Below are positions 1 through 64,000 of a stretch of 64,000 nt of DNA, piece by piece. The notes beneath the pieces are model-generated. The model was not told the origin of the DNA. It saw only the letters and a program-made list of their open reading frames with translations, and ran no database searches. The translations under genes and the position numbers were made by a program. How positions within the stretch are numbered: the first letter of the stretch is position 1; the number at the start of each line of letters is the position of its first letter. This stretch comes from Tenacibaculum dicentrarchi (GTDB lineage Bacteria; Bacteroidota; Bacteroidia; Flavobacteriales; Flavobacteriaceae), in the NCBI RefSeq assembly GCF_964036635.1, contig NZ_OZ038524.1, positions 384,001 to 448,000 of the forward strand, in the 5' to 3' direction.

Positions 1-674
1 TTTTCGCTTATTTTATAACACAACCTCAAAAAATATATATAGCAACAACTTACGGAGAACAAAAGGAAGTAACACTTTCAGATGGCTCAGTTGTTTGGTT
101 AAATGCTTCGAGTAAAATTTCATATAAAGAGGGTTCTCCACGAACTATTCGTTTAGAAGGTGAAGCTTTTTTTGAAGTTGCAAAAGATAAAAAACATCCG
201 TTTACGGTAGAAACTTCAGATAATGTTATCGTTAAAGCTTTAGGAACTAGTTTTAATATTAAATCTTATAATGAAAATGATTATTATGAAACCGTTTTAT
301 TTACAGGTAAAGTAGCAGTTAATATTGCAGATTCTGAAAAAGATAATATAATAATGTCACCTAATGATAAAATAAGAATCTTAAAAGAAAATAAACAAGT
401 TTTAAAATCTGTTATCAAAAATAAAATGAATACTATTTCTTGGAGAGAAGGTAAAATTCAATTTAAGAATAAAACATTTAAAGAAATAGCAACTGATTTT
501 AAAAATCAATATAATTTGAAGTTTCATTTTGAAAATGAAAAAGTATCAAATATAAAATTTACAGGAACTTTTAAAAAAATAATGCCTATAAGAGAAATTT
601 TAGAAATATTAACAATAACAACACCTTTTGAGTATCATTTTAATACTCAAAAAAATACTTGGATTATCAAATAA
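1..674 (+). CDS. FecR-family anti-sigma factor (5' truncated by window edge)
   Basis: The reading frame is open from the left edge (codons start at base 3), so the gene begins outside the window; the ATG at 354 is internal. Visible: a FecR domain (TYGEQKEVTLSDGSVVWLNA, then a region ending VKALGTSFNIKSY) and a C-terminal DUF4974-type region ending with the stop at 674. FecR proteins are inner-membrane anti-sigma regulators that take a signal from an outer-membrane TonB receptor and control an ECF sigma factor. The cytoplasmic N-terminus and membrane segment would lie upstream, as presumably does the sigma factor gene. The STN-domain TonB receptor 87 bp downstream is the expected partner. Family assignment is firm; the ligand is unknown. 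Confidence 0.9.
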   Translation, partial: FAYFITQPQKIYIATTYGEQKEVTLSDGSVVWLNASSKISYKEGSPRTIRLEGEAFFEVAKDKKHPFTVETSDNVIVKALGTSFNIKSYNENDYYETVLFTGKVAVNIADSEKDNIIMSPNDKIRILKENKQVLKSVIKNKMNTISWREGKIQFKNKTFKEIATDFKNQYNLKFHFENEKVSNIKFTGTFKKIMPIREILEILTITTPFEYHFNTQKNTWIIK

Positions 675-761
675 AAAATAGGAGAACGGCAATTCTCCTA
701 TTTAAAAATGCTGATAAATTTAATTCTAATTCAACAAAATCATTTAACAACATTCAAATCT

Positions 762-3560
762 ATGAAAAACAAACAATTTATAACCTCATTGGGGTTAAAA
801 AATGTATCAAAAAAACATTCGTTTTTAATGAAACTCACCTTATCAATTTTTTTATTTTGTTGCTTACAAGTAGTAGCAACGAATACTTTTTCTCAAAATA
901 ATGTAACACTAAATCATAAAAATAAAAGTTTAGAACTTATTTTAAATCAAATAGAAAAACAAACTAATTATAACTTTGTTTTTAATAATGATGAGGTTAA
1001 TGTTCAACAAAAATTTACTATTAATATTGTTAATGAAAATGTTAATAAAGCCGTAGAAATATTATTTAAAAATACATTAGTAAAACATCAGATAAAAAAT
1101 AAATTAATTATTTTATCTAAAGATAAAGACATTTCTCAAAAGAATATTTTAAAAAAACAACAACTAAAATATACCATTAGTGGAACGGTAAAAGACGCTA
1201 CAACTGGTGAAACGTTATTAGGAGCAAATGTTGTAATAAAAGATGCTTTAAAAGGAACTATAACCAATGAATATGGTTTCTATTCGATGACACTTTTAAA
1301 AGGTATTTATGTTTTAGAAATTTCTTATGTAGGATATAAAAGCAAAGAAATTAAGATAAACTTAAATAGTAATATTAAGAGAAATTTTGAATTAACCTTA
1401 ACCGAAAATGCATTAGAAGAAGTTGTTGTAAATTCTACAAACAAAAGTCAAAGTCAAGTTAAAACAATTTTGACAGGAGTATCAAGCATAAAAACAGCTG
1501 AGATTAAAAAACTTCCAGCATTTTTTGGTGAGCCAGATATAACGAGAGTTATTTTAACACAACCAGGAGTTAGCTCGGTAGGAGAAGGCGCTAGTGGATT
1601 TAATGTTAGAGGAGGTAATATTGATCAGAATTTATTGCTTTTAGATGAAGCTCCATTGTATAATTCGTCTCATTTATGGGGGCTTTTTTCAGCAATTAAT
1701 GCTGATGCTTTAAAAGATTTAAAGTTTTATAAAGGAGGTATTCCTGCACGTTTTGGTGGTAGAGCTTCTTCTGTTTTAGATATGAGACAGAAAGAAGGAA
1801 GTTCTAAAATTTTTAAAGGAGAAGGAGGTTTAGGTTTATTATTTTCAAGATTAACCTTAGAAGGACCTATCAAAAAAGATAAACTTAGTTTCTTAGTATC
1901 GGGACGTAGAACTTATTTTGACATATTTTTTCCGTTAGCAGGAGATGATTTAAAAAATCAAAAAATGTACTTTTATGATTTAAATACAAAACTATCTTGG
2001 AATATAAATGATAATAATAAATTATACTTATCAGGGTATTTTGGTAAAGATGTAATGAGATTTAAAGGAGAAGAAGAAGTAGTATATGATGAAGAAACAA
2101 AAACAGAGAAAAAAGAACCAGCAGGTAAAATAGATTTTTCATGGAATAATGCTACTACAAGTTTACGTTGGAATCATGTGTTTTCTAATAAATTATTTAT
2201 GAATTTATCAACCATTTATAGTTCATATAAATATTCGTTAGCAGCTGAAAATGATGGCCCTTCGCAAACAGATTCAGGTAGTTCATTTGAATGGACATCA
2301 TCTGTAGAAAACTATATTTTTAAACCAGATTTTACGTATTATTTGAATTTAGATACAAAGATGAGATTTGGAATTCATGGAACTTATTATAGGTTTACGC
2401 CAGCAAAATTAACTAATAATGAACAAGGAATTAAAAATATAGATTTATCAGTAGAAAAAGGCTTAGAGATAGCTCCATATTATGAAATAGAAAAAAAATG
2501 GGATAAATTATCTGTAAATATAGGTGCTCGTTATTCTTTTTTCAGAAATATAGGACCTTATGAAGTAGCATCTTACGAATCAGGTTTACCTAAAACACCA
2601 AGTACAATAACAGGACAGGTTAAATATAAAAGCGGAGAAACAATAGCAAAATATGGTGGTTTTGAACCTCGTTTATCTTTGAAATATGATGTTGATGACC
2701 GAAAATCTTTAAAAATAGGATATAATAAAATGTATCAGTATATACACTTAATGAGTAATAGTAGTGCTGCATTACCTTTTGATGTTTGGAAACTTTCGGG
2801 AAAATATGTTAAGCCATTAGAGGTAAATCAATATTCTTTTGGGTTTGCTTTTGATAGTAAAAATAGAAATTATAATTTTTCGGTAGAAGGATATTATAAA
2901 GATTTTAAAAACTTAGTAGAATATGTAAATAATGCCGATTTATTTATCAATAAAAATATTGAAACACAATTACTTCCTGCAAAAGGATATGCTTACGGAA
3001 CAGAATTTTCTGTACATAAAACTAAAGGGAAATTAACGGGTAACTTAAATTATACATATTCGGTTTCTAAAAGAAAAACTGTCAGTGAATTTTCATCAGA
3101 AAATATAAATGATGGTGAATATTTTTCATCAAATTATGATAAGCCTCACATATTTAATGCAACGGCTAATTACAAGTTTAGTGATAAATGGACTATGGGA
3201 ACTTTTTTTACTTTCCAATCAGGAAGACCAACTACATTAATAACAGGAAGAGGTGTTTATGGTGAAAATGAAGATAAATCTGTTTTTACATATTCTGATA
3301 GAAATGCATACCGAATGAAAAATACACATCGATTAGATGTTTCATTAACATATACTCCAGAAGCTAGTTTGTATTCAAAATGGCAAGGAAGTTGGAGTTT
3401 TGGTATCTATAATATTTATGGAAGAAAAAATGCTTTTTCTAATTATTATACTTTCTCTAATAATAATCAAAATATAGGAATATCTAAAACATTAAACAAG
3501 AAACAGTTTTCGTTGTTTGGAGCTCCAATACCATTTATTACGTATAATTTTAAATTTTAA
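762..3560 (+). CDS. TonB-dependent outer-membrane receptor with N-terminal STN signalling domain
   Basis: 932 aa from the ATG at 762. A start at 708 is in frame but adds 18 residues ahead of the basic leader typical of this family. Order: signal peptide (hydrophobic stretch around KLTLSIFLFCCL, cleavage near FSQ), STN (secretin/TonB short) domain, CarbopepD_reg-type beta-sandwich (ISGTVKDATTGETLLGANV), plug (VSSVGEGASGFNVRGGNIDQ), and a beta-barrel reaching the C-terminal aromatic residue (YNFKF). The STN domain with a FecR just upstream marks a transducing receptor whose substrate binding is signalled through FecR to an ECF sigma factor. A DUF4249 lipoprotein follows after 3 bp. Substrate cannot be read from sequence; siderophores, other metal chelates or oligomers are all possible. 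Confidence 0.92.
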   Translation: MKNKQFITSLGLKNVSKKHSFLMKLTLSIFLFCCLQVVATNTFSQNNVTLNHKNKSLELILNQIEKQTNYNFVFNNDEVNVQQKFTINIVNENVNKAVEILFKNTLVKHQIKNKLIILSKDKDISQKNILKKQQLKYTISGTVKDATTGETLLGANVVIKDALKGTITNEYGFYSMTLLKGIYVLEISYVGYKSKEIKINLNSNIKRNFELTLTENALEEVVVNSTNKSQSQVKTILTGVSSIKTAEIKKLPAFFGEPDITRVILTQPGVSSVGEGASGFNVRGGNIDQNLLLLDEAPLYNSSHLWGLFSAINADALKDLKFYKGGIPARFGGRASSVLDMRQKEGSSKIFKGEGGLGLLFSRLTLEGPIKKDKLSFLVSGRRTYFDIFFPLAGDDLKNQKMYFYDLNTKLSWNINDNNKLYLSGYFGKDVMRFKGEEEVVYDEETKTEKKEPAGKIDFSWNNATTSLRWNHVFSNKLFMNLSTIYSSYKYSLAAENDGPSQTDSGSSFEWTSSVENYIFKPDFTYYLNLDTKMRFGIHGTYYRFTPAKLTNNEQGIKNIDLSVEKGLEIAPYYEIEKKWDKLSVNIGARYSFFRNIGPYEVASYESGLPKTPSTITGQVKYKSGETIAKYGGFEPRLSLKYDVDDRKSLKIGYNKMYQYIHLMSNSSAALPFDVWKLSGKYVKPLEVNQYSFGFAFDSKNRNYNFSVEGYYKDFKNLVEYVNNADLFINKNIETQLLPAKGYAYGTEFSVHKTKGKLTGNLNYTYSVSKRKTVSEFSSENINDGEYFSSNYDKPHIFNATANYKFSDKWTMGTFFTFQSGRPTTLITGRGVYGENEDKSVFTYSDRNAYRMKNTHRLDVSLTYTPEASLYSKWQGSWSFGIYNIYGRKNAFSNYYTFSNNNQNIGISKTLNKKQFSLFGAPIPFITYNFKF

Positions 3561-3563
3561 AAA

Positions 3564-4394
3564 ATGAAATCATCATATATACTAGTCATAATTTTAATAA
3601 GTATAATTACTTTTTTTAGTTGCTCTGAAACTATTCCGTTAGATAATATATACGAACCTCATGTAATAATAAGAGGAGGAATAACAAGAGATAATTTTAT
3701 TTATGTAGATATACAACAAACTGTACCTGTAGATGTAATAACGAAAAAACCAATTAATACAGCAAAAATATCTTTGTATACTAAAGCAGAAAATAATTTA
3801 GATACAAAAATAGCCGATTTATTAGTCTTAGATGAAAAAGAGGGAAGATATGTTATCGAAAATCAGTATAATCCGGTAGTAAATAATTATTATTGGATAA
3901 AAATAACTTTAGAAGATGGTACTATTTTAGAGTCGGTTCCTGAATTATTTAAACCTAAGGTTGTAATAGATAAAATTACAAAAGAAGAAGAAAATACCCG
4001 CATAACTTTTGAAGATTTTTCAGGAGATAAAAAAGATTTTTATTTGGTTACTTATAGCTTTTATACTAAACAAGGTGATTTGATTTTTACTGATTTCTTA
4101 ATTGAAAATGATGTGTTTTTTGAAGAAGGCGAAGATGCTTTTTTTGAAATAGAAGATATATCAGAAAGTGTAGAAGTTGAAATATCAAGTATAAGCTTTA
4201 ACACCTATAATTTTCTGGAAAGTTATTTAACTCAAATAGAAACACAAGATATTGATGATGGAGATTTTTTTTCGCAATTATTTTCTGGTCCGCCAGCTAA
4301 TTTAGAGGGTAATATTATAAATAAAAAGACTGGAAGAAAGGAATTAGGTTTTTTTGAATTATTTAACCCTACAGTTAAAAAACAAGATTTTTAA
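3564..4394 (+). CDS. DUF4249-family lipoprotein
   Basis: 276 aa. The N-terminus is a lipoprotein signal peptide with the lipobox FFSC (Cys at about residue 20), so the protein is anchored in a membrane, probably the outer membrane. The body is beta-rich (VIIRGGITRDNFIYVDIQQT, then a domain ending in an acidic stretch FFEEGEDAFFEIED) and fits the DUF4249 family, which in Bacteroidota is habitually encoded immediately after STN/CarbopepD TonB receptors. Only 3 bp separate it from the receptor gene, so they are co-transcribed, and a hairpin follows the stop. Its likely role is an accessory surface or periplasmic subunit of the receptor; the molecular function is not established. The family call rests on context and overall resemblance. 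Confidence 0.75.
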   Translation: MKSSYILVIILISIITFFSCSETIPLDNIYEPHVIIRGGITRDNFIYVDIQQTVPVDVITKKPINTAKISLYTKAENNLDTKIADLLVLDEKEGRYVIENQYNPVVNNYYWIKITLEDGTILESVPELFKPKVVIDKITKEEENTRITFEDFSGDKKDFYLVTYSFYTKQGDLIFTDFLIENDVFFEEGEDAFFEIEDISESVEVEISSISFNTYNFLESYLTQIETQDIDDGDFFSQLFSGPPANLEGNIINKKTGRKELGFFELFNPTVKKQDF

Positions 4395-4428
4395 ATAATG
4401 AATAATTTTTGTAATTGTAGTAAAATAG

Positions 4429-4458
4429 AAAAGGAACGTTTTTTAACGTTCCTTTTTT
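4429..4458 (+). terminator. Rho-independent terminator after the FecR/TonB/DUF4249 operon
   Basis: Stem AAAGGAACGTT / AACGTTCCTTT with a short T loop, followed by a T run. It lies 35 bp after the DUF4249 stop and ends that transcription unit. Confidence 0.8.
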
Positions 4459-4522
4459 AATCCATTTTTTGTTAAATTATCATTAAAAAACAACTAATTA
4501 AAAGGAGTTTTAAAACATTTTG

Positions 4523-4530
4523 TAAATTTG
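4523..4530 (+). promoter_or_regulatory. Putative -7 box for the M23 peptidase gene
   Basis: TAAATTTG matches the Bacteroidota -7 consensus TAnnTTTG. It lies 71 bp upstream of the ATG at 4602 and after the preceding terminator. The -33 partner (TTAA at 4498-4501, 21-bp spacing) is weak. Confidence 0.4.
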
Positions 4531-4601
4531 TGTGTTTATAAGCAATACTTTTTTAAGAAAAATATTGTTTGAATAAGTAGAAAATAGAACAAATTAGCAT
4601 T

Positions 4602-5570
4602 ATGGCGAAAGTAAAATATTATTATGACTCTGAAACTTTATCATATAGAAAAATAGAGTCTAAAAAAAGCGAAACTTATAAGAAATCGTTCATAGGAGTT
4701 ATAGGGGCTTTATTAATTGCATTTTTTGGTTTTATAGGATTTAGTCAGTTTTTAATGTCGCCAAATGAAAGATCTCAGAAAAGAGAACTAGAAAATTTTA
4801 AACTGCATACAGAATTGATGTCTAAAGAATTAAAAATGTTATCGGAGCGTTTATCAGAATTACAAGAAAGAGACGATAATATTTATAGAACTTATTTTGA
4901 GGCAAGTCCAATACCTAAAGAGCAACGTAATGCAGGTTTTGGTGGGGTAAATAGGTATAAGCACTTAGAAGGATTTAAAAATACCGCGATGATTACCAAT
5001 GTAACCAAAGAGATAGAAATGTTATCTAAACGAATGGTGGTACAGTCAAAATCGTTAGATGAAATTGTAGCTTTGGCTAAAGAAAAAGAAAAAATGTTAG
5101 CATCAATACCTGCTATTCAGCCTGTAAAAAATCAAGATTTAAAACGAATGGCATCTGGTTATGGTATGCGATTACACCCTATTTTAAAATCATGGAAAAT
5201 GCACAACGGAATGGACTTTACCTCACCAAAAGGAACGCCTATTTTTGCTTCAGGAAACGGAAAAATAAAAAAAGCACATAGAAGTACTACGTTTGGGAAT
5301 GTAGTTTATATAGATCATGGTTATGGTTATCAAACTATTTACGCTCACATGAGTAAAATAAAAGCTAAAAAAGGACAGAAAGTAAAAAGAGGTGATGTAA
5401 TTGGTTATGTAGGAAACACAGGGCGTTCAGCAGCAGCTCACTTGCATTATGAAGTACATAAAAATGGAAGACCTGTAAACCCTATTTATTATTATTATGG
5501 AGATTTAACTCCCGAAGAATTTGTTGCAATGCAAAAAGCATCGCAACAAAAAGGACAATCATATGATTAG
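4602..5570 (+). CDS. Membrane-anchored M23-family metallopeptidase
   Basis: 322 aa. A cytoplasmic basic N-terminus is followed by one membrane helix (about residues 29-50), a predicted coiled coil (about 55-92 and 135-165), then an LytM/M23 domain. Zinc and catalytic residues are present: H201 and D205 (HNGMD), H249 (YAHMS), and H280/H282 (HLHYEV). The architecture matches envelope-located peptidoglycan DD- or LD-endopeptidases, or their EnvC/NlpD-like regulators; intact HxxxD and HxH argue for an active enzyme. A MerR-type regulator follows 36 bp later, an arrangement I regard as a plausible shared transcript. Which peptide bond is cut cannot be told. Confidence 0.9.
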   Translation: MAKVKYYYDSETLSYRKIESKKSETYKKSFIGVIGALLIAFFGFIGFSQFLMSPNERSQKRELENFKLHTELMSKELKMLSERLSELQERDDNIYRTYFEASPIPKEQRNAGFGGVNRYKHLEGFKNTAMITNVTKEIEMLSKRMVVQSKSLDEIVALAKEKEKMLASIPAIQPVKNQDLKRMASGYGMRLHPILKSWKMHNGMDFTSPKGTPIFASGNGKIKKAHRSTTFGNVVYIDHGYGYQTIYAHMSKIKAKKGQKVKRGDVIGYVGNTGRSAAAHLHYEVHKNGRPVNPIYYYYGDLTPEEFVAMQKASQQKGQSYD

Positions 5571-5606
5571 TATTTAACTAAAATAGCTAAATAAAACGCC
5601 AAGTAA

Positions 5607-5936
5607 ATGTATGTAGAATTACCTGAAAAGAGATATTATAAAATAGGCGAAGTAGCAAAAGCTTTTGATGTTAATGTATCATTAATTCGATTTTGGGAAC
5701 AAGAATTTGACATCATTAAACCTAAAAAAAATCCCAAAGGAAATCGATTATTTACTAGAGAAGACATTGAAAATTTCAAATTAATTTTCAACCTCGTAAA
5801 AGAAAGAGGTTTTACCCTAGAAGGCGCTAAAAAGAAGCTAAAGAGAAACCCTATAGATGTTATAAATAATCACGAAATTATTAGTAGATTAGAGGCTGTT
5901 AAGGCAACTTTACAAAAGATAAAAAATCAGTTATAA
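5607..5936 (+). CDS. MerR-family transcriptional regulator
   Basis: 109 aa. The N-terminal winged helix-turn-helix is clear: YYKIGEVAKAFDVNVSLIRF, WEQEFDIIKPKKNPKGNRLF and TREDIENFKLIFNLVKERGF follow the MerR pattern of helix-turn-helix, wing and second HTH. The tail after about residue 75 is a short helix suited to dimerisation, and there is no effector-binding domain or cysteine cluster, so no metal or drug sensing can be inferred. It sits between the M23 peptidase and the LemA/TPM genes, 13 bp upstream of lemA, and is probably co-transcribed with them. Targets are unknown; control of its own envelope-linked operon is a reasonable guess. Confidence 0.88.
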   Translation: MYVELPEKRYYKIGEVAKAFDVNVSLIRFWEQEFDIIKPKKNPKGNRLFTREDIENFKLIFNLVKERGFTLEGAKKKLKRNPIDVINNHEIISRLEAVKATLQKIKNQL

Positions 5937-5949
5937 AAATAAAAAAAAG

Positions 5950-6546
5950 ATGAAAAAATTCATACCAATTATTATAGTAGCTATAGTAGCATTTTCAGTT
6001 TTTAAATGGGCTGTAAATTTTCAAAATACTGCTGTAGAATATCAAGAAAATGCAAAAACAACTTGGTCTAATGTAGAGAGTTCGTATCAACGTAGAAATG
6101 ATTTAATCGGTAACTTAGTAAAAACTGTACAAGGCGCTGCCGATTTTGAAAAAAACACGTTAATTGGCGTTATTAATGCAAGAGCTAAAGCAACTTCGGT
6201 AAATATAAATGCGGGCGATTTAACCCCTGAAAATATGGCGCAATTTCAAAAAGCACAAGCAGGTTTAAGTGGTGCTTTATCTAAATTATTAGTATCGGTT
6301 GAGCGTTATCCTGATATTAAAGCAAATAAGAATTTTTTAGAATTACAAAGCCAACTAGAAGGAACAGAAAACAGAATTAACGTAGCACGCGACCGTTTTA
6401 ACGAAAGCGTAAATATTTACAATAAATTAATCAAAAAATTTCCAGGATCTTTCTTAGCAGGGCTTTTTGATTTTGATGAAATGAACCGTTACAAAGCAGA
6501 TAGAGGTTCTGAAAATGCACCAAATATCGATTTTAACTTTAAATAA
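5950..6546 (+). CDS. LemA-family protein
   Basis: 198 aa. An N-terminal hydrophobic helix (about residues 4-22) precedes the helical LemA domain, recognisable by TTWSNVESSYQRRNDLIGNL, VQGAADFEKNTLIGVINARA and LEGTENRINVARDRFNESVN. The protein is probably anchored with the helical bundle outside the cytoplasm. LemA proteins are commonly encoded with TPM-domain genes, exactly as here (two TPM genes follow, 6 bp to the first), but their biochemical role is not settled; envelope stress or membrane-protein quality control is usually proposed. Length is typical of the family. Confidence 0.92.
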   Translation: MKKFIPIIIVAIVAFSVFKWAVNFQNTAVEYQENAKTTWSNVESSYQRRNDLIGNLVKTVQGAADFEKNTLIGVINARAKATSVNINAGDLTPENMAQFQKAQAGLSGALSKLLVSVERYPDIKANKNFLELQSQLEGTENRINVARDRFNESVNIYNKLIKKFPGSFLAGLFDFDEMNRYKADRGSENAPNIDFNFK

Positions 6547-6552
6547 AAATAA

Positions 6553-6990
6553 ATGCTTCAAGTAGAAAGTTTTCTTACTATTCAAGAAGAACAAGAAATT
6601 ATTTCTGCTATTCAAATTGCAGAGAAAAACACTTCTGGTGAAATTAGAGTTCACATAGAAGCATCGACTAATATAGTGGTTTCTCAGCGTGCGCTAGAAG
6701 TGTTTCATCTGCTAAAAATGGACGCTACCAAATTGCAAAATTCGGTATTAATTTATGTAGCAGTACATGATAAAAAATTTGTTATTTATGGCGATAAAGG
6801 TATTGATAAAGTAGTGCCTGAAAACTTTTGGAATACTACAAAAAACACCATGCAAGCTCATTTTATAACAGGGAAATTTAAAGAAGCTATTGTTGCAGGG
6901 GTTTTAAAAACAGGACAAGAATTAAAAGCTCATTTTCCTTGGAAACCAGATGATAAAGATGAATTGTCTAATAAAATATCAAGAGGATGA
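6553..6990 (+). CDS. TPM-domain protein, short cytoplasmic form
   Basis: 145 aa with no signal peptide or membrane helix. It contains a TPM (TLP18.3/Psb32/MOLO-1) domain: EEQEIISAIQIAEKNTSGEI followed by RVHIEAS and a core with VLIYVAVHDKKFVIYGDKGI. TPM proteins elsewhere have acid phosphatase-like or assembly roles; activity here is not established. The stop overlaps the start of the next, larger TPM gene by 4 bp, indicating translational coupling. LemA - short TPM - long TPM is a recurrent set in Flavobacteria, suggesting that they work together at the membrane. Confidence 0.85.
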   Translation: MLQVESFLTIQEEQEIISAIQIAEKNTSGEIRVHIEASTNIVVSQRALEVFHLLKMDATKLQNSVLIYVAVHDKKFVIYGDKGIDKVVPENFWNTTKNTMQAHFITGKFKEAIVAGVLKTGQELKAHFPWKPDDKDELSNKISRG

Positions 6991-7811
6991 TTCAAAAAAA
7001 AATAAGGAATAAAATAGTGTTTTTTAGCGTTGCTTTTTTACTTTTAAGTATTCAAACTATTTTTTCGCAAGGCTTTAAAATTCCTGAAAAACCAGCTTTT
7101 CAAACTAGTGTTTATGATTATGTTGGGTTGCTTTCTCGTTCACAAAAATCACGTTTAGAAAGTAAATTAATTAAATATTCAGATACTACTTCTACTCAAA
7201 TAGTGGTGGCAATTATTAATTCGACCGAAGGTGAAAATATTAACTATTTAGCGGCTAACTGGGGCGAAAAATGGGGCTTTGGGCAAGCAAAAGAAGACAA
7301 TGGTGTTTTTGTTTTATTAGCACATAAAGACCGTAGAATATCCATTCAAGCAGGTAAAGGAACGGAACATTTATTAACCGATTTTATCTCTAAAAGAATT
7401 ATCGAAAGAAATATTATTTCAGCTTTTAAACAAGGTGATTATTACACGGGTTTAAATAACGGAGCCGATGCTATTTTCAAAACCTTAAATGGCGAATATA
7501 CAGGTAGCAGGAAAGAAAAAGACGAATTTGACCCTAGTATTATCATTTTTATAATTATTATAGTCGTATTTTTTATTATTATTTCAAGAGGTGATAAAAA
7601 TAACCGTGGAGGTGGAAAACGATATCGAAAAACAAGCAGTACTGGTAGTATTTTCGAAACCATAATTTTAACTAATTCAGGACGCGGTAGTTTTGGAGGC
7701 GGAAGTTTTGGAGGCGGAAGTTTTGGTGGTTCATCAAGCGGTGGCGGTGGCTTTGGTGGCGGTTTTGGCGGTGGTAGTTTTGGTGGTGGTGGTGCTTCTG
7801 GAAGTTGGTAG
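6987..7811 (+). CDS. TPM-domain membrane protein with glycine-rich tail (YgcG-like)
   Basis: 274 aa. Signal peptide (about residues 1-28, ending IFSQ), TPM domain (about 40-160; VYDYVGLLSRSQKSRLESKL and AIINSTEGENINYLAANWGE), a membrane helix (about 184-199, IIIFIIIIVVFFIIIS), then a low-complexity tail rich in Gly, Ser and Phe (about 230-274) with repeated GGGSFGG units. This is the classic secreted-TPM, membrane-anchored, Gly-rich YgcG architecture. It overlaps the short TPM gene by 4 bp and closes the M23-MerR-LemA-TPM-TPM run. The repeats are GGTGGY-rich DNA that could vary in length by slippage. Confidence 0.88.
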   Translation: MIQKKIRNKIVFFSVAFLLLSIQTIFSQGFKIPEKPAFQTSVYDYVGLLSRSQKSRLESKLIKYSDTTSTQIVVAIINSTEGENINYLAANWGEKWGFGQAKEDNGVFVLLAHKDRRISIQAGKGTEHLLTDFISKRIIERNIISAFKQGDYYTGLNNGADAIFKTLNGEYTGSRKEKDEFDPSIIIFIIIIVVFFIIISRGDKNNRGGGKRYRKTSSTGSIFETIILTNSGRGSFGGGSFGGGSFGGSSSGGGGFGGGFGGGSFGGGGASGSW

Positions 7812-7862
7812 AACGAGTGTGTAGTATAAACTTAAATTAACCTTAAGGAAAACTAGCTTAAC

Positions 7863-7870
7863 TACTTTTG
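7863..7870 (+). promoter_or_regulatory. Putative -7 box for the PhoD phosphatase gene
   Basis: TACTTTTG matches TAnnTTTG and lies 27 bp before the ATG at 7898. The -33 partner is not clear. Confidence 0.35.
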
Positions 7871-7897
7871 CTGAAAATTAATTAGCAAAACAACAAG

Positions 7898-9601
7898 ATG
7901 ACAACAAACATTAAAAGGAGAAATTTTTTAAAAAATACTCTTTTAGCAAGTGGTGGAATACTTTTCGCAGCAAATTTTATTAGCTGTACTACTGATGATC
8001 CAATAACAAACCCAATTCCTACTAATTTATCCCAAGAAAACTTTAATGAAGGCGTAGCAAGTTTTGACCCTACAAATTCACAGGTAATTATTTGGACACG
8101 TTACACAACCTCTAAGCCTTCGGTAGCAATTACCTGGCAATTGTCAACAGATGAAAATTTTGAAAATATTGTACGTCAATCAGAGGTAATTACCGATGCT
8201 TCTCGTGATTATACCCTGGCTGTTGAGGTGAAAGAATTAGCTGAAAACCAAAAATTATATTACCGTTTTATCAATATTGAAGAAAAAACAACCTCAGTAG
8301 TTGGTAAAACATTAACCTTTGGAGCTAAAACTGCCGATGTAAAATTAGCCGTCACTTCTTGTGCAAATTATGCCTACGGATATTTTAATGTATATGAGGC
8401 AATTAATAATTCTCAGGCTGATGTGGTGGTTCATTTAGGCGATTATATTTATGAATATGGCGAAAATACGTATGGCTCATTTAGAACGCCAAATCCGAAA
8501 GGCGAAATAATTTCTTTAGATGATTACAGAACCCGTTACCGTCAATATCGTTCAGATAGCAAGCTAAAAGAATTGCATCAAAACAAACCCTTTATTTGTA
8601 TTTGGGATGACCATGAAGTTGCAAACGATTCGTATAAAGATGGGGCTGAAAATCATCAAGAAAACGAAGGAAGTTATACTGCTAGAAAAAATAGCGCCTT
8701 ACAAGCTTACAGCGAATATTTACCAAACACGACTAATATTGCTGATAATGAAATTATCTACAGAAATTTAAAAATAGGAAATTTAGCCGATTTAATTTTA
8801 TTAGACACCCGAATAATAGGACGTGACAAACAATTAGAATACGCTGACTTTTACACTTCAAAAGGCGAGTTTGATGTTGCTTCTTTTCAAAAAGAATGGT
8901 TAAATCCTAACAGAACCATGCTAGGAACTACCCAAAAAACATGGTTTACAAATCAAATAGCAGCATCAAATGCGAGTTGGCAAATTATCGGGCAACAAGT
9001 TTTAATGGGTAAAATGCTAATGCCTGCCGAATTATTACCAATTTTAGCCCGTGTTTCGGCAGAAGCAGCAGCAATTGGTGGCGCATCGGAAGCAACTTTT
9101 GGCGCATTTCAAAAAGCGATTACCGAATTGGTAACGATTAAAACAAGGTTTTTACAAAAAGATCCAAGTTTAACACCTCAAGAAATAACAAGAATAAAAA
9201 CTGTTTTACCATATAATTTAGATGCTTGGGATGGGTATTTTATGGAAAGAGAAGCACTTTTAGCTAGCTTCAAAAATAAAAAAGTAGTTGTTTTAGCAGG
9301 CGATACTCACAATGCTTGGCAAAGTGATTTAACCAATACAAGCGGTGAAAAAGTAGGGGTCGAATTGGCAACAAGCTCGGTATCATCACCAGGATTAGAA
9401 AAATATTTAGGCGCAGGAGCATTGCAATTAGAACAGGCATTAAAACTGTTAGTCGATGACTTAAATTATAGCGATTTTTCACGAAGAGGTTTCATGGAAT
9501 TGCAAATAAATCAAGCATCGGTTGTTTCAAATTGGAAGTTTGTAAACACGGTAACTAGCGAAAGTTACACTACAAAAACAGGGCATAGCCTAACGGTTTA
9601 A
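7898..9601 (+). CDS. PhoD-like alkaline phosphatase, Tat-exported lipoprotein
   Basis: 567 aa. The N-terminus has a twin-arginine motif (RRNFLK, residues 7-12) leading to a lipobox-like FISC (Cys about 30), so export by Tat and lipid anchoring are likely. After an N-terminal Fn3-like PhoD domain comes the metallophosphatase core: VTSCANYAYG, VVHLGDYIYEYG, WDDHEVANDSYKDGAENH and the late AGDTHNAWQSD, which carry the metal-binding Asp, Asn and His residues of the PhoD family. PhoD enzymes are Ca/Fe-dependent phosphomonoesterases or diesterases used to scavenge phosphate from organic phosphate. It stands alone, with a probable promoter upstream and a weak hairpin downstream. Confidence 0.92.
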   Translation: MTTNIKRRNFLKNTLLASGGILFAANFISCTTDDPITNPIPTNLSQENFNEGVASFDPTNSQVIIWTRYTTSKPSVAITWQLSTDENFENIVRQSEVITDASRDYTLAVEVKELAENQKLYYRFINIEEKTTSVVGKTLTFGAKTADVKLAVTSCANYAYGYFNVYEAINNSQADVVVHLGDYIYEYGENTYGSFRTPNPKGEIISLDDYRTRYRQYRSDSKLKELHQNKPFICIWDDHEVANDSYKDGAENHQENEGSYTARKNSALQAYSEYLPNTTNIADNEIIYRNLKIGNLADLILLDTRIIGRDKQLEYADFYTSKGEFDVASFQKEWLNPNRTMLGTTQKTWFTNQIAASNASWQIIGQQVLMGKMLMPAELLPILARVSAEAAAIGGASEATFGAFQKAITELVTIKTRFLQKDPSLTPQEITRIKTVLPYNLDAWDGYFMEREALLASFKNKKVVVLAGDTHNAWQSDLTNTSGEKVGVELATSSVSSPGLEKYLGAGALQLEQALKLLVDDLNYSDFSRRGFMELQINQASVVSNWKFVNTVTSESYTTKTGHSLTV

Positions 9602-9632
9602 AATTAGCCGATTAAATTAAAAAATTAGATAA

Positions 9633-9668
9633 AAGAGTTCCTTGAAATTTATTTTGAGGAGCTTTTTT
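9633..9668 (+). terminator. Weak hairpin plus T run after the phoD-like gene
   Basis: AGTTCCTT and GAGGAGCT can pair with two G-U wobbles across a 12-nt loop, followed by seven T. It is 32 bp after the stop codon. Confidence 0.4.
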
Positions 9669-9681
9669 TATTTAAGTGTTT

Positions 9682-9770
9682 TTTGAAGCAATTTCCCGCT
9701 TTCCGCACTCGCTCTTTTTTTGAAAAAAATCAAAAAAAGGAGCTCAAACAAAGCTTCAATCGGGGCTAGG
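9682..9770 (+). repeat. 89-bp REP-like imperfect palindrome, copy 1
   Basis: Begins TTTGAAGCAATTTCCCGC and ends CAATCGGGGCTAGG. Near-identical copies lie at 21215-21303 and 34676-34764, with an inverted relative at 57658-57755. Outer arms TTGAAGC / GCTTCAA and inner arms CTTTTTTTGA / TCAAAAAAAG make it foldable. It sits between two genes on the same strand. Confidence 0.85.
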
Positions 9771-9862
9771 GGTATTTGCAAATTATTAAAATTAAGCAAA
9801 CAAATAAAGTTACTTCTCTAAAAAATAAAATCGTATTATTGCGCTTAATAACCGTGTTTTTT

Positions 9863-10711
9863 ATGAAAATAATAATGATATGTTTTGCTTTTATTTTATT
9901 AATTAGTTGTCAAAACTTTGGCGAATTAAAACTGAAATGTAATTTGCCAAAACAACTAGAAGAAGTTTCAGGAATCGAAAAAATAAAGAATAACGAATTA
10001 CTTTGGATGCTGAATGATAGCGGAAATAAATCCATTATTTATGGTGTTGATATTACGGGTGAAATTATCCGTGAAGTTGCTGTAAATGCTAAAAATAATG
10101 ATTGGGAAGATATAGCATCAGATGAAAAAGGAAACTTATATATCGCTGATTTTGGAAATAACGATAATAAACGTAAAAATTTAAAAATTCTTAAAATAAA
10201 TCATCAAGACTTATTAGAAAAAGATATTGTTGATGTTGAAAAAATTAAATTTTCGTATGCTTCACAAAATAATTTTCCTCCTAAAAAGAAAAAGCGTTTT
10301 TTTGATGCCGAAAGTCTACTATATAAAAACGGATTTTTATATATTTTTACTAAAAGTAGGGTTAAAAATAAGTACGGAATAACAACATTATATAAAATTC
10401 CTGCTAAAAAAGGAAATCATGTAGCAAAGCGTATTTCAACTTTTGAAACTTGTAATGATTTACCTTGTTGGATTACCGCAGCAGCAATATCTTCTGATGG
10501 AAAAAAAGTAGCCTTATTAAATGGTCAATCCGTTTTTATTCTTACAGATTTTATCGGCGATGATTTTTTATCAGGACAAATTAAAGAATATCCGCTAGGG
10601 CATGTATCTCAAAAAGAAAGTATCACTTTTAAAGATAACAATACCCTTTATATTGCTGATGAAAAAGCTCATGGAAAAGGTGGGAAGTTATATGAATTTT
10701 CGATTAAATAA
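9863..10711 (+). CDS. Hypothetical lipoprotein, beta-propeller-like
   Basis: 282 aa from the ATG at 9863; a longer frame from 9776 is open but would start at the edge of the repeat and put 29 non-signal residues before the leader. The leader ends LLISC, a lipobox. The body has repeated beta-type segments (LLWMLNDSGNKSIIYGVDI, NDWEDIASDEKGNLYIADFG, SITFKDNNTLYIADEK) that resemble SdiA-regulated/NHL-type propeller blades. I do not recognise a precise family and propose no enzymatic role. The last 8 bp overlap the convergent DUF423 gene. Confidence 0.7.
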   Translation: MKIIMICFAFILLISCQNFGELKLKCNLPKQLEEVSGIEKIKNNELLWMLNDSGNKSIIYGVDITGEIIREVAVNAKNNDWEDIASDEKGNLYIADFGNNDNKRKNLKILKINHQDLLEKDIVDVEKIKFSYASQNNFPPKKKKRFFDAESLLYKNGFLYIFTKSRVKNKYGITTLYKIPAKKGNHVAKRISTFETCNDLPCWITAAAISSDGKKVALLNGQSVFILTDFIGDDFLSGQIKEYPLGHVSQKESITFKDNNTLYIADEKAHGKGGKLYEFSIK

Positions 10712-11075
10712 ACGCAATCAATAACATAATCCACCCAATAACTAATAACAAACCGCCGATTGGCGTAATTGGTCCTAAAAACGACATTTTTTTTCCTTTG
10801 GCATCAGATAAAACTAATCCGTAAATACTAAAAGAAAAAAGGAGTGTTCCTATTATAAAAGACAAACTCATTAATGGGTCGGGAGTTGAAAAAGAGCTTC
10901 CAATAAACAACAAAACAATGGCGTGATACATTTGATATTTTACGCCTGTTTCAAATGAATTTAATTGTTCTTCAGATAAAATTTTCTTTAAAGCGTGTGC
11001 ACCAAAAGCACCAAAAATCACCGATAATCCTCCAAATAAAGCTCCTGATATTAATACTATTTGTTGTGTAATCAT
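10704..11075 (-). CDS. DUF423 small membrane protein (YgdD-like)
   Basis: 123 aa with four hydrophobic helices and the DUF423 signature GALFGGLSVIFGAFGAHALK followed by FETGVKYQMYHAIVLLFIGS. This is a widespread inner-membrane family of unknown function. It is 23 bp downstream of the 1229-aa metallophosphoesterase-barrel gene on the same strand and is probably the last gene of that unit. Its 3' end overlaps the convergent lipoprotein gene by 8 bp, so the two messages share antisense ends. Confidence 0.88.
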   Translation of the reverse strand: MITQQIVLISGALFGGLSVIFGAFGAHALKKILSEEQLNSFETGVKYQMYHAIVLLFIGSSFSTPDPLMSLSFIIGTLLFSFSIYGLVLSDAKGKKMSFLGPITPIGGLLLVIGWIMLLIAFI

Positions 11076-11098
11076 ATATTGTTCTTTTAAAATAAAAA

Positions 11099-14000
11099 TT
11101 AAAAATTAAAACCTAAAGAAAAAGCTACTTGTGTACCGTCATTACTATTGAATGCAGAAACTTTAGCTGTCATCATATTTGTAGCATTAAAAAATATACC
11201 TCCACCAATAGAGGTGTTCCATGTATCGGAATTCATATTTTTCATCCAGACTTTACCATAATCAAAACCTCCGTAAATTCCAATGTACAAAGGTAATAAA
11301 CTTGTTTTTAAAGTAGTTAAATTTAAACGAATATCGGTACTATGATAAAAGGCATTTTTACCTGTAAAACGCTCATTTCTATATCCACGTAAACCATTGT
11401 TTGCACCTAAATTAGCTCCTTGATAAAATTCAAAATTATTACCAAAAGTAAGATGTCCTTTAAATTTTGTAGCCAGTACTATTCGTCCGCTAGGAATTAA
11501 TTTGTAATCAAAAGAAATAGACGGAATTGTATAGGCAAAACTATTTTTATTTTCTAAATTATAAGTATAACCAATTTGCAGTGCTGTTTTCATTCCTGTT
11601 GTTGTAAATGCAATATTATCGGTATTTTCAAAATGATAACTAGCCTCTGTATTTAAGAAGTTTTGACGATTAAAATTTACTTCTTGTGAGGTAATAAATC
11701 TACCAGAAGTTTTATCAATTTTAAATGATTGATAATTAATTTCTAATTTTATTCTTGCATCCAAATCACTTTTCCAATGAATAGAAGAACCTGTAATTAA
11801 TTTACTTATTTTAACTCTATTATAATCTTTGTTTTTAAGATTTTTAGCTTCTAAATTTATGGTGTTATTTCCAAATCCGAAGAAATTTTTTGAATAATTA
11901 GGACTTGTGTATAGTGCGTTAAATCCTAAATTCCAATTACCGATAATATTTGCAAATTCATTCGAATAATTTAATTCAAAACCATTTGTAGCAAAATAAT
12001 AGGCACCAGAAATTTTATGTTGTGATGTAAATGGATTTCTTTCAAAACCATAAGTTGTATAAGTATTAGAAACGCCAATTTTAAAACCATCATCAGGATT
12101 TGCACCAATAATTGGCACTAAAACATTGGTGTTATTTTTTAATTTTTTATAATTGTATGTATTTATTTCGTAGTCGTCTGTTAATTTTTTGCGTCCTTTA
12201 TTGGTAATAAAAGTATTTTTCTTTGATTTGTAATCGTAAATTTTTACTTTTTTACCATTTCGAATATCATAATTATCATTGTTTTGTCCGCCAATAATTC
12301 GAAGTTTAATCAGATTATCTCCGTTTCCTTTTACCACAAAAACATCATCATCATCTAAACCATATATCCATATTTCTTTAGTTTCAGAATGATTATAAGT
12401 TCTTTGATGAAAAACAGCCCCTTTTTCTCCTTTTTTAATTCGATATGCAGTAACCTTTGTTTGTCCATTTGGCAATCGATTAATTTCAAACCAATCATCT
12501 TTATTCGTTCCTTTAATTACTTGAAATTTATTAATATGATTAAAGTAAATATCAGATATTTTTTGCAGATTTTTTCTTCTTCCTTGTAATTTTTTCTTGA
12601 TGATTTGAATTGTTTCGCCTTGTACTTCTTCAGGAAAATGATTGAAAGCTTCCGTTATAATTTCATCTGTAATTGTAGCGGTAATTTGTTTTACTTGAGC
12701 ATCCCAAACCTTTTTATCTGACTGATTAATTAAAGACATATCTAAAGGATACGGCTCTAAATTAAACCATTTTGGACTTTTTAAATCTTCTTTATAGGCT
12801 TTCATTAGGCGTAAAGCAGGGATTATTCTAGTAGCGATATTTAATAAAAAACCATCACCCATAATAGAAAAAGCTTGGTCTCTATCTCTAGGAACAGGGC
12901 GATAAATTGTATGCCCATTTTCTTTAAAAACAGCCCAACGCCATTGGTCTTCGTGTCTGTCCCAATCGCCGATTAGCATATCAAATAAACGAGCTTTTAT
13001 GTACGCTGATTCGTCTAAAATATGTTTTTCATTTTTAGCTAATTTTTTTAATAAATCATCAGTACTAATTATTTTATCAGAAAAACCAAAATTAGCTTTA
13101 TCGCCATGACCAGAACTAGCACGTTCTTCAATCATATATAATTCATCGCCAAATTCAGCGTTAAAAGAACCTAAAGCATTTTGTTTTGGAATATAATATA
13201 AAATAGGTTTTGTGTGATAAATTCCAACAGCGTTTGCTAACGTAGCAATAGTAAAAGGTGCATACGGATGCGAGCCTGTAAATGCGTCTAATAATAAGTT
13301 TTCGGTATATGTTTTATTTAATTGACCATTTAAATATTGTTCTTTAAAGGCAACTGCTTGTAAATATTGAACCGCATTTTTTCGCAAGGCACGCATTACA
13401 TATTCACGTCCTTTTTTATCTTTTAATCGTAATGATTTAGATTGATTTCCACCACCTTTTCTAACGGGTCTTAAGCCACCTAAAAGGGTATCTAAATTTA
13501 CGGTTGGCACTGTTACTTTTGTTCCGAAATATTTTCGATAACGTTTACCCCAAAAGTATTCGAATGTTTTTGTTTTTTTTACTTCTTTATCTGTGTAAAT
13601 ACTAGCTGATTTTTCTGTGATATTTCGATAAGGATACGTAATGAAATTTTTGTTTTTATCCGCAGGGAAAACAGTAGCTTCATAAACCATTTTATTTTCG
13701 TTTACCGAATAAAAACGAACCTTAGAACTTCCATTTTTATAAATATCTAATTGAGCAAAACCTTGGCTTCCGTAAGTGAATTTTGCACCGCCTGTTAATT
13801 TAGTTGCACTACTTTTAGAACCAGAACCACTAATAATTTGAGGTAAATTATTTTCAATAATATATTGCAAACTATGTTCGTGACCAGAAACAAAAATGGT
13901 TTTATCGTTTTCTTGTGCTAAAGTTGTAATGTGTTTTTTAAGTTCGTTGTATTTTTTATTTTGCAAATCAACATTGGCAATACCAGTGGTTTTTCTTAGG

Positions 14001-14788
14001 ATATTTTTTAGCGTTCCTAAAACAGGAAGTGGGCTTAAATGACTTTTAAAAGAATAATAACCACCGTGAGAACCATTTGTAAACATTGGATGATGCAAGG
14101 CAATAATGGTTGTTTTTCCTCTTGATTTTTTTAGTAATCCTTTAAATTCATCAAAGAATTTTTTTCTTGTTTTTATTTCGCATTTGTCGTTTATTTTTGG
14201 GTGATTATCCCAATTAGTAACATACCAATGCGTATCGACAATAATTAATACGACATCTTTAGAAATAGTTACTTTTTTTAATGGACAGCCATTTTCAGGT
14301 AAAAATGAGTTTTTTCCTACTGCTTTTTCAACTAATTTTTCTTGTCTTTTTAAGCCATCTAAACCGTTGTACCAATCATGATTTCCTGGGATAAAAATTG
14401 AGTTACCAGCAAATTTTTTAGCGATATCTGTTTGTACTTTAATTCGATGTTTTGCTAACGGATATTTTTTTGATTTTTGAGATGGAATGCCTGTTTCATA
14501 AACGTTGTCACCTAAAAAAAGTAAGGTTGAATTTTTTGGTGCTGTATCAATATGTTTATTTAAATATTTTAATGCAGGCGATATTTTTCCTAAATCAGAA
14601 TTTCCAGCATCACCAATTAAATAAAAAGTATGAGCGATTTTTTTATCAGAATTTAGCTTGTTTTTTTCTTTTTCAATATTTTTCACAACGTTTTTATCTG
14701 CATATTGAGCTTTAAAAGTTGCACAATTATTTAATAATATAACCGTGAAAAAAAGTGCTAAATATTTAATTTTTTTGATAAAATTCAT
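11099..14788 (-). CDS. Outer-membrane lipoprotein: metallophosphoesterase + kinase-like domain + beta-barrel
   Basis: 1229 aa. The lipobox LLNNC (Cys 22) leads into a calcineurin-type metallophosphoesterase (about 54-350) with D60 (LIGDAG), D94-N95 (LGDNV), GNHDW 135-139, H232-H233 and SGHEH 301-305. A middle region (about 430-750) has no standard label. It contains REYVMRALRK (461-470), GDWDRHEDQW (607-616) and RDRDQAF (634-640), which resemble the ATP-lysine, catalytic loop and metal Asp of HipA/Fam20-type atypical kinases; this is my reading. From about 890 the sequence alternates like a 12- to 16-strand barrel and ends in Phe (SLGFNF), as Omp85-like proteins do. It follows selO by 34 bp. 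Substrates are unknown. The phosphatase and barrel calls are firm, the kinase call tentative. Confidence 0.82.
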   Translation of the reverse strand: MNFIKKIKYLALFFTVILLNNCATFKAQYADKNVVKNIEKEKNKLNSDKKIAHTFYLIGDAGNSDLGKISPALKYLNKHIDTAPKNSTLLFLGDNVYETGIPSQKSKKYPLAKHRIKVQTDIAKKFAGNSIFIPGNHDWYNGLDGLKRQEKLVEKAVGKNSFLPENGCPLKKVTISKDVVLIIVDTHWYVTNWDNHPKINDKCEIKTRKKFFDEFKGLLKKSRGKTTIIALHHPMFTNGSHGGYYSFKSHLSPLPVLGTLKNILRKTTGIANVDLQNKKYNELKKHITTLAQENDKTIFVSGHEHSLQYIIENNLPQIISGSGSKSSATKLTGGAKFTYGSQGFAQLDIYKNGSSKVRFYSVNENKMVYEATVFPADKNKNFITYPYRNITEKSASIYTDKEVKKTKTFEYFWGKRYRKYFGTKVTVPTVNLDTLLGGLRPVRKGGGNQSKSLRLKDKKGREYVMRALRKNAVQYLQAVAFKEQYLNGQLNKTYTENLLLDAFTGSHPYAPFTIATLANAVGIYHTKPILYYIPKQNALGSFNAEFGDELYMIEERASSGHGDKANFGFSDKIISTDDLLKKLAKNEKHILDESAYIKARLFDMLIGDWDRHEDQWRWAVFKENGHTIYRPVPRDRDQAFSIMGDGFLLNIATRIIPALRLMKAYKEDLKSPKWFNLEPYPLDMSLINQSDKKVWDAQVKQITATITDEIITEAFNHFPEEVQGETIQIIKKKLQGRRKNLQKISDIYFNHINKFQVIKGTNKDDWFEINRLPNGQTKVTAYRIKKGEKGAVFHQRTYNHSETKEIWIYGLDDDDVFVVKGNGDNLIKLRIIGGQNNDNYDIRNGKKVKIYDYKSKKNTFITNKGRKKLTDDYEINTYNYKKLKNNTNVLVPIIGANPDDGFKIGVSNTYTTYGFERNPFTSQHKISGAYYFATNGFELNYSNEFANIIGNWNLGFNALYTSPNYSKNFFGFGNNTINLEAKNLKNKDYNRVKISKLITGSSIHWKSDLDARIKLEINYQSFKIDKTSGRFITSQEVNFNRQNFLNTEASYHFENTDNIAFTTTGMKTALQIGYTYNLENKNSFAYTIPSISFDYKLIPSGRIVLATKFKGHLTFGNNFEFYQGANLGANNGLRGYRNERFTGKNAFYHSTDIRLNLTTLKTSLLPLYIGIYGGFDYGKVWMKNMNSDTWNTSIGGGIFFNATNMMTAKVSAFNSNDGTQVAFSLGFNF

Positions 14789-14822
14789 ACTTATTTAATT
14801 AGAGGATAAATAAAAAATAACT

Positions 14823-16388
14823 TTAAGAACTACAACTTAAAGCAGAACAGCCAACTTTATTACGAGCCCATTCTGGTCGTTTTGCAAACCATTTTTGATG
14901 TTTTGGTTGCTCTGAATATGGCTTTTTCAACAATTCATATAATTCATCAATTAAAGAATAATCGCCTTTATTGGCATCATCAATAGCTAATTGTGCCATA
15001 TAATTTCGCAATACATATTTCGGATTTATAGCATTCATTTTTTCTCTTCTTGCTGAATCAGAAAAAGTTTCTTGTTGTAATCTTTTTAAATAACGATGAA
15101 ACCAATCTTGCCAATGATTTTTTATTTCATCTTTAACTTCGATAATCGTATAAAATGCAATTTTTATTTTATCAAAAGCAGTTTCAAAAGTATCATCTGA
15201 AGAAATTAAGGCTAAATTCCTAAAGAAAAGCGTCATGTCAGTTTCTGTTAATTGTAGCGTTTCTTCTAAGCGTCCAATTAATTCATAATCGTTAGCATCT
15301 TCAGAAAATAAACCGATTTTAGATGTCATCATTTCTAAATATTTCTTTTGAAAAATATCAGCATATTCATCTAAAATTTCTTGTAAAGGCGGCGCTTCTT
15401 CAATAAGCGGAAACAAGGCATTTGCCAATTGAAATAGATTCCAAACACCAATTTGTGATTGATTTCCGTAACGATATCGCTTGTGCTGATTATCGGTTGT
15501 ATTTGGTGTCCAGCCAGTATCGTAGCCTTCTAACCATCCGTAAGGACCGTAATCGATGGTTAATCCGAGGATAGACATATTGTCGGTATTCATAACGCCA
15601 TGAACAAAACCAACACGTTGCCAATCGACAATCATTTCGATAGTTCGGTTTCTTATTTGGGTTAAAAAATCGAGGTACTTTTGTTTTCCTTCGGATGTAA
15701 TTTCAGGGTAAAAATGCTTGATTGTATAATCTGCTAATGTTTTTAAAGCAGGATAATTTTTTCTAGAGGATAAAATTTCAAAACTTCCAAAACGAATAAA
15801 ACTAGGTGCTAAACGGCTTACAATTGCGCCTTTTTCGTAGGCTTGATTTCCGTTGTATAACATATCTCTTAAAACGTCATCACCCGATAAACTTAACGAT
15901 AAAGCACGTGTTGTTGGAACGCCCAAATGAAACATTGCTTCGCTACATAAATATTCTCTTACCGATGAGCGTAAAACCGCCAAACCATCTGCAGTTCTTG
16001 AATATGGAGTTTCTCCAGCACCTTTTAATTGTAGTGTCCAACGTTTATTATTGTGTACAATTTCGGTTAAATTGATGGCTCTACCATCGCCTAATTGCCC
16101 TGCCCAATTTCCAAATTGATGTCCGCCATAACACATCGCAAAAGGATGCGTATTTTCTAAGATTTTATTTCCTGTAAAAACTTTTAAAAATTCATCTGAT
16201 TTAGCATCTTTTTCAGTTAATCCAATTGCAGTTAACATTTCTTTTGAAACATGAAGTAACTTCGGATTTGCTGTTTTTTTAGGTTCAACAAACGAAAAAC
16301 AAGCATCTAAAACTTGTCTTCGGTTATTTTCTAAAATTTTATCGGCAGGTAATTCTTTTGTAAAAGTATCTTGAATATTAAGCTTCAT
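14823..16388 (-). CDS. selO: Protein adenylyltransferase SelO (YdiU family)
   Basis: 521 aa, a pseudokinase-fold enzyme that transfers AMP from ATP to Ser/Thr/Tyr of target proteins. Landmarks: YGGHQFGNWAGQLGDGRA, LQLKGAGETPYSRTADG with K122, SSVREYLCSEAM, HGVMNTDNMS with N270, and DYGP with D279; these are the inverted-nucleotide-binding and catalytic positions of SelO. The C-terminus ends GCSALSCSS: C514 and C519 could form the redox pair that in other SelO proteins controls activity, and selenocysteine replaces the equivalent Cys in vertebrates. It lies 38 bp downstream of msrA and is very likely in one operon with msrB-msrA, which links it to oxidative stress. Confidence 0.93.
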   Translation of the reverse strand: MKLNIQDTFTKELPADKILENNRRQVLDACFSFVEPKKTANPKLLHVSKEMLTAIGLTEKDAKSDEFLKVFTGNKILENTHPFAMCYGGHQFGNWAGQLGDGRAINLTEIVHNNKRWTLQLKGAGETPYSRTADGLAVLRSSVREYLCSEAMFHLGVPTTRALSLSLSGDDVLRDMLYNGNQAYEKGAIVSRLAPSFIRFGSFEILSSRKNYPALKTLADYTIKHFYPEITSEGKQKYLDFLTQIRNRTIEMIVDWQRVGFVHGVMNTDNMSILGLTIDYGPYGWLEGYDTGWTPNTTDNQHKRYRYGNQSQIGVWNLFQLANALFPLIEEAPPLQEILDEYADIFQKKYLEMMTSKIGLFSEDANDYELIGRLEETLQLTETDMTLFFRNLALISSDDTFETAFDKIKIAFYTIIEVKDEIKNHWQDWFHRYLKRLQQETFSDSARREKMNAINPKYVLRNYMAQLAIDDANKGDYSLIDELYELLKKPYSEQPKHQKWFAKRPEWARNKVGCSALSCSS

Positions 16389-16426
16389 TATTTTTTGGAT
16401 AAATAGATTGACAAAATTAAGGTAAA

Positions 16427-16966
16427 TTACTTTAATTTATGAGCATGTAATTTTCGAAGTGTTGCTAATTTAGGCGAAATAACAAAACTACAATATCCTT
16501 GTTTTTGGTTTTGTCTGTAATAATTTTGATGTGCTTTTTCTGCCTCATAAAAAATAGTATAAGGACTTACTTCTGTAACAATTTTATCTTCGTAAAAAGG
16601 AGCAACTTCAGTTAAAACAATTTCTGAAATTTCTTTTTGAGCTTCATTATGATAAAAAATTACAGAACGATATTCTGTTCCTTTATCCGCTCCTTGCTGA
16701 TTTAAGGTTGTCGGATTGTGAGTGGTCATAAAAATGATTAAAATATCTTGATATGAAATAATATCAGCATCAAAAGTAAGTTGAATTACTTCGGCATGTC
16801 CTGTTAATCCGCTACAAACTTCTCTATATGTTGGGTGTCCTGGAACATTTCCGCCAGCATAACCAGAAACCACTTTTTCAATACCTTTTACTTCCTGAAA
16901 AACAGCTTCTGTACACCAAAAACAGCCACCGCCTAAGGTGGCTGTTTGTAAATTTTGATTAGTCAT
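16427..16966 (-). CDS. msrA: Peptide-methionine (S)-S-oxide reductase MsrA
   Basis: 179 aa. Catalytic motif GCFWCTE with C15 as the nucleophile, then the family block VVSGYAGG and HPTYREVCSGLTGHAEVIQL. C159 in KQGYCSF is placed to be the resolving cysteine regenerated by thioredoxin. No signal peptide, so cytoplasmic repair of the S-epimer of methionine sulfoxide. The gene is 14 bp downstream of msrB and 38 bp upstream of selO, giving both stereospecific reductases plus SelO on one transcript. The sequence of the family is highly conserved, so the call is secure. Confidence 0.97.
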   Translation of the reverse strand: MTNQNLQTATLGGGCFWCTEAVFQEVKGIEKVVSGYAGGNVPGHPTYREVCSGLTGHAEVIQLTFDADIISYQDILIIFMTTHNPTTLNQQGADKGTEYRSVIFYHNEAQKEISEIVLTEVAPFYEDKIVTEVSPYTIFYEAEKAHQNYYRQNQKQGYCSFVISPKLATLRKLHAHKLK

Positions 16967-16980
16967 TAAATTGAATTATT

Positions 16981-17427
16981 TTAATTTTTATTTAAAATCA
17001 TTGATTCTGAATTAATGCAATATCTTAAACCACTAGGTTCAGGTCCATCAGGAAAAACGTGTCCTAAATGTGCATCACAACTATTGCATAAAACTTCTAC
17101 TCGTACCATTCCAAAAGTTGTATCTCTATGATATTTAATAGCATTTTCGGTAATTGGTTGGGTAAAACTCGGCCATCCAGAGTTTGAATCAAATTTAATA
17201 GTAGCATCAAATAAAGGGGTATCACAACAAGTACAATTGTATTTTCCTTCATCATAAGTGCTACATAATTCACCAGAAAAAGGACGTTCAGTTCCTTTTA
17301 AACGGGTAATTCTGAATTGTTCATCAGTTAATAATTCTTTCCATTGTTTTTCAGATTTTTCAACTCTTTTTATTGGCGTCGGATTTCCATTTACGGCAAA
17401 GTGAATAATATTTTTCCAAGTAAGCAT
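16981..17427 (-). CDS. msrB: Peptide-methionine (R)-S-oxide reductase MsrB
   Basis: 148 aa. Zinc-binding CxxC pairs C65/C68 (CTCC) and C114/C117 (CNSC), the substrate-binding NSGWPSF, HLGHVFPDGP, and the nucleophile C137 in RYCINSESM. C55 (GELCSTY) may serve as the resolving cysteine. It reduces the R-epimer of methionine sulfoxide and complements MsrA directly downstream. There is no signal peptide, so it acts in the cytoplasm. It is the first gene of the msrB-msrA-selO run; its promoter should lie in the 118 bp shared with the divergent HD-domain gene. Confidence 0.97.
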   Translation of the reverse strand: MLTWKNIIHFAVNGNPTPIKRVEKSEKQWKELLTDEQFRITRLKGTERPFSGELCSTYDEGKYNCTCCDTPLFDATIKFDSNSGWPSFTQPITENAIKYHRDTTFGMVRVEVLCNSCDAHLGHVFPDGPEPSGLRYCINSESMILNKN

Positions 17428-17545
17428 ATTAAAATATTTTGATGATTAATTGTAGTTTTTATAAAATAATAGTCGTTTTAATCTTGTCAAAATTACAATT
17501 AATAAGAGTAGAATAATATCCTTAATTTAGCAAAAAATATTTTTG

Positions 17546-18751
17546 ATGGAAAATTTATTAATTGAAGCTGAAAATTTTGTTATTACGCTATTAAATGAAA
17601 AATTAGATACTTCATTTATATATCATAATGTATTTCATACGCAACGAGTAGTTGCAAAAACGAAAGAATTAATAAAAGAAGCAAAATTAACAACCGAATT
17701 ATCAAATATATTATTGTTAACAGCATGGTTTCATGATACAGGTTATACAAAATCAATAAAAAATCATGAAGAAGAAAGCGTTAAAATAGCAACAGATTTT
17801 TTAAAAAAACATGATGTTTCTGAAGCTGTTATTTTACAAGTTTCAGAGTTAATTTTAGCTACTAAAATTTGCGTTAAACCAATAAATGAGTTACAAAAAA
17901 TAATTAAAGATGCTGATTGTGCGCATTTAGGAAGTAAAAATTTTAGCGATTATACATTATTATTAAGAAAAGAGTGGGAGCTGACTAAAGTAGTTGTTTT
18001 TTCTGATGAAAACTGGCTAGAAGAAAATATTAAATTTTTAACAAAACACCGTTTTTATACAGATTTTGCAGTTAAAAATTGGAGTAAAATAGCAAGTAAA
18101 AATTTAGCTGAATTATTAAAAAATCAACATAAAATACAGCAAGAAAGTAAGAAATTACAATATAAAAAAGACGAGTTAGCTTTTAAAAAAAATAAAGTAG
18201 AGTTACCTGAACGAGGTATTGAAACGATGTTTCGTGTTGCTTTAAGAAATCATATTACTTTAAGTGATATTGCAGATACGAAAGCAAATATTTTGTTATC
18301 AGTAAATGCTATTATTATTTCGATGAGTTTATCGACTTTAATTCCAAAATTAGATAATCCGACGAATCATTATTTAATTATTCCGTCGTTAATTTTTATA
18401 TTGTTTACAGTTGCTTCTATTATTTTATCGATAATAGCCACCCGACCAAATGTAACGGAAGGCAAGTTTACCAAAGAAGATGTTGCAAATAAAAAAGTGA
18501 ATTTATTATTCTTCGGAAATTTTCATCAAATGAATTTACCTAATTTTGAATGGGCAATGCACGAAATGATGAAAGACCGTGATTATTTATACGGTTCATT
18601 AACTAAAGATTTATATTTTTTAGGATTAGTTTTAAACCGAAAATATAAATTACTAAGAACAACTTACACTGTTTTTATGATTGGAATTATTGTAAGTGTA
18701 ATTGCTTTTGCAGTGGCGTTTCAAATACAAGAAAATTCAAATATTTTATAA
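17546..18751 (+). CDS. HD-domain protein fused to a PycTM (DUF5706) membrane module
   Basis: 401 aa from the ATG at 17546. Residues about 20-150 form an HD phosphohydrolase with H31, H63-D64 (AWFHDTGY) and a distal Asp in KDADCAHLG, the usual metal ligands. A charged coiled linker (195-220) leads to a C-terminal module (about 225-395): RVALRNHITLSDIADTKANI plus membrane helices near 246-266, 277-298 and 374-394. That module matches the PycTM/DUF5706 effector domain known from Pycsar anti-phage systems, where it responds to cyclic pyrimidine nucleotides. No uridylate or cytidylate cyclase gene is nearby, so a defence role is not shown; nucleotide hydrolysis linked to a membrane sensor is the alternative. 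It is divergent from msrB and convergent with the GAF gene, 15 bp away. Confidence 0.82.
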   Translation: MENLLIEAENFVITLLNEKLDTSFIYHNVFHTQRVVAKTKELIKEAKLTTELSNILLLTAWFHDTGYTKSIKNHEEESVKIATDFLKKHDVSEAVILQVSELILATKICVKPINELQKIIKDADCAHLGSKNFSDYTLLLRKEWELTKVVVFSDENWLEENIKFLTKHRFYTDFAVKNWSKIASKNLAELLKNQHKIQQESKKLQYKKDELAFKKNKVELPERGIETMFRVALRNHITLSDIADTKANILLSVNAIIISMSLSTLIPKLDNPTNHYLIIPSLIFILFTVASIILSIIATRPNVTEGKFTKEDVANKKVNLLFFGNFHQMNLPNFEWAMHEMMKDRDYLYGSLTKDLYFLGLVLNRKYKLLRTTYTVFMIGIIVSVIAFAVAFQIQENSNIL

Positions 18752-18766
18752 ATAATTTAGGTTAAG

Positions 18767-21160
18767 TTAATTTTTAAATTCTTCGATTAAAGTATCAATT
18801 GTTATTGTTTTTTTAGTGTCAAAATCAGATTGATAAAGAACCGTTACTCGAAGTGCTTTTAAACCAGAAACTCCTTGTAAATCTTCCAAGTTTAAAGTTT
18901 CAATTTCGCCTAATAAATTTTTAGCTTGTAGGTATTTAATATATTTTAAATATTCTTTAGCATCTTTACTTTGTGAATAAACAATGGCAATTTTTCCAGG
19001 AACGGTAAGTCGTTTTTTGGTGTTTTTTATATGAATTTTGTCAATTCTTTTTTTGATGATTTCATAACGAATATTATAAGCTCCATCAACATCAAATTGT
19101 TTTTCATCCATTCTAAATTTAATAGATAAAGGCGTGCTGTGAACTAAAATTAACGATGCAACTTGCAAATCATGCTCCATAGATTTACGTGCAGTATTCG
19201 CTACATTTTCCATTTCGCACATGAGTTGTAATTGCCATAAACGAAGGTTATAAAGGTATAATTCATCGAATTTTTTCTTTTTAGTTAAAGATTGCCCGAT
19301 GTACATATTATATTCTACGCCATCAGTTTTATAGCGTTCAAAATAATGCGGAAACATTGCTTGTGCATCTTCTTGTTTACAATCTATAAATTTAGCTAAT
19401 TTATCATTTAATAAAGTAACGCTTTGTTCGTATGCTTTTCGTTTTTCATAAACAACATGTAAATTGCTATCTAAACGATTCATATAAGTATTTACAATTG
19501 CTGTTAAATGATTATTAAGTGTTTTTATGTGTTTAAAAACAGGATAAATTTCACGTTTTAAAAAGTCTAAAATTCCAATTTCATCTCCAGCTTTTAAACC
19601 TGTATTTACATCTTTTAAATAGTCATTTACCCGAAACATTAATTCGTTATAAATAGGCAGTTTTTCAGATATACATGCTTTTTTTAATACCGAAATAGCT
19701 AAGGTAAGTTGAGTAATTAAATCTTCTTTAATAGCCTCATTTCTAGCAAAAGATGAGCCTTTTATATCTGATTGACCATATAAAGGATACACATCATTAA
19801 ATACTATTTGTTCAATTTTCACATTTTCTTTTTCGGCATAAATATCAGCTTGATATTGTTCGGCAGCTTCATAAAATTTCCATTTTACAGTTTCGTGTAA
19901 AGAGGTGTAATGTTCTTGTATAGTAGCTTCTAAAATGTTTGAATACTCTTCTGATGAGCGATTAACAGCCACTTTAAAAACAGGAATAATATCTTTTAAT
20001 TTTTGCTGATTTACAGAGTTTAATTCATAAGGTCTTGGAGCGGTTATTTCTAGTAGGGCTAAATTATTATTAGCATTTGTTTTAATAGGAATCAGTAATA
20101 TACTTCCAATATTTTGTTTTTTTAAACGTTGAGAGAATTCATTATTTTTTGAAGCACTTCCATAGCGTTGCGTATTAGAAATAGCTACAATTTTATGCTG
20201 TTTAAAAACCTTTGTAATTATATGGTTGCAAAAAAAAGTAGTACAGGCTATTTTTTTTTCATCCTTAAGTAAAATAAGACTTTTAGGTCGTTTAATATGT
20301 GTAGATTGCAAGGATAAATCAGTATTATTAAATACTGAAAAACCAACATTTAAGCCTTTTATATTAAATAATTCACTTAAATCTTTGCGAAGTTTTTGAA
20401 TAATATTTCCATCATCTTTTTGCAACAATGTTGTTCTAATTGACGATATATTTTCATCGGCAGTAACATCGAATAAATTCATGATACCGAAGCCTTTAAA
20501 AATGTAGCTATTTGGCGGGAATTTTTTTTTCCAAATATCAATATTATCGTAGCTATTTAAAAGTATTTTAATATCTTCTTCGGTAATTTTTGGAGCATTT
20601 TTAGAGGGGGTAATTTCCATAAAATCGGCATTAAAAGCCACTCTGTAATGTTTTATTACGTCTAAATTTTTATCAGGAATATCAAAATAAAAAGGACGTT
20701 TTAAATCAATTGGATAGTTGTAAACCATGTTTAAAATAAAAGTACATGCCATAATGTACATTTTATTATTTTCAAAATCTCGCACTTTTAAAACATAATT
20801 TTCTCCAGCATTTTCAAGAATATTTTCGAGGCGTTTTGTAAATTTAAATGACGTAAAAGAAAACGGAATTGTGGCGGCTTTAATTTCATTTAATGTTAAC
20901 ATTTCAGGAAACAACGCATCTAATAAAATATCGATAATATCTTCATGTTTTTTTAGCAATGAAATATCAGAAAAACCGTTAATTAGTTCAGGATATGTAT
21001 CTACTTTTTGAACAAGGATATTTGCCGAGGCATGATAAGGATGTTCCTTTGCGTTATTATTAGCGTATTGTTTGAGCATATTGTATATTTTCTCAAAACT
21101 AATATTTAGTTGTAAGGGTAATTCAATATCTTTAAAGGCGTCTAATTTTCTAATTTCCAT
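18767..21160 (-). CDS. Large GAF-domain protein
   Basis: 797 aa, soluble, with no signal peptide or membrane helix. The central part (about 255-405) reads as a GAF domain: LNVGFSVFNNTDLSLQ, an internal IGSILLIPIKTNANNNLALL strand and a loop before the helix NQQKLKDIIPVFKVAVNRS. The flanking N- and C-terminal regions are helical and lack catalytic motifs I recognise, and there is no histidine kinase, GGDEF or HTH output domain. Single-gene GAF proteins of this size occur in other Flavobacteria, function unknown. It may be a ligand-sensing scaffold. The promoter side carries a REP-like repeat about 55 bp upstream. Confidence 0.65.
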   Translation of the reverse strand: MEIRKLDAFKDIELPLQLNISFEKIYNMLKQYANNNAKEHPYHASANILVQKVDTYPELINGFSDISLLKKHEDIIDILLDALFPEMLTLNEIKAATIPFSFTSFKFTKRLENILENAGENYVLKVRDFENNKMYIMACTFILNMVYNYPIDLKRPFYFDIPDKNLDVIKHYRVAFNADFMEITPSKNAPKITEEDIKILLNSYDNIDIWKKKFPPNSYIFKGFGIMNLFDVTADENISSIRTTLLQKDDGNIIQKLRKDLSELFNIKGLNVGFSVFNNTDLSLQSTHIKRPKSLILLKDEKKIACTTFFCNHIITKVFKQHKIVAISNTQRYGSASKNNEFSQRLKKQNIGSILLIPIKTNANNNLALLEITAPRPYELNSVNQQKLKDIIPVFKVAVNRSSEEYSNILEATIQEHYTSLHETVKWKFYEAAEQYQADIYAEKENVKIEQIVFNDVYPLYGQSDIKGSSFARNEAIKEDLITQLTLAISVLKKACISEKLPIYNELMFRVNDYLKDVNTGLKAGDEIGILDFLKREIYPVFKHIKTLNNHLTAIVNTYMNRLDSNLHVVYEKRKAYEQSVTLLNDKLAKFIDCKQEDAQAMFPHYFERYKTDGVEYNMYIGQSLTKKKKFDELYLYNLRLWQLQLMCEMENVANTARKSMEHDLQVASLILVHSTPLSIKFRMDEKQFDVDGAYNIRYEIIKKRIDKIHIKNTKKRLTVPGKIAIVYSQSKDAKEYLKYIKYLQAKNLLGEIETLNLEDLQGVSGLKALRVTVLYQSDFDTKKTITIDTLIEEFKN

Positions 21161-21184
21161 GAAATCATTTTCTTAAATCTATTA

Positions 21185-21192
21185 CAAATTTA
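21185..21192 (-). promoter_or_regulatory. Putative -7 box for the GAF-domain gene
   Basis: On the minus strand the sequence reads TAAATTTG, 24 bp before the ATG, matching TAnnTTTG. No clear -33 partner; the position expected for it falls at the edge of the REP-like repeat. Confidence 0.4.
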
Positions 21193-21214
21193 CGAAATGC
21201 TAAGTAATTATTTA

Positions 21215-21303
21215 TTTGAAGCAATTTCCCGCTTTCCGCACTCGCTTTTTTTTGAAGAAAAATCAAAAAAAGAGCTCAAACAAATGCTTCAATCGGGGCT
21301 AGG
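21215..21303 (+). repeat. 89-bp REP-like imperfect palindrome, copy 2
   Basis: Nearly identical to copy 3 and very close to copy 1: TTTGAAGCAATTTCCCGC at the left, CAATCGGGGCTAGG at the right, with T8GA / TCA7 inner arms. It occupies part of the 460-bp gene-free stretch between the GAF gene and der. Confidence 0.85.
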
Positions 21304-21349
21304 CATTGTTACTAATTTATTGAATTTAGAGCTTACTTGTTTATTTATC

Positions 21350-21491
21350 GCCTGTTTAAATTTCATTTGAAAAAAAATTATCACAGAAAAATAAAAAATC
21401 GAATCCGTCAACCTGAATTTATTTCAGGTTCGCATCCTGATTTGCGGTAGTTATTCTCTTTATGCAATGCTGAAATAAATTCAGCATGACG
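21350..21491 (+). repeat. MITE-like repeat, partial or related copy (A)
   Basis: The left 100 bp match the left part of the full elements at 27697-27985 and 60823-61109 (GCCTGTTTAAATTTCAT, then AATCGAATCCGTCA, CTGAATTTATTTCAG, and GGTAGTTATTC). The right half is different: it is an inverted copy of the CTGAATT hairpin, so 21406-21433 and 21464-21491 form a large palindrome. The 460-bp gap 21161-21620 holds this element, REP-like copy 2 and the der terminator, with no gene visible. Confidence 0.7.
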
Positions 21492-21531
21492 TTTATCTGT
21501 TTTAAAAAGAAAATAATTTTAAAATGAGTAC

Positions 21532-21600
21532 AAAAAAAAGTAGTTTTTTCAAGTTTTTCACAAATTGATTTATTTGGAAAGAAAATGAAAAAACTACTTT
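21532..21600 (-). terminator. Probable terminator of der
   Basis: Long arms AAGTAGTTTTTTCA / TGAAAAAACTACTT separated by a loop of roughly 35 nt and followed, on the minus strand, by a T run. It lies 20 bp after the der stop. The long loop lowers certainty. Confidence 0.5.
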
Positions 21601-21620
21601 AATTTATTTTTAGACAATAA

Positions 21621-22928
21621 TTATTTTTGTCTGAAATATACAATAATAGGAACTCCGTTAAAGTTATAATGCTGACGCAATTGATTTTCTAAATAACGTC
21701 TGTACGGGTCTCTAATATACTGCGGTAAATTTGCGAAAAATGCAAATTGTGGTGTATAAGTAGGTAACTGCATACAGTATTTAATTTTGATGTATTTTCC
21801 TTTAATTGCAGGTGGCGGATTTTGTTCTAAAATCTCTAACATCGTTTCGTTTAACTTACTTGTTTGAATACGACGTTTTCTGTTTTCAAAAACTTCAACA
21901 GCCGTTTCAATAGCTTTAAAAATACGTTGTTTTGTTACGGTAGAAGTAAATACAATAGGAACATCAGTAAAAGGGGCAATTTTTTTTCGGATATGTGCTT
22001 CAAAATCACGCATAGTATTCGTTTCCTTTTCAACTAAATCCCACTTGTTAACAAGTATTACAACTCCTTTTTTATTCTTTTCTGCTAGCCAAAATATTTT
22101 TTCATCTTGTCCTTCAAAATCACGAGTTGCATCTACTACTAATACGGCAACATCACAATGTTCAATTGCACGAACAGCACGCATTACAGAGTAAAACTCT
22201 AAATCTTCTTTTACTTTTGATTTTTTACGAATACCAGCAGTATCTACTAAGTTAAATTCAAAACCGTAACGATTATATTTTGTATCAATAGAATCACGGG
22301 TTGTACCAGCAATATTGGTTACAATATTTCTATCTTCACCGATTAACGCATTAATAAATGATGATTTACCAGCATTCGGACGTCCTACAATGGCAAAACG
22401 AGGAAGTTCATTTTCAGCTTCTATTTCTTCTTCTTCAGGAATTTCGTTGGCAACAGCGTCTAATAATTCACCAGTTCCACTACCATTTATTGAAGAAATT
22501 GTATGATATTCACCTAAACCAAGGTTATAAAATTCAACAGCATCCGCATCACGCATTGCATTATCAACCTTGTTAACTGCCATAATAATAGGCTTTTTAA
22601 CTTGGCGTAAAATTTTTGCAACTTCGTTGTCCATAGGGGTAATTCCTTGTTCAACATCAACAACAAAAACAATGATATCAGCTTCATCAATAGCTAACTG
22701 AACTTGTTTACGTATTTCTCCTTCAAAAATATCATCAGACCCGACAATATATCCACCAGTATCAATTACAGAAAATTCCTTTCCGTTCCATTCCGATTTT
22801 CCGTAATGTCTATCTCTAGTTACTCCACTTACAGAATCAACAATCGCTTCACGACGTTGTACTAAACGATTAAATAAAGTGGATTTACCTACATTAGGTC
22901 TTCCAACAATGGCTACAATACTACTCAT
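21621..22928 (-). CDS. der: Ribosome-associated GTPase Der (EngA)
   Basis: 435 aa from the ATG at 22928; an upstream TTG/ATG extension of 12 codons is open but overlaps the promoter region. Two consecutive GTPase domains carry GRPNVGKS (G1 of domain 1), DTGGY, NKVD and then [18 protein letters not shown] and NKWD in domain 2, followed by the C-terminal KH-like domain ([20 protein letters not shown]). This tandem arrangement is unique to Der, which is essential for 50S ribosomal subunit maturation. A -7 box sits 16 bp upstream. Another ribosome-assembly GTPase, Era, lies 0.6 kb upstream on the same strand. Confidence 0.97.
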
Positions 22929-22944
22929 TATACTAAAATTTTTG

Positions 22945-22952
22945 CAAAGATA
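22945..22952 (-). promoter_or_regulatory. -7 box of the der promoter
   Basis: TATCTTTG on the minus strand, identical to the tRNA promoters at 24547 and 24928, ending 16 bp before the der ATG. The -33 element is not obvious. Confidence 0.55.
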
Positions 22953-23042
22953 CAACTTACACAACTAAGTTACAGTGGAATTTTAAAGAGTATCGTATTT
23001 TTAGTACATTGTGACACAATAACTTTTAAATGTTGTCATAAT

Positions 23043-23549
23043 ATGGATGATAAATTATACAATCAAATTTTTTTAAAGCCACGATTTCAAATTGATTTCG
23101 AAATGAATTCAGCAGTGTTAATCGATGAAATTAAACAGCATTTATCTGACGATCCTGCTTATAAAATGAGGATAATAGACCAGCATGTAATCATTGATAT
23201 ACCATTAAAAGAGGCTCATTTTTGGTCACCTCAATTGCAGTTAGAGGTAGAAGAATTAACATCAACAACATCAAAAATAAAAGGATTATTCGGTCCAAAA
23301 CCACAAGTTTGGACCTTTTTTATGTTCCTACATTTTATGGTAGCGTTCCTTTTTTTAATTTTCGGAATTATCGCCTATAGTAATTGGTCATTAAAAAGAA
23401 TAGCAGTACTACCCATAGTAATGTTGGTGGTTTTACCAATTATATGGGTAGCGCTTTATTTTGTAGGAAGACTAGGAAAGGCAACAGGTAAAAAACAAAT
23501 GGATAAATTGAAAAAATTCACCAAAGTTTTATTGAAAAAAATAAATTAG
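23043..23549 (+). CDS. Hypothetical membrane protein
   Basis: 168 aa. A soluble N-terminal half (about 1-95) with a beta pattern (FQIDFEMNSAVLIDEIKQHL, AYKMRIIDQHVIIDIPLKEA) is followed by two membrane helices near 98-120 and 126-149 and a basic C-terminal tail (KKQMDKLKKFTKVLLKKIN). I do not recognise the family and assign no function. The stop codon region overlaps the convergent era gene by 4 bp, and the start is divergent from der, so it is wedged between two GTPase genes with its own promoter in the 114-bp gap. Confidence 0.7.
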   Translation: MDDKLYNQIFLKPRFQIDFEMNSAVLIDEIKQHLSDDPAYKMRIIDQHVIIDIPLKEAHFWSPQLQLEVEELTSTTSKIKGLFGPKPQVWTFFMFLHFMVAFLFLIFGIIAYSNWSLKRIAVLPIVMLVVLPIIWVALYFVGRLGKATGKKQMDKLKKFTKVLLKKIN

Positions 23550-24427
23550 TCTTTATAACCAAAGCGTTTTAATTGTCTATCGTTAGAACGCCAGTTTTTA
23601 TTTACTTTTACATATAGCTCTAAAAATACTTTTTTATCAAAAAAGATTTCTAAATCTTTACGAGACTCGGTACCTACACGTTTAAGCGCAGTACCTTTAT
23701 GTCCTATAATAATTCCTTTTTGAGTATCACGTTCTACCATAATTACTGAACGAATTTTAATGATGTTTTCTTCTTCAGAAAATTCTTCAGTTTCTACTTC
23801 AATAGCATACGGAATTTCTTTTTTATAGTGTGTTAATATTTTTTCACGTATTTTTTCATTTACAAAAAAACGTTCTGGTTTATCTGTTAGTTGATCCTTC
23901 GGATAAAAAGCAGGACCTTCTGGGAGTAGTTCTATAATTTTAGAAAAAACAGTGTCAATATTAAATTTTTCTAGAGCCGAAATTACATATACAAAAGCAT
24001 TTGGTACTTTGTTTTTCCAATACTCTATTTTTTCTTCGACTTCTTCTTGCGATGATTTATCTATCTTATTTAATAATAAAATAATAGGAATTTCACTGTG
24101 GATAATTCTCTTAAAGAAGGCTTCATTTTTAAGTTCTTTTTCACCAACTTCTACCATATAAATTAATACATCGGCATCATCAAACGCTGCTTTTACAAAA
24201 TCCATCATTGAATTTTGTAGTTCATAAGCAGGTTTTAGAATCCCTGGAGTATCAGAAAAAACAACTTGATGATTTTCATCATTTACAATTCCTAAAATAC
24301 GATGCCTAGTGGTTTGTGCTTTGGGCGTAATTATTGATAATTTCTCACCAACTAATGCGTTCATTAAAGTTGATTTCCCAACATTTGGGTTTCCGATGAT
24401 GTTTACAAATCCTGATTTATGTGTCAT
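23546..24427 (-). CDS. era: GTPase Era
   Basis: 293 aa. GTPase motifs GNPNVGKST, DTPG, NKID and the Era-specific C-terminal KH domain with the pattern IVMVERDTQKGIIIGHKG followed by LELYVKVNKNWR. Era binds 16S rRNA near its 3' end and is needed for 30S subunit maturation. The TATCTTTG -7 box ends only 4 bp before the ATG, which would make the mRNA leaderless or nearly so. The gene overlaps the convergent hypothetical membrane protein by 4 bp. Confidence 0.97.
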   Translation of the reverse strand: MTHKSGFVNIIGNPNVGKSTLMNALVGEKLSIITPKAQTTRHRILGIVNDENHQVVFSDTPGILKPAYELQNSMMDFVKAAFDDADVLIYMVEVGEKELKNEAFFKRIIHSEIPIILLLNKIDKSSQEEVEEKIEYWKNKVPNAFVYVISALEKFNIDTVFSKIIELLPEGPAFYPKDQLTDKPERFFVNEKIREKILTHYKKEIPYAIEVETEEFSEEENIIKIRSVIMVERDTQKGIIIGHKGTALKRVGTESRKDLEIFFDKKVFLELYVKVNKNWRSNDRQLKRFGYKD

Positions 24428-24431
24428 GAGG

Positions 24432-24439
24432 CAAAGATA
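24432..24439 (-). promoter_or_regulatory. -7 box of the era promoter, abutting the start codon
   Basis: TATCTTTG on the minus strand followed by CCTC and the ATG. With a start site about 5-8 nt after the box, transcription would begin at or inside the start codon. No clear -33 element. Confidence 0.5.
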
Positions 24440-24521
24440 AGCTGTTTGATTTAAAATTTCTTTTTTTTATAGTGTTGTTATTGTAGTAGTTATGTTTTTT
24501 TTGATTTAAAAGTTAATTTTA

Positions 24522-24554
24522 TTAGGATAGATAGGATAAAAGAACGTATCTTTG
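24522..24554 (+). promoter_or_regulatory. Promoter of initiator tRNA copy 1
   Basis: TTAG at 24522-24525, 21-bp spacer, TATCTTTG at 24547-24554, 10 bp before the tRNA 5' end. Fits the Bacteroidota TTTG-N19-21-TAnnTTTG pattern with a weak -33. Confidence 0.65.
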
Positions 24555-24564
24555 CACTCGAAAT

Positions 24565-24637
<73 letters not shown>

Positions 24638-24645
24638 CTAAGCTC

Positions 24646-24675
24646 AAAGCTTCACAGAAATGTGAAGCTTTTTTT
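24646..24675 (+). terminator. Terminator of tRNA-fMet copy 1
   Basis: Stem AAAGCTTCACA, loop GAAA, TGTGAAGCTTT, then a T run. Confidence 0.9.
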
Positions 24676-24711
24676 GTGCTTAAAAATAAAATAAATAAAA
24701 AACACATTTTA

Positions 24712-24743
24712 TTTGGTGGGTATGCTAAAAGGTTGTAGTTTTG
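24712..24743 (+). promoter_or_regulatory. Promoter of initiator tRNA copy 2
   Basis: TTTG at 24712-24715, exactly 20 bp, TAGTTTTG at 24736-24743. This is a full match to the Bacteroidota consensus. Confidence 0.75.
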
Positions 24744-24754
24744 CACTCACAAAT

Positions 24755-24827
<73 letters not shown>

Positions 24828-24835
24828 CTAAGCTC

Positions 24836-24865
24836 AAAGCTTCACAGAAATGTGAAGCTTTTTTT
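24836..24865 (+). terminator. Terminator of tRNA-fMet copy 2
   Basis: Same stem as after copy 1 (AAAGCTTCACA / TGTGAAGCTTT with a GAAA loop), followed by T residues. Confidence 0.9.
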
Positions 24866-24903
24866 ATGCTTAAAATTTAAAAATAAATAAAAAACAATTT
24901 TTA

Positions 24904-24935
24904 TTAGGTGGGGTATGTAAAAGTGTGTATCTTTG
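24904..24935 (+). promoter_or_regulatory. Promoter of initiator tRNA copy 3
   Basis: TTAG at 24904-24907, 20 bp, TATCTTTG at 24928-24935, 10 bp before the tRNA. Confidence 0.65.
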
Positions 24936-24945
24936 CATTCGAAAT

Positions 24946-25018
<73 letters not shown>

Positions 25019-25023
25019 CTATT

Positions 25024-25059
25024 AAAAAGAGTAATCACTTATGATTACTCTTTTTTTTT
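25024..25059 (+). terminator. Terminator of tRNA-fMet copy 3
   Basis: Stem AAAGAGTAATCA / TGATTACTCTTT with a CTTA loop and a run of nine T. Unrelated to the other two tRNA terminators. Confidence 0.9.
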
Positions 25060-25161
25060 GTTAAATTTTCAAAATTAGAACATTTTTTTTTTGATGTAAT
25101 CGTATTTTATGTAGAAAGATGTTATTTTTACGAAAAATATAAAACTATTAATCATATAATA

Positions 25162-25608
25162 ATGAGTAAATTACTAACAATTTTAAGCTTTCTATTAAGT
25201 TTTGTTTCTTATGGGCAATTGGATAACCCTATAAAATGGACTACGAGTGTAGAAAAAATATCAGAAAAAGAAAGTGAATTAATAGTGACAGCAACTTTAG
25301 ATGAAGAGTGGCATATTTATTCTCAAAAAATAGCTAATGGTGGACCAATACCTACTTTATTTTCTTTTACAGGAGATCAGCGTTATTTAAAACAAGGAGT
25401 GACAAAAGAAGGCGCAGGACAAGTTATTGATGATGAAATATTTGAAATGCGTATTAAATATTTTGATAATACGGCAGTATTTACACAGCGAATTCGATTA
25501 AAAACAAATGAGAAATTTGTTATAAAAGGAACTGTTGAGTACATGGTTTGTTCAAATGAAACTTGTTTTCCTCCAGAAGAAGTAGATTTATCTTTTAAAA
25601 TTAATTAA
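25162..25608 (+). CDS. Free-standing DsbD N-terminal (alpha) domain protein
   Basis: 148 aa with a signal peptide (about 1-19, ending YGQ), so periplasmic. The body is one DsbD-alpha immunoglobulin-like domain: the EEWHIYSQKIANGGPIPTLF block, and at the end the cysteine pair CSNETC followed by FPPEEVDL, equivalent to the [10 protein letters not shown] site of the full-length protein. It lacks the membrane and thioredoxin parts. It is 18 bp upstream of dsbD and clearly a duplicated first domain. It may be an extra electron acceptor from the DsbD membrane domain, delivering reducing power to a different periplasmic partner. Confidence 0.85.
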   Translation: MSKLLTILSFLLSFVSYGQLDNPIKWTTSVEKISEKESELIVTATLDEEWHIYSQKIANGGPIPTLFSFTGDQRYLKQGVTKEGAGQVIDDEIFEMRIKYFDNTAVFTQRIRLKTNEKFVIKGTVEYMVCSNETCFPPEEVDLSFKIN

Positions 25609-25626
25609 ACCCCCAAATAAATTTCG

Positions 25627-27588
25627 ATGAAAAAAAACTGCATACTACTATTTATTTTATTGATAACCATATCAGTAAAAGGTCAAATATTTAATCCTAT
25701 TGAGTGGAAGACTAAAGTCGAAAAAACATCCGATTCTAATTATAAATTAATAACTCAAGCGACCATCAAAGAGGGCTGGAGTTTGTACTCGCAAGATGTA
25801 CCTAAATCAGGACCAATTCCGACCACTTTTTTTTATCAAGAAAAAGAAAATAAGATTAAATTAATCGGAAAAACCAAAGAGCCTAAAGGTAAAACTAAAT
25901 TTACAAAATTGTTTAATGAGCAAGGAATGACTATTAAATCGTTTGCTCATAAAGCTATTTTTGAACAACAAATTGAGTTAATCGACTCAAAAACAACTAA
26001 AATTAATGCTTTTGTTGAATTTATTGCCTGTACAGATGAGCAGTGTTTACCTCCAAAAGAACTTGATTTAGTTTTTGATATCAGTAAGGCTGTTTCTGTA
26101 AAATCAGTTGATAAAGATAAAACGAAGAAAGATAAAAAAGGAATGATAGCCATCTTTTTTATCGCTTTTTTATCAGGGTTTGCAGCCTTGTTAACTCCCT
26201 GTGTTTTTCCAATGATTCCGATGACGGTAAGCTTTTTTACCAAACAAAGTAAAAGCAAGGCACAAGGAATTAAAAATGCCATTATTTATGGAGTATCAAT
26301 AATTGGAATATACGTATTATTAGGAACCGTAGTAACGGGTATTTTTGGGGCAGATGCTTTAAATGCGCTTTCTACCAATGTTTGGTTTAACGTTGTTTTC
26401 TTTTTAATATTAGTAGTTTTTGCTACATCATTTTTAGGCGCTTTTGAAATTACCTTACCAAGTTCTTGGGCTACAAAAGTAGATTCTCAAGCCGATAGAG
26501 GTGGTTTAATAGGAATCTTTTTTATGGCTTTGGCATTAGCAATTGTGTCATTTTCATGCACCGGACCAATTGTAGGAACGTTATTAGTTGAGTCAGCATC
26601 AAAAGGAGGAATCGCACCGATTGTAGGGATGTTAGGTTTTTCATCAGCGATTGCTTTGCCATTTGCACTGTTTGCAGCATTCCCAGGTTGGTTAAATTCG
26701 TTACCAAAATCGGGAGGTTGGTTAAATACGGTAAAAGTAGTTCTAGGATTTTTAGAACTAGCTTTGGCGTTTAAATTTTTATCAAATGCCGATTTAGTAT
26801 TGCAATTACATATTTTTGAAAGAGAAGTTTTTATTGCTATTTGGATTGCAATATTCGGAGCTTTATCGCTTTATTTATTAGGGAAAATTCAATTACCACA
26901 CGACAGCCCACAAAATCATATATCGGTAGGAAGATTGTTTTTAGGACTAATCGTAGGAGCTTTTACCGTATATATGTTGCCAGGTTTATGGGGAGCACCT
27001 TTAAATTTAATCAGCGCTTTTCCACCACCACAACATTATAGTGAATCGCCATATGGAGTAGGGTTTACCAAGAAAAGTACCGCATTAGTTTCAATGGGAA
27101 AGGTTGAAAAAACACCTACAGGTTTACCAGAAGGAGCACATATAATGCCTCCACACGATATTATTTCTTTTCACGATTACGACAAAGGATTGGCTTATGC
27201 TAAAAAAGTAGGAAAGCCCGTAATGATAGATTTTACAGGACATGCCTGCGTAAATTGCCGTAAAATGGAACAGAATGTTTGGGTAAAACCGAATGTTTTA
27301 GATGTCTTAAAAAATAAGGTAGTTTTAATTTCTTTATATGTTGATGATAAAAGAAAGTTGAAAGAGGATGAAATTATAGATTCGAGGTTAAACCCTGGTA
27401 AAAAATTAAAATATATTGGGCAAAAATGGAGCGAATTACAAACCATAAAATACAAAGCAAATACGCAACCTTTTTATGTATTAATGGGGCATGATGAAGC
27501 TAATTTAATCGATCCAGCTTCTTATACACCCGATGCTACTGAGTATTACAATTGGTTACAAAAAGGGATTTCAAACTTTAAAAAATAG
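25627..27588 (+). CDS. dsbD: Thiol:disulfide interchange protein DsbD
   Basis: 653 aa in three parts: signal peptide (1-20) and alpha domain with C135/C140; an eight-helix membrane domain (about 172-455) with the conserved cysteines C192 ([11 protein letters not shown]) and C311 (SFSCTGP); and a C-terminal thioredoxin-like gamma domain with [11 protein letters not shown] (C541/C544). DsbD carries electrons from cytoplasmic thioredoxin to periplasmic reductases for disulfide isomerisation and cytochrome c maturation. All six expected cysteines are present. An isolated alpha-domain gene lies just upstream, and a strong terminator follows. Confidence 0.95.
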
Positions 27589-27630
27589 TAAAACCCGTAG
27601 TTTATAATTTTAAAAATAGTATAAAATCAA

Positions 27631-27665
27631 AAAACACTTTAGAAATATCTAAAGTGTTTTTTTTG
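27631..27665 (+). terminator. Terminator of dsbD
   Basis: Stem AAAACACTTTAGA / TCTAAAGTGTTTT followed by further T residues, 42 bp after the stop. Confidence 0.9.
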
Positions 27666-27696
27666 TGATAATTTTATTTATCAATATGAAAATAAA

Positions 27697-27985
27697 AGCC
27701 TGTTTAAATTTCATCTAAAAAAGTTTTGTAACATAAAAATAAGAAATCGAATTCGTCAAACTGAATTTAGTTCAGTTTCGCATCTTGATTTACCGTAGTT
27801 ATTCCCTTTTTTTTTGATGATTCTTGTCAATTCGAGTGATTTTAATGACTAAAAGGAATTAAAATTGTATCGAGAATTTGAATTATTTTATGTTGATGAA
27901 TTTTATACAAAAAAGTTCTCGATACAATTTTTTTGAAGGAAAAAAATCACTCGAACTGACAGTTTATTTAATTTTTAAACAGGCT
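27697..27985 (+). repeat. MITE-like repeat with 12-bp terminal inverted repeats, full copy (B)
   Basis: 289 bp. It begins AGCCTGTTTAAA (27697-27708) and ends with the exact reverse complement (27974-27985). Inside are nested palindromes: CTGAATTTAGTTCAG; TGTCAATTCGAGTGATTTT at 27825-27843 with its near-complement at 27943-27961; and AAAATTGTATCGAGAA at 27861-27876 with its exact complement at 27916-27931. An inverted second full copy is at 60823-61109. No ORF. It fills most of the 411-bp gap 27589-27999, between two convergent genes; the rest of that gap is the dsbD terminator. Confidence 0.8.
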
Positions 27986-27999
27986 CTAAGCTTATTTTA

Positions 28000-29310
28000 T
28001 TATTTCAAAGGATATAATTTAACATCCTTTCCTAACCAAGCTTGTAATTTTGCGTAAATTTTTTGTTGATCTTTATCAGAAAAACTTTTAATTCTCGTTA
28101 AGTGTGAACCTCCTTCTAAAACCATTTTCAAAGCATCAACGCCTTCTTTTGGTGTTGGTCCACAAGCCGCCCAAGGGTCGTAAGCTCCCTGAATATATAA
28201 AATATTATTTCCTTTAGTTTCTACATAATTACGTACTTCTTTAATATATGTAGGGTTGTAAGTTAAATCTACATTTTTAGGTGCAAACCTACTATTTGTA
28301 CTGCTTTTAACTACTTTTAATAAATCTTTTACAGGCGCTAAATCAAAACCGTAATAGCCTAATTCTCTCATATGTTGATAAAAAGAAGGTAAGTAATTTT
28401 TAAATCCTGCATCGTTGTAAACATGAACACCAGAAATTTTAATTAAATACTTAAATAATTCTTCTGATGATGCCTCTTTTGTAGGTACATCGGCACATTT
28501 TCCGCTGCCCCATTGCCAGAAAGAAAAAGGAAATTCTAACACGGCATATTCTAAGGTTTCTTCTAAAGGAACTTGGGTAAAACTCATCTTGTTTTTAGCC
28601 GCATAAGTCGCTAATATTTTTAAGATATCCGCTCTGTTTTCTAAAACAGTTCTTTGAAAAGTTTTAATACTCGCTCTACAAGCATCACTACCAACCGAGT
28701 TGATTAAATCATTGGTTCTAGGGTCTTCTAAGGTATTTATTAATGGAGCAACATAAGGCACAGCAACATCAATATCTTTCGGATATTTAGCCTTGTAAAT
28801 TAAGGTAGTTTCTCCTCCTTTACTAATTCCTGATGACAACCATTTACCACTATAAACATTTTTTAATTTGGTAACAATAGTATGATAATCTTCAATAGCG
28901 TTATCGTTTGTTAAATGTTTCCAAGGAATAGAATCGGGTCTTGATTTTCCGTACATTCTGTATTCTACAATTACCTGATTCGATTTGAATACTTTACTTA
29001 ATTCCGTGGTTCTATTTCTAGAAGAATATCCATCGGTAATTAAAACTGTTGGGCTGTTGTAATTGGCATGTGAAACATACATATAATGATCAAAAGTTCC
29101 TTCGGATGGATTTTTAGGATCTAAATTTTGCTTTAAAACCACTTTGTAAGCCTCAGTGAAATGATCTTTGGCTTCAATAGAATCTATCTGGGCTTTAGGA
29201 AAAGTAGCTTGTAATTTTTCTTTAAATGATACGATTTTGTTCTCTTTAGTTGTTTTACACGATGCAAAAACGGCTAAAGATACAAGAATAAATAACTGTA
29301 AATTTTTCAC
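28000..29310 (-). CDS. S37-family (PS-10-like) secreted serine peptidase, lipoprotein
   Basis: 436 aa, starting at a GTG (29310). A lipoprotein signal ends FASC (Cys 18). The alpha/beta-hydrolase core has VLITDGYSSRN, the nucleophile elbow SSGISKGGETT (Ser about 163), and a late YIQGAYDPWAACGP and GGSHLTR that supply the Asp and His. This resembles the S37 peptidases, relatives of the proline-preferring S28 family. It is divergent, with a 134-bp shared promoter region, from the first gene of the hydroxyproline island. An involvement in trimming proline-rich peptides at the cell surface is therefore attractive but inferred from position only. Confidence 0.75.
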   Translation of the reverse strand: MKNLQLFILVSLAVFASCKTTKENKIVSFKEKLQATFPKAQIDSIEAKDHFTEAYKVVLKQNLDPKNPSEGTFDHYMYVSHANYNSPTVLITDGYSSRNRTTELSKVFKSNQVIVEYRMYGKSRPDSIPWKHLTNDNAIEDYHTIVTKLKNVYSGKWLSSGISKGGETTLIYKAKYPKDIDVAVPYVAPLINTLEDPRTNDLINSVGSDACRASIKTFQRTVLENRADILKILATYAAKNKMSFTQVPLEETLEYAVLEFPFSFWQWGSGKCADVPTKEASSEELFKYLIKISGVHVYNDAGFKNYLPSFYQHMRELGYYGFDLAPVKDLLKVVKSSTNSRFAPKNVDLTYNPTYIKEVRNYVETKGNNILYIQGAYDPWAACGPTPKEGVDALKMVLEGGSHLTRIKSFSDKDQQKIYAKLQAWLGKDVKLYPLK

Positions 29311-29444
29311 TTTATATATGTTTTTTGCTAAAAATACAGGCTTTATGGTATTTGTTGTGGTATTATTTTAACAAGTTTACGGCTTATATTAGTCTGTATA
29401 TAGATAAAATATGTAAAAGTTTTTATAAATAGTTATTTTAGAGC

Positions 29445-30416
29445 ATGGAAAAAATTATTCAAATAGATAGCGATTATATAGAAAATAACACTAATTTTTC
29501 AGCACTTATTACTGAATTAAAAGCTGCTTTTTCTTCGCAAGAAACCCTTGTTCCGATGCGTCATCATCACGATTTTGCAAACCCAGCAGTTAATGCAGAT
29601 TCTACCTTATTATTGATGCCAGCATGGAATCCTAGTAAAAATGCGGGAGTAAAAATAGTAACAGTAAGCCCCGAGAATCAGCAATTCGATTTGCCTTCAA
29701 TCAACGGAACGTATATTTATTTAGATGCTGTTAAAGGAACAATTAAAGCCATTTTAGAAGCCAAAAGTTTAACGGTAAAACGTACGGCATCGGCATCGGC
29801 ATTGGCATCTACTTTTTTATCCAAAGAAAATTCGTCGTCATTATTAATGATAGGAACAGGCGCTTTATCGGTTAATTTAATCAAAGCACACGCCTCGGTT
29901 CGTCCGATTAAAAACGTATTTATTTGGGGGCGTAATTTTTCTAAAGCACAAGCAATTTGCAAAACATTAAAAGAAGAAGATTTTACAATTACAGCCGTTC
30001 AAACTATCGAAGAAAAAATATCGGAAGTCGATATTATTTCGTGTGCAACGCTGTCAAAAACGCCGTTAGTTTTAGGGAAATATTTAAAAGCAGGACAACA
30101 TGTCGATTTAGTTGGAGCGTATAAAAAAGATATGCGTGAAGCGGATAATGAAGTTATCAAAAAAGGGGCAGTTTATATTGATACTTATCAAGGTGGATTA
30201 AAAGAAAGTGGCGATATTTTAATACCGTTACAAACAGGTATTTTAAAACAAGAAGATATTAACGCTGATTTATTTGAATTGTGTTCATCTAAAGAAATAG
30301 CAGAAGAAAAAGGACGTAAAAATGATGATGAAATTACTGTTTTTAAATCGGTAGGACACGCTTTAGAAGATTTAGCCGCCGCTAATTATTTCTATCATAA
30401 ATATATAAATCAGTAA
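29445..30416 (+). CDS. Ornithine cyclodeaminase/mu-crystallin family; probable 1-pyrroline-2-carboxylate reductase
   Basis: 323 aa, soluble, NAD(P)-binding. Family features: PMRHHHDFANP with the substrate-binding region, AILEAKSLTVKRTASASALAS, then a Rossmann fold from LLMIGTGALSVNLIKAHA to VFIWGRNFSKA, and VDIISCATLSKTPLVLGKYL. In this family true ornithine cyclodeaminases, alanine dehydrogenases and 1-pyrroline-2-carboxylate reductases are hard to separate by eye. Its location 4 bp upstream of a trans-3-hydroxyproline dehydratase, whose product is exactly 1-pyrroline-2-carboxylate, makes the reductase forming L-proline the best call. It opens the plus-strand arm of the island. Confidence 0.82.
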   Translation: MEKIIQIDSDYIENNTNFSALITELKAAFSSQETLVPMRHHHDFANPAVNADSTLLLMPAWNPSKNAGVKIVTVSPENQQFDLPSINGTYIYLDAVKGTIKAILEAKSLTVKRTASASALASTFLSKENSSSLLMIGTGALSVNLIKAHASVRPIKNVFIWGRNFSKAQAICKTLKEEDFTITAVQTIEEKISEVDIISCATLSKTPLVLGKYLKAGQHVDLVGAYKKDMREADNEVIKKGAVYIDTYQGGLKESGDILIPLQTGILKQEDINADLFELCSSKEIAEEKGRKNDDEITVFKSVGHALEDLAAANYFYHKYINQ

Positions 30417-30420
30417 AAAA

Positions 30421-31512
30421 ATGAGTAAAACATATCAAAATATACTTTCAAAAACTGATTTTAAACCAAATGAAAATTGGTTGCAAATTAAAACAATCGA
30501 CATGCACACAGGCGGAGAACCTTTGCGTGTAATTGTTGATGGATTTCCTGAATTAAAAGGAAATTCAGTTTTAGAATATCGACGTTATTGCAAAGAAAAT
30601 TTCGATAATTTACGAACCGCTTTAATGTTTGAACCTCGTGGACATCCTGATATGTACGGCTGTATTTTATTGCCTCCAAATCCTAAAGAAAACAATCAAA
30701 ATAACGAAGAAATAGGCGATTTTGGTATTATATTTCTTCATAATGAAGGATATTCGACCATGTGTGGTCATGCGATTATTGCTATTTCTACATTGGCTGT
30801 CGAAATGAATTGGATTGATGTTAAAGAAGGTGAAAATATTTTAAAAATTGATGCTCCTTGCGGACGAATTACCTCGTTTGCGAATGTGAAAAATGGTAAA
30901 GTAACAGGCGTTCGTTTTCATTGTGTGCCGAGTTTTGTGGTTGGTTTAGACAGAACTGTGGAGGTCGAAAATTTAGGAACTGTAACCTACGATTTGGCTT
31001 ACGGAGGTGCTTTTTACGCTTATGTCGATATGGCAAAAAATAATTTTAATTTTGATTTAAGCAGTAATTCGTATCGTGATTTAATTGCCAACGGAATGAA
31101 AATAAAACATGCCGTAATGCAAAATGATTCTGAAATTATTCATCCTTTAGAAGCCGATTTGAGCTTTTTATACGGAACTATTTTTGTTGATAATAACAAA
31201 CAACCTTCAGGAAACGATAGCAGAAATGTCTGTATTTTTGCCGAAGGAGAAGTCGATAGATGCCCAACAGGTTCGGGTGTTTCTGGAAGAATGGCAATTC
31301 ATAAAAAAAGAAATGAAATTGATTTTAATCAAACCATGAGCATTGAAAGTATTACCGATTCGGTATTTATTGGTGCTGTTATCTCTGAAGAAAAATATGG
31401 TCAATTTAATGCCGTAATTCCGCAGGTATCAGGAACGGCGTATATTACAGGAATGAATACCTTTGTAATCGACCCAAATGACCCGATGAAAGATGGATTT
31501 ATTCTTCGGTAA
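30421..31512 (+). CDS. Trans-3-hydroxy-L-proline dehydratase (proline racemase family)
   Basis: 363 aa. Proline-racemase fold with the first active-site cysteine C115 (YSTMCGHAI). The second active-site cysteine, which racemases and epimerases have in DRSPCGTG, is replaced by T283 in DRCPTGSG. The Cys/Thr pair is the published signature of trans-3-hydroxyproline dehydratases, which abstract one proton and lose water to give 1-pyrroline-2-carboxylate. The 39050-40057 paralogue in the same island keeps both cysteines, giving an internal contrast. It begins 4 bp after the reductase gene, and the two form a two-step route from trans-3-hydroxyproline to L-proline. No signal peptide, so cytoplasmic. 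Confidence 0.88.
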   Translation: MSKTYQNILSKTDFKPNENWLQIKTIDMHTGGEPLRVIVDGFPELKGNSVLEYRRYCKENFDNLRTALMFEPRGHPDMYGCILLPPNPKENNQNNEEIGDFGIIFLHNEGYSTMCGHAIIAISTLAVEMNWIDVKEGENILKIDAPCGRITSFANVKNGKVTGVRFHCVPSFVVGLDRTVEVENLGTVTYDLAYGGAFYAYVDMAKNNFNFDLSSNSYRDLIANGMKIKHAVMQNDSEIIHPLEADLSFLYGTIFVDNNKQPSGNDSRNVCIFAEGEVDRCPTGSGVSGRMAIHKKRNEIDFNQTMSIESITDSVFIGAVISEEKYGQFNAVIPQVSGTAYITGMNTFVIDPNDPMKDGFILR

Positions 31513-31625
31513 TTCTTAGGTAATTTTAAATGATTTTGGCTGATTTCGGCTAATCTTTAAAAATAAAATATTTTTTCTTCGGATAAAAAAACAGCATTTC
31601 TCATTATAGTTTTATAAAAAATAAG

Positions 31626-34600
31626 ATGGACTACAATCAAATAAAAATAGCAAATCAACAAGCGGAAGAAATTCTTTTAAAAACCTATAATATTAAAGGA
31701 ACTGCAACTGAATTACCTGGCGAATTAGATTTTAATTTCCGAATAAAAACACTCAGTTCAGAAGGGTATATTTTAAAAATTTCTCGTCCGAAGGAAGACG
31801 AAAATTATTTAGATTTTCAACAAAAATTATTGCAATATGTTGCTAAAAATAATGCTGAAATTATTGCTCCGAAAGTTATAAAAGATACTGAAGGAAATGT
31901 AATTTCTACTATAATTGACGCTTTTGGAAATGTTCGAAAAGTACGATTATTAACGTGGATTTCTGGGCGTGTTTGGTCGTCTGTAAATCCGCAATTAGAT
32001 AGTTTGCGTTTTAGTTTGGGCGAGCAATGCGGACTTTTAACCAAGGCGTTACAAGGTTTTAATCATGAAGAGGCAAAAAGAGAATTTGTTTGGGACGTAG
32101 CACAATCTCTTTGGACAAAAAAACATATCAATTTATTTGAAAATGAGCAAAAAGAAATTATAACTTATTATCAAACACAATTTGAAAATAATAAAATAAA
32201 CTATGATTCTTTAAGAAAATCAGTAGTTCATAATGATGCCAATGATAATAATGTTATTGTATCGAAAGAGCTTGTAAACCCAACAGTAAAAGCAGCGATT
32301 GATTACGGTGATGCCATTTATACGCAAGTAATTAATGATGTGGCAATTGCCTGTGCTTATGCAATTATGAATCATAATGAGCCGTTGGAATCGGCGTTAC
32401 ATATTGTAAAAGGCTATCATCAGAATTTTCCTTTACAAGAAAAAGAATTGGCACATTTATACGATGCTATTGCTATGCGATTGGTTATTTCCGTAACAAA
32501 ATCGGCAATTAATAAAATTGAAGAACCGAACAATAAATATTTACTGATAAGCGAAAAACCAGCTTGGGAAGTACTTAAAAAATGGCGTGAAATTCACCCT
32601 GATTTTGCGGAATATAATTTTAGAATTGCTTGTGGTTTTTCGGCACATCCGAATGAAAAAAAGTTTGAAAATTGGAGTTTAAAACATACTTTTTCTTTAG
32701 AAAATCTATTTCCAACAGTTCAAAAAAATAGTATTTTTCCTATTGATTTAAGTATTTCAAGCAAATGGATTGGGCATGAAAAAGAAGCAAATAATTTAGC
32801 ACTTTTTCAATTTAAAATTGATGAATTACAAAAAGAAAATCCTACAAAAATTATTGGTGGCGGTTATTTAGAACCTCGTGTTTTTTATACTGCTGATGCG
32901 TATCAAAAAATAGGAAATAACGGAAAAGAAAACCGAACAATTCATTTAGGAACCGATTTCTGGTTGCCAAAAAACACGTCTGTTCACGCTATTTTAGATG
33001 GGGAAGTTGTTATTTCTTCGGATAATCAAGGCGATAAAAATTACGGTGGATTATTAGTATTAAAACATCAAGCCGATAATTTTGAATTTTATACTTTATA
33101 CGGACATAATACGCCCGAAAGTGTACAAAAACATCAAGTAGGCGACCGAATTTTAAAAGGTGAAAAAATTGCAGAACTTGGCGATATTTCAGAAAACGGA
33201 AATTGGGTTCCTCATTTACATTTTCAAGTTTTATTATCATTATTTGATTTGAAAACAGATTTTCCAGGCGTAGCATATTTAAACGAAATGGAGGTTTGGA
33301 AAAGTGTTTGCCCAAACCCGAATTTACTTTTTAAATCGAAAGAATTAAACCAAAATAACAGCATTTCAAACAACGATTTAATCAAGTATCGAAAACAACA
33401 TTTAGGGAAAAGTTTAAGTTTGCAATACAAAACGCCCATAAAAATGGTGCGTGGTTCAGGCGTTTATTTAATCGACCAATTTGGAAATAAATATTTAGAT
33501 ACCGTAAATAATGTTGCACACGTTGGGCATGAAAATTACAATGTTGTAAAAGCAGGACAGCAACAAATGAGTTTAATTAACACAAACTCACGCTATTTAC
33601 ACGAAAATATCAATGAATTAGCCAAAGAACTCATTGAAACTTTACCGCCAGAATTAAATGTGTTACATTTTGTAAACTCTGGAAGTGAGGCAAATGAATT
33701 GGCAATTCGAATGGCAAAAGCCGTTACAGGCGAAAAAGATATTATCGCAAGTGAAATCGGTTATCACGGAAATGCGAATATGTGTATTGATATTTCTTCG
33801 TATAAATTTGATGGAAAAGGAGGAAATGGCGCACCAGAACACACGCAAATATTTCCGTTAGTCGATAGTTTTAGAGGGAAATATAGAGGTGAAAATACCG
33901 CAAAAAAATACGCTGATGAAGTTCAAAAATGTATCGATACCATTCAAAATAAAGGACGAAATGTAGGTGCATTTATTATAGAACCAATTATTAGTTGTGG
34001 CGGTCAGGTAGAATTACCAACAGGTTTTTTATCCGAAGCATATCAAAAAATTAGAAAAGTTGGTGGCGTTTGTATTTCTGATGAAGTACAAACTGGTTGC
34101 GGACGAATGGGAAAAACTTTTTGGGGTTTTCAATTGCACGATGTTGTTCCTGATATCATAACTATTGGAAAACCTTTAGGAAATGGGCATCCAATTGCGG
34201 CGGTTGCCTGTACTCAAAAAGTTGCCGAGGCATTTGCAAACGGTATGGAATATTTTAACACTTTTGGCGGAAATCCTGTTTCCTGTGCCATTGCAACCGA
34301 AGTAATTCGAACTGTAAAAAGAGATAAATTGCAAGAAAATGCGTTAGAAGTTGGGAATTATTTAAAATCATCATTAAAAGAACTTTCTAAAGAATTTCCA
34401 ATTATTGGCGATGTAAGAGGGCAGGGGCTTTTCTTAGGAATTGAGTTCGTTGATTCTCAATTAAATCCACTCGCTTCTCATGCCGATTATATCGCAAACA
34501 GAATGAAAAATTACGGAATTTTAATGAGTACCGATGGAGCAGACCATAATGTGTTAAAAATAAAACCACCAATTGTTTTCACCAAAGAAAATGCCGAAGA

Positions 34601-34655
34601 AGTACTTTTTTATCTAAAGAAAATATTAAAAGAGGATTTTATGAAGGTTGTTTAA
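31626..34655 (+). CDS. Fusion of APH-type kinase, M23 peptidase and class-III aminotransferase-fold lyase
   Basis: 1009 aa without signal peptide. Residues about 1-330 are an aminoglycoside-phosphotransferase-like kinase: VVHNDANDNN (H202, D204, N209) and IDYGD (D226). About 430-545 is an M23 domain with intact zinc ligands H440, D444 and H530/H532. About 590-1005 is a PLP fold-type-I class-III enzyme with SGSEAN (685-690), D819 in SDEVQTG and the PLP lysine K849 (TIGKPLGNG). Human hydroxylysine kinase and 5-phosphohydroxylysine phospho-lyase belong to the same two outer families, and bacterial fusions of this shape exist. Hydroxylysine breakdown is thus my preferred role; phosphoethanolamine-type lyase or another amino alcohol is the alternative. 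It lies 113 bp after the dehydratase. Confidence 0.85.
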   Translation: MDYNQIKIANQQAEEILLKTYNIKGTATELPGELDFNFRIKTLSSEGYILKISRPKEDENYLDFQQKLLQYVAKNNAEIIAPKVIKDTEGNVISTIIDAFGNVRKVRLLTWISGRVWSSVNPQLDSLRFSLGEQCGLLTKALQGFNHEEAKREFVWDVAQSLWTKKHINLFENEQKEIITYYQTQFENNKINYDSLRKSVVHNDANDNNVIVSKELVNPTVKAAIDYGDAIYTQVINDVAIACAYAIMNHNEPLESALHIVKGYHQNFPLQEKELAHLYDAIAMRLVISVTKSAINKIEEPNNKYLLISEKPAWEVLKKWREIHPDFAEYNFRIACGFSAHPNEKKFENWSLKHTFSLENLFPTVQKNSIFPIDLSISSKWIGHEKEANNLALFQFKIDELQKENPTKIIGGGYLEPRVFYTADAYQKIGNNGKENRTIHLGTDFWLPKNTSVHAILDGEVVISSDNQGDKNYGGLLVLKHQADNFEFYTLYGHNTPESVQKHQVGDRILKGEKIAELGDISENGNWVPHLHFQVLLSLFDLKTDFPGVAYLNEMEVWKSVCPNPNLLFKSKELNQNNSISNNDLIKYRKQHLGKSLSLQYKTPIKMVRGSGVYLIDQFGNKYLDTVNNVAHVGHENYNVVKAGQQQMSLINTNSRYLHENINELAKELIETLPPELNVLHFVNSGSEANELAIRMAKAVTGEKDIIASEIGYHGNANMCIDISSYKFDGKGGNGAPEHTQIFPLVDSFRGKYRGENTAKKYADEVQKCIDTIQNKGRNVGAFIIEPIISCGGQVELPTGFLSEAYQKIRKVGGVCISDEVQTGCGRMGKTFWGFQLHDVVPDIITIGKPLGNGHPIAAVACTQKVAEAFANGMEYFNTFGGNPVSCAIATEVIRTVKRDKLQENALEVGNYLKSSLKELSKEFPIIGDVRGQGLFLGIEFVDSQLNPLASHADYIANRMKNYGILMSTDGADHNVLKIKPPIVFTKENAEEVLFYLKKILKEDFMKVV

Positions 34656-34675
34656 TGTTATAAAAATAAGAATCA

Positions 34676-34764
34676 TTTGAAGCAATTTCCCGCTTTCCGC
34701 ACTCGCTTTTTTTTGAAGAAAAATCAAAAAAAGAGCTCAAACAAATGCTACAATCGGGGCTAGG
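34676..34764 (+). repeat. 89-bp REP-like imperfect palindrome, copy 3
   Basis: Same sequence as copy 2 except for one base near the right arm (GCTACAA for GCTTCAA), which breaks one pair of the outer stem. It lies between convergent genes, 20 bp after the fusion gene. Confidence 0.85.
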
Positions 34765-34829
34765 TATTTTAGTTTGTTTTTTACTTATTTTTTTATAATA
34801 ATATTTTTTTTAATAAACTATAAAAAAGA

Positions 34830-34868
34830 AAAAACGCAACTCTTAAAAGATAAAGAGTTGCGTTTTTT
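34830..34868. terminator. Bidirectional terminator between the two arms of the island
   Basis: AAAACGCAACTCTT / AAGAGTTGCGTTTT with T residues at the right and A residues at the left, so it can end both the plus-strand fusion gene and the minus-strand M24 operon. Confidence 0.85.
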
Positions 34869-34895
34869 TATGAATTTACTGTAATTTTTTAAAAT

Positions 34896-36116
34896 TTATT
34901 TTGAAATTCCAAAAGGGTCTTCAATGCTATACATTGGTTCCGTAAACCATTTCGGGCCATTTTCGGTCATATAAATATGGTCTTCATGACGGATTCCAAA
35001 TTTATTAGGAACACAAATCATTGGCTCATTACTGAAAGTCATTTTTTCGACTAAAACAGTATTGTCATTTTTAACAATATATGGCCATTCATGAATATTT
35101 AAACCAATTCCATGCCCTGTTCTGTGTGGTAAACCAGGTAAATCATATTTTGGTCCAAGCTGATGACTTTCTAATGTTTTTCTAGCGGCAGCATCAATAT
35201 CGGCACAAACATTGCCTAATTGAGCGGCATCAAAAGCGGCTTGTTGGGTTTCTTTTTCAATATTCCAAATTGACCTTTGTAAATCATCCGCTTCACCAAA
35301 AACATAGGTTCTTGTAATATCAGAAATATAATCGTGTAAAACACAACCTGTATCTATTAAAACAACTTCGTTTAATGCTAAATTTTTAGGTTTTTTTACA
35401 CCGTGTGGAAATGATGAATCGACCCCAAAGAGTACGATACAAAAATAAGAACCAGCAGTTGCACCATAACGAATATGTGCTTCGTGGATAAAATCTTCGA
35501 CTTCTTTAGCTGAAATTCCAACCCTTAAAATACGAGCTGCGGCTTTTTGAACCTCTAAAGTGATGTTCATTGCGTGTTGCATAATGGCAATTTCAGCATC
35601 CGATTTTATCATTCTACAACCTGCGGTAATTGGCGTTGCACTTTCTAGGGTAAATATTTCGTTACATTTATTAATCCCATCGACAATGAAAAAAGGTGTT
35701 GCTTCATCCATCAAAATAACGCCTTTATTTACCTTGTTTTTTGTCAAGATTTTGGTAAATAATTTATAAGGACTTTTGTGTTCTTCCCAACAATTAACTT
35801 CGCCTTTTATTAGCATGAAATCTAAAATTGTTCCTTTTTCAAATTTTGGTGCGATAAAATGCAAATCACCATTTTGAAATAAAATTGCACCGACCATTCG
35901 TTCGCTCGAACTCCATTTCATTCCTGTAAAATAGAATAAATTTGTTCCAGCGTGTAGATACATTGCCTGTTTATTTTGATTTTTCATCAATTGGCAAGCT
36001 TTGTTTATTCTTTGTTGAAACTCTTCTTTTTGAATCGGTTCAACTAAGTGAGCCGTTGGAGTTATGGCATTTAATTCTGCTTCTATGGTAGAACCTCCGA
36101 TTCCAAATGTATTCAT
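34896..36116 (-). CDS. M24 metallopeptidase, Xaa-Pro dipeptidase/aminopeptidase type (1)
   Basis: 406 aa, cytoplasmic. Creatinase-like N-terminal domain followed by the pita-bread M24 fold with all five metal ligands: two Asp in LIDTGCVLHDYISDITRTYV, His in HRTGHGIGLNIHEWP, Glu in FSNEPMICVP and Glu in GIRHEDHIYM. Such enzymes cut the imido bond before Pro (and hydroxyproline) in dipeptides or at peptide N-termini. It is the last gene of the minus-strand hydroxyproline unit, 31 bp after a second M24 gene. The two share little sequence and probably differ in substrate length. The location predicts action on collagen-type Xaa-Pro/Hyp peptides. Confidence 0.88.
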   Translation of the reverse strand: MNTFGIGGSTIEAELNAITPTAHLVEPIQKEEFQQRINKACQLMKNQNKQAMYLHAGTNLFYFTGMKWSSSERMVGAILFQNGDLHFIAPKFEKGTILDFMLIKGEVNCWEEHKSPYKLFTKILTKNKVNKGVILMDEATPFFIVDGINKCNEIFTLESATPITAGCRMIKSDAEIAIMQHAMNITLEVQKAAARILRVGISAKEVEDFIHEAHIRYGATAGSYFCIVLFGVDSSFPHGVKKPKNLALNEVVLIDTGCVLHDYISDITRTYVFGEADDLQRSIWNIEKETQQAAFDAAQLGNVCADIDAAARKTLESHQLGPKYDLPGLPHRTGHGIGLNIHEWPYIVKNDNTVLVEKMTFSNEPMICVPNKFGIRHEDHIYMTENGPKWFTEPMYSIEDPFGISK

Positions 36117-36147
36117 TCTAATTTTTTTTTAATTTTTTTTAATGCTT

Positions 36148-37440
36148 TTAACTGTTCATTAATGCTTCAATATCCTTAATTTCGATAGGCATTTTGGCAG
36201 TTAAATTGATATTTCCATTTTCTGTAATTAGATAATCATCTTCTAAACGACAACCAATTCCTTCTTCGGCGATATAAATTCCAGGTTCACAAGTAAGTAT
36301 CATTCCCGCTTCAAAAGGACGAGAATATAAACCAACATCATGCACATCTAACCCTAAATAATGGGCAGTTCCGTGCATAAAATATTTTTTATATAAAGGC
36401 TTTTCAGGGTCTTGATTAGCCACTTCATCGGCATCTAATAAGTTTAATTTTATCAGTTCAGCTTCGACTAAACTTGCCATATTTTTTTCATAATCAGCAG
36501 GTAAAATTCCTGCTTTTAAAAGTTTACTACCTTCTTTCAAACAATGTAAAACCGAGGTATAAACAGCAGCTTGTCTTTCAGAAAATTTCCCATTTACAGG
36601 AAAACAACGAGTAGTATCGCTATTGTAATTTGCATAGCAAACGCCGAAATCAAGTAAAATCATTTCACCGTCTTTACAAACCGAATCGTTAGTATTATAA
36701 TGCAAAGCACAAGCGTTTTGTCCTGAAGCAACAATCGGTTGAAAAGCGTGATGTGAAGCTCCAGATTTGACTAAATTATAGGTTAATTCTGCCTCTAATT
36801 CGTATTCATTTTTGCCAGGTTTACATGCCTTTAAAATACGAGAAAAAGATTCTACGCTAATATCGGTTGCTTTTTGTGTTAATTCGTGTTCAATTGTTAA
36901 TTTTACAGGACGTAAATCACGGGTGATTTTTGCCGCACGATAATATTGATGTAACGGATATTTTTGTTTACACCATTTTATCATTCTATCTTGTTGGGTT
37001 TCTTGATTATTGGTAGCACGTTTATAGTGTTCGTTATGCCCTAAATAAAAACTATCAGCTTCAAAAGCCATTGCTTGTAAAACGCTTTCAAAATCTTTGT
37101 TCCAAATTACTCTTGAAATCCCTGAAATTTCAGTAGCTTTTTCTTGGGTTAATTTTTCACCGTCCCAAATTTTGATGAGTTCACTAGTTTCTTTTATGAA
37201 TAAAATCGCGCGATTTTCTTTTTTATAAGCATCAGGATACAGCACTAAAATAGTTTCTTCTTGGTCAATTCCCGAAAGGTAAAAAAGGTCATTATTTTGT
37301 GTAAATCCCATTACATCATCGGCATTGTTGTGTTTCACATCGTTTGATGTTAAAATAGCGATGCTGTTGGGTTGCATTTTGGCTGTAAAACGCTTTCTAT
37401 TTTCTATAAATAACGAGTTATTAATTTGTTCGTAACGCAT
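36148..37440 (-). CDS. Aminopeptidase P-type M24 metallopeptidase (2)
   Basis: 430 aa with the AMP_N N-terminal domain (NSLFIENRKRFTAKMQPNSI, LFYLSGIDQEETILVLYP) and a C-terminal M24 domain. Metal ligands: two Asp in LLDFGVCYANYNSDTTRCF, His in FMHGTAHYLGLDVHDVG, Glu in LTCEPGIYI and Glu in GCRLEDDYLI. This is the standard PepP layout; it removes an N-terminal residue that precedes proline. It is followed by the other M24 gene and preceded, with a 44-bp gap, by the FAD oxidase, so it belongs to the hydroxyproline unit. A housekeeping pepP elsewhere cannot be excluded. Confidence 0.9.
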   Translation of the reverse strand: MRYEQINNSLFIENRKRFTAKMQPNSIAILTSNDVKHNNADDVMGFTQNNDLFYLSGIDQEETILVLYPDAYKKENRAILFIKETSELIKIWDGEKLTQEKATEISGISRVIWNKDFESVLQAMAFEADSFYLGHNEHYKRATNNQETQQDRMIKWCKQKYPLHQYYRAAKITRDLRPVKLTIEHELTQKATDISVESFSRILKACKPGKNEYELEAELTYNLVKSGASHHAFQPIVASGQNACALHYNTNDSVCKDGEMILLDFGVCYANYNSDTTRCFPVNGKFSERQAAVYTSVLHCLKEGSKLLKAGILPADYEKNMASLVEAELIKLNLLDADEVANQDPEKPLYKKYFMHGTAHYLGLDVHDVGLYSRPFEAGMILTCEPGIYIAEEGIGCRLEDDYLITENGNINLTAKMPIEIKDIEALMNS

Positions 37441-37484
37441 AGTATTATTGATTCAGGTGCTGTTAATTTATTGTGTAGCGTATT

Positions 37485-38732
37485 TTACGCGTATCTTTCT
37501 GTATGAAACGGGCTTAAATCGAGGCTTGTTTTTTTATCAGAAATTACTTCGGATATTAATTTTCCTGTTGCGGGTCCTAAACTCCATCCCATCATGGCGT
37601 GTCCTGTTGCTACGGTTACGTTTTTCACTTTTGATAAACGTCCGATATATGGCAATCCATCAGGCGAACAGGGTCTTAATCCAGAGGCTACATCGTCAAT
37701 TTCTTTCTGGCTAATTTTTAAATTTTGATAAAAGCGTTCACTTGCTTTTGCGATGGCATTTACACGTACTTTATTGATATTGGTATTAATTTTATCAACT
37801 TCCATAGTTCCTGCAAAACGAGTAAAACCGTTCATTGGCGTTACAGCAACTTTTGCTTCCATTAAAATGGCAGGAATGGTAATTCCTGTTTCTTGAGATA
37901 CATTAATTCGGTATCCTTTTCCAGCTTGAATAGGAATTGTAGTATTCAATTTTTTCATTAGAATTTGCGACCAAGAGCCAGTTGCCACGACTATTTCATC
38001 AGGAGTAAATTCTTGTTTGTTTGTTTTCAGAGAAGTTACTTTATTGCCAGTTACGTTAATGTCAAGCACTTCTTCATTGGCTAAAATTGTAACGCCATTT
38101 TTTTCTAAATATCGTTTTAATTGTGGCATAAATTCACTTGGAGTCATGTGTGAATCGGTGTGATAATAAATGGCACCTTTAATATTTAAACCTGCATTTG
38201 GTTCTAATTTCAGTACTTGTTCTTTTGATAAATTCTCAACATTTAAGCCTTCTTGAATGGCACGTTTTCCTGTATTCCATTCTTCTTCACCAGTTTTATC
38301 GGTTTGATAACACATTAACAATCCTTTATGCTGATAAAAGAAATCAAAATCGTTGGAAGCTTTAATATCTTCGTATAATTCTCTACTTAAAAGGTTGATA
38401 TCTTTGATAGGTTTAATTGAGCTTTCTACTTTTTGTTTGGTAGAAGCTTTTTTAAAGAGCCATGACCATTTCACAAAATCATAATCCAATCGAGGTTTCA
38501 CAGAAAATGGACTTTTTGAATCGAACATCCATTTAATACCTTTGTTTATCATCCCTGGGGCTGCCAAAGAAATAATATGACTTGGCGTAATATATCCTGC
38601 ATTTACATAAGATGCACCACTTGAGAAATCAGATTTATCAATAACGGTAACTTTGTGTCCTTCTTTTTGAAGGTAATACGCTGAACATAAGCCTATAATT
38701 CCTCCACCAATAATTACTACTTCTTTTGACAT
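37485..38732 (-). CDS. FAD-dependent D-amino-acid oxidoreductase, probable cis-4-hydroxy-D-proline oxidase/dehydrogenase
   Basis: 415 aa, DadA/DAO superfamily. N-terminal FAD-binding Rossmann motif VVIIGGGIIGLCSAYYLQKE (GGGIIG at 9-14), the middle VVATGSWSQILMKKL and the C-terminal GLRPCSPDGLPYIGR and ATGHAMMGWSLGPATGKLIS. In this operon it is placed to oxidise cis-4-hydroxy-D-proline, the product of the epimerase two genes upstream, to 1-pyrroline-4-hydroxy-2-carboxylate. The family alone would also allow a general D-amino acid dehydrogenase; the cluster decides. It starts 8 bp after the small DUF3781-like gene. Confidence 0.88.
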   Translation of the reverse strand: MSKEVVIIGGGIIGLCSAYYLQKEGHKVTVIDKSDFSSGASYVNAGYITPSHIISLAAPGMINKGIKWMFDSKSPFSVKPRLDYDFVKWSWLFKKASTKQKVESSIKPIKDINLLSRELYEDIKASNDFDFFYQHKGLLMCYQTDKTGEEEWNTGKRAIQEGLNVENLSKEQVLKLEPNAGLNIKGAIYYHTDSHMTPSEFMPQLKRYLEKNGVTILANEEVLDINVTGNKVTSLKTNKQEFTPDEIVVATGSWSQILMKKLNTTIPIQAGKGYRINVSQETGITIPAILMEAKVAVTPMNGFTRFAGTMEVDKINTNINKVRVNAIAKASERFYQNLKISQKEIDDVASGLRPCSPDGLPYIGRLSKVKNVTVATGHAMMGWSLGPATGKLISEVISDKKTSLDLSPFHTERYA

Positions 38733-38740
38733 TTAATATA

Positions 38741-39043
38741 TTATTTTAAACTTACGCTTTTAATTATTTGATTAACGGTAATAATTCTAAAAGTACTAGT
38801 ATTAACTGTAATAGTAATATTATGTTTTTTGTTAGTAATGTAGAAGTTTTTACCTATTTTTTCGTAGTCATCTAAAGCGGTATCTTCCAATACCTTTTGA
38901 ATAAGTGTTTCTATTTCAAATTTAGAAAAAGCTATACCGAGCTTTTTATTTATCCGTTGATAAACAAGCTCGGTATAGCAATGATTTTTGAGTATTTTAT
39001 GTTTTATTGTTTCCAATTTTGTTTTTAAATTGAAAGATAACAT
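38741..39043 (-). CDS. Small protein, DUF3781-like
   Basis: 100 aa, basic. The pattern NHCYTELVYQRINKKLGIAF followed by FEIETLIQKVLEDT and KNFYITNKKHNITITVNTST resembles DUF3781, a small family without assigned function. It has no catalytic motif, membrane segment or metal-binding cluster that I can see. The spacing is tight on both sides (8 bp to the oxidase, 6 bp to the epimerase), so it is translated from the hydroxyproline catabolic mRNA. Whether it serves the pathway, perhaps as a regulator, or is a passenger is unknown. The family name is from memory and moderately sure. Confidence 0.65.
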   Translation of the reverse strand: MLSFNLKTKLETIKHKILKNHCYTELVYQRINKKLGIAFSKFEIETLIQKVLEDTALDDYEKIGKNFYITNKKHNITITVNTSTFRIITVNQIIKSVSLK

Positions 39044-39049
39044 TTTTTT

Positions 39050-40057
39050 TTAGATAACTTGAAAACCGTGTGCATAAGGATCATCTTGGTCATCAATAAT
39101 AATATTATTGTAACCAAAAACCTTAGCCCAACCTTGAATACTAGGTATAATTGCAGGTTTTCCGTTTAAAGAAGTTTCTTCTTCTACACGCCCAATAAAC
39201 TTACTTCCGATAAAACTTTCGTGGATAAATTCTTCTTTTAATTGAAGTTTTCCTTTGGCGTGTAACTGTGCTAACCTAGCAGATGTTCCTGTTCCACAAG
39301 GGCTTCTATCGATGGCTTTATCACCATAAAAAACAGCATTTCTACCTGATGAAGTAGGGTCAATAGGATTTCCTGTCCATAACATATGGGTTACATCTCT
39401 AATGGTATCATTTTCAGGATGAATAAACATATCAGGATATTTCTCATTGATACGATCTCTTACAACCTGCGAATATTGGATGATTTTACTAGCAGTAAAA
39501 TCGTGTACTCCAGAAAAGTTTTTCTGTGGATCTACAATGGCGTAATAATTTCCTCCGTAAGAAACGTCAAAGGTAATTTCGCCTAATTCAGGGCAATCAA
39601 TCGTTAAATTCTCAGCAGCTAAATAACTTTTTACGTTTGTTAAACGAACCCAGTCCACTTTTTTACCTGTTTGTCCGTATTCGATATTTACTAAACCTGC
39701 GGGTGCTTCCATTTTAATTTTACCAGGAATTTTTGGCGTAATTAAACCTTCTTCAATCGCAATAGTAATAGTTCCGATAGTTCCGTGTCCGCACATTGGC
39801 AAACATCCAGAAGTTTCGATAAATAAGATTCCAAAATCGTTTTCAGGATTGTGAGGTGGAAATAAAATACTTCCACTCATCATATCGTGTCCTCTTGGTT
39901 CGAACATTAATCCTTTACGAATCCAGTCATATTCTTTTAAAAAATGCTGACGTTTTTCGCTCATATTTGCTCCAATTAAGTTTGGACCACCACCAGCAAC
40001 AACTCTTACAGGATTTCCGCAAGTGTGTGCATCAACGCAAAAAAATGTTTTTCTCAT
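39050..40057 (-). CDS. 4-hydroxyproline 2-epimerase (proline racemase family)
   Basis: 335 aa. Both catalytic cysteines of the two-base mechanism are present: C89 (GCLPMCGHG) and C254 (DRSPCGTGTS). FEPRGHDMMSGSILFPP and the HTCGNPVRVV start are typical of 4-hydroxyproline epimerases rather than proline racemases. The enzyme inverts C2 of trans-4-hydroxy-L-proline to cis-4-hydroxy-D-proline, step one of the ketoglutarate route. FAD oxidase, deaminase and semialdehyde dehydrogenase genes for the remaining steps are all in the same minus-strand run. A 203-bp leader with a possible large hairpin precedes it, so it may also have its own promoter. Confidence 0.93.
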   Translation of the reverse strand: MRKTFFCVDAHTCGNPVRVVAGGGPNLIGANMSEKRQHFLKEYDWIRKGLMFEPRGHDMMSGSILFPPHNPENDFGILFIETSGCLPMCGHGTIGTITIAIEEGLITPKIPGKIKMEAPAGLVNIEYGQTGKKVDWVRLTNVKSYLAAENLTIDCPELGEITFDVSYGGNYYAIVDPQKNFSGVHDFTASKIIQYSQVVRDRINEKYPDMFIHPENDTIRDVTHMLWTGNPIDPTSSGRNAVFYGDKAIDRSPCGTGTSARLAQLHAKGKLQLKEEFIHESFIGSKFIGRVEEETSLNGKPAIIPSIQGWAKVFGYNNIIIDDQDDPYAHGFQVI

Positions 40058-40071
40058 AGTAAAATTGAATA

Positions 40072-40138
40072 GCCAGCTTGTATTATTTCTTAGAAAAAAC
40101 CCTTCAAAATTTCTTTAATAAAAAATACGAAGCTGGCA
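40072..40138 (-). promoter_or_regulatory. Large inverted repeat in the epimerase leader
   Basis: GCCAGCTT at 40072-40079 and AAGCTGGC at 40131-40138 are exact complements and extend with one mismatch into TATT/AATA. The roughly 40-nt loop separates them. It lies immediately upstream of the epimerase start and downstream of the dehydrogenase gene. It could be a terminator, an attenuator or an operator; the sequence does not say which. Confidence 0.35.
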
Positions 40139-40260
40139 TAGTTTTCAATTTCTTTATATTGCCCAAAAGTACTATATAAGTGATTAGATAATTTAAAGAA
40201 AATGTTAATATTTATTAATTTATTTTTTTTTATAAGTAATTAATTAACAGTGTTTACCTG

Positions 40261-41787
40261 TTAATTTCTTAATTCAGTAGGTAGTAATTCGGTTGGCCAA
40301 TCTTGAAAACTAAAAGGACGCACCCATCTTTTAATAGCTCCTAAACCTACGGCTGTAAATCTAGAATCTGAAGAAGCAGGGTAAGGGCCTCCATGTGTCA
40401 TTGATTCGCAAACTTCAACACCTGTTGGAACACCGTTAAAAATAATTCTTCCAACCTTTGCCTGTAAAGCATCTGCTACTGCAGGTAAAGCGTCAAAATC
40501 TTCTTTTTCCGCTAAAACCGTACCTGTTAATTGCCCTTCTAAATGGTCAATAACATTTAATAATTCTGCTTGATCTTTTGCTTTTACAACTAATGAAAAA
40601 GGACCAAAAACTTCGGTGTGCATTTTAGGATTTGCTAAAAATTCAGTACCTGATACAGCACAAATTGTTGATGCAGCAAAATTTGCTTCAACAGTTTCTG
40701 TAATTTGACCAACAACCTGAACACCTGGTTGAGAGGTTACAATTTCAGCATTTGAAACAAAACCGTTTTTAATATTTGGGTGTAACATACACTGTGGTGC
40801 AATTGCTACAGTTTTTTCGGCTAAATCTTTTACAAAAGCATCTGTTTGATCTCCTTCAATGGTTAGTAATAAACCAGGGTTTGTACAAAACTGCCCTGTT
40901 CCAACAGTAATTGAACCAGCGTATGTACTAGCCGTTTCTGCTGCTTTATTTTTGATAACATTTGGTAATACAACTACAGGGTTGATACTTCCCATTTCAG
41001 CAAATACTGGAATTGGTTGGTCTCTTTGTGCTCCTAAATTGTAAAGTGCTCTACCACCTGCAATACTTCCTGTAAAACCAACTGCTTTTACCTTTGGATG
41101 TTTTACTAAGGCGCTACCAACAACTCTTCCGCTACCTGTAATGTTTGAAAATACACCGTTTGGCATTCCTGTTTTTTCGGCTGCTTTTATAATTGCTGAT
41201 GCGACTAATTCACCCGTTCCTGAGTGCATTGCATGCGATTTTACAATTACAGGACATCCTGAAGCTAAGGCACTAGCAGTATCTCCACCTGCGGTAGAAA
41301 ATGCCAATGGAAAATTACTTGCTGCAAATACCACAACAGGTCCTAAAGGAATTGATGTTTTTCTAAGGTCAGATTTTGGTAAAGGCTGTCTTGTAGGGAT
41401 AGCTTGGTCAATTGTTACATTTCTCCATTGATCTTTAGCAACGAAATCAGCAAAAGCTCTTAACTGCCCAACCGTTCTACCTCTTTCTCCTTGAGCTCTT
41501 CCTTCTGGTAAACCAGATTCTGACATATACATATCAGTAAGTTCAGTATCTAAGGCTAAAATTTCATCTGCGATAGCATTTAAAAATTCGGCTCTTTTTT
41601 CTCCTGAAACTTTACGATATACTTTAAAAGCCTTATCTGCTAACTCAACAGCTTCGTTTACCTCTTCTAAAGTTGCTTGATAAAAATCTGTTGGGTTTTG
41701 TATATTTAACTTCGGATTTACGGTTTTATGCGTTGTTGTTCCTGATGCTTTTAATTGATTTCCTATATAATTTTTTCCTGTAATCAT
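40261..41787 (-). CDS. Alpha-ketoglutarate semialdehyde (2,5-dioxovalerate) dehydrogenase
   Basis: 508 aa NADP-type aldehyde dehydrogenase. Catalytic and cofactor residues: N158 (FAASNFP), the GFTGSIAGGRAL cofactor loop, E264 (FAEMGSINP) and the nucleophile C301 (VGTGQFCTNPG). The EMGSINP and TGQFCTNPG variants are characteristic of the 2,5-dioxovalerate dehydrogenase branch. It converts alpha-ketoglutarate semialdehyde, made by the DapA-family deaminase encoded just upstream, to alpha-ketoglutarate for the TCA cycle. The 317-bp gap before it contains a strong hairpin and a sequence shared with the operon promoter. Confidence 0.92.
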   Translation of the reverse strand: MITGKNYIGNQLKASGTTTHKTVNPKLNIQNPTDFYQATLEEVNEAVELADKAFKVYRKVSGEKRAEFLNAIADEILALDTELTDMYMSESGLPEGRAQGERGRTVGQLRAFADFVAKDQWRNVTIDQAIPTRQPLPKSDLRKTSIPLGPVVVFAASNFPLAFSTAGGDTASALASGCPVIVKSHAMHSGTGELVASAIIKAAEKTGMPNGVFSNITGSGRVVGSALVKHPKVKAVGFTGSIAGGRALYNLGAQRDQPIPVFAEMGSINPVVVLPNVIKNKAAETASTYAGSITVGTGQFCTNPGLLLTIEGDQTDAFVKDLAEKTVAIAPQCMLHPNIKNGFVSNAEIVTSQPGVQVVGQITETVEANFAASTICAVSGTEFLANPKMHTEVFGPFSLVVKAKDQAELLNVIDHLEGQLTGTVLAEKEDFDALPAVADALQAKVGRIIFNGVPTGVEVCESMTHGGPYPASSDSRFTAVGLGAIKRWVRPFSFQDWPTELLPTELRN

Positions 41788-41867
41788 TTGATTTTATAGA
41801 TTTTGTTATTTTAAATGTAAGTAGTTTTTACAGTAACATTTAAATAGTTTTAATATAATTTTTAAGA

Positions 41868-41885
41868 GCTTACTTATGCTTAAAT
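41868..41885. promoter_or_regulatory. Candidate AraC operator upstream of the semialdehyde dehydrogenase gene
   Basis: GCTTACTTATGCTTAAAT contains two GCTTA units. The same unit pair, more tightly spaced, occurs at 43071-43084 in the divergent promoter of the regulator and the deaminase. Confidence 0.3.
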
Positions 41886-41992
41886 AAATAATTATTTGTT
41901 GTTGTTGTTAACAAAGTTAAATTAACTATTTAAAGGTACTAAAGTATTTTAATTTTAAAGGCTCTTTTAATGTTAAAAAATAGATTTAAAAC

Positions 41993-42031
41993 AACAAATC
42001 ATTGTCTTATAAATTAAGACAATGATTTGTT
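41993..42031 (-). terminator. Strong hairpin between the deaminase and the dehydrogenase genes
   Basis: AACAAATCATTGTCTTA pairs perfectly with TAAGACAATGATTTGTT over 17 bp around a 5-nt loop. No long T run follows on the minus strand, so it may be an attenuator, RNA-stabilising element or partial terminator. The remainder of the 317-bp gap 41788-42104 holds the candidate operator and no gene. Confidence 0.6.
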
Positions 42032-42104
42032 AAATTGTATGGCAAATTATCTAACATTCTATAATCTTAAAATTAAAGATTAAAACGATAAATTTCACTT
42101 AAAA

Positions 42105-43034
42105 TTAAGCTAAAACCGCTAATTCTTTATATTCAGGTAATGTAGGTCTTGTTTTTAAACCATTTTCAATAATAGCTAAAACGTTTGCTCTTTCTTCACC
42201 GATTAATGGTAAACGAGGCTCACGCACATTTTCAGTACCAATACCTGTAGCAACTTCTGCTAGTTTAATATTTTGTACTAATTTAGAGTTGATGTCTAAT
42301 TCTAATAAAGGTAAGAACCAACGGTAAATTTCTCTAGCTTCGTTACCTCTTCCTGCGTTTGCTAAGTTAAAAATAGCAACAGTTTCAGCAGGGAAAGCAC
42401 ATACTAAACCAGCAACCCAACCGTCAGCACCCATAAAGATACTTTCTAAAGCTAAGGTATCAACTCCTGATAATATTTGTAATCTATCACCAAAACGATT
42501 TTTAATACGTGTAATATTTGATAAATCTCTAGTCGATTCTTTTACAGCTTCGATATTTGGGCAGTCACGTAATAACTCTTCAAACATATCTAAAGTAACT
42601 TCGATACCATAATCAACAGGGTTATTATACACCATAATTGGTAAAGAGGTACTGTTTGCTACTTTTTTAAAGTAAGTTACAGTTTCTCTGCTATCAGCTT
42701 TATAACGCATTGGAGGCAACATCATTAATGCAGATGCTCCATCTTCTTTAGCTTTTCTAGCAGCGTCGATTGCAGCAGTAGTAGTTTGTTCTGCAACATT
42801 CATTATAACAGGTACTTGACCATCTACAACTTCGACTGCTTTTCTTACAATGACTCTTTTTTCGTCATCTGTAAGCGTGCTAGCTTCTCCTAAAGTTCCC
42901 CCTAAAATAATTCCAACAACACCTGCGTTTAATTGTGCTTTAATATTTAGTTCAAAATTAACTAAATCTAACGTGTCTTCATTTGTAAATTTAGTAGTAA
43001 CAGCTGGCATTACGCCTTTCCAGTTTATGTTCAT
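42105..43034 (-). CDS. DapA-family lyase, probable 1-pyrroline-4-hydroxy-2-carboxylate deaminase
   Basis: 309 aa, TIM-barrel dihydrodipicolinate synthase family. GGTLGEASTLTDDEK, the catalytic tyrosine Y136 (IMVYNNPVDYG) and the Schiff-base lysine K165 (IEAVKESTRD) are all present. In hydroxyproline clusters this branch deaminates 1-pyrroline-4-hydroxy-2-carboxylate to alpha-ketoglutarate semialdehyde; here the neighbouring epimerase, oxidase and semialdehyde dehydrogenase support that role over lysine biosynthesis. It is the first gene of the minus-strand unit, divergent from the AraC regulator. Confidence 0.88.
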   Translation of the reverse strand: MNINWKGVMPAVTTKFTNEDTLDLVNFELNIKAQLNAGVVGIILGGTLGEASTLTDDEKRVIVRKAVEVVDGQVPVIMNVAEQTTTAAIDAARKAKEDGASALMMLPPMRYKADSRETVTYFKKVANSTSLPIMVYNNPVDYGIEVTLDMFEELLRDCPNIEAVKESTRDLSNITRIKNRFGDRLQILSGVDTLALESIFMGADGWVAGLVCAFPAETVAIFNLANAGRGNEAREIYRWFLPLLELDINSKLVQNIKLAEVATGIGTENVREPRLPLIGEERANVLAIIENGLKTRPTLPEYKELAVLA

Positions 43035-43047
43035 GTGTTTTTTTAGG

Positions 43048-43055
43048 CAAATTTA
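43048..43055 (-). promoter_or_regulatory. Putative -7 box of the hydroxyproline operon
   Basis: TAAATTTG on the minus strand, 13 bp before the deaminase ATG, matching TAnnTTTG. The candidate operator 43071-43084 overlaps where the upstream promoter region should be. Confidence 0.45.
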
Positions 43056-43070
43056 TAATTGATTTTTAAA

Positions 43071-43084
43071 GCTTAATGCTTAAT
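43071..43084. promoter_or_regulatory. Candidate AraC operator in the divergent promoter region
   Basis: Tandem direct repeat GCTTAAT GCTTAAT with no spacer, between the divergent regulator and deaminase genes. A related GCTTA pair occurs upstream of the dehydrogenase gene. AraC proteins usually bind direct repeats. Confidence 0.35.
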
Positions 43085-43183
43085 TTTTAACAAGATAGTA
43101 TATTATATTATCTTTTTATGAAGTTTTAGTTCTTTTTTAGGTGAATATTTTATAGATTTATACAAAATATTTTACTCGCAATT

Positions 43184-44023
43184 ATGAAGGTTTTACCATT
43201 TAAAATACCAAAAACTAAGAATTTAGGTTTAATTTATGAAGAGGATAAAGGTCCTTTTTTTTATGATAAGTTTCATCAACATGAAGAAATTCAAATGTGT
43301 TATGTTGTTAAGGGTGAAGGAACTTTAATTGTTGGAGATACTGTTAATGAGTATAAGGCTAATGATATTTTAGTGATTGCAGGTAATCAACCTCATGTTT
43401 TTAAAAGTGATAATTCAAAAATAAAAGAATCATTTATGATTTCACTTTTTTTTACTAAAAAATCATTTGGTGACAATTTTTTTGAATTAGATGATTTTAA
43501 AGAAATTGCAGGTTTTTTTAATACCGTTAAAAATAGTTTTAGGGTGAAATCTAATCAAAATAAAATTAAAAAATTATTTTTAAAACTTCAAGGAGAAAAA
43601 GATTTAATGAAGTTTATTATTTTTTTAAAAATTATAAAACTTATATTAAAATCAGAAATCACATCGTTATCAACATTTGTATATGAAAAAAAATACACAG
43701 ATAATGAAGGAAAACGTATGCGTGATATTATGGATTATACCTTGAGTAATTTTAATAAAAAAATAGAATTAGATGATATTGCAGCTGTAGCAAATATGAC
43801 TTCAAATGCTTTTTGCAGGTATTTTAAACAAAGAACTAATAAAACATTTTTTACTTTTTTAAATGAATTACGTATTGAAACTGCATGTAAGTTATTACAA
43901 AATAGAGATTATTCAATTATTGAAGTTTCCGAAAAAGCGGGTTTTAAAAATATTTCAAATTTTAATAGAAAATTTAAAGAGTTAAAACATAAAACGCCTT
44001 CAAATTATAGGTTAAATTATTAA
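43184..44023 (+). CDS. AraC-family transcriptional regulator of the hydroxyproline island
   Basis: 279 aa. N-terminal cupin (HQHEEIQMCYVVKGEGTLIV, NDILVIAGNQPHVFKSDN) for effector sensing, and a C-terminal double HTH (about 185-279): IELDDIAAVANMTSNAFCRY, FKQRTNKTFFTFLNELRIET and the signature IIEVSEKAGFKNISNFNRKF. It is transcribed away from the deaminase gene across 149 bp, the classical layout of a local activator. Hydroxyproline or a pathway intermediate is the probable inducer, an inference from position. Confidence 0.92.
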   Translation: MKVLPFKIPKTKNLGLIYEEDKGPFFYDKFHQHEEIQMCYVVKGEGTLIVGDTVNEYKANDILVIAGNQPHVFKSDNSKIKESFMISLFFTKKSFGDNFFELDDFKEIAGFFNTVKNSFRVKSNQNKIKKLFLKLQGEKDLMKFIIFLKIIKLILKSEITSLSTFVYEKKYTDNEGKRMRDIMDYTLSNFNKKIELDDIAAVANMTSNAFCRYFKQRTNKTFFTFLNELRIETACKLLQNRDYSIIEVSEKAGFKNISNFNRKFKELKHKTPSNYRLNY

Positions 44024-44077
44024 AATGAAGTTTTACACATTGTAAAAAAAGATTTTAAATATAACTTTTGTTTGTTT

Positions 44078-44866
44078 TTAAAAGTCTAAAAAGGTTATGC
44101 TTGCGTTGTTATATTCTTTTAAAATAATATCTAGAACACTTTTATTTTTATTAATGTAAAAAGTATTGTAGGTATTATTTTTTGATTTATTAATAAGATT
44201 ATTTTTTACTAATATTTTTTTTGTTTGTTTCGCTACGGCTTCTCCAGAGTCAATAATACGAACGGTATTTCCTACAATTTTTTTTATCTGAGGAATTAAA
44301 TAGGGGTAATGTGTGCAACCTAAAACAATGCAATCACATTTAGAAGAAAGCATTAAACTTAAATGTTTCTTTAGTAATTTGGTCATTTCGGCAGAATACA
44401 TTTTACCATTCTCAATAAGTTCCACCAAGCCATTACCAACCTGTTCCATTATAACAATATCACTATTAATACTGGCGGATGTTTTTTCAAATAAACGACT
44501 ATTGAGTGTTCCTTGGGTAGCTAATATTCCTATAGTACCTGTTTTAGTTTGAATGGATGCTGTTTTAATTGCAGGCTCAATTCCAATAATAGGAATAGGG
44601 TAGTTGCGTCTTAAATATTCAATGGAATTTGTGGTAGCAGTATTGCAAGCAACCACGATTATTTTGCATCCTTTGCTAATTAAAAATTCGGTATTTTTAA
44701 TAGATAGCGCTAAAATTTCTTCTGTTGATTTTTGCCCATAAGGCGCATTTTTACTATCGGATAAATAAATAGTGTTTTCGTTAGCAAGCAATGTATGTAT
44801 TTCTTTCCAGATAGATGTGCCACCAATTCCTGAGTCAAAAATACCGATAGGTTGTTGTGTTATCAT
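44078..44866 (-). CDS. murI: Glutamate racemase
   Basis: 262 aa. IGIFDSGIGGTSIW with the first-half Asp-Ser, the catalytic cysteine in VVACNTATTNS and the second cysteine in VLGCTHYPYL. MurI makes D-glutamate for peptidoglycan stem peptides. It lies downstream of the ompH genes on the same strand, separated by a strong terminator, so it is transcribed on its own. It is unrelated in mechanism-fold to the proline racemase family genes nearby. Confidence 0.96.
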   Translation of the reverse strand: MITQQPIGIFDSGIGGTSIWKEIHTLLANENTIYLSDSKNAPYGQKSTEEILALSIKNTEFLISKGCKIIVVACNTATTNSIEYLRRNYPIPIIGIEPAIKTASIQTKTGTIGILATQGTLNSRLFEKTSASINSDIVIMEQVGNGLVELIENGKMYSAEMTKLLKKHLSLMLSSKCDCIVLGCTHYPYLIPQIKKIVGNTVRIIDSGEAVAKQTKKILVKNNLINKSKNNTYNTFYINKNKSVLDIILKEYNNASITFLDF

Positions 44867-44880
44867 ATATTACAAAAATA

Positions 44881-44909
44881 AAAATCCTGCTGAATTCAGC
44901 AGGATTTTT
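44881..44909 (-). terminator. Terminator after the bamA/ompH gene run
   Basis: AAAATCCTGCTGAATTCAGCAGGATTTT is a perfect palindrome with flanking A and T runs, 23 bp past the end of the second ompH gene on the minus strand. Being symmetrical it could act in both directions. Confidence 0.9.
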
Positions 44910-44931
44910 ATAAAATATTTTAAAGTTTTAT

Positions 44932-45441
44932 TTAGAAACCTAATTTTGCTTTTACAGCACCATAAATATCTTCACCTTTTTCGTAAACGATTAATCCTTT
45001 ACCAGGAGCAGCATCATATACGTAAATAATTCCTTTAGCAGCAGCAACATCTTTAATTGCTTGTTCTGCTTTCTTTAAAATAGGAAGTGTTTTTTCTTGG
45101 TATTTTTTTTGCATTTCTTGCCCAGCAGATTGTTCTGCTTTGCTAATACGTTGTCTATCTTGTTGAACTTCGATAGCTCTTTTTTGATTTACTTCTTGTG
45201 TTTGACTTTTTCCTTCCGCTTCGTATTTTTTAATTTTAGCTTCTAGTCTTTTGTACATCGCTTCAATATCATCACGATATGTTTTATTTAGCTTTTCTAG
45301 CTCAGCTTTCATAGACTTGGTAGCTGGCATTTCAGATAATAATTTATCAGTATTTATATGTGCAGTTTTTTGTGCATTAGCTATACTACCGAATCCAATT
45401 GTAAAAATTGCAACTAATAATAAGGTTTTAAAATGTTTCAT
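44932..45441 (-). CDS. OmpH/Skp-family periplasmic chaperone (1)
   Basis: 169 aa with a signal peptide (about 1-23, ending ANAQ). The rest is the OmpH/Skp helical tentacle fold: AHINTDKLLSEMPATKSMKA, a long charged coiled coil (about 45-120) and the terminal beta strand region GIIYVYDAAPGKGLIVYEKG. Skp-type proteins hold unfolded outer-membrane proteins on their way to BamA. It is the last gene of a run porG-uppS-bamA-ompH-ompH, so chaperone and insertase are made together. Confidence 0.9.
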   Translation of the reverse strand: MKHFKTLLLVAIFTIGFGSIANAQKTAHINTDKLLSEMPATKSMKAELEKLNKTYRDDIEAMYKRLEAKIKKYEAEGKSQTQEVNQKRAIEVQQDRQRISKAEQSAGQEMQKKYQEKTLPILKKAEQAIKDVAAAKGIIYVYDAAPGKGLIVYEKGEDIYGAVKAKLGF

Positions 45442-45500
45442 CTTTGTTTTTTAATTTAATTTACGTTCTCTATTCTTAATTTATATATTCTTTTTTGTCA

Positions 45501-46283
45501 CTACTTTTTTTTAGCTTCTTCTAGTAATTTTTTAGCGGCGGCTTTCTTTTCTTTTAATAGAGCTTTTGTTTGTGCTCTTTTTTTTAATTTAGCGGCTCTT
45601 TTTTCTTCGATACGCTTAATTTTCGCTAATAAATCTGCTTGTTTTTTCTTTTTCTGTGCTTCTTTTTTTGTTATTTTTTCCTTTTGCGCATCGCTTAAAC
45701 TTTCATTTTTAAGCAATTCTTTTTTAGCAGCAACTTTATCTCTTTTTACTTGTTTTTTTTGATCAATATTAATCATTTTAATAACAAGCTCGCTAATATC
45801 GTGTTTTTTATTGGAATAAAGCATAACTAAGTCACCTGATTTATCAAAAACAAAATCATATTTCTTTCTAGAAGCAATTGTTTGTACTGCACTGTAAACT
45901 TGGTCTTGAATTGGTTTTATTAATTGCTTTCTTAAATTATACATATCTCCTTTAGGACCAAAGTATAACGATTCTAATCGGCGTAAAGCTTCTTGTTTTA
46001 ACGTAATATCTTCTTCACGTTCTAAAACCAAGTCTTTTGTTAAAATAACTTTTTCGTTGGTTAAGTCAGTTTTTAGTATTTCGATAGCTCTTGCTTGTTT
46101 GTCTAGTGTTGTTTTCCATTGTTCAACTTTAGCATCTAAAGAATTTTGAGCTGTTAAATACGCAGGGATATTTTGAAGAATATATGCGGTATCAATATAG
46201 GCTAAACGTTGGCTTTTCTGGGCAATAATACTACTTGTAGTAATAAGTAAAAGAACGATAAATAGAATGTTTTTTTTCATCAT
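45501..46283 (-). CDS. OmpH/Skp-family periplasmic chaperone (2), with long basic coiled tail
   Basis: 260 aa; ATG codons at 46283 and 46280 are both possible. Signal peptide ends IIAQ. The Skp core covers about 25-165 (QRLAYIDTAYILQNIPAYLT and KKYDFVFDKSGDLVMLYSNK). Beyond it is an extra ~90-residue Lys/Glu/Ala-rich helix (KKEAQKKKKQADLLAKIKRI onward) not found in short Skp proteins. It may be a coiled-coil extension or a surface-binding element. It lies between bamA and the shorter ompH gene. Two non-identical Skp paralogues side by side is usual in Bacteroidota. Confidence 0.88.
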   Translation of the reverse strand: MMKKNILFIVLLLITTSSIIAQKSQRLAYIDTAYILQNIPAYLTAQNSLDAKVEQWKTTLDKQARAIEILKTDLTNEKVILTKDLVLEREEDITLKQEALRRLESLYFGPKGDMYNLRKQLIKPIQDQVYSAVQTIASRKKYDFVFDKSGDLVMLYSNKKHDISELVIKMINIDQKKQVKRDKVAAKKELLKNESLSDAQKEKITKKEAQKKKKQADLLAKIKRIEEKRAAKLKKRAQTKALLKEKKAAAKKLLEEAKKK

Positions 46284-46341
46284 GCTATAATGTATTTAGA
46301 AAAAACCGTGCCAAAAGTGAACATTTTTAAAATGCCTATTT

Positions 46342-48906
46342 TTAGAACTGTCTTCCGATAATAAAATGTGTTTGCCAACCCGATTTTTGAGTTTGTCCAG
46401 GCAACGGATCAAATCCATGTGCAAAATCAATACCTAATAAACCAAATGCTGGCATAAATATACGAACTCCAACTCCTGCAGAACGCTTTAATTTAAATGG
46501 GCTAAATTCACTAAAATTTTGATAAGAATTACCTGCCTCTAAAAATCCTAAGGTATAAATTGATGCCGATGGTTTGTCTGTTATAGAATAACGGATTTCC
46601 ATTTGAAATTTATTGTAAATAGTTCCACCTTCATTCTGCCCATCAGGACCAATAGAAAGCGTGTTGTTTTCATATCCACGAACACCAATAGTTTCTCTAC
46701 CGTCTAATTGCCCTTGTGCAATTCCGTCACCTCCAACAAAAAATCGTTCTACCGGAGTAGCGCCTAATTTGTCGTTGTAAGAACCTAAATACCCCATTTC
46801 AAAATTAGACATTAAAACCAATTTATTTGCCAATGATGTGTACCATTTTCCTTTAGCAGAAATTTTATAATATTCTAGCCATTTGTATTTATCGGCTAAA
46901 TAATCTTGTCTTTCGGCTGTTGTAGGGTATAAAGGTTCGCTATAATCTTTCCCGTTAATTAAAGAATAAGGTAAGGTCGCTTTTGCTTTAATTGTAAATT
47001 CTGAACCGTAGGTAGGAAATATTAAACTTGGTCCGGTAGAGTTACGGCTAAAGGCAACTGTATAAGCTAAATTATTTAAACTACCTTTATTAATAACATC
47101 AGTTGATGAACCAACACGGTATCCGTAGTTTTTAAGTTCAATTTGCTGATAGCTAATATTTTGTGATAAAGAGAAATAATCATCAGGCCATTGTAAACGT
47201 TTTCCTAAACCGATAGAAGCTCCTAAAATGCTTAAATTTTGATCTTTATCAACTTTATTGGTGTTATAATCGTATCGGTATTGATTCGATAAATACACAG
47301 AAAAAGATAATGATTGCGGTTTTTTACCACCTAACCATGGTTCTGAGAAAGAAAAACTGTACGTATTGTAAGTTCTACTTGCTTGTAAACGCAATGAAAG
47401 TTTTTGTCCATCACCCATTGGTAGTGGTTTGTAGGCTTGCTTATTAAATATGTTTCTTAACGAAAAATTATTAAAAGATAAACCTAAAGTACCAATAAAT
47501 GATCCTCCACCATAACCACCTTGTAGTTCAATTTGACTACCACCTTTTTCAACGACAGAAAAATCAATATCGGCTGTTTTATTTTGATAATCAGGTTTTA
47601 CATCGGGCGTTACATTGGCATCAAAGAATCCTAATTGACCAATTTCACGAATAGATCTAATAATGTTTTCACGGCTGAATAAATCACCTGGCTTTACACG
47701 TAATTCTCTGTAAATAACATGGTCATTTGTTTTTTCATTACCTGTTACAGTTACTTTTTTAATGGTTGCTTGTTCGTCTTCACGAATACGAACCTCAACA
47801 GTAATAGAATCGTTTTGTACGCTAGTTTCTATGGCGTTAATTTGTGAAAATAAGTATCCGTTGTTATGGTATAAGGTTTGAATATCTTGCGAATTAGGTG
47901 TTCCATCACCAGAAATACGTTCTTTTAAAACCTTTCCATTATAAATATCTCCTTTATCGATACGTAAAAAACGATTTAAAAAATCATCAGAATAATTTTT
48001 ATTACCGATAAACTTAATATCATCAAAACGATACTGACGTCCTTCTTCAATAGCAATATCAAGGTTAATAGTATTGTCATTATTCCAAGTAAGTTGGTCT
48101 GATAAAATACGTGCATCACGGTATCCGTTTTCGCTATATTTTTCAAGAATACTTTCTAAATCTTTTTTATAATCATCTAAAATATATTTTGATGATTTCC
48201 AGAAACGCCCTAAAAACTTACGTTTTGTATTTTTCATAGCGCTACGCAAGGTTTTACCTGCTAGTGCTTTGTTACCTGTAAAGTTAATTTCTTTTATTTT
48301 GACACGCTGTCCTTTATCAACAAAAATATTCATACTAACAGTATTGATGTCAGTGCTGTCTTTTTTGGTATTTAAAGATACTTTGGTTTTTAAAAATCCC
48401 TTATCGGTATATTTCTTTTTAATGTAATTTCTGGTGGTTGTGACTAAGTTGTCGGTAACCATCATTCCTTTTTTAAGCTCAGTTTCTTTTTTTATCTCTT
48501 TTGTTTTAGATTTGCTTAAACCTGAAATAGAAATATTGGTTAATTGTGGTAATTCTGTCACATCAAATACTAAATAAACGGTTTCCCCATCTTTTTTAGA
48601 AAGGTACACATCTACTTGGCTAAATTGCTTGCTTTCGTAAAGCTTTTTAATAGCGCTTGTAAGTTTATCACCTGGTAATTTAATAGGTTGCCCATCAACT
48701 AAACCAGTATAAACACGAATTGTTTGTTCGCTAAATTTTTGCAAACCAGTAACGGTAATTCCTCCAAGAATATATTGATTTCCTTTGATATAAGGAATAA
48801 TATTTTGGGTGGTAGTTGTACGGTTGTTATTTACGGTTTTTTGAGCTTGTACACTCGCCGATAAAAAGGCGATTAAAAATACGGCTACATAAGAATATTT
48901 ATTCAT
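46342..48906 (-). CDS. bamA: Outer-membrane protein assembly factor BamA
   Basis: 854 aa from the ATG at 48906, which directly begins a signal peptide (MNKYSYVAVFLIAFLSASVQA); a start at 48936 is open but adds ten hydrophilic residues. POTRA repeats occupy about 40-410 (ILGGITVTGLQKFSEQTIRV, VKIKEINFTGNKALAGKTLR, YRFDDIKFIGNKNYSDDFLN, ATIKKVTVTGNEKTNDHVIY). The barrel (about 430-854) has the VRGYENN-type loop-6 motif and a C-terminal aromatic (IIGRQF). It inserts barrel proteins into the outer membrane. The gene overlaps the end of uppS by 8 bp. Confidence 0.95.
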   Translation of the reverse strand: MNKYSYVAVFLIAFLSASVQAQKTVNNNRTTTTQNIIPYIKGNQYILGGITVTGLQKFSEQTIRVYTGLVDGQPIKLPGDKLTSAIKKLYESKQFSQVDVYLSKKDGETVYLVFDVTELPQLTNISISGLSKSKTKEIKKETELKKGMMVTDNLVTTTRNYIKKKYTDKGFLKTKVSLNTKKDSTDINTVSMNIFVDKGQRVKIKEINFTGNKALAGKTLRSAMKNTKRKFLGRFWKSSKYILDDYKKDLESILEKYSENGYRDARILSDQLTWNNDNTINLDIAIEEGRQYRFDDIKFIGNKNYSDDFLNRFLRIDKGDIYNGKVLKERISGDGTPNSQDIQTLYHNNGYLFSQINAIETSVQNDSITVEVRIREDEQATIKKVTVTGNEKTNDHVIYRELRVKPGDLFSRENIIRSIREIGQLGFFDANVTPDVKPDYQNKTADIDFSVVEKGGSQIELQGGYGGGSFIGTLGLSFNNFSLRNIFNKQAYKPLPMGDGQKLSLRLQASRTYNTYSFSFSEPWLGGKKPQSLSFSVYLSNQYRYDYNTNKVDKDQNLSILGASIGLGKRLQWPDDYFSLSQNISYQQIELKNYGYRVGSSTDVINKGSLNNLAYTVAFSRNSTGPSLIFPTYGSEFTIKAKATLPYSLINGKDYSEPLYPTTAERQDYLADKYKWLEYYKISAKGKWYTSLANKLVLMSNFEMGYLGSYNDKLGATPVERFFVGGDGIAQGQLDGRETIGVRGYENNTLSIGPDGQNEGGTIYNKFQMEIRYSITDKPSASIYTLGFLEAGNSYQNFSEFSPFKLKRSAGVGVRIFMPAFGLLGIDFAHGFDPLPGQTQKSGWQTHFIIGRQF

Positions 48907-49651
48907 TGATCTCAATCTGTTCGCTTGTTTTTCCAAATCTTCTCTCTCTGTTTTGATAATCTATTATAGCATTAAAAAGGTGTTCTCTTCTAAAGTCGGG
49001 CCATAATATATCTGTAAAATATAATTCAGCATAGGCTATTTGCCAAAGTAAAAAATTACTAATTCGCTGCTCACCGCTTGTACGTATCATTAAATCAACG
49101 TCGGGCAAATTAAATGTATATAAATGGTTATTTATAATTTTTTCGTCTATATTTTCAATATCTAGCTCGTTATTAACAACTTTTTTAGATATCTTTTTAA
49201 TTGTGTTAACAATTTCTTCTCTAGAACCATAGCTTAAAGCAAAGGTTAAGGTAATTTTAGTGTTATTTTTAGTTTGATCAATAACATGGGCTAGTATTTT
49301 CTGCGCATTTTTTGGTAAACTAACAATATTTCCAATCGCATTTATTTTTACATTTTTACGTTGAAATTCAGGTAGCTCTTTTTTTAAGGTACTAACCAAT
49401 AGGCTCATTAAGGCATCAACTTCTAGTTTTGGTCTGTTCCAGTTTTCGGTAGAAAAAGCATACAGTGTTATAAATTTAACACCAGCATCACTTGCTGCGT
49501 CAGCTGTTTCTCTAATAGCGGTTAAGGCATTTCTGTGCCCAAAAATACGCTGCATTCCTTTTCCTTTTGCCCATCGTCCATTACCGTCCATAATAACGGC
49601 AATATGATTCGGTACTTTTTGCACATTAATGCGTTGTAATTTTTCTTCCAT
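48899..49651 (-). CDS. uppS: Isoprenyl transferase / undecaprenyl pyrophosphate synthase
   Basis: 250 aa cis-prenyltransferase. HIAVIMDGNGRWAKGKGMQR with the catalytic Asp and the diphosphate-binding Arg, FSTENWNRP, and the IPP-binding DLMIRTSGEQRISNFLLWQI. It makes the C55 lipid carrier for peptidoglycan and surface polysaccharides. It overlaps bamA by 8 bp and starts 2 bp after the porG-like gene, so the three are translationally linked. Confidence 0.96.
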   Translation of the reverse strand: MEEKLQRINVQKVPNHIAVIMDGNGRWAKGKGMQRIFGHRNALTAIRETADAASDAGVKFITLYAFSTENWNRPKLEVDALMSLLVSTLKKELPEFQRKNVKINAIGNIVSLPKNAQKILAHVIDQTKNNTKITLTFALSYGSREEIVNTIKKISKKVVNNELDIENIDEKIINNHLYTFNLPDVDLMIRTSGEQRISNFLLWQIAYAELYFTDILWPDFRREHLFNAIIDYQNRERRFGKTSEQIEINE

Positions 49652-49653
49652 AG

Positions 49654-50334
49654 TTATTCTGCCAATCCGTTATAACAGGGTGGTCTTCCAAAGCTATAAA
49701 CAATCGATAGTCCTGTAAACATATATACATCGTTTCCAGTTCCACCAAAGTTTAAACTGTTTATTTTATCTGTTGTTAAATCGATATCATCTACCAATGT
49801 AAAGCGAGCGCCTATTTCAAAAGCAGCTGCAAAATTTTTAAACAAGCGTCCTTTAACACCAACACCTACAGGTAAAGAATATGAAATTTTATTTTTTAAA
49901 CGAATGGTATTTGCATCGATTCTTTTAGAAGGGATCACGTAGTTAAACGCTGCTATTTCTGCTAAAATATATGGGGTGAAATTTGTTTTATAATTGCTGA
50001 TATTATAATTGAAAAAATTAAATTCGATACCCGCAGCAAACTCGTGTAAGGTGTTTGAGAATTTGAAGCCTCTATTTTTTCGAAATAAATTATTTGATTT
50101 TTCATCATTCCCTTCAATAGGAATATACGAATAGGTCGCTCGTAAGGCAATTCGAGGGTTTAGATTGTGTTTATAAATTAAACCACCGCCAATTTTATTA
50201 GGATAGATGTAATTAGTACGACCAATATCTCCTACGTAATTAGAACCCCCAACGAAAAAACCTACTTCGTGAGTTTGTGATTGTGTTGTTATTGCCGTAA
50301 AAGCAAATAATATGAATAGGTAAATTATCTTCAT
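49654..50334 (-). CDS. porG: PorG-like outer-membrane protein of the type IX secretion system (DUF6089)
   Basis: 226 aa from the ATG at 50334, which begins the signal peptide MKIIYLFILFAFTAITTQSQ; an in-frame start at 50352 would lie inside the -7 box. The mature part reads as a small 8-strand-type barrel: HEVGFFVGGSNYVGDIGRTN, IYPNKIGGGLIYKHNLNPRI, YSLPVGVGVKGRLFKNF and a terminal GLSIVYSFGRPP. DUF6089 proteins include PorG, an outer-membrane partner of the PorK/N ring in T9SS. The order porG-uppS-bamA-ompH-ompH is, as I recall it, also that of Porphyromonas gingivalis. The gene symbol rests on that context. Confidence 0.78.
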   Translation of the reverse strand: MKIIYLFILFAFTAITTQSQTHEVGFFVGGSNYVGDIGRTNYIYPNKIGGGLIYKHNLNPRIALRATYSYIPIEGNDEKSNNLFRKNRGFKFSNTLHEFAAGIEFNFFNYNISNYKTNFTPYILAEIAAFNYVIPSKRIDANTIRLKNKISYSLPVGVGVKGRLFKNFAAAFEIGARFTLVDDIDLTTDKINSLNFGGTGNDVYMFTGLSIVYSFGRPPCYNGLAE

Positions 50335-50349
50335 TGTAAGAATAGCACG

Positions 50350-50357
50350 CAAATATA
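50350..50357 (-). promoter_or_regulatory. -7 box of the porG-uppS-bamA-ompH run
   Basis: TATATTTG on the minus strand, 15 bp before the ATG at 50334. It matches TAnnTTTG and helps to fix the start of porG; the -33 side is A/T-rich with no clear TTTG. Confidence 0.5.
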
Positions 50358-50438
50358 GGAAATTGAATTTGCTTTAAAAAGTTAATAATCTGTATTTGGT
50401 TAACTTTTTTTTGATAAAATTATTGTATTGTAATTATT

Positions 50439-51335
50439 TTATAAAGATTCATTTCGAGTATCTTCACCCCATAAAAGCTTGCCTCTGAGTGTTTTTAAAT
50501 GCGATTGCTGTTCTAATAAAATACTTTTTATAGTAAAAGAAGCTTTTTGTATTTTAATTTTAGTTCCTTCGCTAACAGTTGTTATGCGAGAGTCTAAGGA
50601 AATTAAAAAATCCTTTTCACGAGCACTTACCTCTAGTTCAATAATAGTATCGTCAGGAATGACCATAGGCCTAGCATTTAAATTATGCGGGGCTATTGGC
50701 GTAATTACAAAGCTTTTCGAATTGGGTAATATTACCGGGCCGTTACAACTTAAAGAGTAGCCCGTAGAACCTGTTGGGGTTGCTATAATTAAACCATCTG
50801 CCCAATAATTTGTTAAGTATTCATTATTCAAAAAGGTTTTTACACCAATCATTGAAGTAGTATTTCTACGGGCAATAGTAACTTCATTTAAGGCAAAATC
50901 TAGTTCGTTAAATTCGTTTACTTTAGGGGTAGTGGTTATTTGTAGTAAAGTTCGTTCTTGTATGCTATATTTTTTATTTAATAATAAATTTACAGCCTCT
51001 TGAATTTGGTTTTTTTGAACGGTTGCTAAAAACCCCAATCGCCCAGTGTTGATTCCTAAAACAGGAATGTTTAAATCACGAATATACGTTGCCGCTCTTA
51101 ATATAGTACCGTCACCGCCAATAGAAAATAATAGGTCAAAAGTGTTTGACAAATCGTTAAAATGTGCGTAGGTAGGATATTTTTTTGATAAAGAATTATT
51201 TTTAATTAAAAGCGAGTAAAACGCTTCTTCAAAAAAAATAACGATATTGTTTTGTTCTAATGTTGCTACTAATAATTTAATTTCTTTTTCAGCTGAAATA
51301 TTATAAGCTTGTCCGTAAATGGCTACTTTTTTCAA
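50439..51335 (-). CDS. nadK: NAD kinase
   Basis: 298 aa. GGDGTILRAATY (nucleotide-binding GGDG), NTGRLGFLAT and TPTGSTGYSLSCNGPVI are the defining NadK motifs. It phosphorylates NAD to NADP with ATP or polyphosphate. The reading frame begins at a TTG (51335): a stop lies two codons upstream, and the TTG is followed directly by the natural family start KKVAIYGQ, so this is the real start. It lies 33 bp downstream of the CBS-domain gene on the same strand. Confidence 0.95.
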   Translation of the reverse strand: MKKVAIYGQAYNISAEKEIKLLVATLEQNNIVIFFEEAFYSLLIKNNSLSKKYPTYAHFNDLSNTFDLLFSIGGDGTILRAATYIRDLNIPVLGINTGRLGFLATVQKNQIQEAVNLLLNKKYSIQERTLLQITTTPKVNEFNELDFALNEVTIARRNTTSMIGVKTFLNNEYLTNYWADGLIIATPTGSTGYSLSCNGPVILPNSKSFVITPIAPHNLNARPMVIPDDTIIELEVSAREKDFLISLDSRITTVSEGTKIKIQKASFTIKSILLEQQSHLKTLRGKLLWGEDTRNESL

Positions 51336-51368
51336 TGGTTATAATGTTTGTTTGCTCAGGTATGTAAA

Positions 51369-52022
51369 TTACATATCTAAATATTTTTTTAAATATGCCG
51401 CCCTGTCTTTTAATTCTTCCAAATAAAAATCATCTTCATGTTGTGTAAGCACGGCGTAGTCATACCTACGAAAAGTTTGAATAATTTCATTGATGTCATT
51501 TGTAATTACTTTTAAAGTAACCTGAATAGTATCTTGATTTTCCGAAGAAATATACAGCCCTAATAATTTACCGCCACTAGCTTCAACTATTTGAGAAATT
51601 TGACTCATTGAGTAATCATTTTTAGCTACAATTAACGTTTCACTTTGGTTGTGTAAAAAAGGACTATCGGCAAAAGTATCTAAAATATCACTCAACTCAT
51701 AATAACCGATATAATTCATTTCCTGATTTAAAACAGGAATTAAATTACAATCATTATCTGCAAATAAAACAATTAAGTCAAGTAGTGTCGCTTTTTCATT
51801 ACAATGAAAATTATCTAATAGATAAGAATACTCACTTAATTTATCGTCTTTATTCTCTATTGTTTGAATGTCACTTTCAGGCAAACAACCAATTAATTTT
51901 CCATTTTCAACAATAGGAATATGCGTTATTGGTAAATTTTCACATACCTTTTGAGCGCTTTTTACAGTGCTTTTTAAGCTAAGTGCTTTAATTTCGTCTA
52001 ATATAAAGTCATTGATATTCAT
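51369..52022 (-). CDS. CBS-domain protein with ACT-like C-terminal region
   Basis: 217 aa from the ATG at 52022, with a GTG just before. Two CBS motifs occupy about 1-120 (THIPIVENGKLIGCLPESDI; NLIPVLNQEMNYIGYYELSD), which normally bind adenine nucleotides. Residues about 128-200 (ETLIVAKNDYSMSQISQIVE, KLLGLYISSENQDTIQVTLK) look like an ACT-type ligand domain. There is no enzymatic or channel domain. Located directly upstream of nadK and divergent from pdxJ, it could sense adenylate state for neighbouring cofactor genes, but this is only inferred. Confidence 0.82.
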   Translation of the reverse strand: MNINDFILDEIKALSLKSTVKSAQKVCENLPITHIPIVENGKLIGCLPESDIQTIENKDDKLSEYSYLLDNFHCNEKATLLDLIVLFADNDCNLIPVLNQEMNYIGYYELSDILDTFADSPFLHNQSETLIVAKNDYSMSQISQIVEASGGKLLGLYISSENQDTIQVTLKVITNDINEIIQTFRRYDYAVLTQHEDDFYLEELKDRAAYLKKYLDM

Positions 52023-52056
52023 CACTACGAATATAGTTTAAAAAGTTTTAATGATT

Positions 52057-52064
52057 TATCTTTG
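52057..52064 (+). promoter_or_regulatory. -7 box of the pdxJ promoter
   Basis: TATCTTTG, 17 bp before the pdxJ ATG, identical to the boxes before der, era and two tRNA genes. No good -33 element. Confidence 0.55.
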
Positions 52065-52081
52065 TAGCTTAATTTTATGAG

Positions 52082-52795
52082 ATGACAAAGTTAAGTGTAA
52101 ATATAAATAAAATAGCAACATTACGTAATTCTAGAGGTGGAAATACACCTAATTTATTATGCGTTGCTACCGATATAGAAAATTTTGGAGCGCAAGGAAT
52201 TACCATTCACCCAAGACCTGACGAGCGTCATATTCGTTATCAAGATGCCTACGATTTAAAATCAATAGTTACTACCGAATATAATATTGAAGGAAACCCG
52301 ATAGATAAATTCATGAAAATGGTGTTGGAAATAAAGCCAACGCAAGTAACTTTAGTGCCTGATGCTATTGATAATTTAACTTCTAATGCAGGTTGGGATA
52401 CAGTTGCTAATCAATCGTATTTGAAAGAAGTAATTACCGAGTTTAAAAACAACGGAATAAGAACCTCTATTTTTATTGATACCGATTTAAAACTGATTGA
52501 AGCTGCAGCAAAAACAGGTGCCGATAGAATTGAATTATACACCGAAGAATTTGCAACCCAATACGCTTTAGGAAATAAAGAGGTAATAAAACCTTATGCC
52601 GATGCGGCAATTTTAGCTCATAAATTAGGCTTAGGAATTAATGCAGGGCATGATTTGAGCTTAGAAAATATCCAGTTTTTTAAAGAGAATATCCCTAATT
52701 TAGCAGAAGTTTCTATTGGGCATGCGCTTATTTCTGAATCATTATATTTAGGATTAGAAAATGTAGTAAATATGTATCTTGATAGATTAAAATAA
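52082..52795 (+). CDS. pdxJ: Pyridoxine 5'-phosphate synthase
   Basis: 237 aa TIM barrel. [54 protein letters not shown] and [11 protein letters not shown] are the conserved PdxJ active-site segments. It condenses 3-amino-2-oxopropyl phosphate with deoxyxylulose 5-phosphate to make pyridoxine 5'-phosphate, the PLP precursor. An alpha/beta hydrolase gene starts 1 bp after its stop, so the two are co-transcribed. Confidence 0.96.
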
Positions 52796-52796
52796 T

Positions 52797-53561
52797 ATGC
52801 AAATTTTACATTCTAAAATACTAGGAGCGGGCAAGCCGTTTTTAATTTTACACGGTTATTTTGGTATGGGCGATAACTGGAAAACCCACGCTAATAAATT
52901 TGCCGAAGATGGTTTTGAAGTTCATTTAATTGACCAACGAAACCACGGACGAAGTTTTCATTCTGATGCTTTTGACTATGAATTAATGGTCGATGACTTA
53001 CACCATTATATTACACATTATCATTTAGAAAATATTGTTTTATTAGGGCATTCAATGGGCGGAAAAACAGCCATGTTATTTGCTACCCAATATCCAGAAT
53101 TGATACATAAATTAATTGTAGCCGATATTTCACCAAAAATGTATCCGCCACATCATCACGATATTTTATCGGCTTTAAATTCTGTTAATTTTACCGTGCA
53201 AAATTCACGAAAATTAATTGATGATAAACTAGCTGAATTAATTCCTGAACTAGGTATTCGACAATTTTTATTAAAAAGTGTGTACCGAAAAACAAAAGAC
53301 GAACTTGCTTTTCGTTTTAACTTACTATCATTAACAGAAAATAATAATGAAGTAGGCGAAGCATTACCATCGTTTAGTATTTTTGAAGGCGATACCTTAT
53401 TTTTAAAAGGTGAAAATTCGGGCTATATTTCTGAAGATGAAGTGCCACTTATTGAAGCACATTTTTCAAAAGCGATTATCAAAACAATAGCAAAAGCAGG
53501 GCATTGGTTGCATGCCGAAAATCCGACAGATTTTTATACTCAGGTAATTGGGTTTGTATAA
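52797..53561 (+). CDS. Alpha/beta-fold hydrolase (YbfF-like)
   Basis: 254 aa, cytoplasmic. LILHGYFGMGDNWKTHANKF provides the oxyanion region, LLGHSMGGKTAM the nucleophile elbow (Ser), and a late AGHWLHAENP the catalytic His. The HGYFGMGDNW and HGRSFHSDAFDY features match the esterase YbfF group, acyl-CoA or short-ester hydrolases. It is placed 1 bp after pdxJ; this pairing recurs in Flavobacteria but does not reveal the substrate. Confidence 0.88.
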   Translation: MQILHSKILGAGKPFLILHGYFGMGDNWKTHANKFAEDGFEVHLIDQRNHGRSFHSDAFDYELMVDDLHHYITHYHLENIVLLGHSMGGKTAMLFATQYPELIHKLIVADISPKMYPPHHHDILSALNSVNFTVQNSRKLIDDKLAELIPELGIRQFLLKSVYRKTKDELAFRFNLLSLTENNNEVGEALPSFSIFEGDTLFLKGENSGYISEDEVPLIEAHFSKAIIKTIAKAGHWLHAENPTDFYTQVIGFV

Positions 53562-53660
53562 AGTAAGTAAACCTGTCAAAATAGCAGTTTTTTATATTTG
53601 GTATAATTATCGCATTGCATAAAATGACATGGTAACTATAGCCAATTAAAATCAAAATAA

Positions 53661-54008
53661 ATGAATACATTTTTAAAAATACTATTAACAGCAGTAGCCG
53701 TTATTTTATTAGCCGAAATTTTACCAGGAGTAGTGGTAACAAGTTATACTACGGCAATAATTGTAGCAATTGTAATAGCGTTATTAAATATGTTTGTACG
53801 TCCAATATTAGTGATTTTTACCTTACCAGCAACTCTTTTAACATTGGGCTTATTTTTGTTTGTAATTAATGCAATTATTATATTATTAGCAGGAAACCTT
53901 ATTGCAGGATTTGCCGTAAACGGATTTTTTACAGCACTTTTATTTAGTATATTGTTATCGATATTTAGGTCGTTTTTATTTTCATTATTAAAAGAAGATA
54001 AAAAATAA
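53661..54008 (+). CDS. Phage-holin-family (YvlD-like) small membrane protein
   Basis: 115 aa with four hydrophobic helices separated by short turns: about 4-24, 31-50, 55-79 and 85-108. NMFVRPILVIFTLPATLLTL followed by GLFLFVINAIIILLAGNLIA is the signature of the phage_holin_4_2 / YvlD family. Despite the name, these are chromosomal membrane proteins of unknown function, and nothing phage-like surrounds it. It precedes the trigger factor gene by 73 bp. Confidence 0.88.
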   Translation: MNTFLKILLTAVAVILLAEILPGVVVTSYTTAIIVAIVIALLNMFVRPILVIFTLPATLLTLGLFLFVINAIIILLAGNLIAGFAVNGFFTALLFSILLSIFRSFLFSLLKEDKK

Positions 54009-54081
54009 TTAAAAAATTTAAGCCTTTTGAAAAAAGGCGAAAAATAATCACACACCCAATTTTAAAGAAATACAATTAAAG

Positions 54082-55404
54082 ATGAATATTACAAAACAAA
54101 ATGTAGATGCGTTAAACGCAGTTGTGAAAATAGATATCGTTGCTGAAGATTATCAAGCAAAGGTAAATGCAGAATTAGAAGCACGTCGTAAAAAAGCGAC
54201 ACATCCTGGTTTTAGAAAAGGAGAAGCGCCTATGGATCTTATCAAAAAGCAACACGAAATAGAAATCGTAATAGAAGAGGTAAACAAAGTAGTACAAGAT
54301 TCTTTAAATAAATTTTTAACAGAAGAAAAGTTAGATCTTTTAGGAAATCCGTTACCTGTAGAAAACAAAGATTTCAGATGGGATGCTAAAGACTATTCTT
54401 TTGAATTCGAATTAGGATTAGCTCCTGAATTTGATGTAGATTTAGCGCCAGCAAAAAATGTTACTAAATATAGTATTTTTGCTACCGATGAATTATTAGA
54501 CAAAGAAATTGAAAATATCCAAACTCGTTTTGGTAGTCAATTACCTGTTGATACCGCAAATGAAGAGGCAAACATAACTGGAACTTTTGTAAACGAAGAA
54601 AAAGAAATTAACAAAAAAGCAACGCTTTCTGTAAAAGAAATTAACGGAAAAGCAAACTTAGAAAAGTTTGTAGGTGCTAAAGCTGGTGATGTTTTAGAAT
54701 TAGGAACAAAAGGTTTATTTGAAGACGCTCACAAATTACAAGAAGTTTTAGGTGTACCTCATGAAGGTGTTCACGATTTAGACGTAAACGTATCTTTTAC
54801 AATTGACCAAGTTACAAAAACAGAACCTGCTCCTTTAGAAAAAGAATTATTTGAAAAATTATTCGCTGACGGAAGTGTAACTACTACTGCTCAATTAAAA
54901 GATAAAATAAAAGAAGATGCTGAATTACAATTCGAGCAGCATGCCGATCAGCAATTATTAAACGCAATTACTGAAGAGTTAGTTCAAAATACAAAGTTCG
55001 ATTTACCAGCAACATTTTTACAAAAATGGTTACAAACTGCAGGAGGAAAAGAATTAACTATTGAACAGGCTGCTGCTGAATATAGCAAATCTGAAAAAGG
55101 TTTACGTTACCAATTAATCGAAGGAAAGGTTATGAGAGATAACGATATCAAATTAGAATATGCTGAATTGGTAGATTATGCAAAAGGATTTATCCGTTCG
55201 CAAATGGCACAAATGGGTAATATGAACCCTGAGGAAAAAGAATTAAACGATATTGCTGGTAGAGTTTTACAAAATCAGCAAGAAGCGCATAAATTACAAT
55301 CTCAATTAATTAGCCATAAATTATTAGCTTTTTATAAAGAAAAAATGACTTTTGATACCAAAGAGGTATCTTATGAAGACTTTGTTCAAGAAGTTTACAA
55401 ATAA
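54082..55404 (+). CDS. tig: Trigger factor chaperone
   Basis: 440 aa. N-terminal ribosome-binding domain with the signature PGFRKGEAP (about 46-54), a central peptidyl-prolyl isomerase-like domain that is diverged (ITGTFVNEEKEINKKATLSV, LELGTKGLFEDAHKLQEVLG), and a helical C-terminal arm domain. Trigger factor binds nascent chains at the ribosome exit tunnel. As in many bacteria it precedes clpP and clpX. A strong terminator separates it from clpP, so it is a separate transcript. Confidence 0.95.
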   Translation: MNITKQNVDALNAVVKIDIVAEDYQAKVNAELEARRKKATHPGFRKGEAPMDLIKKQHEIEIVIEEVNKVVQDSLNKFLTEEKLDLLGNPLPVENKDFRWDAKDYSFEFELGLAPEFDVDLAPAKNVTKYSIFATDELLDKEIENIQTRFGSQLPVDTANEEANITGTFVNEEKEINKKATLSVKEINGKANLEKFVGAKAGDVLELGTKGLFEDAHKLQEVLGVPHEGVHDLDVNVSFTIDQVTKTEPAPLEKELFEKLFADGSVTTTAQLKDKIKEDAELQFEQHADQQLLNAITEELVQNTKFDLPATFLQKWLQTAGGKELTIEQAAAEYSKSEKGLRYQLIEGKVMRDNDIKLEYAELVDYAKGFIRSQMAQMGNMNPEEKELNDIAGRVLQNQQEAHKLQSQLISHKLLAFYKEKMTFDTKEVSYEDFVQEVYK

Positions 55405-55430
55405 GAATAATTACTATTATTTATATTTTA

Positions 55431-55460
55431 AAAACCTGAATGAAAATTCAGGTTTTTTTA
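55431..55460 (+). terminator. Terminator of tig
   Basis: Stem AAAACCTGAAT / ATTCAGGTTTT with a GAAA loop and a T run. Confidence 0.92.
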
Positions 55461-55473
55461 GGTATAAACAGTA

Positions 55474-55505
55474 TTGAAATACTAACTAAATAGTTCTTAT
55501 ATTTA
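55474..55505 (+). promoter_or_regulatory. Putative promoter of clpP
   Basis: TTG at 55474-55476, 21 bp, TATATTTA at 55498-55505, one base off TAnnTTTG; 30 bp before the clpP ATG. Confidence 0.4.
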
Positions 55506-55535
55506 CACCATTATAACCCAAAAAACATTTTCAAA

Positions 55536-56195
55536 ATGGATTACGGAAAAGAATTCGAAAAATACGCAACAAAAGAGCACGGAATAAATAGCACATATTT
55601 AGGGAAAATAACCAGTAGTTTAACGCCATATATTATGGAAGAACGTCAAATGAACATTACCCAAATGGATGTTTTCTCTCGTTTAATGATGGACAGAATT
55701 ATCTTTTTAGGTACAGGAGTTAATGACCAAGTAGCTAATGTAATTCAAGCACAATTATTATTTTTAGAAAGTGTTGATGCAAATAAAGATATTTCAATTT
55801 ATATCAACTCGCCAGGAGGAGGTGTGTACGCAGGTTTAGGTATTTACGATACCATGCAATTCATCAAGCCAGATGTAGCAACAATTTGTACAGGAATGGC
55901 AGCTTCAATGGGAGCTGTATTAATGTGTGCAGGAGCAAAAGGAAAACGCTCGGCATTACCACACTCACGTATTATGATTCACCAACCAATGGGTGGCGCT
56001 CAAGGGCAGGCTTCTGATATGGAAATTACCGTAAAAGAAATTGGAAAGTTAAAAACTGAATTATATGATATTATTGCAGATCATTCAGGGCAAACTTTTG
56101 AAAAAGTACAACAAGATTCGGATAGAGATTATTGGATGAAAGCTGAAGAAGCGAAAGCGTACGGAATGGTAGATGAAATATTAAAAAGAAAATAA
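55536..56195 (+). CDS. clpP: ATP-dependent Clp protease proteolytic subunit
   Basis: 219 aa serine peptidase. Catalytic triad S124 (GMAASMGAV), H149 (RIMIHQPMGG) and D198 (SDRDYWM); YINSPGGGVYAGLGIYDTM forms the oxyanion loop. Fourteen subunits form the proteolytic barrel that works with ClpX, encoded 112 bp downstream. The N-terminus is somewhat longer than in E. coli before IMEERQ, where processing usually occurs. Confidence 0.97.
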   Translation: MDYGKEFEKYATKEHGINSTYLGKITSSLTPYIMEERQMNITQMDVFSRLMMDRIIFLGTGVNDQVANVIQAQLLFLESVDANKDISIYINSPGGGVYAGLGIYDTMQFIKPDVATICTGMAASMGAVLMCAGAKGKRSALPHSRIMIHQPMGGAQGQASDMEITVKEIGKLKTELYDIIADHSGQTFEKVQQDSDRDYWMKAEEAKAYGMVDEILKRK

Positions 56196-56307
56196 TACTT
56201 CAGAATTACCGATAAAATAAATGACTCTTTTTATGTTTTTTTAATAGATAAAGAAAGCATTAAAAGAGTTTCATTTTTTTAATAATTAAGAATAACAAGT
56301 TAGTCAA

Positions 56308-57546
56308 ATGTCGAAAGAAGAAAACTTACAATGTTCCTTTTGTGGGCGTAAAAAACCAGAAACCGATTTATTAATCGCTGGTATGGATGCTCATATTTGT
56401 GATAAATGTATAGAACAAGCGCACGGAATTGTAGCTGAAGAAGTAGCTGAAGCAATAGAATCAAGCTTACCAAAAGATTTAACCTTAAAAAAGCCAAAAG
56501 AAATTAAAGCTTTTTTAGATGAATATATTATTGGGCAAGATGAAACGAAAAGAGGAATGTCGGTTGCGGTATATAATCACTATAAACGATTATTACAAGC
56601 TAAAGATGATCAGGATGAGGTAGAAATTGAAAAATCTAACATTGTTTTAGTAGGAGAAACAGGAACTGGTAAAACATTAATAGCACGTACAATTGCTAGA
56701 ATGTTAAACGTGCCATTTTCTATTGTTGATGCTACTGTTTTAACACAAGCAGGATATGTTGGTGAAGATGTTGAAAGCATTTTAAGTCGTTTATTACAAG
56801 CGGCAGATTATGATGTAGACAAAGCCGAGCGAGGAATTGTTTTTATTGATGAAATTGATAAAATTGCTCGTAAAGGCGATAATCCATCAATTACTCGTGA
56901 TGTTTCTGGTGAAGGTGTGCAACAAGCCTTGTTAAAATTATTAGAAGGTTCTGTAGTAAATGTAGCGCCTAAAGGCGGAAGAAAACACCCAGACCAAAAA
57001 TTTATTGAAGTAAATACCAAAGATATTTTATTTATCGCAGGTGGTGCTTTTGCAGGAATTGAAAGAATAATCAGTAAGCGTTTAAATATGCAAGCGGTAG
57101 GGTATAGCGCTTCAATTGATGAAGACAAAGTAGATGAAACTAATTTATTACAATATATTATTCCTTCAGATTTAAAATCGTTTGGATTAATTCCTGAAAT
57201 TATTGGACGTTTACCTGTATTAAGTTACATGAATCCTTTAGATGCAAAAACATTGCGTGCTATTTTAACAGCGCCTAAAAATTCATTAGTTAAGCAATAC
57301 ACAAAGTTGTTTGCAATGGATGATATTGCCTTTTCTTTATCAGAAGAAGCGATGGAATATATTGTAGAAAAAGCAATAGAATACAAGTTAGGAGCTCGTG
57401 GATTACGTTCATTATGTGAAGCTATTTTAACCGATGCAATGTTCGAAATGCCTAGTTCTGATGACAAAGAATTAATAATTACCAGAGAATATGCCGAATC
57501 GAAAATAACAAAATCAGGTATTAAAAAATTAAAAGCAGTTTCATAA
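56308..57546 (+). CDS. clpX: ATP-dependent Clp protease ATP-binding subunit ClpX
   Basis: 412 aa AAA+ unfoldase. N-terminal zinc-binding domain with C9, C12, C31 and C34 (CSFCGRKK, CDKC), Walker A GETGTGKT, Walker B VFIDEIDKI and sensor regions up to GARGLRSLCEAI. ClpX recognises tagged or native substrates, unfolds them and feeds them to ClpP. All functional motifs are intact. A strong terminator follows the stop. Confidence 0.97.
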   Translation: MSKEENLQCSFCGRKKPETDLLIAGMDAHICDKCIEQAHGIVAEEVAEAIESSLPKDLTLKKPKEIKAFLDEYIIGQDETKRGMSVAVYNHYKRLLQAKDDQDEVEIEKSNIVLVGETGTGKTLIARTIARMLNVPFSIVDATVLTQAGYVGEDVESILSRLLQAADYDVDKAERGIVFIDEIDKIARKGDNPSITRDVSGEGVQQALLKLLEGSVVNVAPKGGRKHPDQKFIEVNTKDILFIAGGAFAGIERIISKRLNMQAVGYSASIDEDKVDETNLLQYIIPSDLKSFGLIPEIIGRLPVLSYMNPLDAKTLRAILTAPKNSLVKQYTKLFAMDDIAFSLSEEAMEYIVEKAIEYKLGARGLRSLCEAILTDAMFEMPSSDDKELIITREYAESKITKSGIKKLKAVS

Positions 57547-57564
57547 TTTTTTAAAACTATTTAT

Positions 57565-57594
57565 AAAAAAACCATCAATATTTGATGGTTTTTT
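57565..57594 (+). terminator. Terminator of clpX
   Basis: AAAAAACCATCAA / TTGATGGTTTTTT with a short AT loop, 19 bp after the stop. The symmetrical A/T flanks would also allow use in the other direction. Confidence 0.92.
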
Positions 57595-57657
57595 CTGTTT
57601 TATATATCTAGTACTTTTATTAATTACTGCTTGAAAATATCAAAAAAACTGAAATTT

Positions 57658-57755
57658 ATAGCCCTGATTGAAGCATTTGTTTGAGCTCTTTTTTATTTTT
57701 TCTTTTCGAAAAAAAATAAAAAAAGCGAGTGCGGAAAGCAGGAAATTGCTTCAAA
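57658..57755 (-). repeat. REP-like imperfect palindrome, copy 4 (inverted, diverged centre)
   Basis: Reverse-complement orientation of copies 1-3. The ends are conserved (AGCCCTGATTGAAGCATTTG; GAAATTGCTTCAAA) but the inner arms have changed together: the GA/TC step of the other copies is replaced by an A/T step in both arms, and the arms are longer. It lies between convergent clpX and the LRR-like gene. Confidence 0.8.
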
Positions 57756-57763
57756 TTATTTTT

Positions 57764-58627
57764 TTAATAATTAATTCGTTTGTTATATTTTTTTATCCAA
57801 GATGCTATTTCATCAGGTTTTAAATTATAGGTTTTTATTAATTTGTTTTTGATGTTTTGTAAATGTGTTTCGTTTAATACTTCCGATTCAAAGGCTGTAA
57901 TAACTTTTTGTTTAAATTCTTCGGAATGAGTTTTTACAGGAATTGATATAATTTTTTTAGGAGTTGTAACAGGCGCTTTTTGCACAGTATTTATCGTTGT
58001 TGTGTAATTTGCCGTGGCATCTTTATACCATCCTTCAGGGGTATTGTTAAGCTGTGTATCGTTTACCAAAATATTTTTTAATCTATTTGTAGTGATGTCT
58101 AAGGTTTCTAATTTTGTACAGGCTTTAACATCTAAATTTGTTAATTTATTATAACTAGCGTACAAAGTTTCAAGGTTTGGATTATCGCCTAAAATTAAAC
58201 TTTCTAAATTATTGCTATCACAACTTACATAAACTAATTGATTATTGTTACTAAGGTCAAGGCTTTTAATTTTGTTTTCACTACAATTTAAAAAAGTAAT
58301 AGAGGTACTTTTTGATAAATCTATCTTAGTAATATTATTACCAAAACAATCTAATCGTTTTAAATTAGGGAAGCTTTCAAGCCCTGTTAAATCTTTAATT
58401 TTAGAGTGTACGTTGGGTAATAATTTGTTGGTTATTGGGTCGTTTATATTCAAATTAACCACATATTTTGCATCGCTAACCAAAATATTTCCATTTAAAC
58501 CATTCGAATCAATATCTAAATCAATTAAACATTCTTCTAAACCAATATCAGGAATTATAATGGTTTCTTGCGCCGTTGTATTTAAAGCGATAAAAAGTAA
58601 AAAATAGAAGGGTATTGTTATTTTCAT
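57764..58627 (-). CDS. Leucine-rich-repeat-like periplasmic protein
   Basis: 287 aa with a signal peptide (about 1-19, ending NTTAQE). Residues about 80-200 are repeats of a LRR/internalin-like kind: LKRLDCFGNNITKIDLSKS, ITFLNCSENKIKSLDLSNN, LVYVSCDSNNLESLILGDN, LETLYASYNKLTNLDVKAC. The C-terminal 70 residues are charged and helical, with no type IX sorting domain. It is probably periplasmic or outer-membrane associated and binds a protein or glycan; no enzymatic function is visible. It lies alone between clpX and dnaG. Confidence 0.75.
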   Translation of the reverse strand: MKITIPFYFLLFIALNTTAQETIIIPDIGLEECLIDLDIDSNGLNGNILVSDAKYVVNLNINDPITNKLLPNVHSKIKDLTGLESFPNLKRLDCFGNNITKIDLSKSTSITFLNCSENKIKSLDLSNNNQLVYVSCDSNNLESLILGDNPNLETLYASYNKLTNLDVKACTKLETLDITTNRLKNILVNDTQLNNTPEGWYKDATANYTTTINTVQKAPVTTPKKIISIPVKTHSEEFKQKVITAFESEVLNETHLQNIKNKLIKTYNLKPDEIASWIKKYNKRINY

Positions 58628-58643
58628 AATTGGGGATTTATTG

Positions 58644-58673
58644 CAAAATTATCTATTTATATGCTTTTATCAA
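58644..58673 (-). promoter_or_regulatory. Putative promoter of the LRR-like gene
   Basis: On the minus strand: TTG (complement of 58671-58673), 19 bp, TAATTTTG (complement of 58644-58651), 16 bp before the ATG. Both boxes fit the Bacteroidota consensus. Confidence 0.55.
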
Positions 58674-58737
58674 CTAAAATTTAGAAGATATTTATTTAAG
58701 TAAAACAAGGGTTAAAATCTGGTATATTTTAAAATTG

Positions 58738-58745
58738 TACCTTTG
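58738..58745 (+). promoter_or_regulatory. -7 box of the dnaG promoter
   Basis: TACCTTTG, 21 bp before the ATG at 58767. It overlaps the in-frame TTG at 58743, which excludes that codon as the start. No clear -33 element. Confidence 0.5.
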
Positions 58746-58766
58746 CGAGTTGTATTTTATACGATT

Positions 58767-60761
58767 ATGATAACCCAACAAACAATAGATAAAGTTTTTG
58801 AAGCTGCCCAAGTTGCTGAGGTAATTGGCGAATTTGTGCAATTGAAAAAATCAGGAAGTAGCTTTAAAGGATTGAGCCCATTTACTGATGAGCGAACCCC
58901 CTCGTTTATGGTATCGCCAGTAAAGCAAATCTGGAAAGATTTTAGTACTGGGAAAGGTGGAAATGCAGTGTCGTTTTTAATGGAACATGAACATTATTCT
59001 TATCCTGAGGCTATTAAATGGTTGGCTAAAAAATATAATATTGAGGTAGAAGAAACCGAGCAATCTGACCAGCAAAAAGAACAACTTAATGAACGAGAAA
59101 GTATGTTTTTGGCATCTAAATTTGCGAAAGATTATTTTCACGATTTATTAATGAATAGCCAACAAGGGCGTGCAATTGGTTTATCTTACTTTAAAGAAAG
59201 AGGTTTTAGAGAAGATATTATTGAAAAATTTGAATTAGGATATTGTAAAGACGAGTGGGATAATTTTACCAATGCCGCGCTAAAAAAAGGCTACGATTTA
59301 AAATATTTAAAATCGACAGGATTAACCATTGTAAAAGAAGGTGGTACGCAAGACCGAAAATTTGACCGTTTTAAAGGACGTGTAATGTTTCCGATTCATA
59401 GTATGTCGGGGCGAATTTTAGGTTTTGGAGGACGAATTTTAACCAATGATAAAAAGGCAGCAAAATATTTAAATTCACCAGAAAGTGATATTTACCATAA
59501 AAGTAAAATTTTATATGGACTTTATCAGGCAAAAAAAGAAATTGCAAAGCTTGACAATTGTTATTTGGTAGAAGGATATACTGATGTTGTTTCTTTTTAT
59601 CAATCAGGAATTGAAAATGTGGTAGCCTCTTCAGGAACAGCATTAACACCCGACCAAATCCGATTGGTAAACCGTTTGACAAAAAATATTACGGTTTTAT
59701 TTGATGGCGATGCCGCAGGAATTAGAGCCTCTATGAGAGGTATCGACTTGATTTTAGAGCAAGGAATGAATGTAAAAGTAATTTCTTTTCCTGAAGGAGA
59801 AGACCCTGATAGTTTTGCAAAATCACATTCAACAACTGAATTAAAACAGTTTTTAGAAGATAAATCGCAAGATTTTATTGAATTTAAAGTTTCTTTATTA
59901 ATGAGAGAAGCAAAGAATGATCCTGTAAAAAAAGCAGGATTAATTCGTGATATTGTAACGAGTATTTCAAAAATTCCTGACGGTATTCAGCGAGAAGTTT
60001 ATGTGCAAGAATGTGCGCGTATTATGGATATTTCAGAGCAAGTTTTATTTAGTGAATTAGCGCAGTTGTTAAATAAAAGTGTTGCAAATTCGAATAAACG
60101 AAGTGCAAATCAGCCAACAGCATCTTATACTGAAACGGCATCGCAAGCTTCTATGGGGGTTGTAAAAGGCGGCGCAAAAGGACGCAAAGAAATTAATCAA
60201 TTAGAGATTTTAGAAAAAGAAATTATCAGAATATTATTATTGTATGGTAATGAAACGGTCGATTTTGTAAATTGGGTGGCTACAGTTGATGAAAAAGGGC
60301 AGCCTGTTTTAGAAAAAGAAGAATATCAAAATACGGTTTCAAACGAGTTGTATTTAAATTTACAGGAAGATGAAATTGAGTTTGCCAATGAGCTTTTTAA
60401 ATTAACCTATTATCAGTTAGTGCATCAATTAAATCAAGATGAAAAAATTTCTATTGATCGATTGATAATGCACGAAAATCAAGAAATAGCAAGCTTGGTA
60501 ACCAATATTTTAATGGATGAAGAAAAATATTCGTTAAGCGATTGGGAGCGCAAAGAAATTGTTGTTACAACGGCTATAAAAGTATTACCGAAATTAGTTT
60601 CTGATGCTGTTTTAAACCTGCGAAGAATTTTAATAGAAGAAAAAATTAAAGAAATAATGAAGGAAGTTCAAGCGCAAAAAATAACGCTTGATTTAGAAGA
60701 AATAGTAAACTACACCGACTTAAAAAAACGTCTTTTTGATAAGTTAAACAGAGTGGTTTAG
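58767..60761 (+). CDS. dnaG: DNA primase DnaG with a zinc-less N-terminal domain
   Basis: 664 aa from the ATG at 58767. The RNA polymerase core and Toprim domain are normal: FKGRVMFPIHSMSGRILGFG, YLVEGYTDVVSFYQ (Glu), SSGTALTPDQ and LFDGDAAGIRA (metal Asp pair). A diverged C-terminal region should bind the helicase. The N-terminal domain is recognisable (FVQLKKSGSSFKGLSPFTDE, RTPSFMVSPVKQIWKDFSTG) but all four zinc ligands are gone: the Cys, His, Cys, Cys positions are S37, T40, D58 and T61. DnaG makes RNA primers for replication, and the zinc domain normally helps initiation and template choice. The rest of the core looks functional, so this is probably a lineage feature rather than decay. 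Confidence 0.95.
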   Translation: MITQQTIDKVFEAAQVAEVIGEFVQLKKSGSSFKGLSPFTDERTPSFMVSPVKQIWKDFSTGKGGNAVSFLMEHEHYSYPEAIKWLAKKYNIEVEETEQSDQQKEQLNERESMFLASKFAKDYFHDLLMNSQQGRAIGLSYFKERGFREDIIEKFELGYCKDEWDNFTNAALKKGYDLKYLKSTGLTIVKEGGTQDRKFDRFKGRVMFPIHSMSGRILGFGGRILTNDKKAAKYLNSPESDIYHKSKILYGLYQAKKEIAKLDNCYLVEGYTDVVSFYQSGIENVVASSGTALTPDQIRLVNRLTKNITVLFDGDAAGIRASMRGIDLILEQGMNVKVISFPEGEDPDSFAKSHSTTELKQFLEDKSQDFIEFKVSLLMREAKNDPVKKAGLIRDIVTSISKIPDGIQREVYVQECARIMDISEQVLFSELAQLLNKSVANSNKRSANQPTASYTETASQASMGVVKGGAKGRKEINQLEILEKEIIRILLLYGNETVDFVNWVATVDEKGQPVLEKEEYQNTVSNELYLNLQEDEIEFANELFKLTYYQLVHQLNQDEKISIDRLIMHENQEIASLVTNILMDEEKYSLSDWERKEIVVTTAIKVLPKLVSDAVLNLRRILIEEKIKEIMKEVQAQKITLDLEEIVNYTDLKKRLFDKLNRVV

Positions 60762-60822
60762 GCGCTTTGTTTTTAAAATATTTAGTGTAAAAAAAGTCTT
60801 CCGAAGTTTTAATACTTTTTAG

Positions 60823-61109
60823 AGCCTGTTTAAAAATTAAAGAAACTGTCAGTTCGAGTGATTTTTTTCCTTCAAAAAAATTGTATCGAGAACTTTTTTG
60901 TATAAAGTTCATCAACATAAAAGAACTCAAATTCTCGATACAATTTTAATTCCTTTTAGTCATTAAAACCACTCGAATTGACAAGGGTAATCAAAAAAAG
61001 GGAATAACTACGGAAAATCAGGATGCGAAACTGAACTAAATTCAGTTTGACGGATTCGATTTCTTATTTTTATGTTACAAAACGTTTTTAAATGAAATTT
61101 AAATAGGCT
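60823..61109 (-). repeat. MITE-like repeat with terminal inverted repeats, full copy (C)
   Basis: 287 bp, inverted relative to copy B, aligning along the whole length with scattered substitutions. Ends: AGCCTGTTTAAA at 60823-60834 and TTTAAATAGGCT at 61098-61109, one mismatch between the two. The same nested palindromes are present (CACTCGAATTGACA with TGTCAGTTCGAGTG; ATTGTATCGAGAA with TTCTCGATACAAT). It fills most of the 400-bp gap 60762-61161 between convergent dnaG and nadE; no gene is visible there. Confidence 0.8.
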
Positions 61110-61161
61110 TTTTAGTTTTTATAAAAGATGATTTACTTTCATCTCTGTTTTCAAGTTCAAT

Positions 61162-61950
61162 TTACTTCAATTCACTAGGAATTTCACAAACAGGAATCGG
61201 AATCATCTTATGTTGATTGATACGATTTAATCGAGTATAAATTTTAAAAACTTCTAGTTCTCTGTTTTCAAAATCACCTTCCGTTTTTCCTGAATCTAGC
61301 ATTTTCATTGCCCATTCTAATTCATCATAAGAAGCACCAATTTGATCTTCATCTGTTCTGCTATCGCCAAAAAGTCCATCGGTAGGTTGGGCATTTTGTA
61401 TTGAATCAGGTACTTTTAAATGTGCTGCCAAGGCATAAACTTCCGATTTTACTAAATCGGCAATTGGGCTTAAATCTACACCGCCATCGCCATATTTTGT
61501 ATAAAAACCTACGCCAAAATCTTCTACTTTATTTCCTGTTCCTGCAACTAATAAACCGTGTAATCCTGCAAAATAATACAGCGTAGTCATACGTAAACGA
61601 GCACGAGTGTTTGCTAAGGCTAAATCGGTTTTTGCAGATGTTTCTACTTCAGGAACAACGGTTTTAAAACCTTCAAAAACACTTGTTAAATCTACTTCAG
61701 CTTCATTAACATTGCTAAAACGCGCTTTTAACTGTTTAATATGTTCATTTGCTCTGTTTACTTGGCTTTTAGCTTGATGAATCGGCAATTCAACACATAA
61801 AACTTTTAAGCCAGTTTGGGCACATAAGGTTGAAGTAACAGCGCTATCGATACCGCCAGAAATACCTACCACAAAACCATTTACTCCCGCTTTATTGGCG
61901 TATTCTTTTAACCATTTTACAATATGTTCAGAAACTTTTGGTGTATTCAT
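61162..61950 (-). CDS. nadE: NAD synthase, ammonia-dependent
   Basis: 262 aa from the ATG at 61950; a TTG two codons upstream is also open. The PP-loop VVGISGGIDSAVTSTL binds the ATP pyrophosphate, and ANTRARLRMTTLYYFAG, VAGTGNKVEDFGVGFYTKYG and PTDGLFGDSRTDEDQIGASY line the deamido-NAD site. There is no glutaminase domain, so ammonia is the amide donor. It completes NAD biosynthesis. It is divergent from gldB, with a 96-bp shared promoter region. Confidence 0.96.
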   Translation of the reverse strand: MNTPKVSEHIVKWLKEYANKAGVNGFVVGISGGIDSAVTSTLCAQTGLKVLCVELPIHQAKSQVNRANEHIKQLKARFSNVNEAEVDLTSVFEGFKTVVPEVETSAKTDLALANTRARLRMTTLYYFAGLHGLLVAGTGNKVEDFGVGFYTKYGDGGVDLSPIADLVKSEVYALAAHLKVPDSIQNAQPTDGLFGDSRTDEDQIGASYDELEWAMKMLDSGKTEGDFENRELEVFKIYTRLNRINQHKMIPIPVCEIPSELK

Positions 61951-62046
61951 AATCAACTATATTTTATAAGGGTTTATATAAAAATGATATAAACTATTTT
62001 AGTAATTTCGACGTTGTAATATTAAATGTAAATATACTATAAGTTC

Positions 62047-63009
62047 ATGAGAAAATTTTTAGCACTTTGTGTTTTAGCTTTAGCGATAATATCTTGCAAA
62101 AAAGAAATTAATTCTAAATTAAAAGTAGATGTTTCTGATATTAAAATTAATCTCAAGATAGATAGATTTGATGTTGATTTTTATAAAACAACTTCTGCCG
62201 ATTTAGGTAAAACAAAACTGAAATATCCATTTTTATTTCCGCAAGAACCCGACAGTGTTTGGATTAATAAAATAAACAATAAAGATGAACGTGAATTGTA
62301 TAATGAAACACAAAAAGTATTTTCTAATATAGCTGGTTTAACGGCTGATTTAAGTTCATTTTTTAAGCATTTAAAATATTATAATCCGAAGGCTAAAACG
62401 CCAAGAGTAATTACGATGCTTACCAATATTGATTATGATAATCGCATTGTTTTTGCCGATAGTTTATTGCTTATTTCTTTGGATGCTTATTTGGGTAAAA
62501 AACATCCTTTTTACAGTGAATATCCTGCGTATATAAAACAAAATAATGAAAAAGAACAGGTTATTGTCGATGTAGCAAAAGCCATTTTAAATGCGCATAA
62601 GTTTTCTAAAAAACCACGAAGTTTTGTTGATAAAATGATTTATAAAGGTAAAAAAATGTATCTATTAGACGCGTATTTACCAGCAGTTTCTGATTCGTTA
62701 AAAATAGGATATTCACAAAATAAAATGCGTTGGGCAGAAAGTAATGAAGCGCAAATTTGGAAATATTTTATCGAAAAAAACATGCTATATAATACTGATA
62801 AAGAGCTAGATATTCGCTTTTTAGATATTGCGCCTTTTTCAAAGTTTTATCTGGAAAAAGATAGGCAATCTCCAGGAAGAATAGGGGAGTTTATTGGTTG
62901 GCAAATAGTGCGTTCGTACATGCAAAAGAATGATGTATCTTTGCCAGAATTATTACGTAAAAATGAAGCGGAAATCTTCATAAAATCAAACTATAAACCA
63001 AAGAAATAA
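62047..63009 (+). CDS. gldB: Gliding motility lipoprotein GldB
   Basis: 320 aa with a lipoprotein signal ending IISC (Cys about 17). The body matches GldB: LKIDRFDVDFYK, KYPFLFPQEPDSVWINKI, and the C-terminal IAPFSKFYLEKDRQSPGRIG followed by EFIGWQIVRSYM. GldB is required for gliding and for function of the type IX secretion/motility machinery in Flavobacteria, though its biochemical role is unclear. Its stop overlaps the gldC start by one base. Confidence 0.93.
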   Translation: MRKFLALCVLALAIISCKKEINSKLKVDVSDIKINLKIDRFDVDFYKTTSADLGKTKLKYPFLFPQEPDSVWINKINNKDERELYNETQKVFSNIAGLTADLSSFFKHLKYYNPKAKTPRVITMLTNIDYDNRIVFADSLLLISLDAYLGKKHPFYSEYPAYIKQNNEKEQVIVDVAKAILNAHKFSKKPRSFVDKMIYKGKKMYLLDAYLPAVSDSLKIGYSQNKMRWAESNEAQIWKYFIEKNMLYNTDKELDIRFLDIAPFSKFYLEKDRQSPGRIGEFIGWQIVRSYMQKNDVSLPELLRKNEAEIFIKSNYKPKK

Positions 63010-63344
63010 TGGCGATAGAGCACACTTCTAAAGTAACATTTACAATAGGCTTAGACGAAAATAAAATTCCTGAAGAAATTTCATGGAATGCCGAAGATGG
63101 AGGCATTAATAATGAATCATCAAAAGCGATTATGTTATCGGTTTGGGATCATAAGAAAAAAGATACTTTACGTATGGATCTATGGACCAAAGATATGCCT
63201 GTTGATGAAATGAAGCAATTTTATCATCAAACATTATTGTCAATGGCAAGTTCATTTGAAAGAGCTACTGATGATAAAAAAATGGGTGACACAATGCGTG
63301 ATTTTTGTGAGTATTTTGCTGAGAAATTAGAATTGAAAAAATAG
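63009..63344 (+). CDS. gldC: Gliding motility protein GldC
   Basis: 111 aa, soluble. KVTFTIGLDENKIPEEISWN, DGGINNESSKAIMLSVWDHK and KDTLRMDLWTKDMPVDEMKQ are typical of GldC, a small cytoplasmic protein that enhances gliding. It starts inside the gldB stop codon (TAATG), the usual gldB-gldC coupling. A bidirectional terminator follows. Confidence 0.93.
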   Translation: MAIEHTSKVTFTIGLDENKIPEEISWNAEDGGINNESSKAIMLSVWDHKKKDTLRMDLWTKDMPVDEMKQFYHQTLLSMASSFERATDDKKMGDTMRDFCEYFAEKLELKK

Positions 63345-63355
63345 TTTTAAAACCT

Positions 63356-63384
63356 AAAAAAGCAGCTTAAAAAGCTGCTTTTTT
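63356..63384. terminator. Bidirectional terminator between gldC and the kinase gene
   Basis: AAAAAAGCAGCTT / AAGCTGCTTTTTT palindrome with A and T flanks, immediately after both convergent genes' ends. Confidence 0.9.
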
Positions 63385-63386
63385 AG

Positions 63387-64000
63387 TTATTTTAATCTTT
63401 TATGATTATTAATTTTATTAATAATATATAAATAATCTTCTCTATTATTAACAAAATCTAAATCAGAAACATCGATTACTAAAATATTTAATTCAGGTAC
63501 TTTTTTTATGAAATTACTATAGCCATCTTCTATTTTTTGTAAATAAGTTGCTGCTATATTTTGCTCGTAAGCTCTTCCTCTATGTTTTATATTTTCAAGT
63601 AAACGTTCGGTGTTTTGATATAAATACACATATAAATCGGGTTTTTTAACTTCTTTATAAAGTAAATCGAACATTTTTTGATACAAGGTATATTCTTCTT
63701 TTGGCAAGGTTACTTGTGCAAAAATTAAGGATTTAAAAATATAATAATCAGAAATAATACAGTTTTTAAGTGTATTAAACTGTGCCAAATCATCGGTTAA
63801 TTGCTGATATCTATCTGCTAAAAAACTCATTTCTAAAGGAAGGGCATAACGCTCTTTGTCTTGATAAAATTTAGGTAAAAAAGGATTATCGGCAAAACGT
63901 TCTAAAACAATTTTAGCCTTAAATTGCTCAGACATTATATTGGTTAGTGACGTTTTTCCTGCACCAATATTTCCTTCAATAGCAATGTATTTGTAAGTAC
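63387..64000 (-). CDS. Deoxynucleoside kinase (5' end beyond the window edge)
   Basis: Open to the right edge. Past the internal ATG at 63935 the frame continues upstream through YKYIAIEGNIGAGKTSLTNI, whose EGNIGAGKT is the Walker A loop of the dNK/thymidine-kinase-like family, so the true start lies at or just beyond 64000. Further features: FLADRYQQL, the IISDYYIFKSLIFAQVTLPK segment, PDLYVYLYQNTERLLENIKH with the lid arginines following (RGRAYEQN), and LNILVIDVSDLDF. It phosphorylates deoxynucleosides with ATP for salvage. The specificity (dA/dG versus dC) cannot be read. Confidence 0.9.
   Translation of the reverse strand, partial: TYKYIAIEGNIGAGKTSLTNIMSEQFKAKIVLERFADNPFLPKFYQDKERYALPLEMSFLADRYQQLTDDLAQFNTLKNCIISDYYIFKSLIFAQVTLPKEEYTLYQKMFDLLYKEVKKPDLYVYLYQNTERLLENIKHRGRAYEQNIAATYLQKIEDGYSNFIKKVPELNILVIDVSDLDFVNNREDYLYIINKINNHKRLK

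What the first reader, a model, noticed from the sequence alone, without database searches (positions are those of the whole stretch)
29445..44023. Catabolic island covering trans-4-hydroxyproline, trans-3-hydroxyproline and probably hydroxylysine: a collagen-derived amino acid system
Seen: a Cys/Cys proline-racemase-family epimerase, a DadA-type FAD oxidase, a DapA-family lyase and a ketoglutarate-semialdehyde-type dehydrogenase (full 4-hydroxyproline route); a Cys/Thr dehydratase plus an ornithine-cyclodeaminase-family reductase (3-hydroxyproline to proline); two M24 Xaa-Pro-type peptidases; an APH-kinase/PLP-lyase fusion; a divergent AraC regulator. Known: 3-Hyp, 4-Hyp and 5-hydroxylysine occur together mainly in collagen. 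Inference: the whole block is for using collagen peptides, which would fit a bacterium living on animal tissue. No transporter or collagenase is in the block, so uptake must be encoded elsewhere.
Basis: partly seen in the sequence, partly recalled or inferred. Interest (0 to 1): 0.8.

Follow-up and report, generated by a model that had tools for sequence, protein, structure and literature searches.

The report
Collagen modified-amino-acid breakdown gene island
A marine bacterium close to a fish pathogen carries a gene block that probably breaks down the modified amino acids of collagen, and related bacteria add enzymes that would first strip the sugars from collagen's hydroxylysine, a bacterial route that I did not find described.

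Summary
Missed: an intact M23 domain inside the fusion, a DUF3781 gene, an S37 peptidase next door. The hydroxylysine guess is supported by comparison. In 80 named loci of the fusion, a GH63 (YgjK-like) glucosidase is directly upstream in 41 of 76, a GH2 beta-galactosidase directly downstream in 39 of 74, and hydroxyproline genes are near in 23 of 80. In two other genomes GH42 replaces GH2. Some loci add aminoadipate-semialdehyde dehydrogenase (AASADH) and 2-oxoadipate dioxygenase. This fits removal of Glc-Gal from collagen hydroxylysine, then phosphorylation, elimination and oxidation; phosphoethanolamine would need none of it. The window's genome has AASADH, the dioxygenase and a secreted M9 collagenase elsewhere, but no GH63 or galactokinase match. 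Against: M9 does not track the fusion, 19 of 80 loci lack these neighbours, and no activity has been measured.

The parts
28000..29310 (-).
   Evidence: Pfam PF05576 192 bits; S37 match in 13 of 80 relatives' loci, in several at the same place beside OCD
29445..30416 (+). Ornithine-cyclodeaminase-family reductase, probably pyrroline-2-carboxylate reductase (3-hydroxyproline branch)
   Evidence: NF004793 376.7 bits, cut-off 322
30421..31512 (+). Proline-racemase-family protein with Cys/Thr pair, probably trans-3-hydroxy-L-proline dehydratase
   Evidence: Best NCBIfam NF045511 356.7 bits, below its cut-off 540; motifs MCGH and DRCPTG; nearest solved chain is named proline racemase (6r76, 394 bits), next a trans-3-hydroxy-L-proline dehydratase (7qpo, 296 bits)
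31626..34655 (+). Tri-domain fusion: APH-type kinase, M23 peptidase, class-III PLP lyase; proposed hydroxylysine kinase / 5-phosphohydroxylysine phospho-lyase
   Evidence: Pfam; nearest solved chain ethanolamine-phosphate phospho-lyase 6tor 433 bits; catalytic residues kept across 96 relatives
31704..32369 (+). APH kinase domain, residues 27-248 (H202, D204, N209, D226)
32940..33230 (+). M23 (LytM-type) peptidase domain, residues 439-535 (H440, D444, H494, H530, H532, each kept in 95 of 96 aligned sequences)
33432..34628 (+). Class-III PLP domain of the phospho-lyase kind, residues 603-1001 (PLP lysine K849)
34896..36116 (-). M24 peptidase (Xaa-Pro type, creatinase/prolidase N-domain)
36148..37440 (-). 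M24 peptidase (aminopeptidase P type, AMP_N)
37485..38732 (-). DadA-type FAD oxidoreductase, proposed D-hydroxyproline dehydrogenase
   Evidence: PF01266 225 bits; NF001933 262 bits, below its cut-off 383
38741..39043 (-). DUF3781 protein, 100 aa; role unknown; also in L003, L004 (T. finnmarkense), L005 (T. piscium) and L064 (a Polaribacter)
39050..40057 (-). 4-hydroxyproline 2-epimerase, Cys/Cys
   Evidence: NF010578 583.6 bits, cut-off 376; motifs
40261..41787 (-). Aldehyde dehydrogenase, proposed 2-oxoglutarate semialdehyde dehydrogenase
   Evidence: PF00171 185 bits; nearest solved chain 3v4c, aldehyde dehydrogenase (NADP+), 459 bits
42105..43034 (-). DapA-family lyase, proposed pyrroline-4-hydroxy-2-carboxylate deaminase
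   Evidence: PF00701 197 bits; solved relatives are mostly dihydrodipicolinate synthases
43184..44023 (+). AraC-family regulator, divergent from the lyase; an AraC gene is likewise divergent from DHDPS in L100 and L111

Best explanation
The island is a catabolic cluster for collagen's modified amino acids. trans-4-Hydroxyproline goes through epimerase, D-hydroxyproline dehydrogenase, deaminase and semialdehyde dehydrogenase to 2-oxoglutarate; trans-3-hydroxyproline goes through dehydratase and reductase to proline; peptidases cut Xaa-Pro/Hyp peptides. The fusion is a hydroxylysine enzyme: the APH domain phosphorylates 5-hydroxylysine and the PLP domain eliminates ammonia and phosphate to give 2-aminoadipate 6-semialdehyde. 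In this genome that would be finished by AASADH (C1:2789572-2790996), an aminotransferase that I did not identify, the 2-oxoadipate dioxygenase HglS (C1:2021639-2022292) and the D-2-hydroxyglutarate dehydrogenase relative next to it, giving 2-oxoglutarate. In many relatives the same fusion sits beside a GH63 alpha-glucosidase and a beta-galactosidase that would first remove Glc-alpha-1,2-Gal from hydroxylysine; this lineage seems to have lost that arm. Shown: gene content, homology, linkage, residue conservation. Inferred: every substrate and the direction of flow.
For: Families and motifs. Fusion linked to hydroxyproline genes: 23 of 80 named loci; 26 of 57 genomes within 20 kb of the epimerase. 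GH63 directly upstream in 41 of 76 and GH2 directly downstream in 39 of 74 named loci. GH63 in 27 of 72 fusion genomes against 3 of 227 others, 19 of the 27 within 100 bp. GH63 also sits among hydroxyproline genes in two fetched stretches that hold no fusion: L110 (G390, with GH2) and L111 (G552). In two other genomes the galactosidase is GH42 instead of GH2 (L091, L092). Galactokinase, GalT, GalM, SSS transporter and SusC/D near the fusion in part of the loci. AASADH within about 10.5 kb of the kinase-lyase in six loci (L060, L091, G300, G315, G541, G516); the only 3 second AASADH copies in 40 fusion genomes are among them, and 40 genomes without the fusion have none. HglS family PF07063 within 10 kb of the kinase-lyase in 6 of the 12 genomes that have it, of 80 searched. 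Own genome: AASADH 822 bits, cut-off 730, PF07063, YdiJ-like dehydrogenase beside it, M9 collagenase with T9SS-type tail. The GH63 neighbour's nearest solved relative is E. coli YgjK (254 bits), which I recall prefers Glc-alpha-1,2-Gal.
Against: The PLP domain's nearest solved relative is the phosphoethanolamine enzyme, and no sequence test here separates the two substrates. 19 of 80 named loci show neither these glycosidases nor the epimerase or dehydratase (five of the 19 loci are cut short by contig ends). Of the ten loci taken from the class-wide search, five (L084, L087-L090) show no such neighbour. 1 of 80 named loci holds AASADH and 2 of 80 hold HglS; PF07063 is absent from 68 of 80 genomes. 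AASADH as such is near-universal (40 of 40 with, 36 of 40 without the fusion). 5 of the 23 named loci with epimerase or dehydratase also have galactose genes, so sugar and hydroxyproline genes are often apart. M9 is in 1 of 72 fusion genomes and 1 of 227 others. The window's own genome has no GH63 match (E 1e-60) and no galactokinase signature. Dehydratase, FAD oxidoreductase, aldehyde dehydrogenase and DapA-type lyase do not reach the specific NCBIfam cut-offs.
Confidence: 0.82

Rival explanations
1. The fusion is an ethanolamine kinase / phosphoethanolamine phospho-lyase making acetaldehyde, placed by chance next to hydroxyproline genes.
For: Nearest solved structure is an ethanolamine-phosphate phospho-lyase, 433 bits, and next the Arthrobacter phospholyase, 295 bits (source organisms recalled).
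Against: No reason for GH63, GH2/GH42, galactose genes, AASADH or HglS beside it. By eye I saw no ethanolamine genes beside the fusion in the 15 loci printed (14 of the 19 loci without the usual neighbours, plus L058); no family search for ethanolamine genes was run.
Confidence: 0.08
2. The fusion and its glycosidases act on another galactosylated amino alcohol of marine origin, not on collagen hydroxylysine; the hydroxyproline genes serve other hydroxyproline-rich proteins.
For: Hosts include marine genera such as Gelidibacter, Polaribacter and Maribacter (names; that they are largely free-living is recalled); M9 collagenase is nearly absent from the family.
Against: AASADH and 2-oxoadipate dioxygenase neighbours fit a six-carbon aminoadipate skeleton; 3-hydroxyproline genes and proline-type peptidases are in the same clusters.
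Confidence: 0.07
3. An ordinary hydroxyproline cluster with an unrelated neighbour; the linkage is a clade-specific accident.
For: 57 of 80 named loci of the fusion hold fewer than two of the core hydroxyproline genes by the clustering used.
Against: Linkage recurs for divergent fusions of 44-53 percent identity (G349, G412, G496, G403) with differing genes in between (L099, L100).
Confidence: 0.03

Closest known systems
Bacterial trans-4-hydroxyproline and trans-3-hydroxyproline catabolic clusters (proline racemase superfamily neighbourhoods, PMC4113996, passages seen)
   Same: Same enzyme families: 4-hydroxyproline epimerase, D-amino-acid oxidase family, DHDPS family, aldehyde dehydrogenase; t3Hyp dehydratase with OCD-family Pyr2C reductase
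   Different: Adds the kinase-M23-lyase fusion and, in relatives, glycosidases and aminoadipate enzymes; the word 'aminotransferase' occurs 0 times in that paper's main text
Vertebrate hydroxylysine kinase and 5-phosphohydroxylysine phospho-lyase (HYKK/AGPHD1, PHYKPL/AGXT2L2; Veiga-da-Cunha 2012, not held; its title seen only as a reference in PMC8154272; the rest recalled)
   Same: Same two enzyme families; I recall that the 2012 work was prompted by bacterial bi- and trifunctional fusions of this kind
   Different: Separate proteins in vertebrates, no M23 domain (recalled); I do not know of a test of the bacterial fusions' substrate
Ethanolamine-phosphate phospho-lyase (6tor) and Arthrobacter phospholyase (5g4i)
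   Same: Nearest solved relatives of the PLP domain
   Different: Neighbours of the fusion point to sugar removal and aminoadipate metabolism
E. coli YgjK, GH63 glucosidase
   Same: Nearest solved relative of the GH63 neighbour, with the WESG-x-D and ENY-x-P blocks shared
   Different: The neighbour is shorter (about 670 against 760 aa), has a lipoprotein-like start by eye, and adjoins the fusion
Animal PGGHG (GH65), which removes glucose from Glc-Gal-hydroxylysine (PMC8626586, passages seen)
   Same: Proposed reaction of the GH63 neighbour
   Different: Different glycoside hydrolase family
HglS, 2-oxoadipate dioxygenase/decarboxylase branch of lysine catabolism
   Same: Pfam PF07063 match beside the fusion in some relatives and in the own genome
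   Different: Known to me from lysine catabolism (recalled); here linked to hydroxylysine-type genes

Membership tests
trans-4-hydroxyproline catabolic cluster | 4-hydroxyproline epimerase with Cys/Cys | tested here: met
   NF010578 583.6 bits over cut-off 376; MCGH and DRSPCG
trans-4-hydroxyproline catabolic cluster | D-hydroxyproline oxidase, DHDPS-family deaminase and semialdehyde dehydrogenase together with it | tested here: met
   Family level only: DAO, DHDPS and Aldedh matches; specific NCBIfam cut-offs not reached
trans-3-hydroxyproline route | Cys/Thr proline-racemase-family dehydratase | tested here: inconclusive
   Cys/Thr motif present and best NCBIfam model is trans-3-hydroxy-L-proline dehydratase, but 356.7 bits is below cut-off 540; nearest solved chain is named proline racemase
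trans-3-hydroxyproline route | Pyr2C reductase partner | tested here: met
   NF004793 376.7 bits over 322
Hydroxylysine kinase / 5-phosphohydroxylysine phospho-lyase | APH kinase and class-III PLP phospho-lyase with intact catalytic residues | tested here: met
Hydroxylysine kinase / 5-phosphohydroxylysine phospho-lyase | Genomic tie to a hydroxylysine source or to aminoadipate-semialdehyde metabolism | tested here: met
   In relatives: glycosidases, AASADH and HglS beside the fusion; in the window itself only hydroxyproline genes
Hydroxylysine kinase / 5-phosphohydroxylysine phospho-lyase | Activity on 5-hydroxylysine and 5-phosphohydroxylysine | not testable with these tools
   needs an assay
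Ethanolamine-phosphate phospho-lyase | Ethanolamine genes in the neighbourhood | tested here: inconclusive
   None seen by eye in the 15 loci printed; no family search for ethanolamine genes was run
Polysaccharide utilisation locus (SusC/D) | SusC/SusD pair in the locus | tested here: not met
   None among the window proteins scanned; a SusC cluster in 28 of 80 relatives' loci
M23 peptidase | HxxxD and HxH zinc and catalytic residues | tested here: met
   H440, D444, H530, H532 present here and in 95 of 96 aligned sequences

The most novel reading that the evidence does not exclude
Marine Bacteroidota have a dedicated system for collagen's glucosyl-galactosyl-hydroxylysine: glucosidase, galactosidase, then one polypeptide that frees hydroxylysine from Hyl-Gly peptides with its LytM-type M23 domain, phosphorylates it and eliminates ammonia and phosphate. 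The product runs either through 2-oxoadipate and D-2-hydroxyglutarate or, in at least one genome (G300), through a 2,3-aminomutase and beta-ketoadipate branch from 2-aminoadipate to succinyl-CoA and acetyl-CoA.
Probability: 0.3. Interest if true: 0.85.

Novelty: new variant of a known kind. Interest (0 to 1): 0.7.

Why it matters
Collagen is abundant in animals and its hydroxylysine is often glycosylated; I found no description of a bacterial route for these glycosides (searches, of an incomplete library and mostly as capped listings). If true, one set of genes explains how bacteria can recycle them, gives the bacterial kinase-lyase fusions a substrate, suggests a natural role for YgjK-type GH63 enzymes, and shows that a Tenacibaculum close to the fish pathogen T. 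dicentrarchi can use hydroxyproline and hydroxylysine together.

Tried and rejected
Collagenase as a marker of the system: rejected, M9 is in 2 of 299 genomes, the own genome and G417. Presence of AASADH as a marker: uninformative, near-universal; only the extra copies beside the fusion are informative. A class-wide sample was too thin for statistics (11 of 295 genomes with any match), but gave the GH63-GH42 loci. A viral-contig search for the G300 aminomutase gave nothing. Literature: the 2012 hydroxylysine kinase paper is not held; a search for aminoadipate with aminomutase and oxoadipyl-CoA found 0 papers; I did not see YgjK's preferred disaccharide stated in the listing (15 of 30 papers listed) or passages seen. 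No structure prediction was run: I judged that it would not separate the two candidate substrates. Three further GH63 stretches were looked at: GH63 with GH2 but no fusion (L112, L115) and GH63 alone (L114).

Rows dropped or added: of 117 genomes with a match, 72 were counted as carrying the kinase-M23-lyase fusion (four of these are partial at contig ends or split: G331, G584, G568, G516); 45 were dropped (mostly APH-lyase proteins of about 750 aa without M23; G327 and G550 with APH-M23 only; four M23-only proteins; short pieces such as G356 and G373 that may be parts of fusions). The HypE count uses 153 genomes, of which 150 had a printed place; three (G375, G507, G512) were added from the genome table. 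The 96 sequences include truncated ones and at least one gene taken twice (L116 and L117). The 40 genomes without the fusion were picked by hand from those without a match.
Full report
WHAT IS THERE. The window lies at C1:384001-448000 of a 2,808,268-base genome. The fusion protein is 97-98 percent identical to proteins named Tenacibaculum dicentrarchi and 92-93 percent to those of T. finnmarkense and T. piscium, so the host is a Tenacibaculum close to T. dicentrarchi (a fish pathogen, recalled). Rightward: OCD-family reductase, Cys/Thr proline-racemase-family protein, kinase/lyase fusion. AraC is divergent from the lyase. An S37 peptidase lies just outside (28000-29310).

HYDROXYPROLINE PART. 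The epimerase passes the curated cut-off for 4-hydroxyproline epimerase (583.6 against 376 bits) and the OCD protein passes that for pyrroline-2-carboxylate/piperideine-2-carboxylate reductase. The other assignments are at family level only. The published neighbourhood analysis of the proline racemase superfamily names the same partner families (PMC4113996, passages seen). This part is of a known kind.

THE FUSION HAS THREE DOMAINS. APH kinase (27-248), M23 peptidase (439-535) and class-III PLP domain (603-1001). The PLP domain is of the phospho-lyase kind: 433 bits to ethanolamine-phosphate phospho-lyase 6tor, 295 to the phospholyase 5g4i, 173 to the next enzyme, a decarboxylase. In an alignment of 96 distinct sequences (some truncated, at least one gene twice) the kinase D204, N209 and D226 and the PLP lysine are invariant, and each of the M23 residues H440, D444, H494, H530 and H532 is kept in 95; the script lists L101 as the one without the zinc ligands. 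The nearest solved M23 relatives are LytM glycyl-glycine endopeptidases, 36 bits, a weak match that fits the fold better than it fixes the specificity.

NEIGHBOURS IN NAMED RELATIVES. By clustering of ORFs at 40 percent identity, 23 of 80 loci have at least two of OCD, dehydratase, epimerase, FAD oxidoreductase, DapA-type lyase. A 670-aa protein lies directly upstream in 41 of 76 loci with enough upstream sequence, mostly within about ten bases, and a 1045-aa protein directly downstream in 39 of 74. Representatives are a GH63-type glucosidase (MGH1-like and YgjK_N domains; nearest solved chain YgjK, 254 bits) and a GH2 beta-galactosidase (779 bits to a solved one). The GH63 representative shares YgjK's WESG-x-D and ENY-x-P blocks, where the general acid (Asp501, PMC7263609 passage) and, as I recall, the base lie. 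In the same loci: galactokinase in 15, GalT in 10, GalM in 14, an SSS transporter in 14 and SusC in 28 of 80. Of the 23 loci with epimerase or dehydratase, 17 also have GH63 or GH2 and 5 have a galactose gene. 19 of 80 loci have none of GH63, GH2, epimerase and dehydratase; five of these are cut short by contig ends, L056 has galactokinase and GalT, and L046 has S37, DUF885, aldehyde dehydrogenase and AraC relatives.

FAMILY-LEVEL TEST. In 299 genomes of the host's family (236 genera) the fusion is in 72 by my count (see dropped rows), GH63 in 30, the epimerase in 153. 27 of the 30 GH63 genomes have the fusion (Fisher p about 6e-16), 19 of the 27 within 100 bp and 24 within 5 kb; 59 of 72 fusion genomes have the epimerase against 94 of 227 others (p about 8e-10), and in 26 of the 57 with printed places it is within 20 kb. 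These p values ignore shared ancestry. In L110 (G390) GH63 and GH2, and in L111 (G552) GH63, lie among hydroxyproline genes with no fusion in the 19 kb fetched, so the glycosidases are tied to hydroxyproline genes independently. Other GH63 stretches show GH2 without fusion or hydroxyproline genes (L112, L115) or GH63 alone (L114).

OTHER AND MORE DISTANT GENOMES. Of the ten loci taken from the class-wide search (L083-L092), five have such neighbours: L083 hydroxyproline genes; L085 a GH63 relative about 6.5 kb away; L086 GH2; L091 and L092 GH63, then a GH42 beta-galactosidase, then a kinase-lyase without M23. Five (L084, L087-L090) have none. G101 (L091) is of the host's family, G041 (L092) of another. 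A different galactosidase family in the same place is most simply explained by the activity. Of ten further loci that I chose (L093-L102), L099 and L100 have hydroxyproline genes and L101 has GH63, fusion and GH2; the others, some of which hold only part of the fusion, do not show them.

DOWNSTREAM ENZYMES BESIDE THE FUSION. If the product is 2-aminoadipate 6-semialdehyde, AASADH should follow. AASADH is in 40 of 40 fusion genomes and 36 of 40 without, which says little; but 3 of the 40 fusion genomes have a second copy, and these lie 0.2, 10.2 and 10.4 kb from the fusion, while none of the 40 others has one. More cases: L060, L091, G516. PF07063, named 2-oxoadipate dioxygenase/decarboxylase, adjoins AASADH in L060, L091, G315, G541 and G516, and lies near the fusion in L041, G350 and G452 too (Pfam was run on three of these, the others by similarity or by the genome search). 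Of 80 genomes searched (72 with the fusion, 8 others) 12 have PF07063, and in 6 of the 12 it is within 10 kb of the kinase-lyase (P about 2e-9 by a uniform-placement model). L060 and L091 also carry relatives of the D-2-hydroxyglutarate dehydrogenase YdiJ (the L091 one 582 bits, under its cut-off of 1350). L091 thus reads, on one strand: 2-oxoadipate dioxygenase, AASADH, GH63, GH42, kinase-lyase, 2-hydroxyglutarate dehydrogenase relative. An acetaldehyde-forming enzyme would need none of these. Among the 80 named loci only 1 holds AASADH and 2 hold PF07063.

THE WINDOW'S OWN GENOME. AASADH at C1:2789572-2790996 (822 bits, over cut-off 730; 574 bits to solved antiquitin); PF07063 at C1:2021639-2022292, beside an AsnC-like regulator (by eye) and a YdiJ-like dehydrogenase (66 percent identical to that of L060). 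An M9 collagenase of 1452 aa with M9 N-domain, PKD, GEVED and a T9SS sorting tail (25.7 bits, just under that model's cut-off of 27) is at C1:1814146-1818501. No GH63 match at E 1e-60 and no galactokinase signature. T. piscium keeps GH63 between dehydratase and fusion (L005); the window and two T. finnmarkense loci have only about 115 bases there. So this lineage seems to have dropped the sugar-removing arm.

HOW IT PROBABLY WORKS. Secreted collagenase and peptidases make small peptides; M24 enzymes cut before proline or hydroxyproline; free trans-4-hydroxyproline goes to 2-oxoglutarate, trans-3-hydroxyproline to proline; hydroxylysine is phosphorylated and lysed by the fusion and oxidised to 2-oxoglutarate. 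In relatives GH63 would take off glucose and GH2/GH42 galactose first. The M23 domain may free hydroxylysine from Hyl-Gly peptides, since collagen hydroxylysine is followed by glycine (recalled); this is the weakest step, because kinase-lyases without M23 exist next to GH63 (L091, L092).

WHAT SPEAKS AGAINST. No biochemical test; I could not tell the lyase's substrate from its sequence; M9 does not track the fusion (1 of 72 against 1 of 227, p 0.42); most loci carry no AASADH or PF07063 neighbour; hosts include genera that I know as free-living.

NOVELTY. I recall that the 2012 paper identifying human hydroxylysine kinase and phospho-lyase started from bacterial fusions; it is not held here, so the fusion itself is probably not new. 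I did not find the tie to glucosidase, galactosidase, galactose genes and aminoadipate enzymes in ten searches of an open-access library that lacks most subscription papers; some searches listed only the top 15-20 of 170, 75, 669 and 30 papers. The known reaction on Glc-Gal-hydroxylysine is that of animal PGGHG, a GH65 enzyme (PMC8626586, passages).

Noticed in passing
   Followed up: partly
L096 9525-10163 and L097 9562-10200 (G576, G368): Stand-alone M23 protein 44 percent identical to the middle domain of the fusion, near DUF4407 and DUF4440 relatives of the kind that accompany the fusion elsewhere.
   Followed up: no
L093 8852-10606 (G327): Kinase-M23 protein without the lyase domain.
   Followed up: no
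L101 8075-11059: Fusion of near-normal length whose M23 part no longer matches Pfam and has lost its zinc residues, still between GH63 and GH2.
   Followed up: no
L066 20163-21884 and others; L083 354-1904: A DUF885 protein recurs beside the epimerase and aldehyde dehydrogenase genes of relatives; L083 also has an M61 glycyl aminopeptidase beside them.
   Followed up: no
window 44078-44866: Asp/Glu racemase-family gene directly after AraC, followed by OmpH-like genes and a POTRA-domain gene; looks like housekeeping, not part of the island.
   Followed up: no
L058, 6253-7560 relative to the fusion start; L060 8401-9729: Permease-like protein (by eye, no family search) near the fusion in two loci; a candidate amino-acid transporter.
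   Followed up: no
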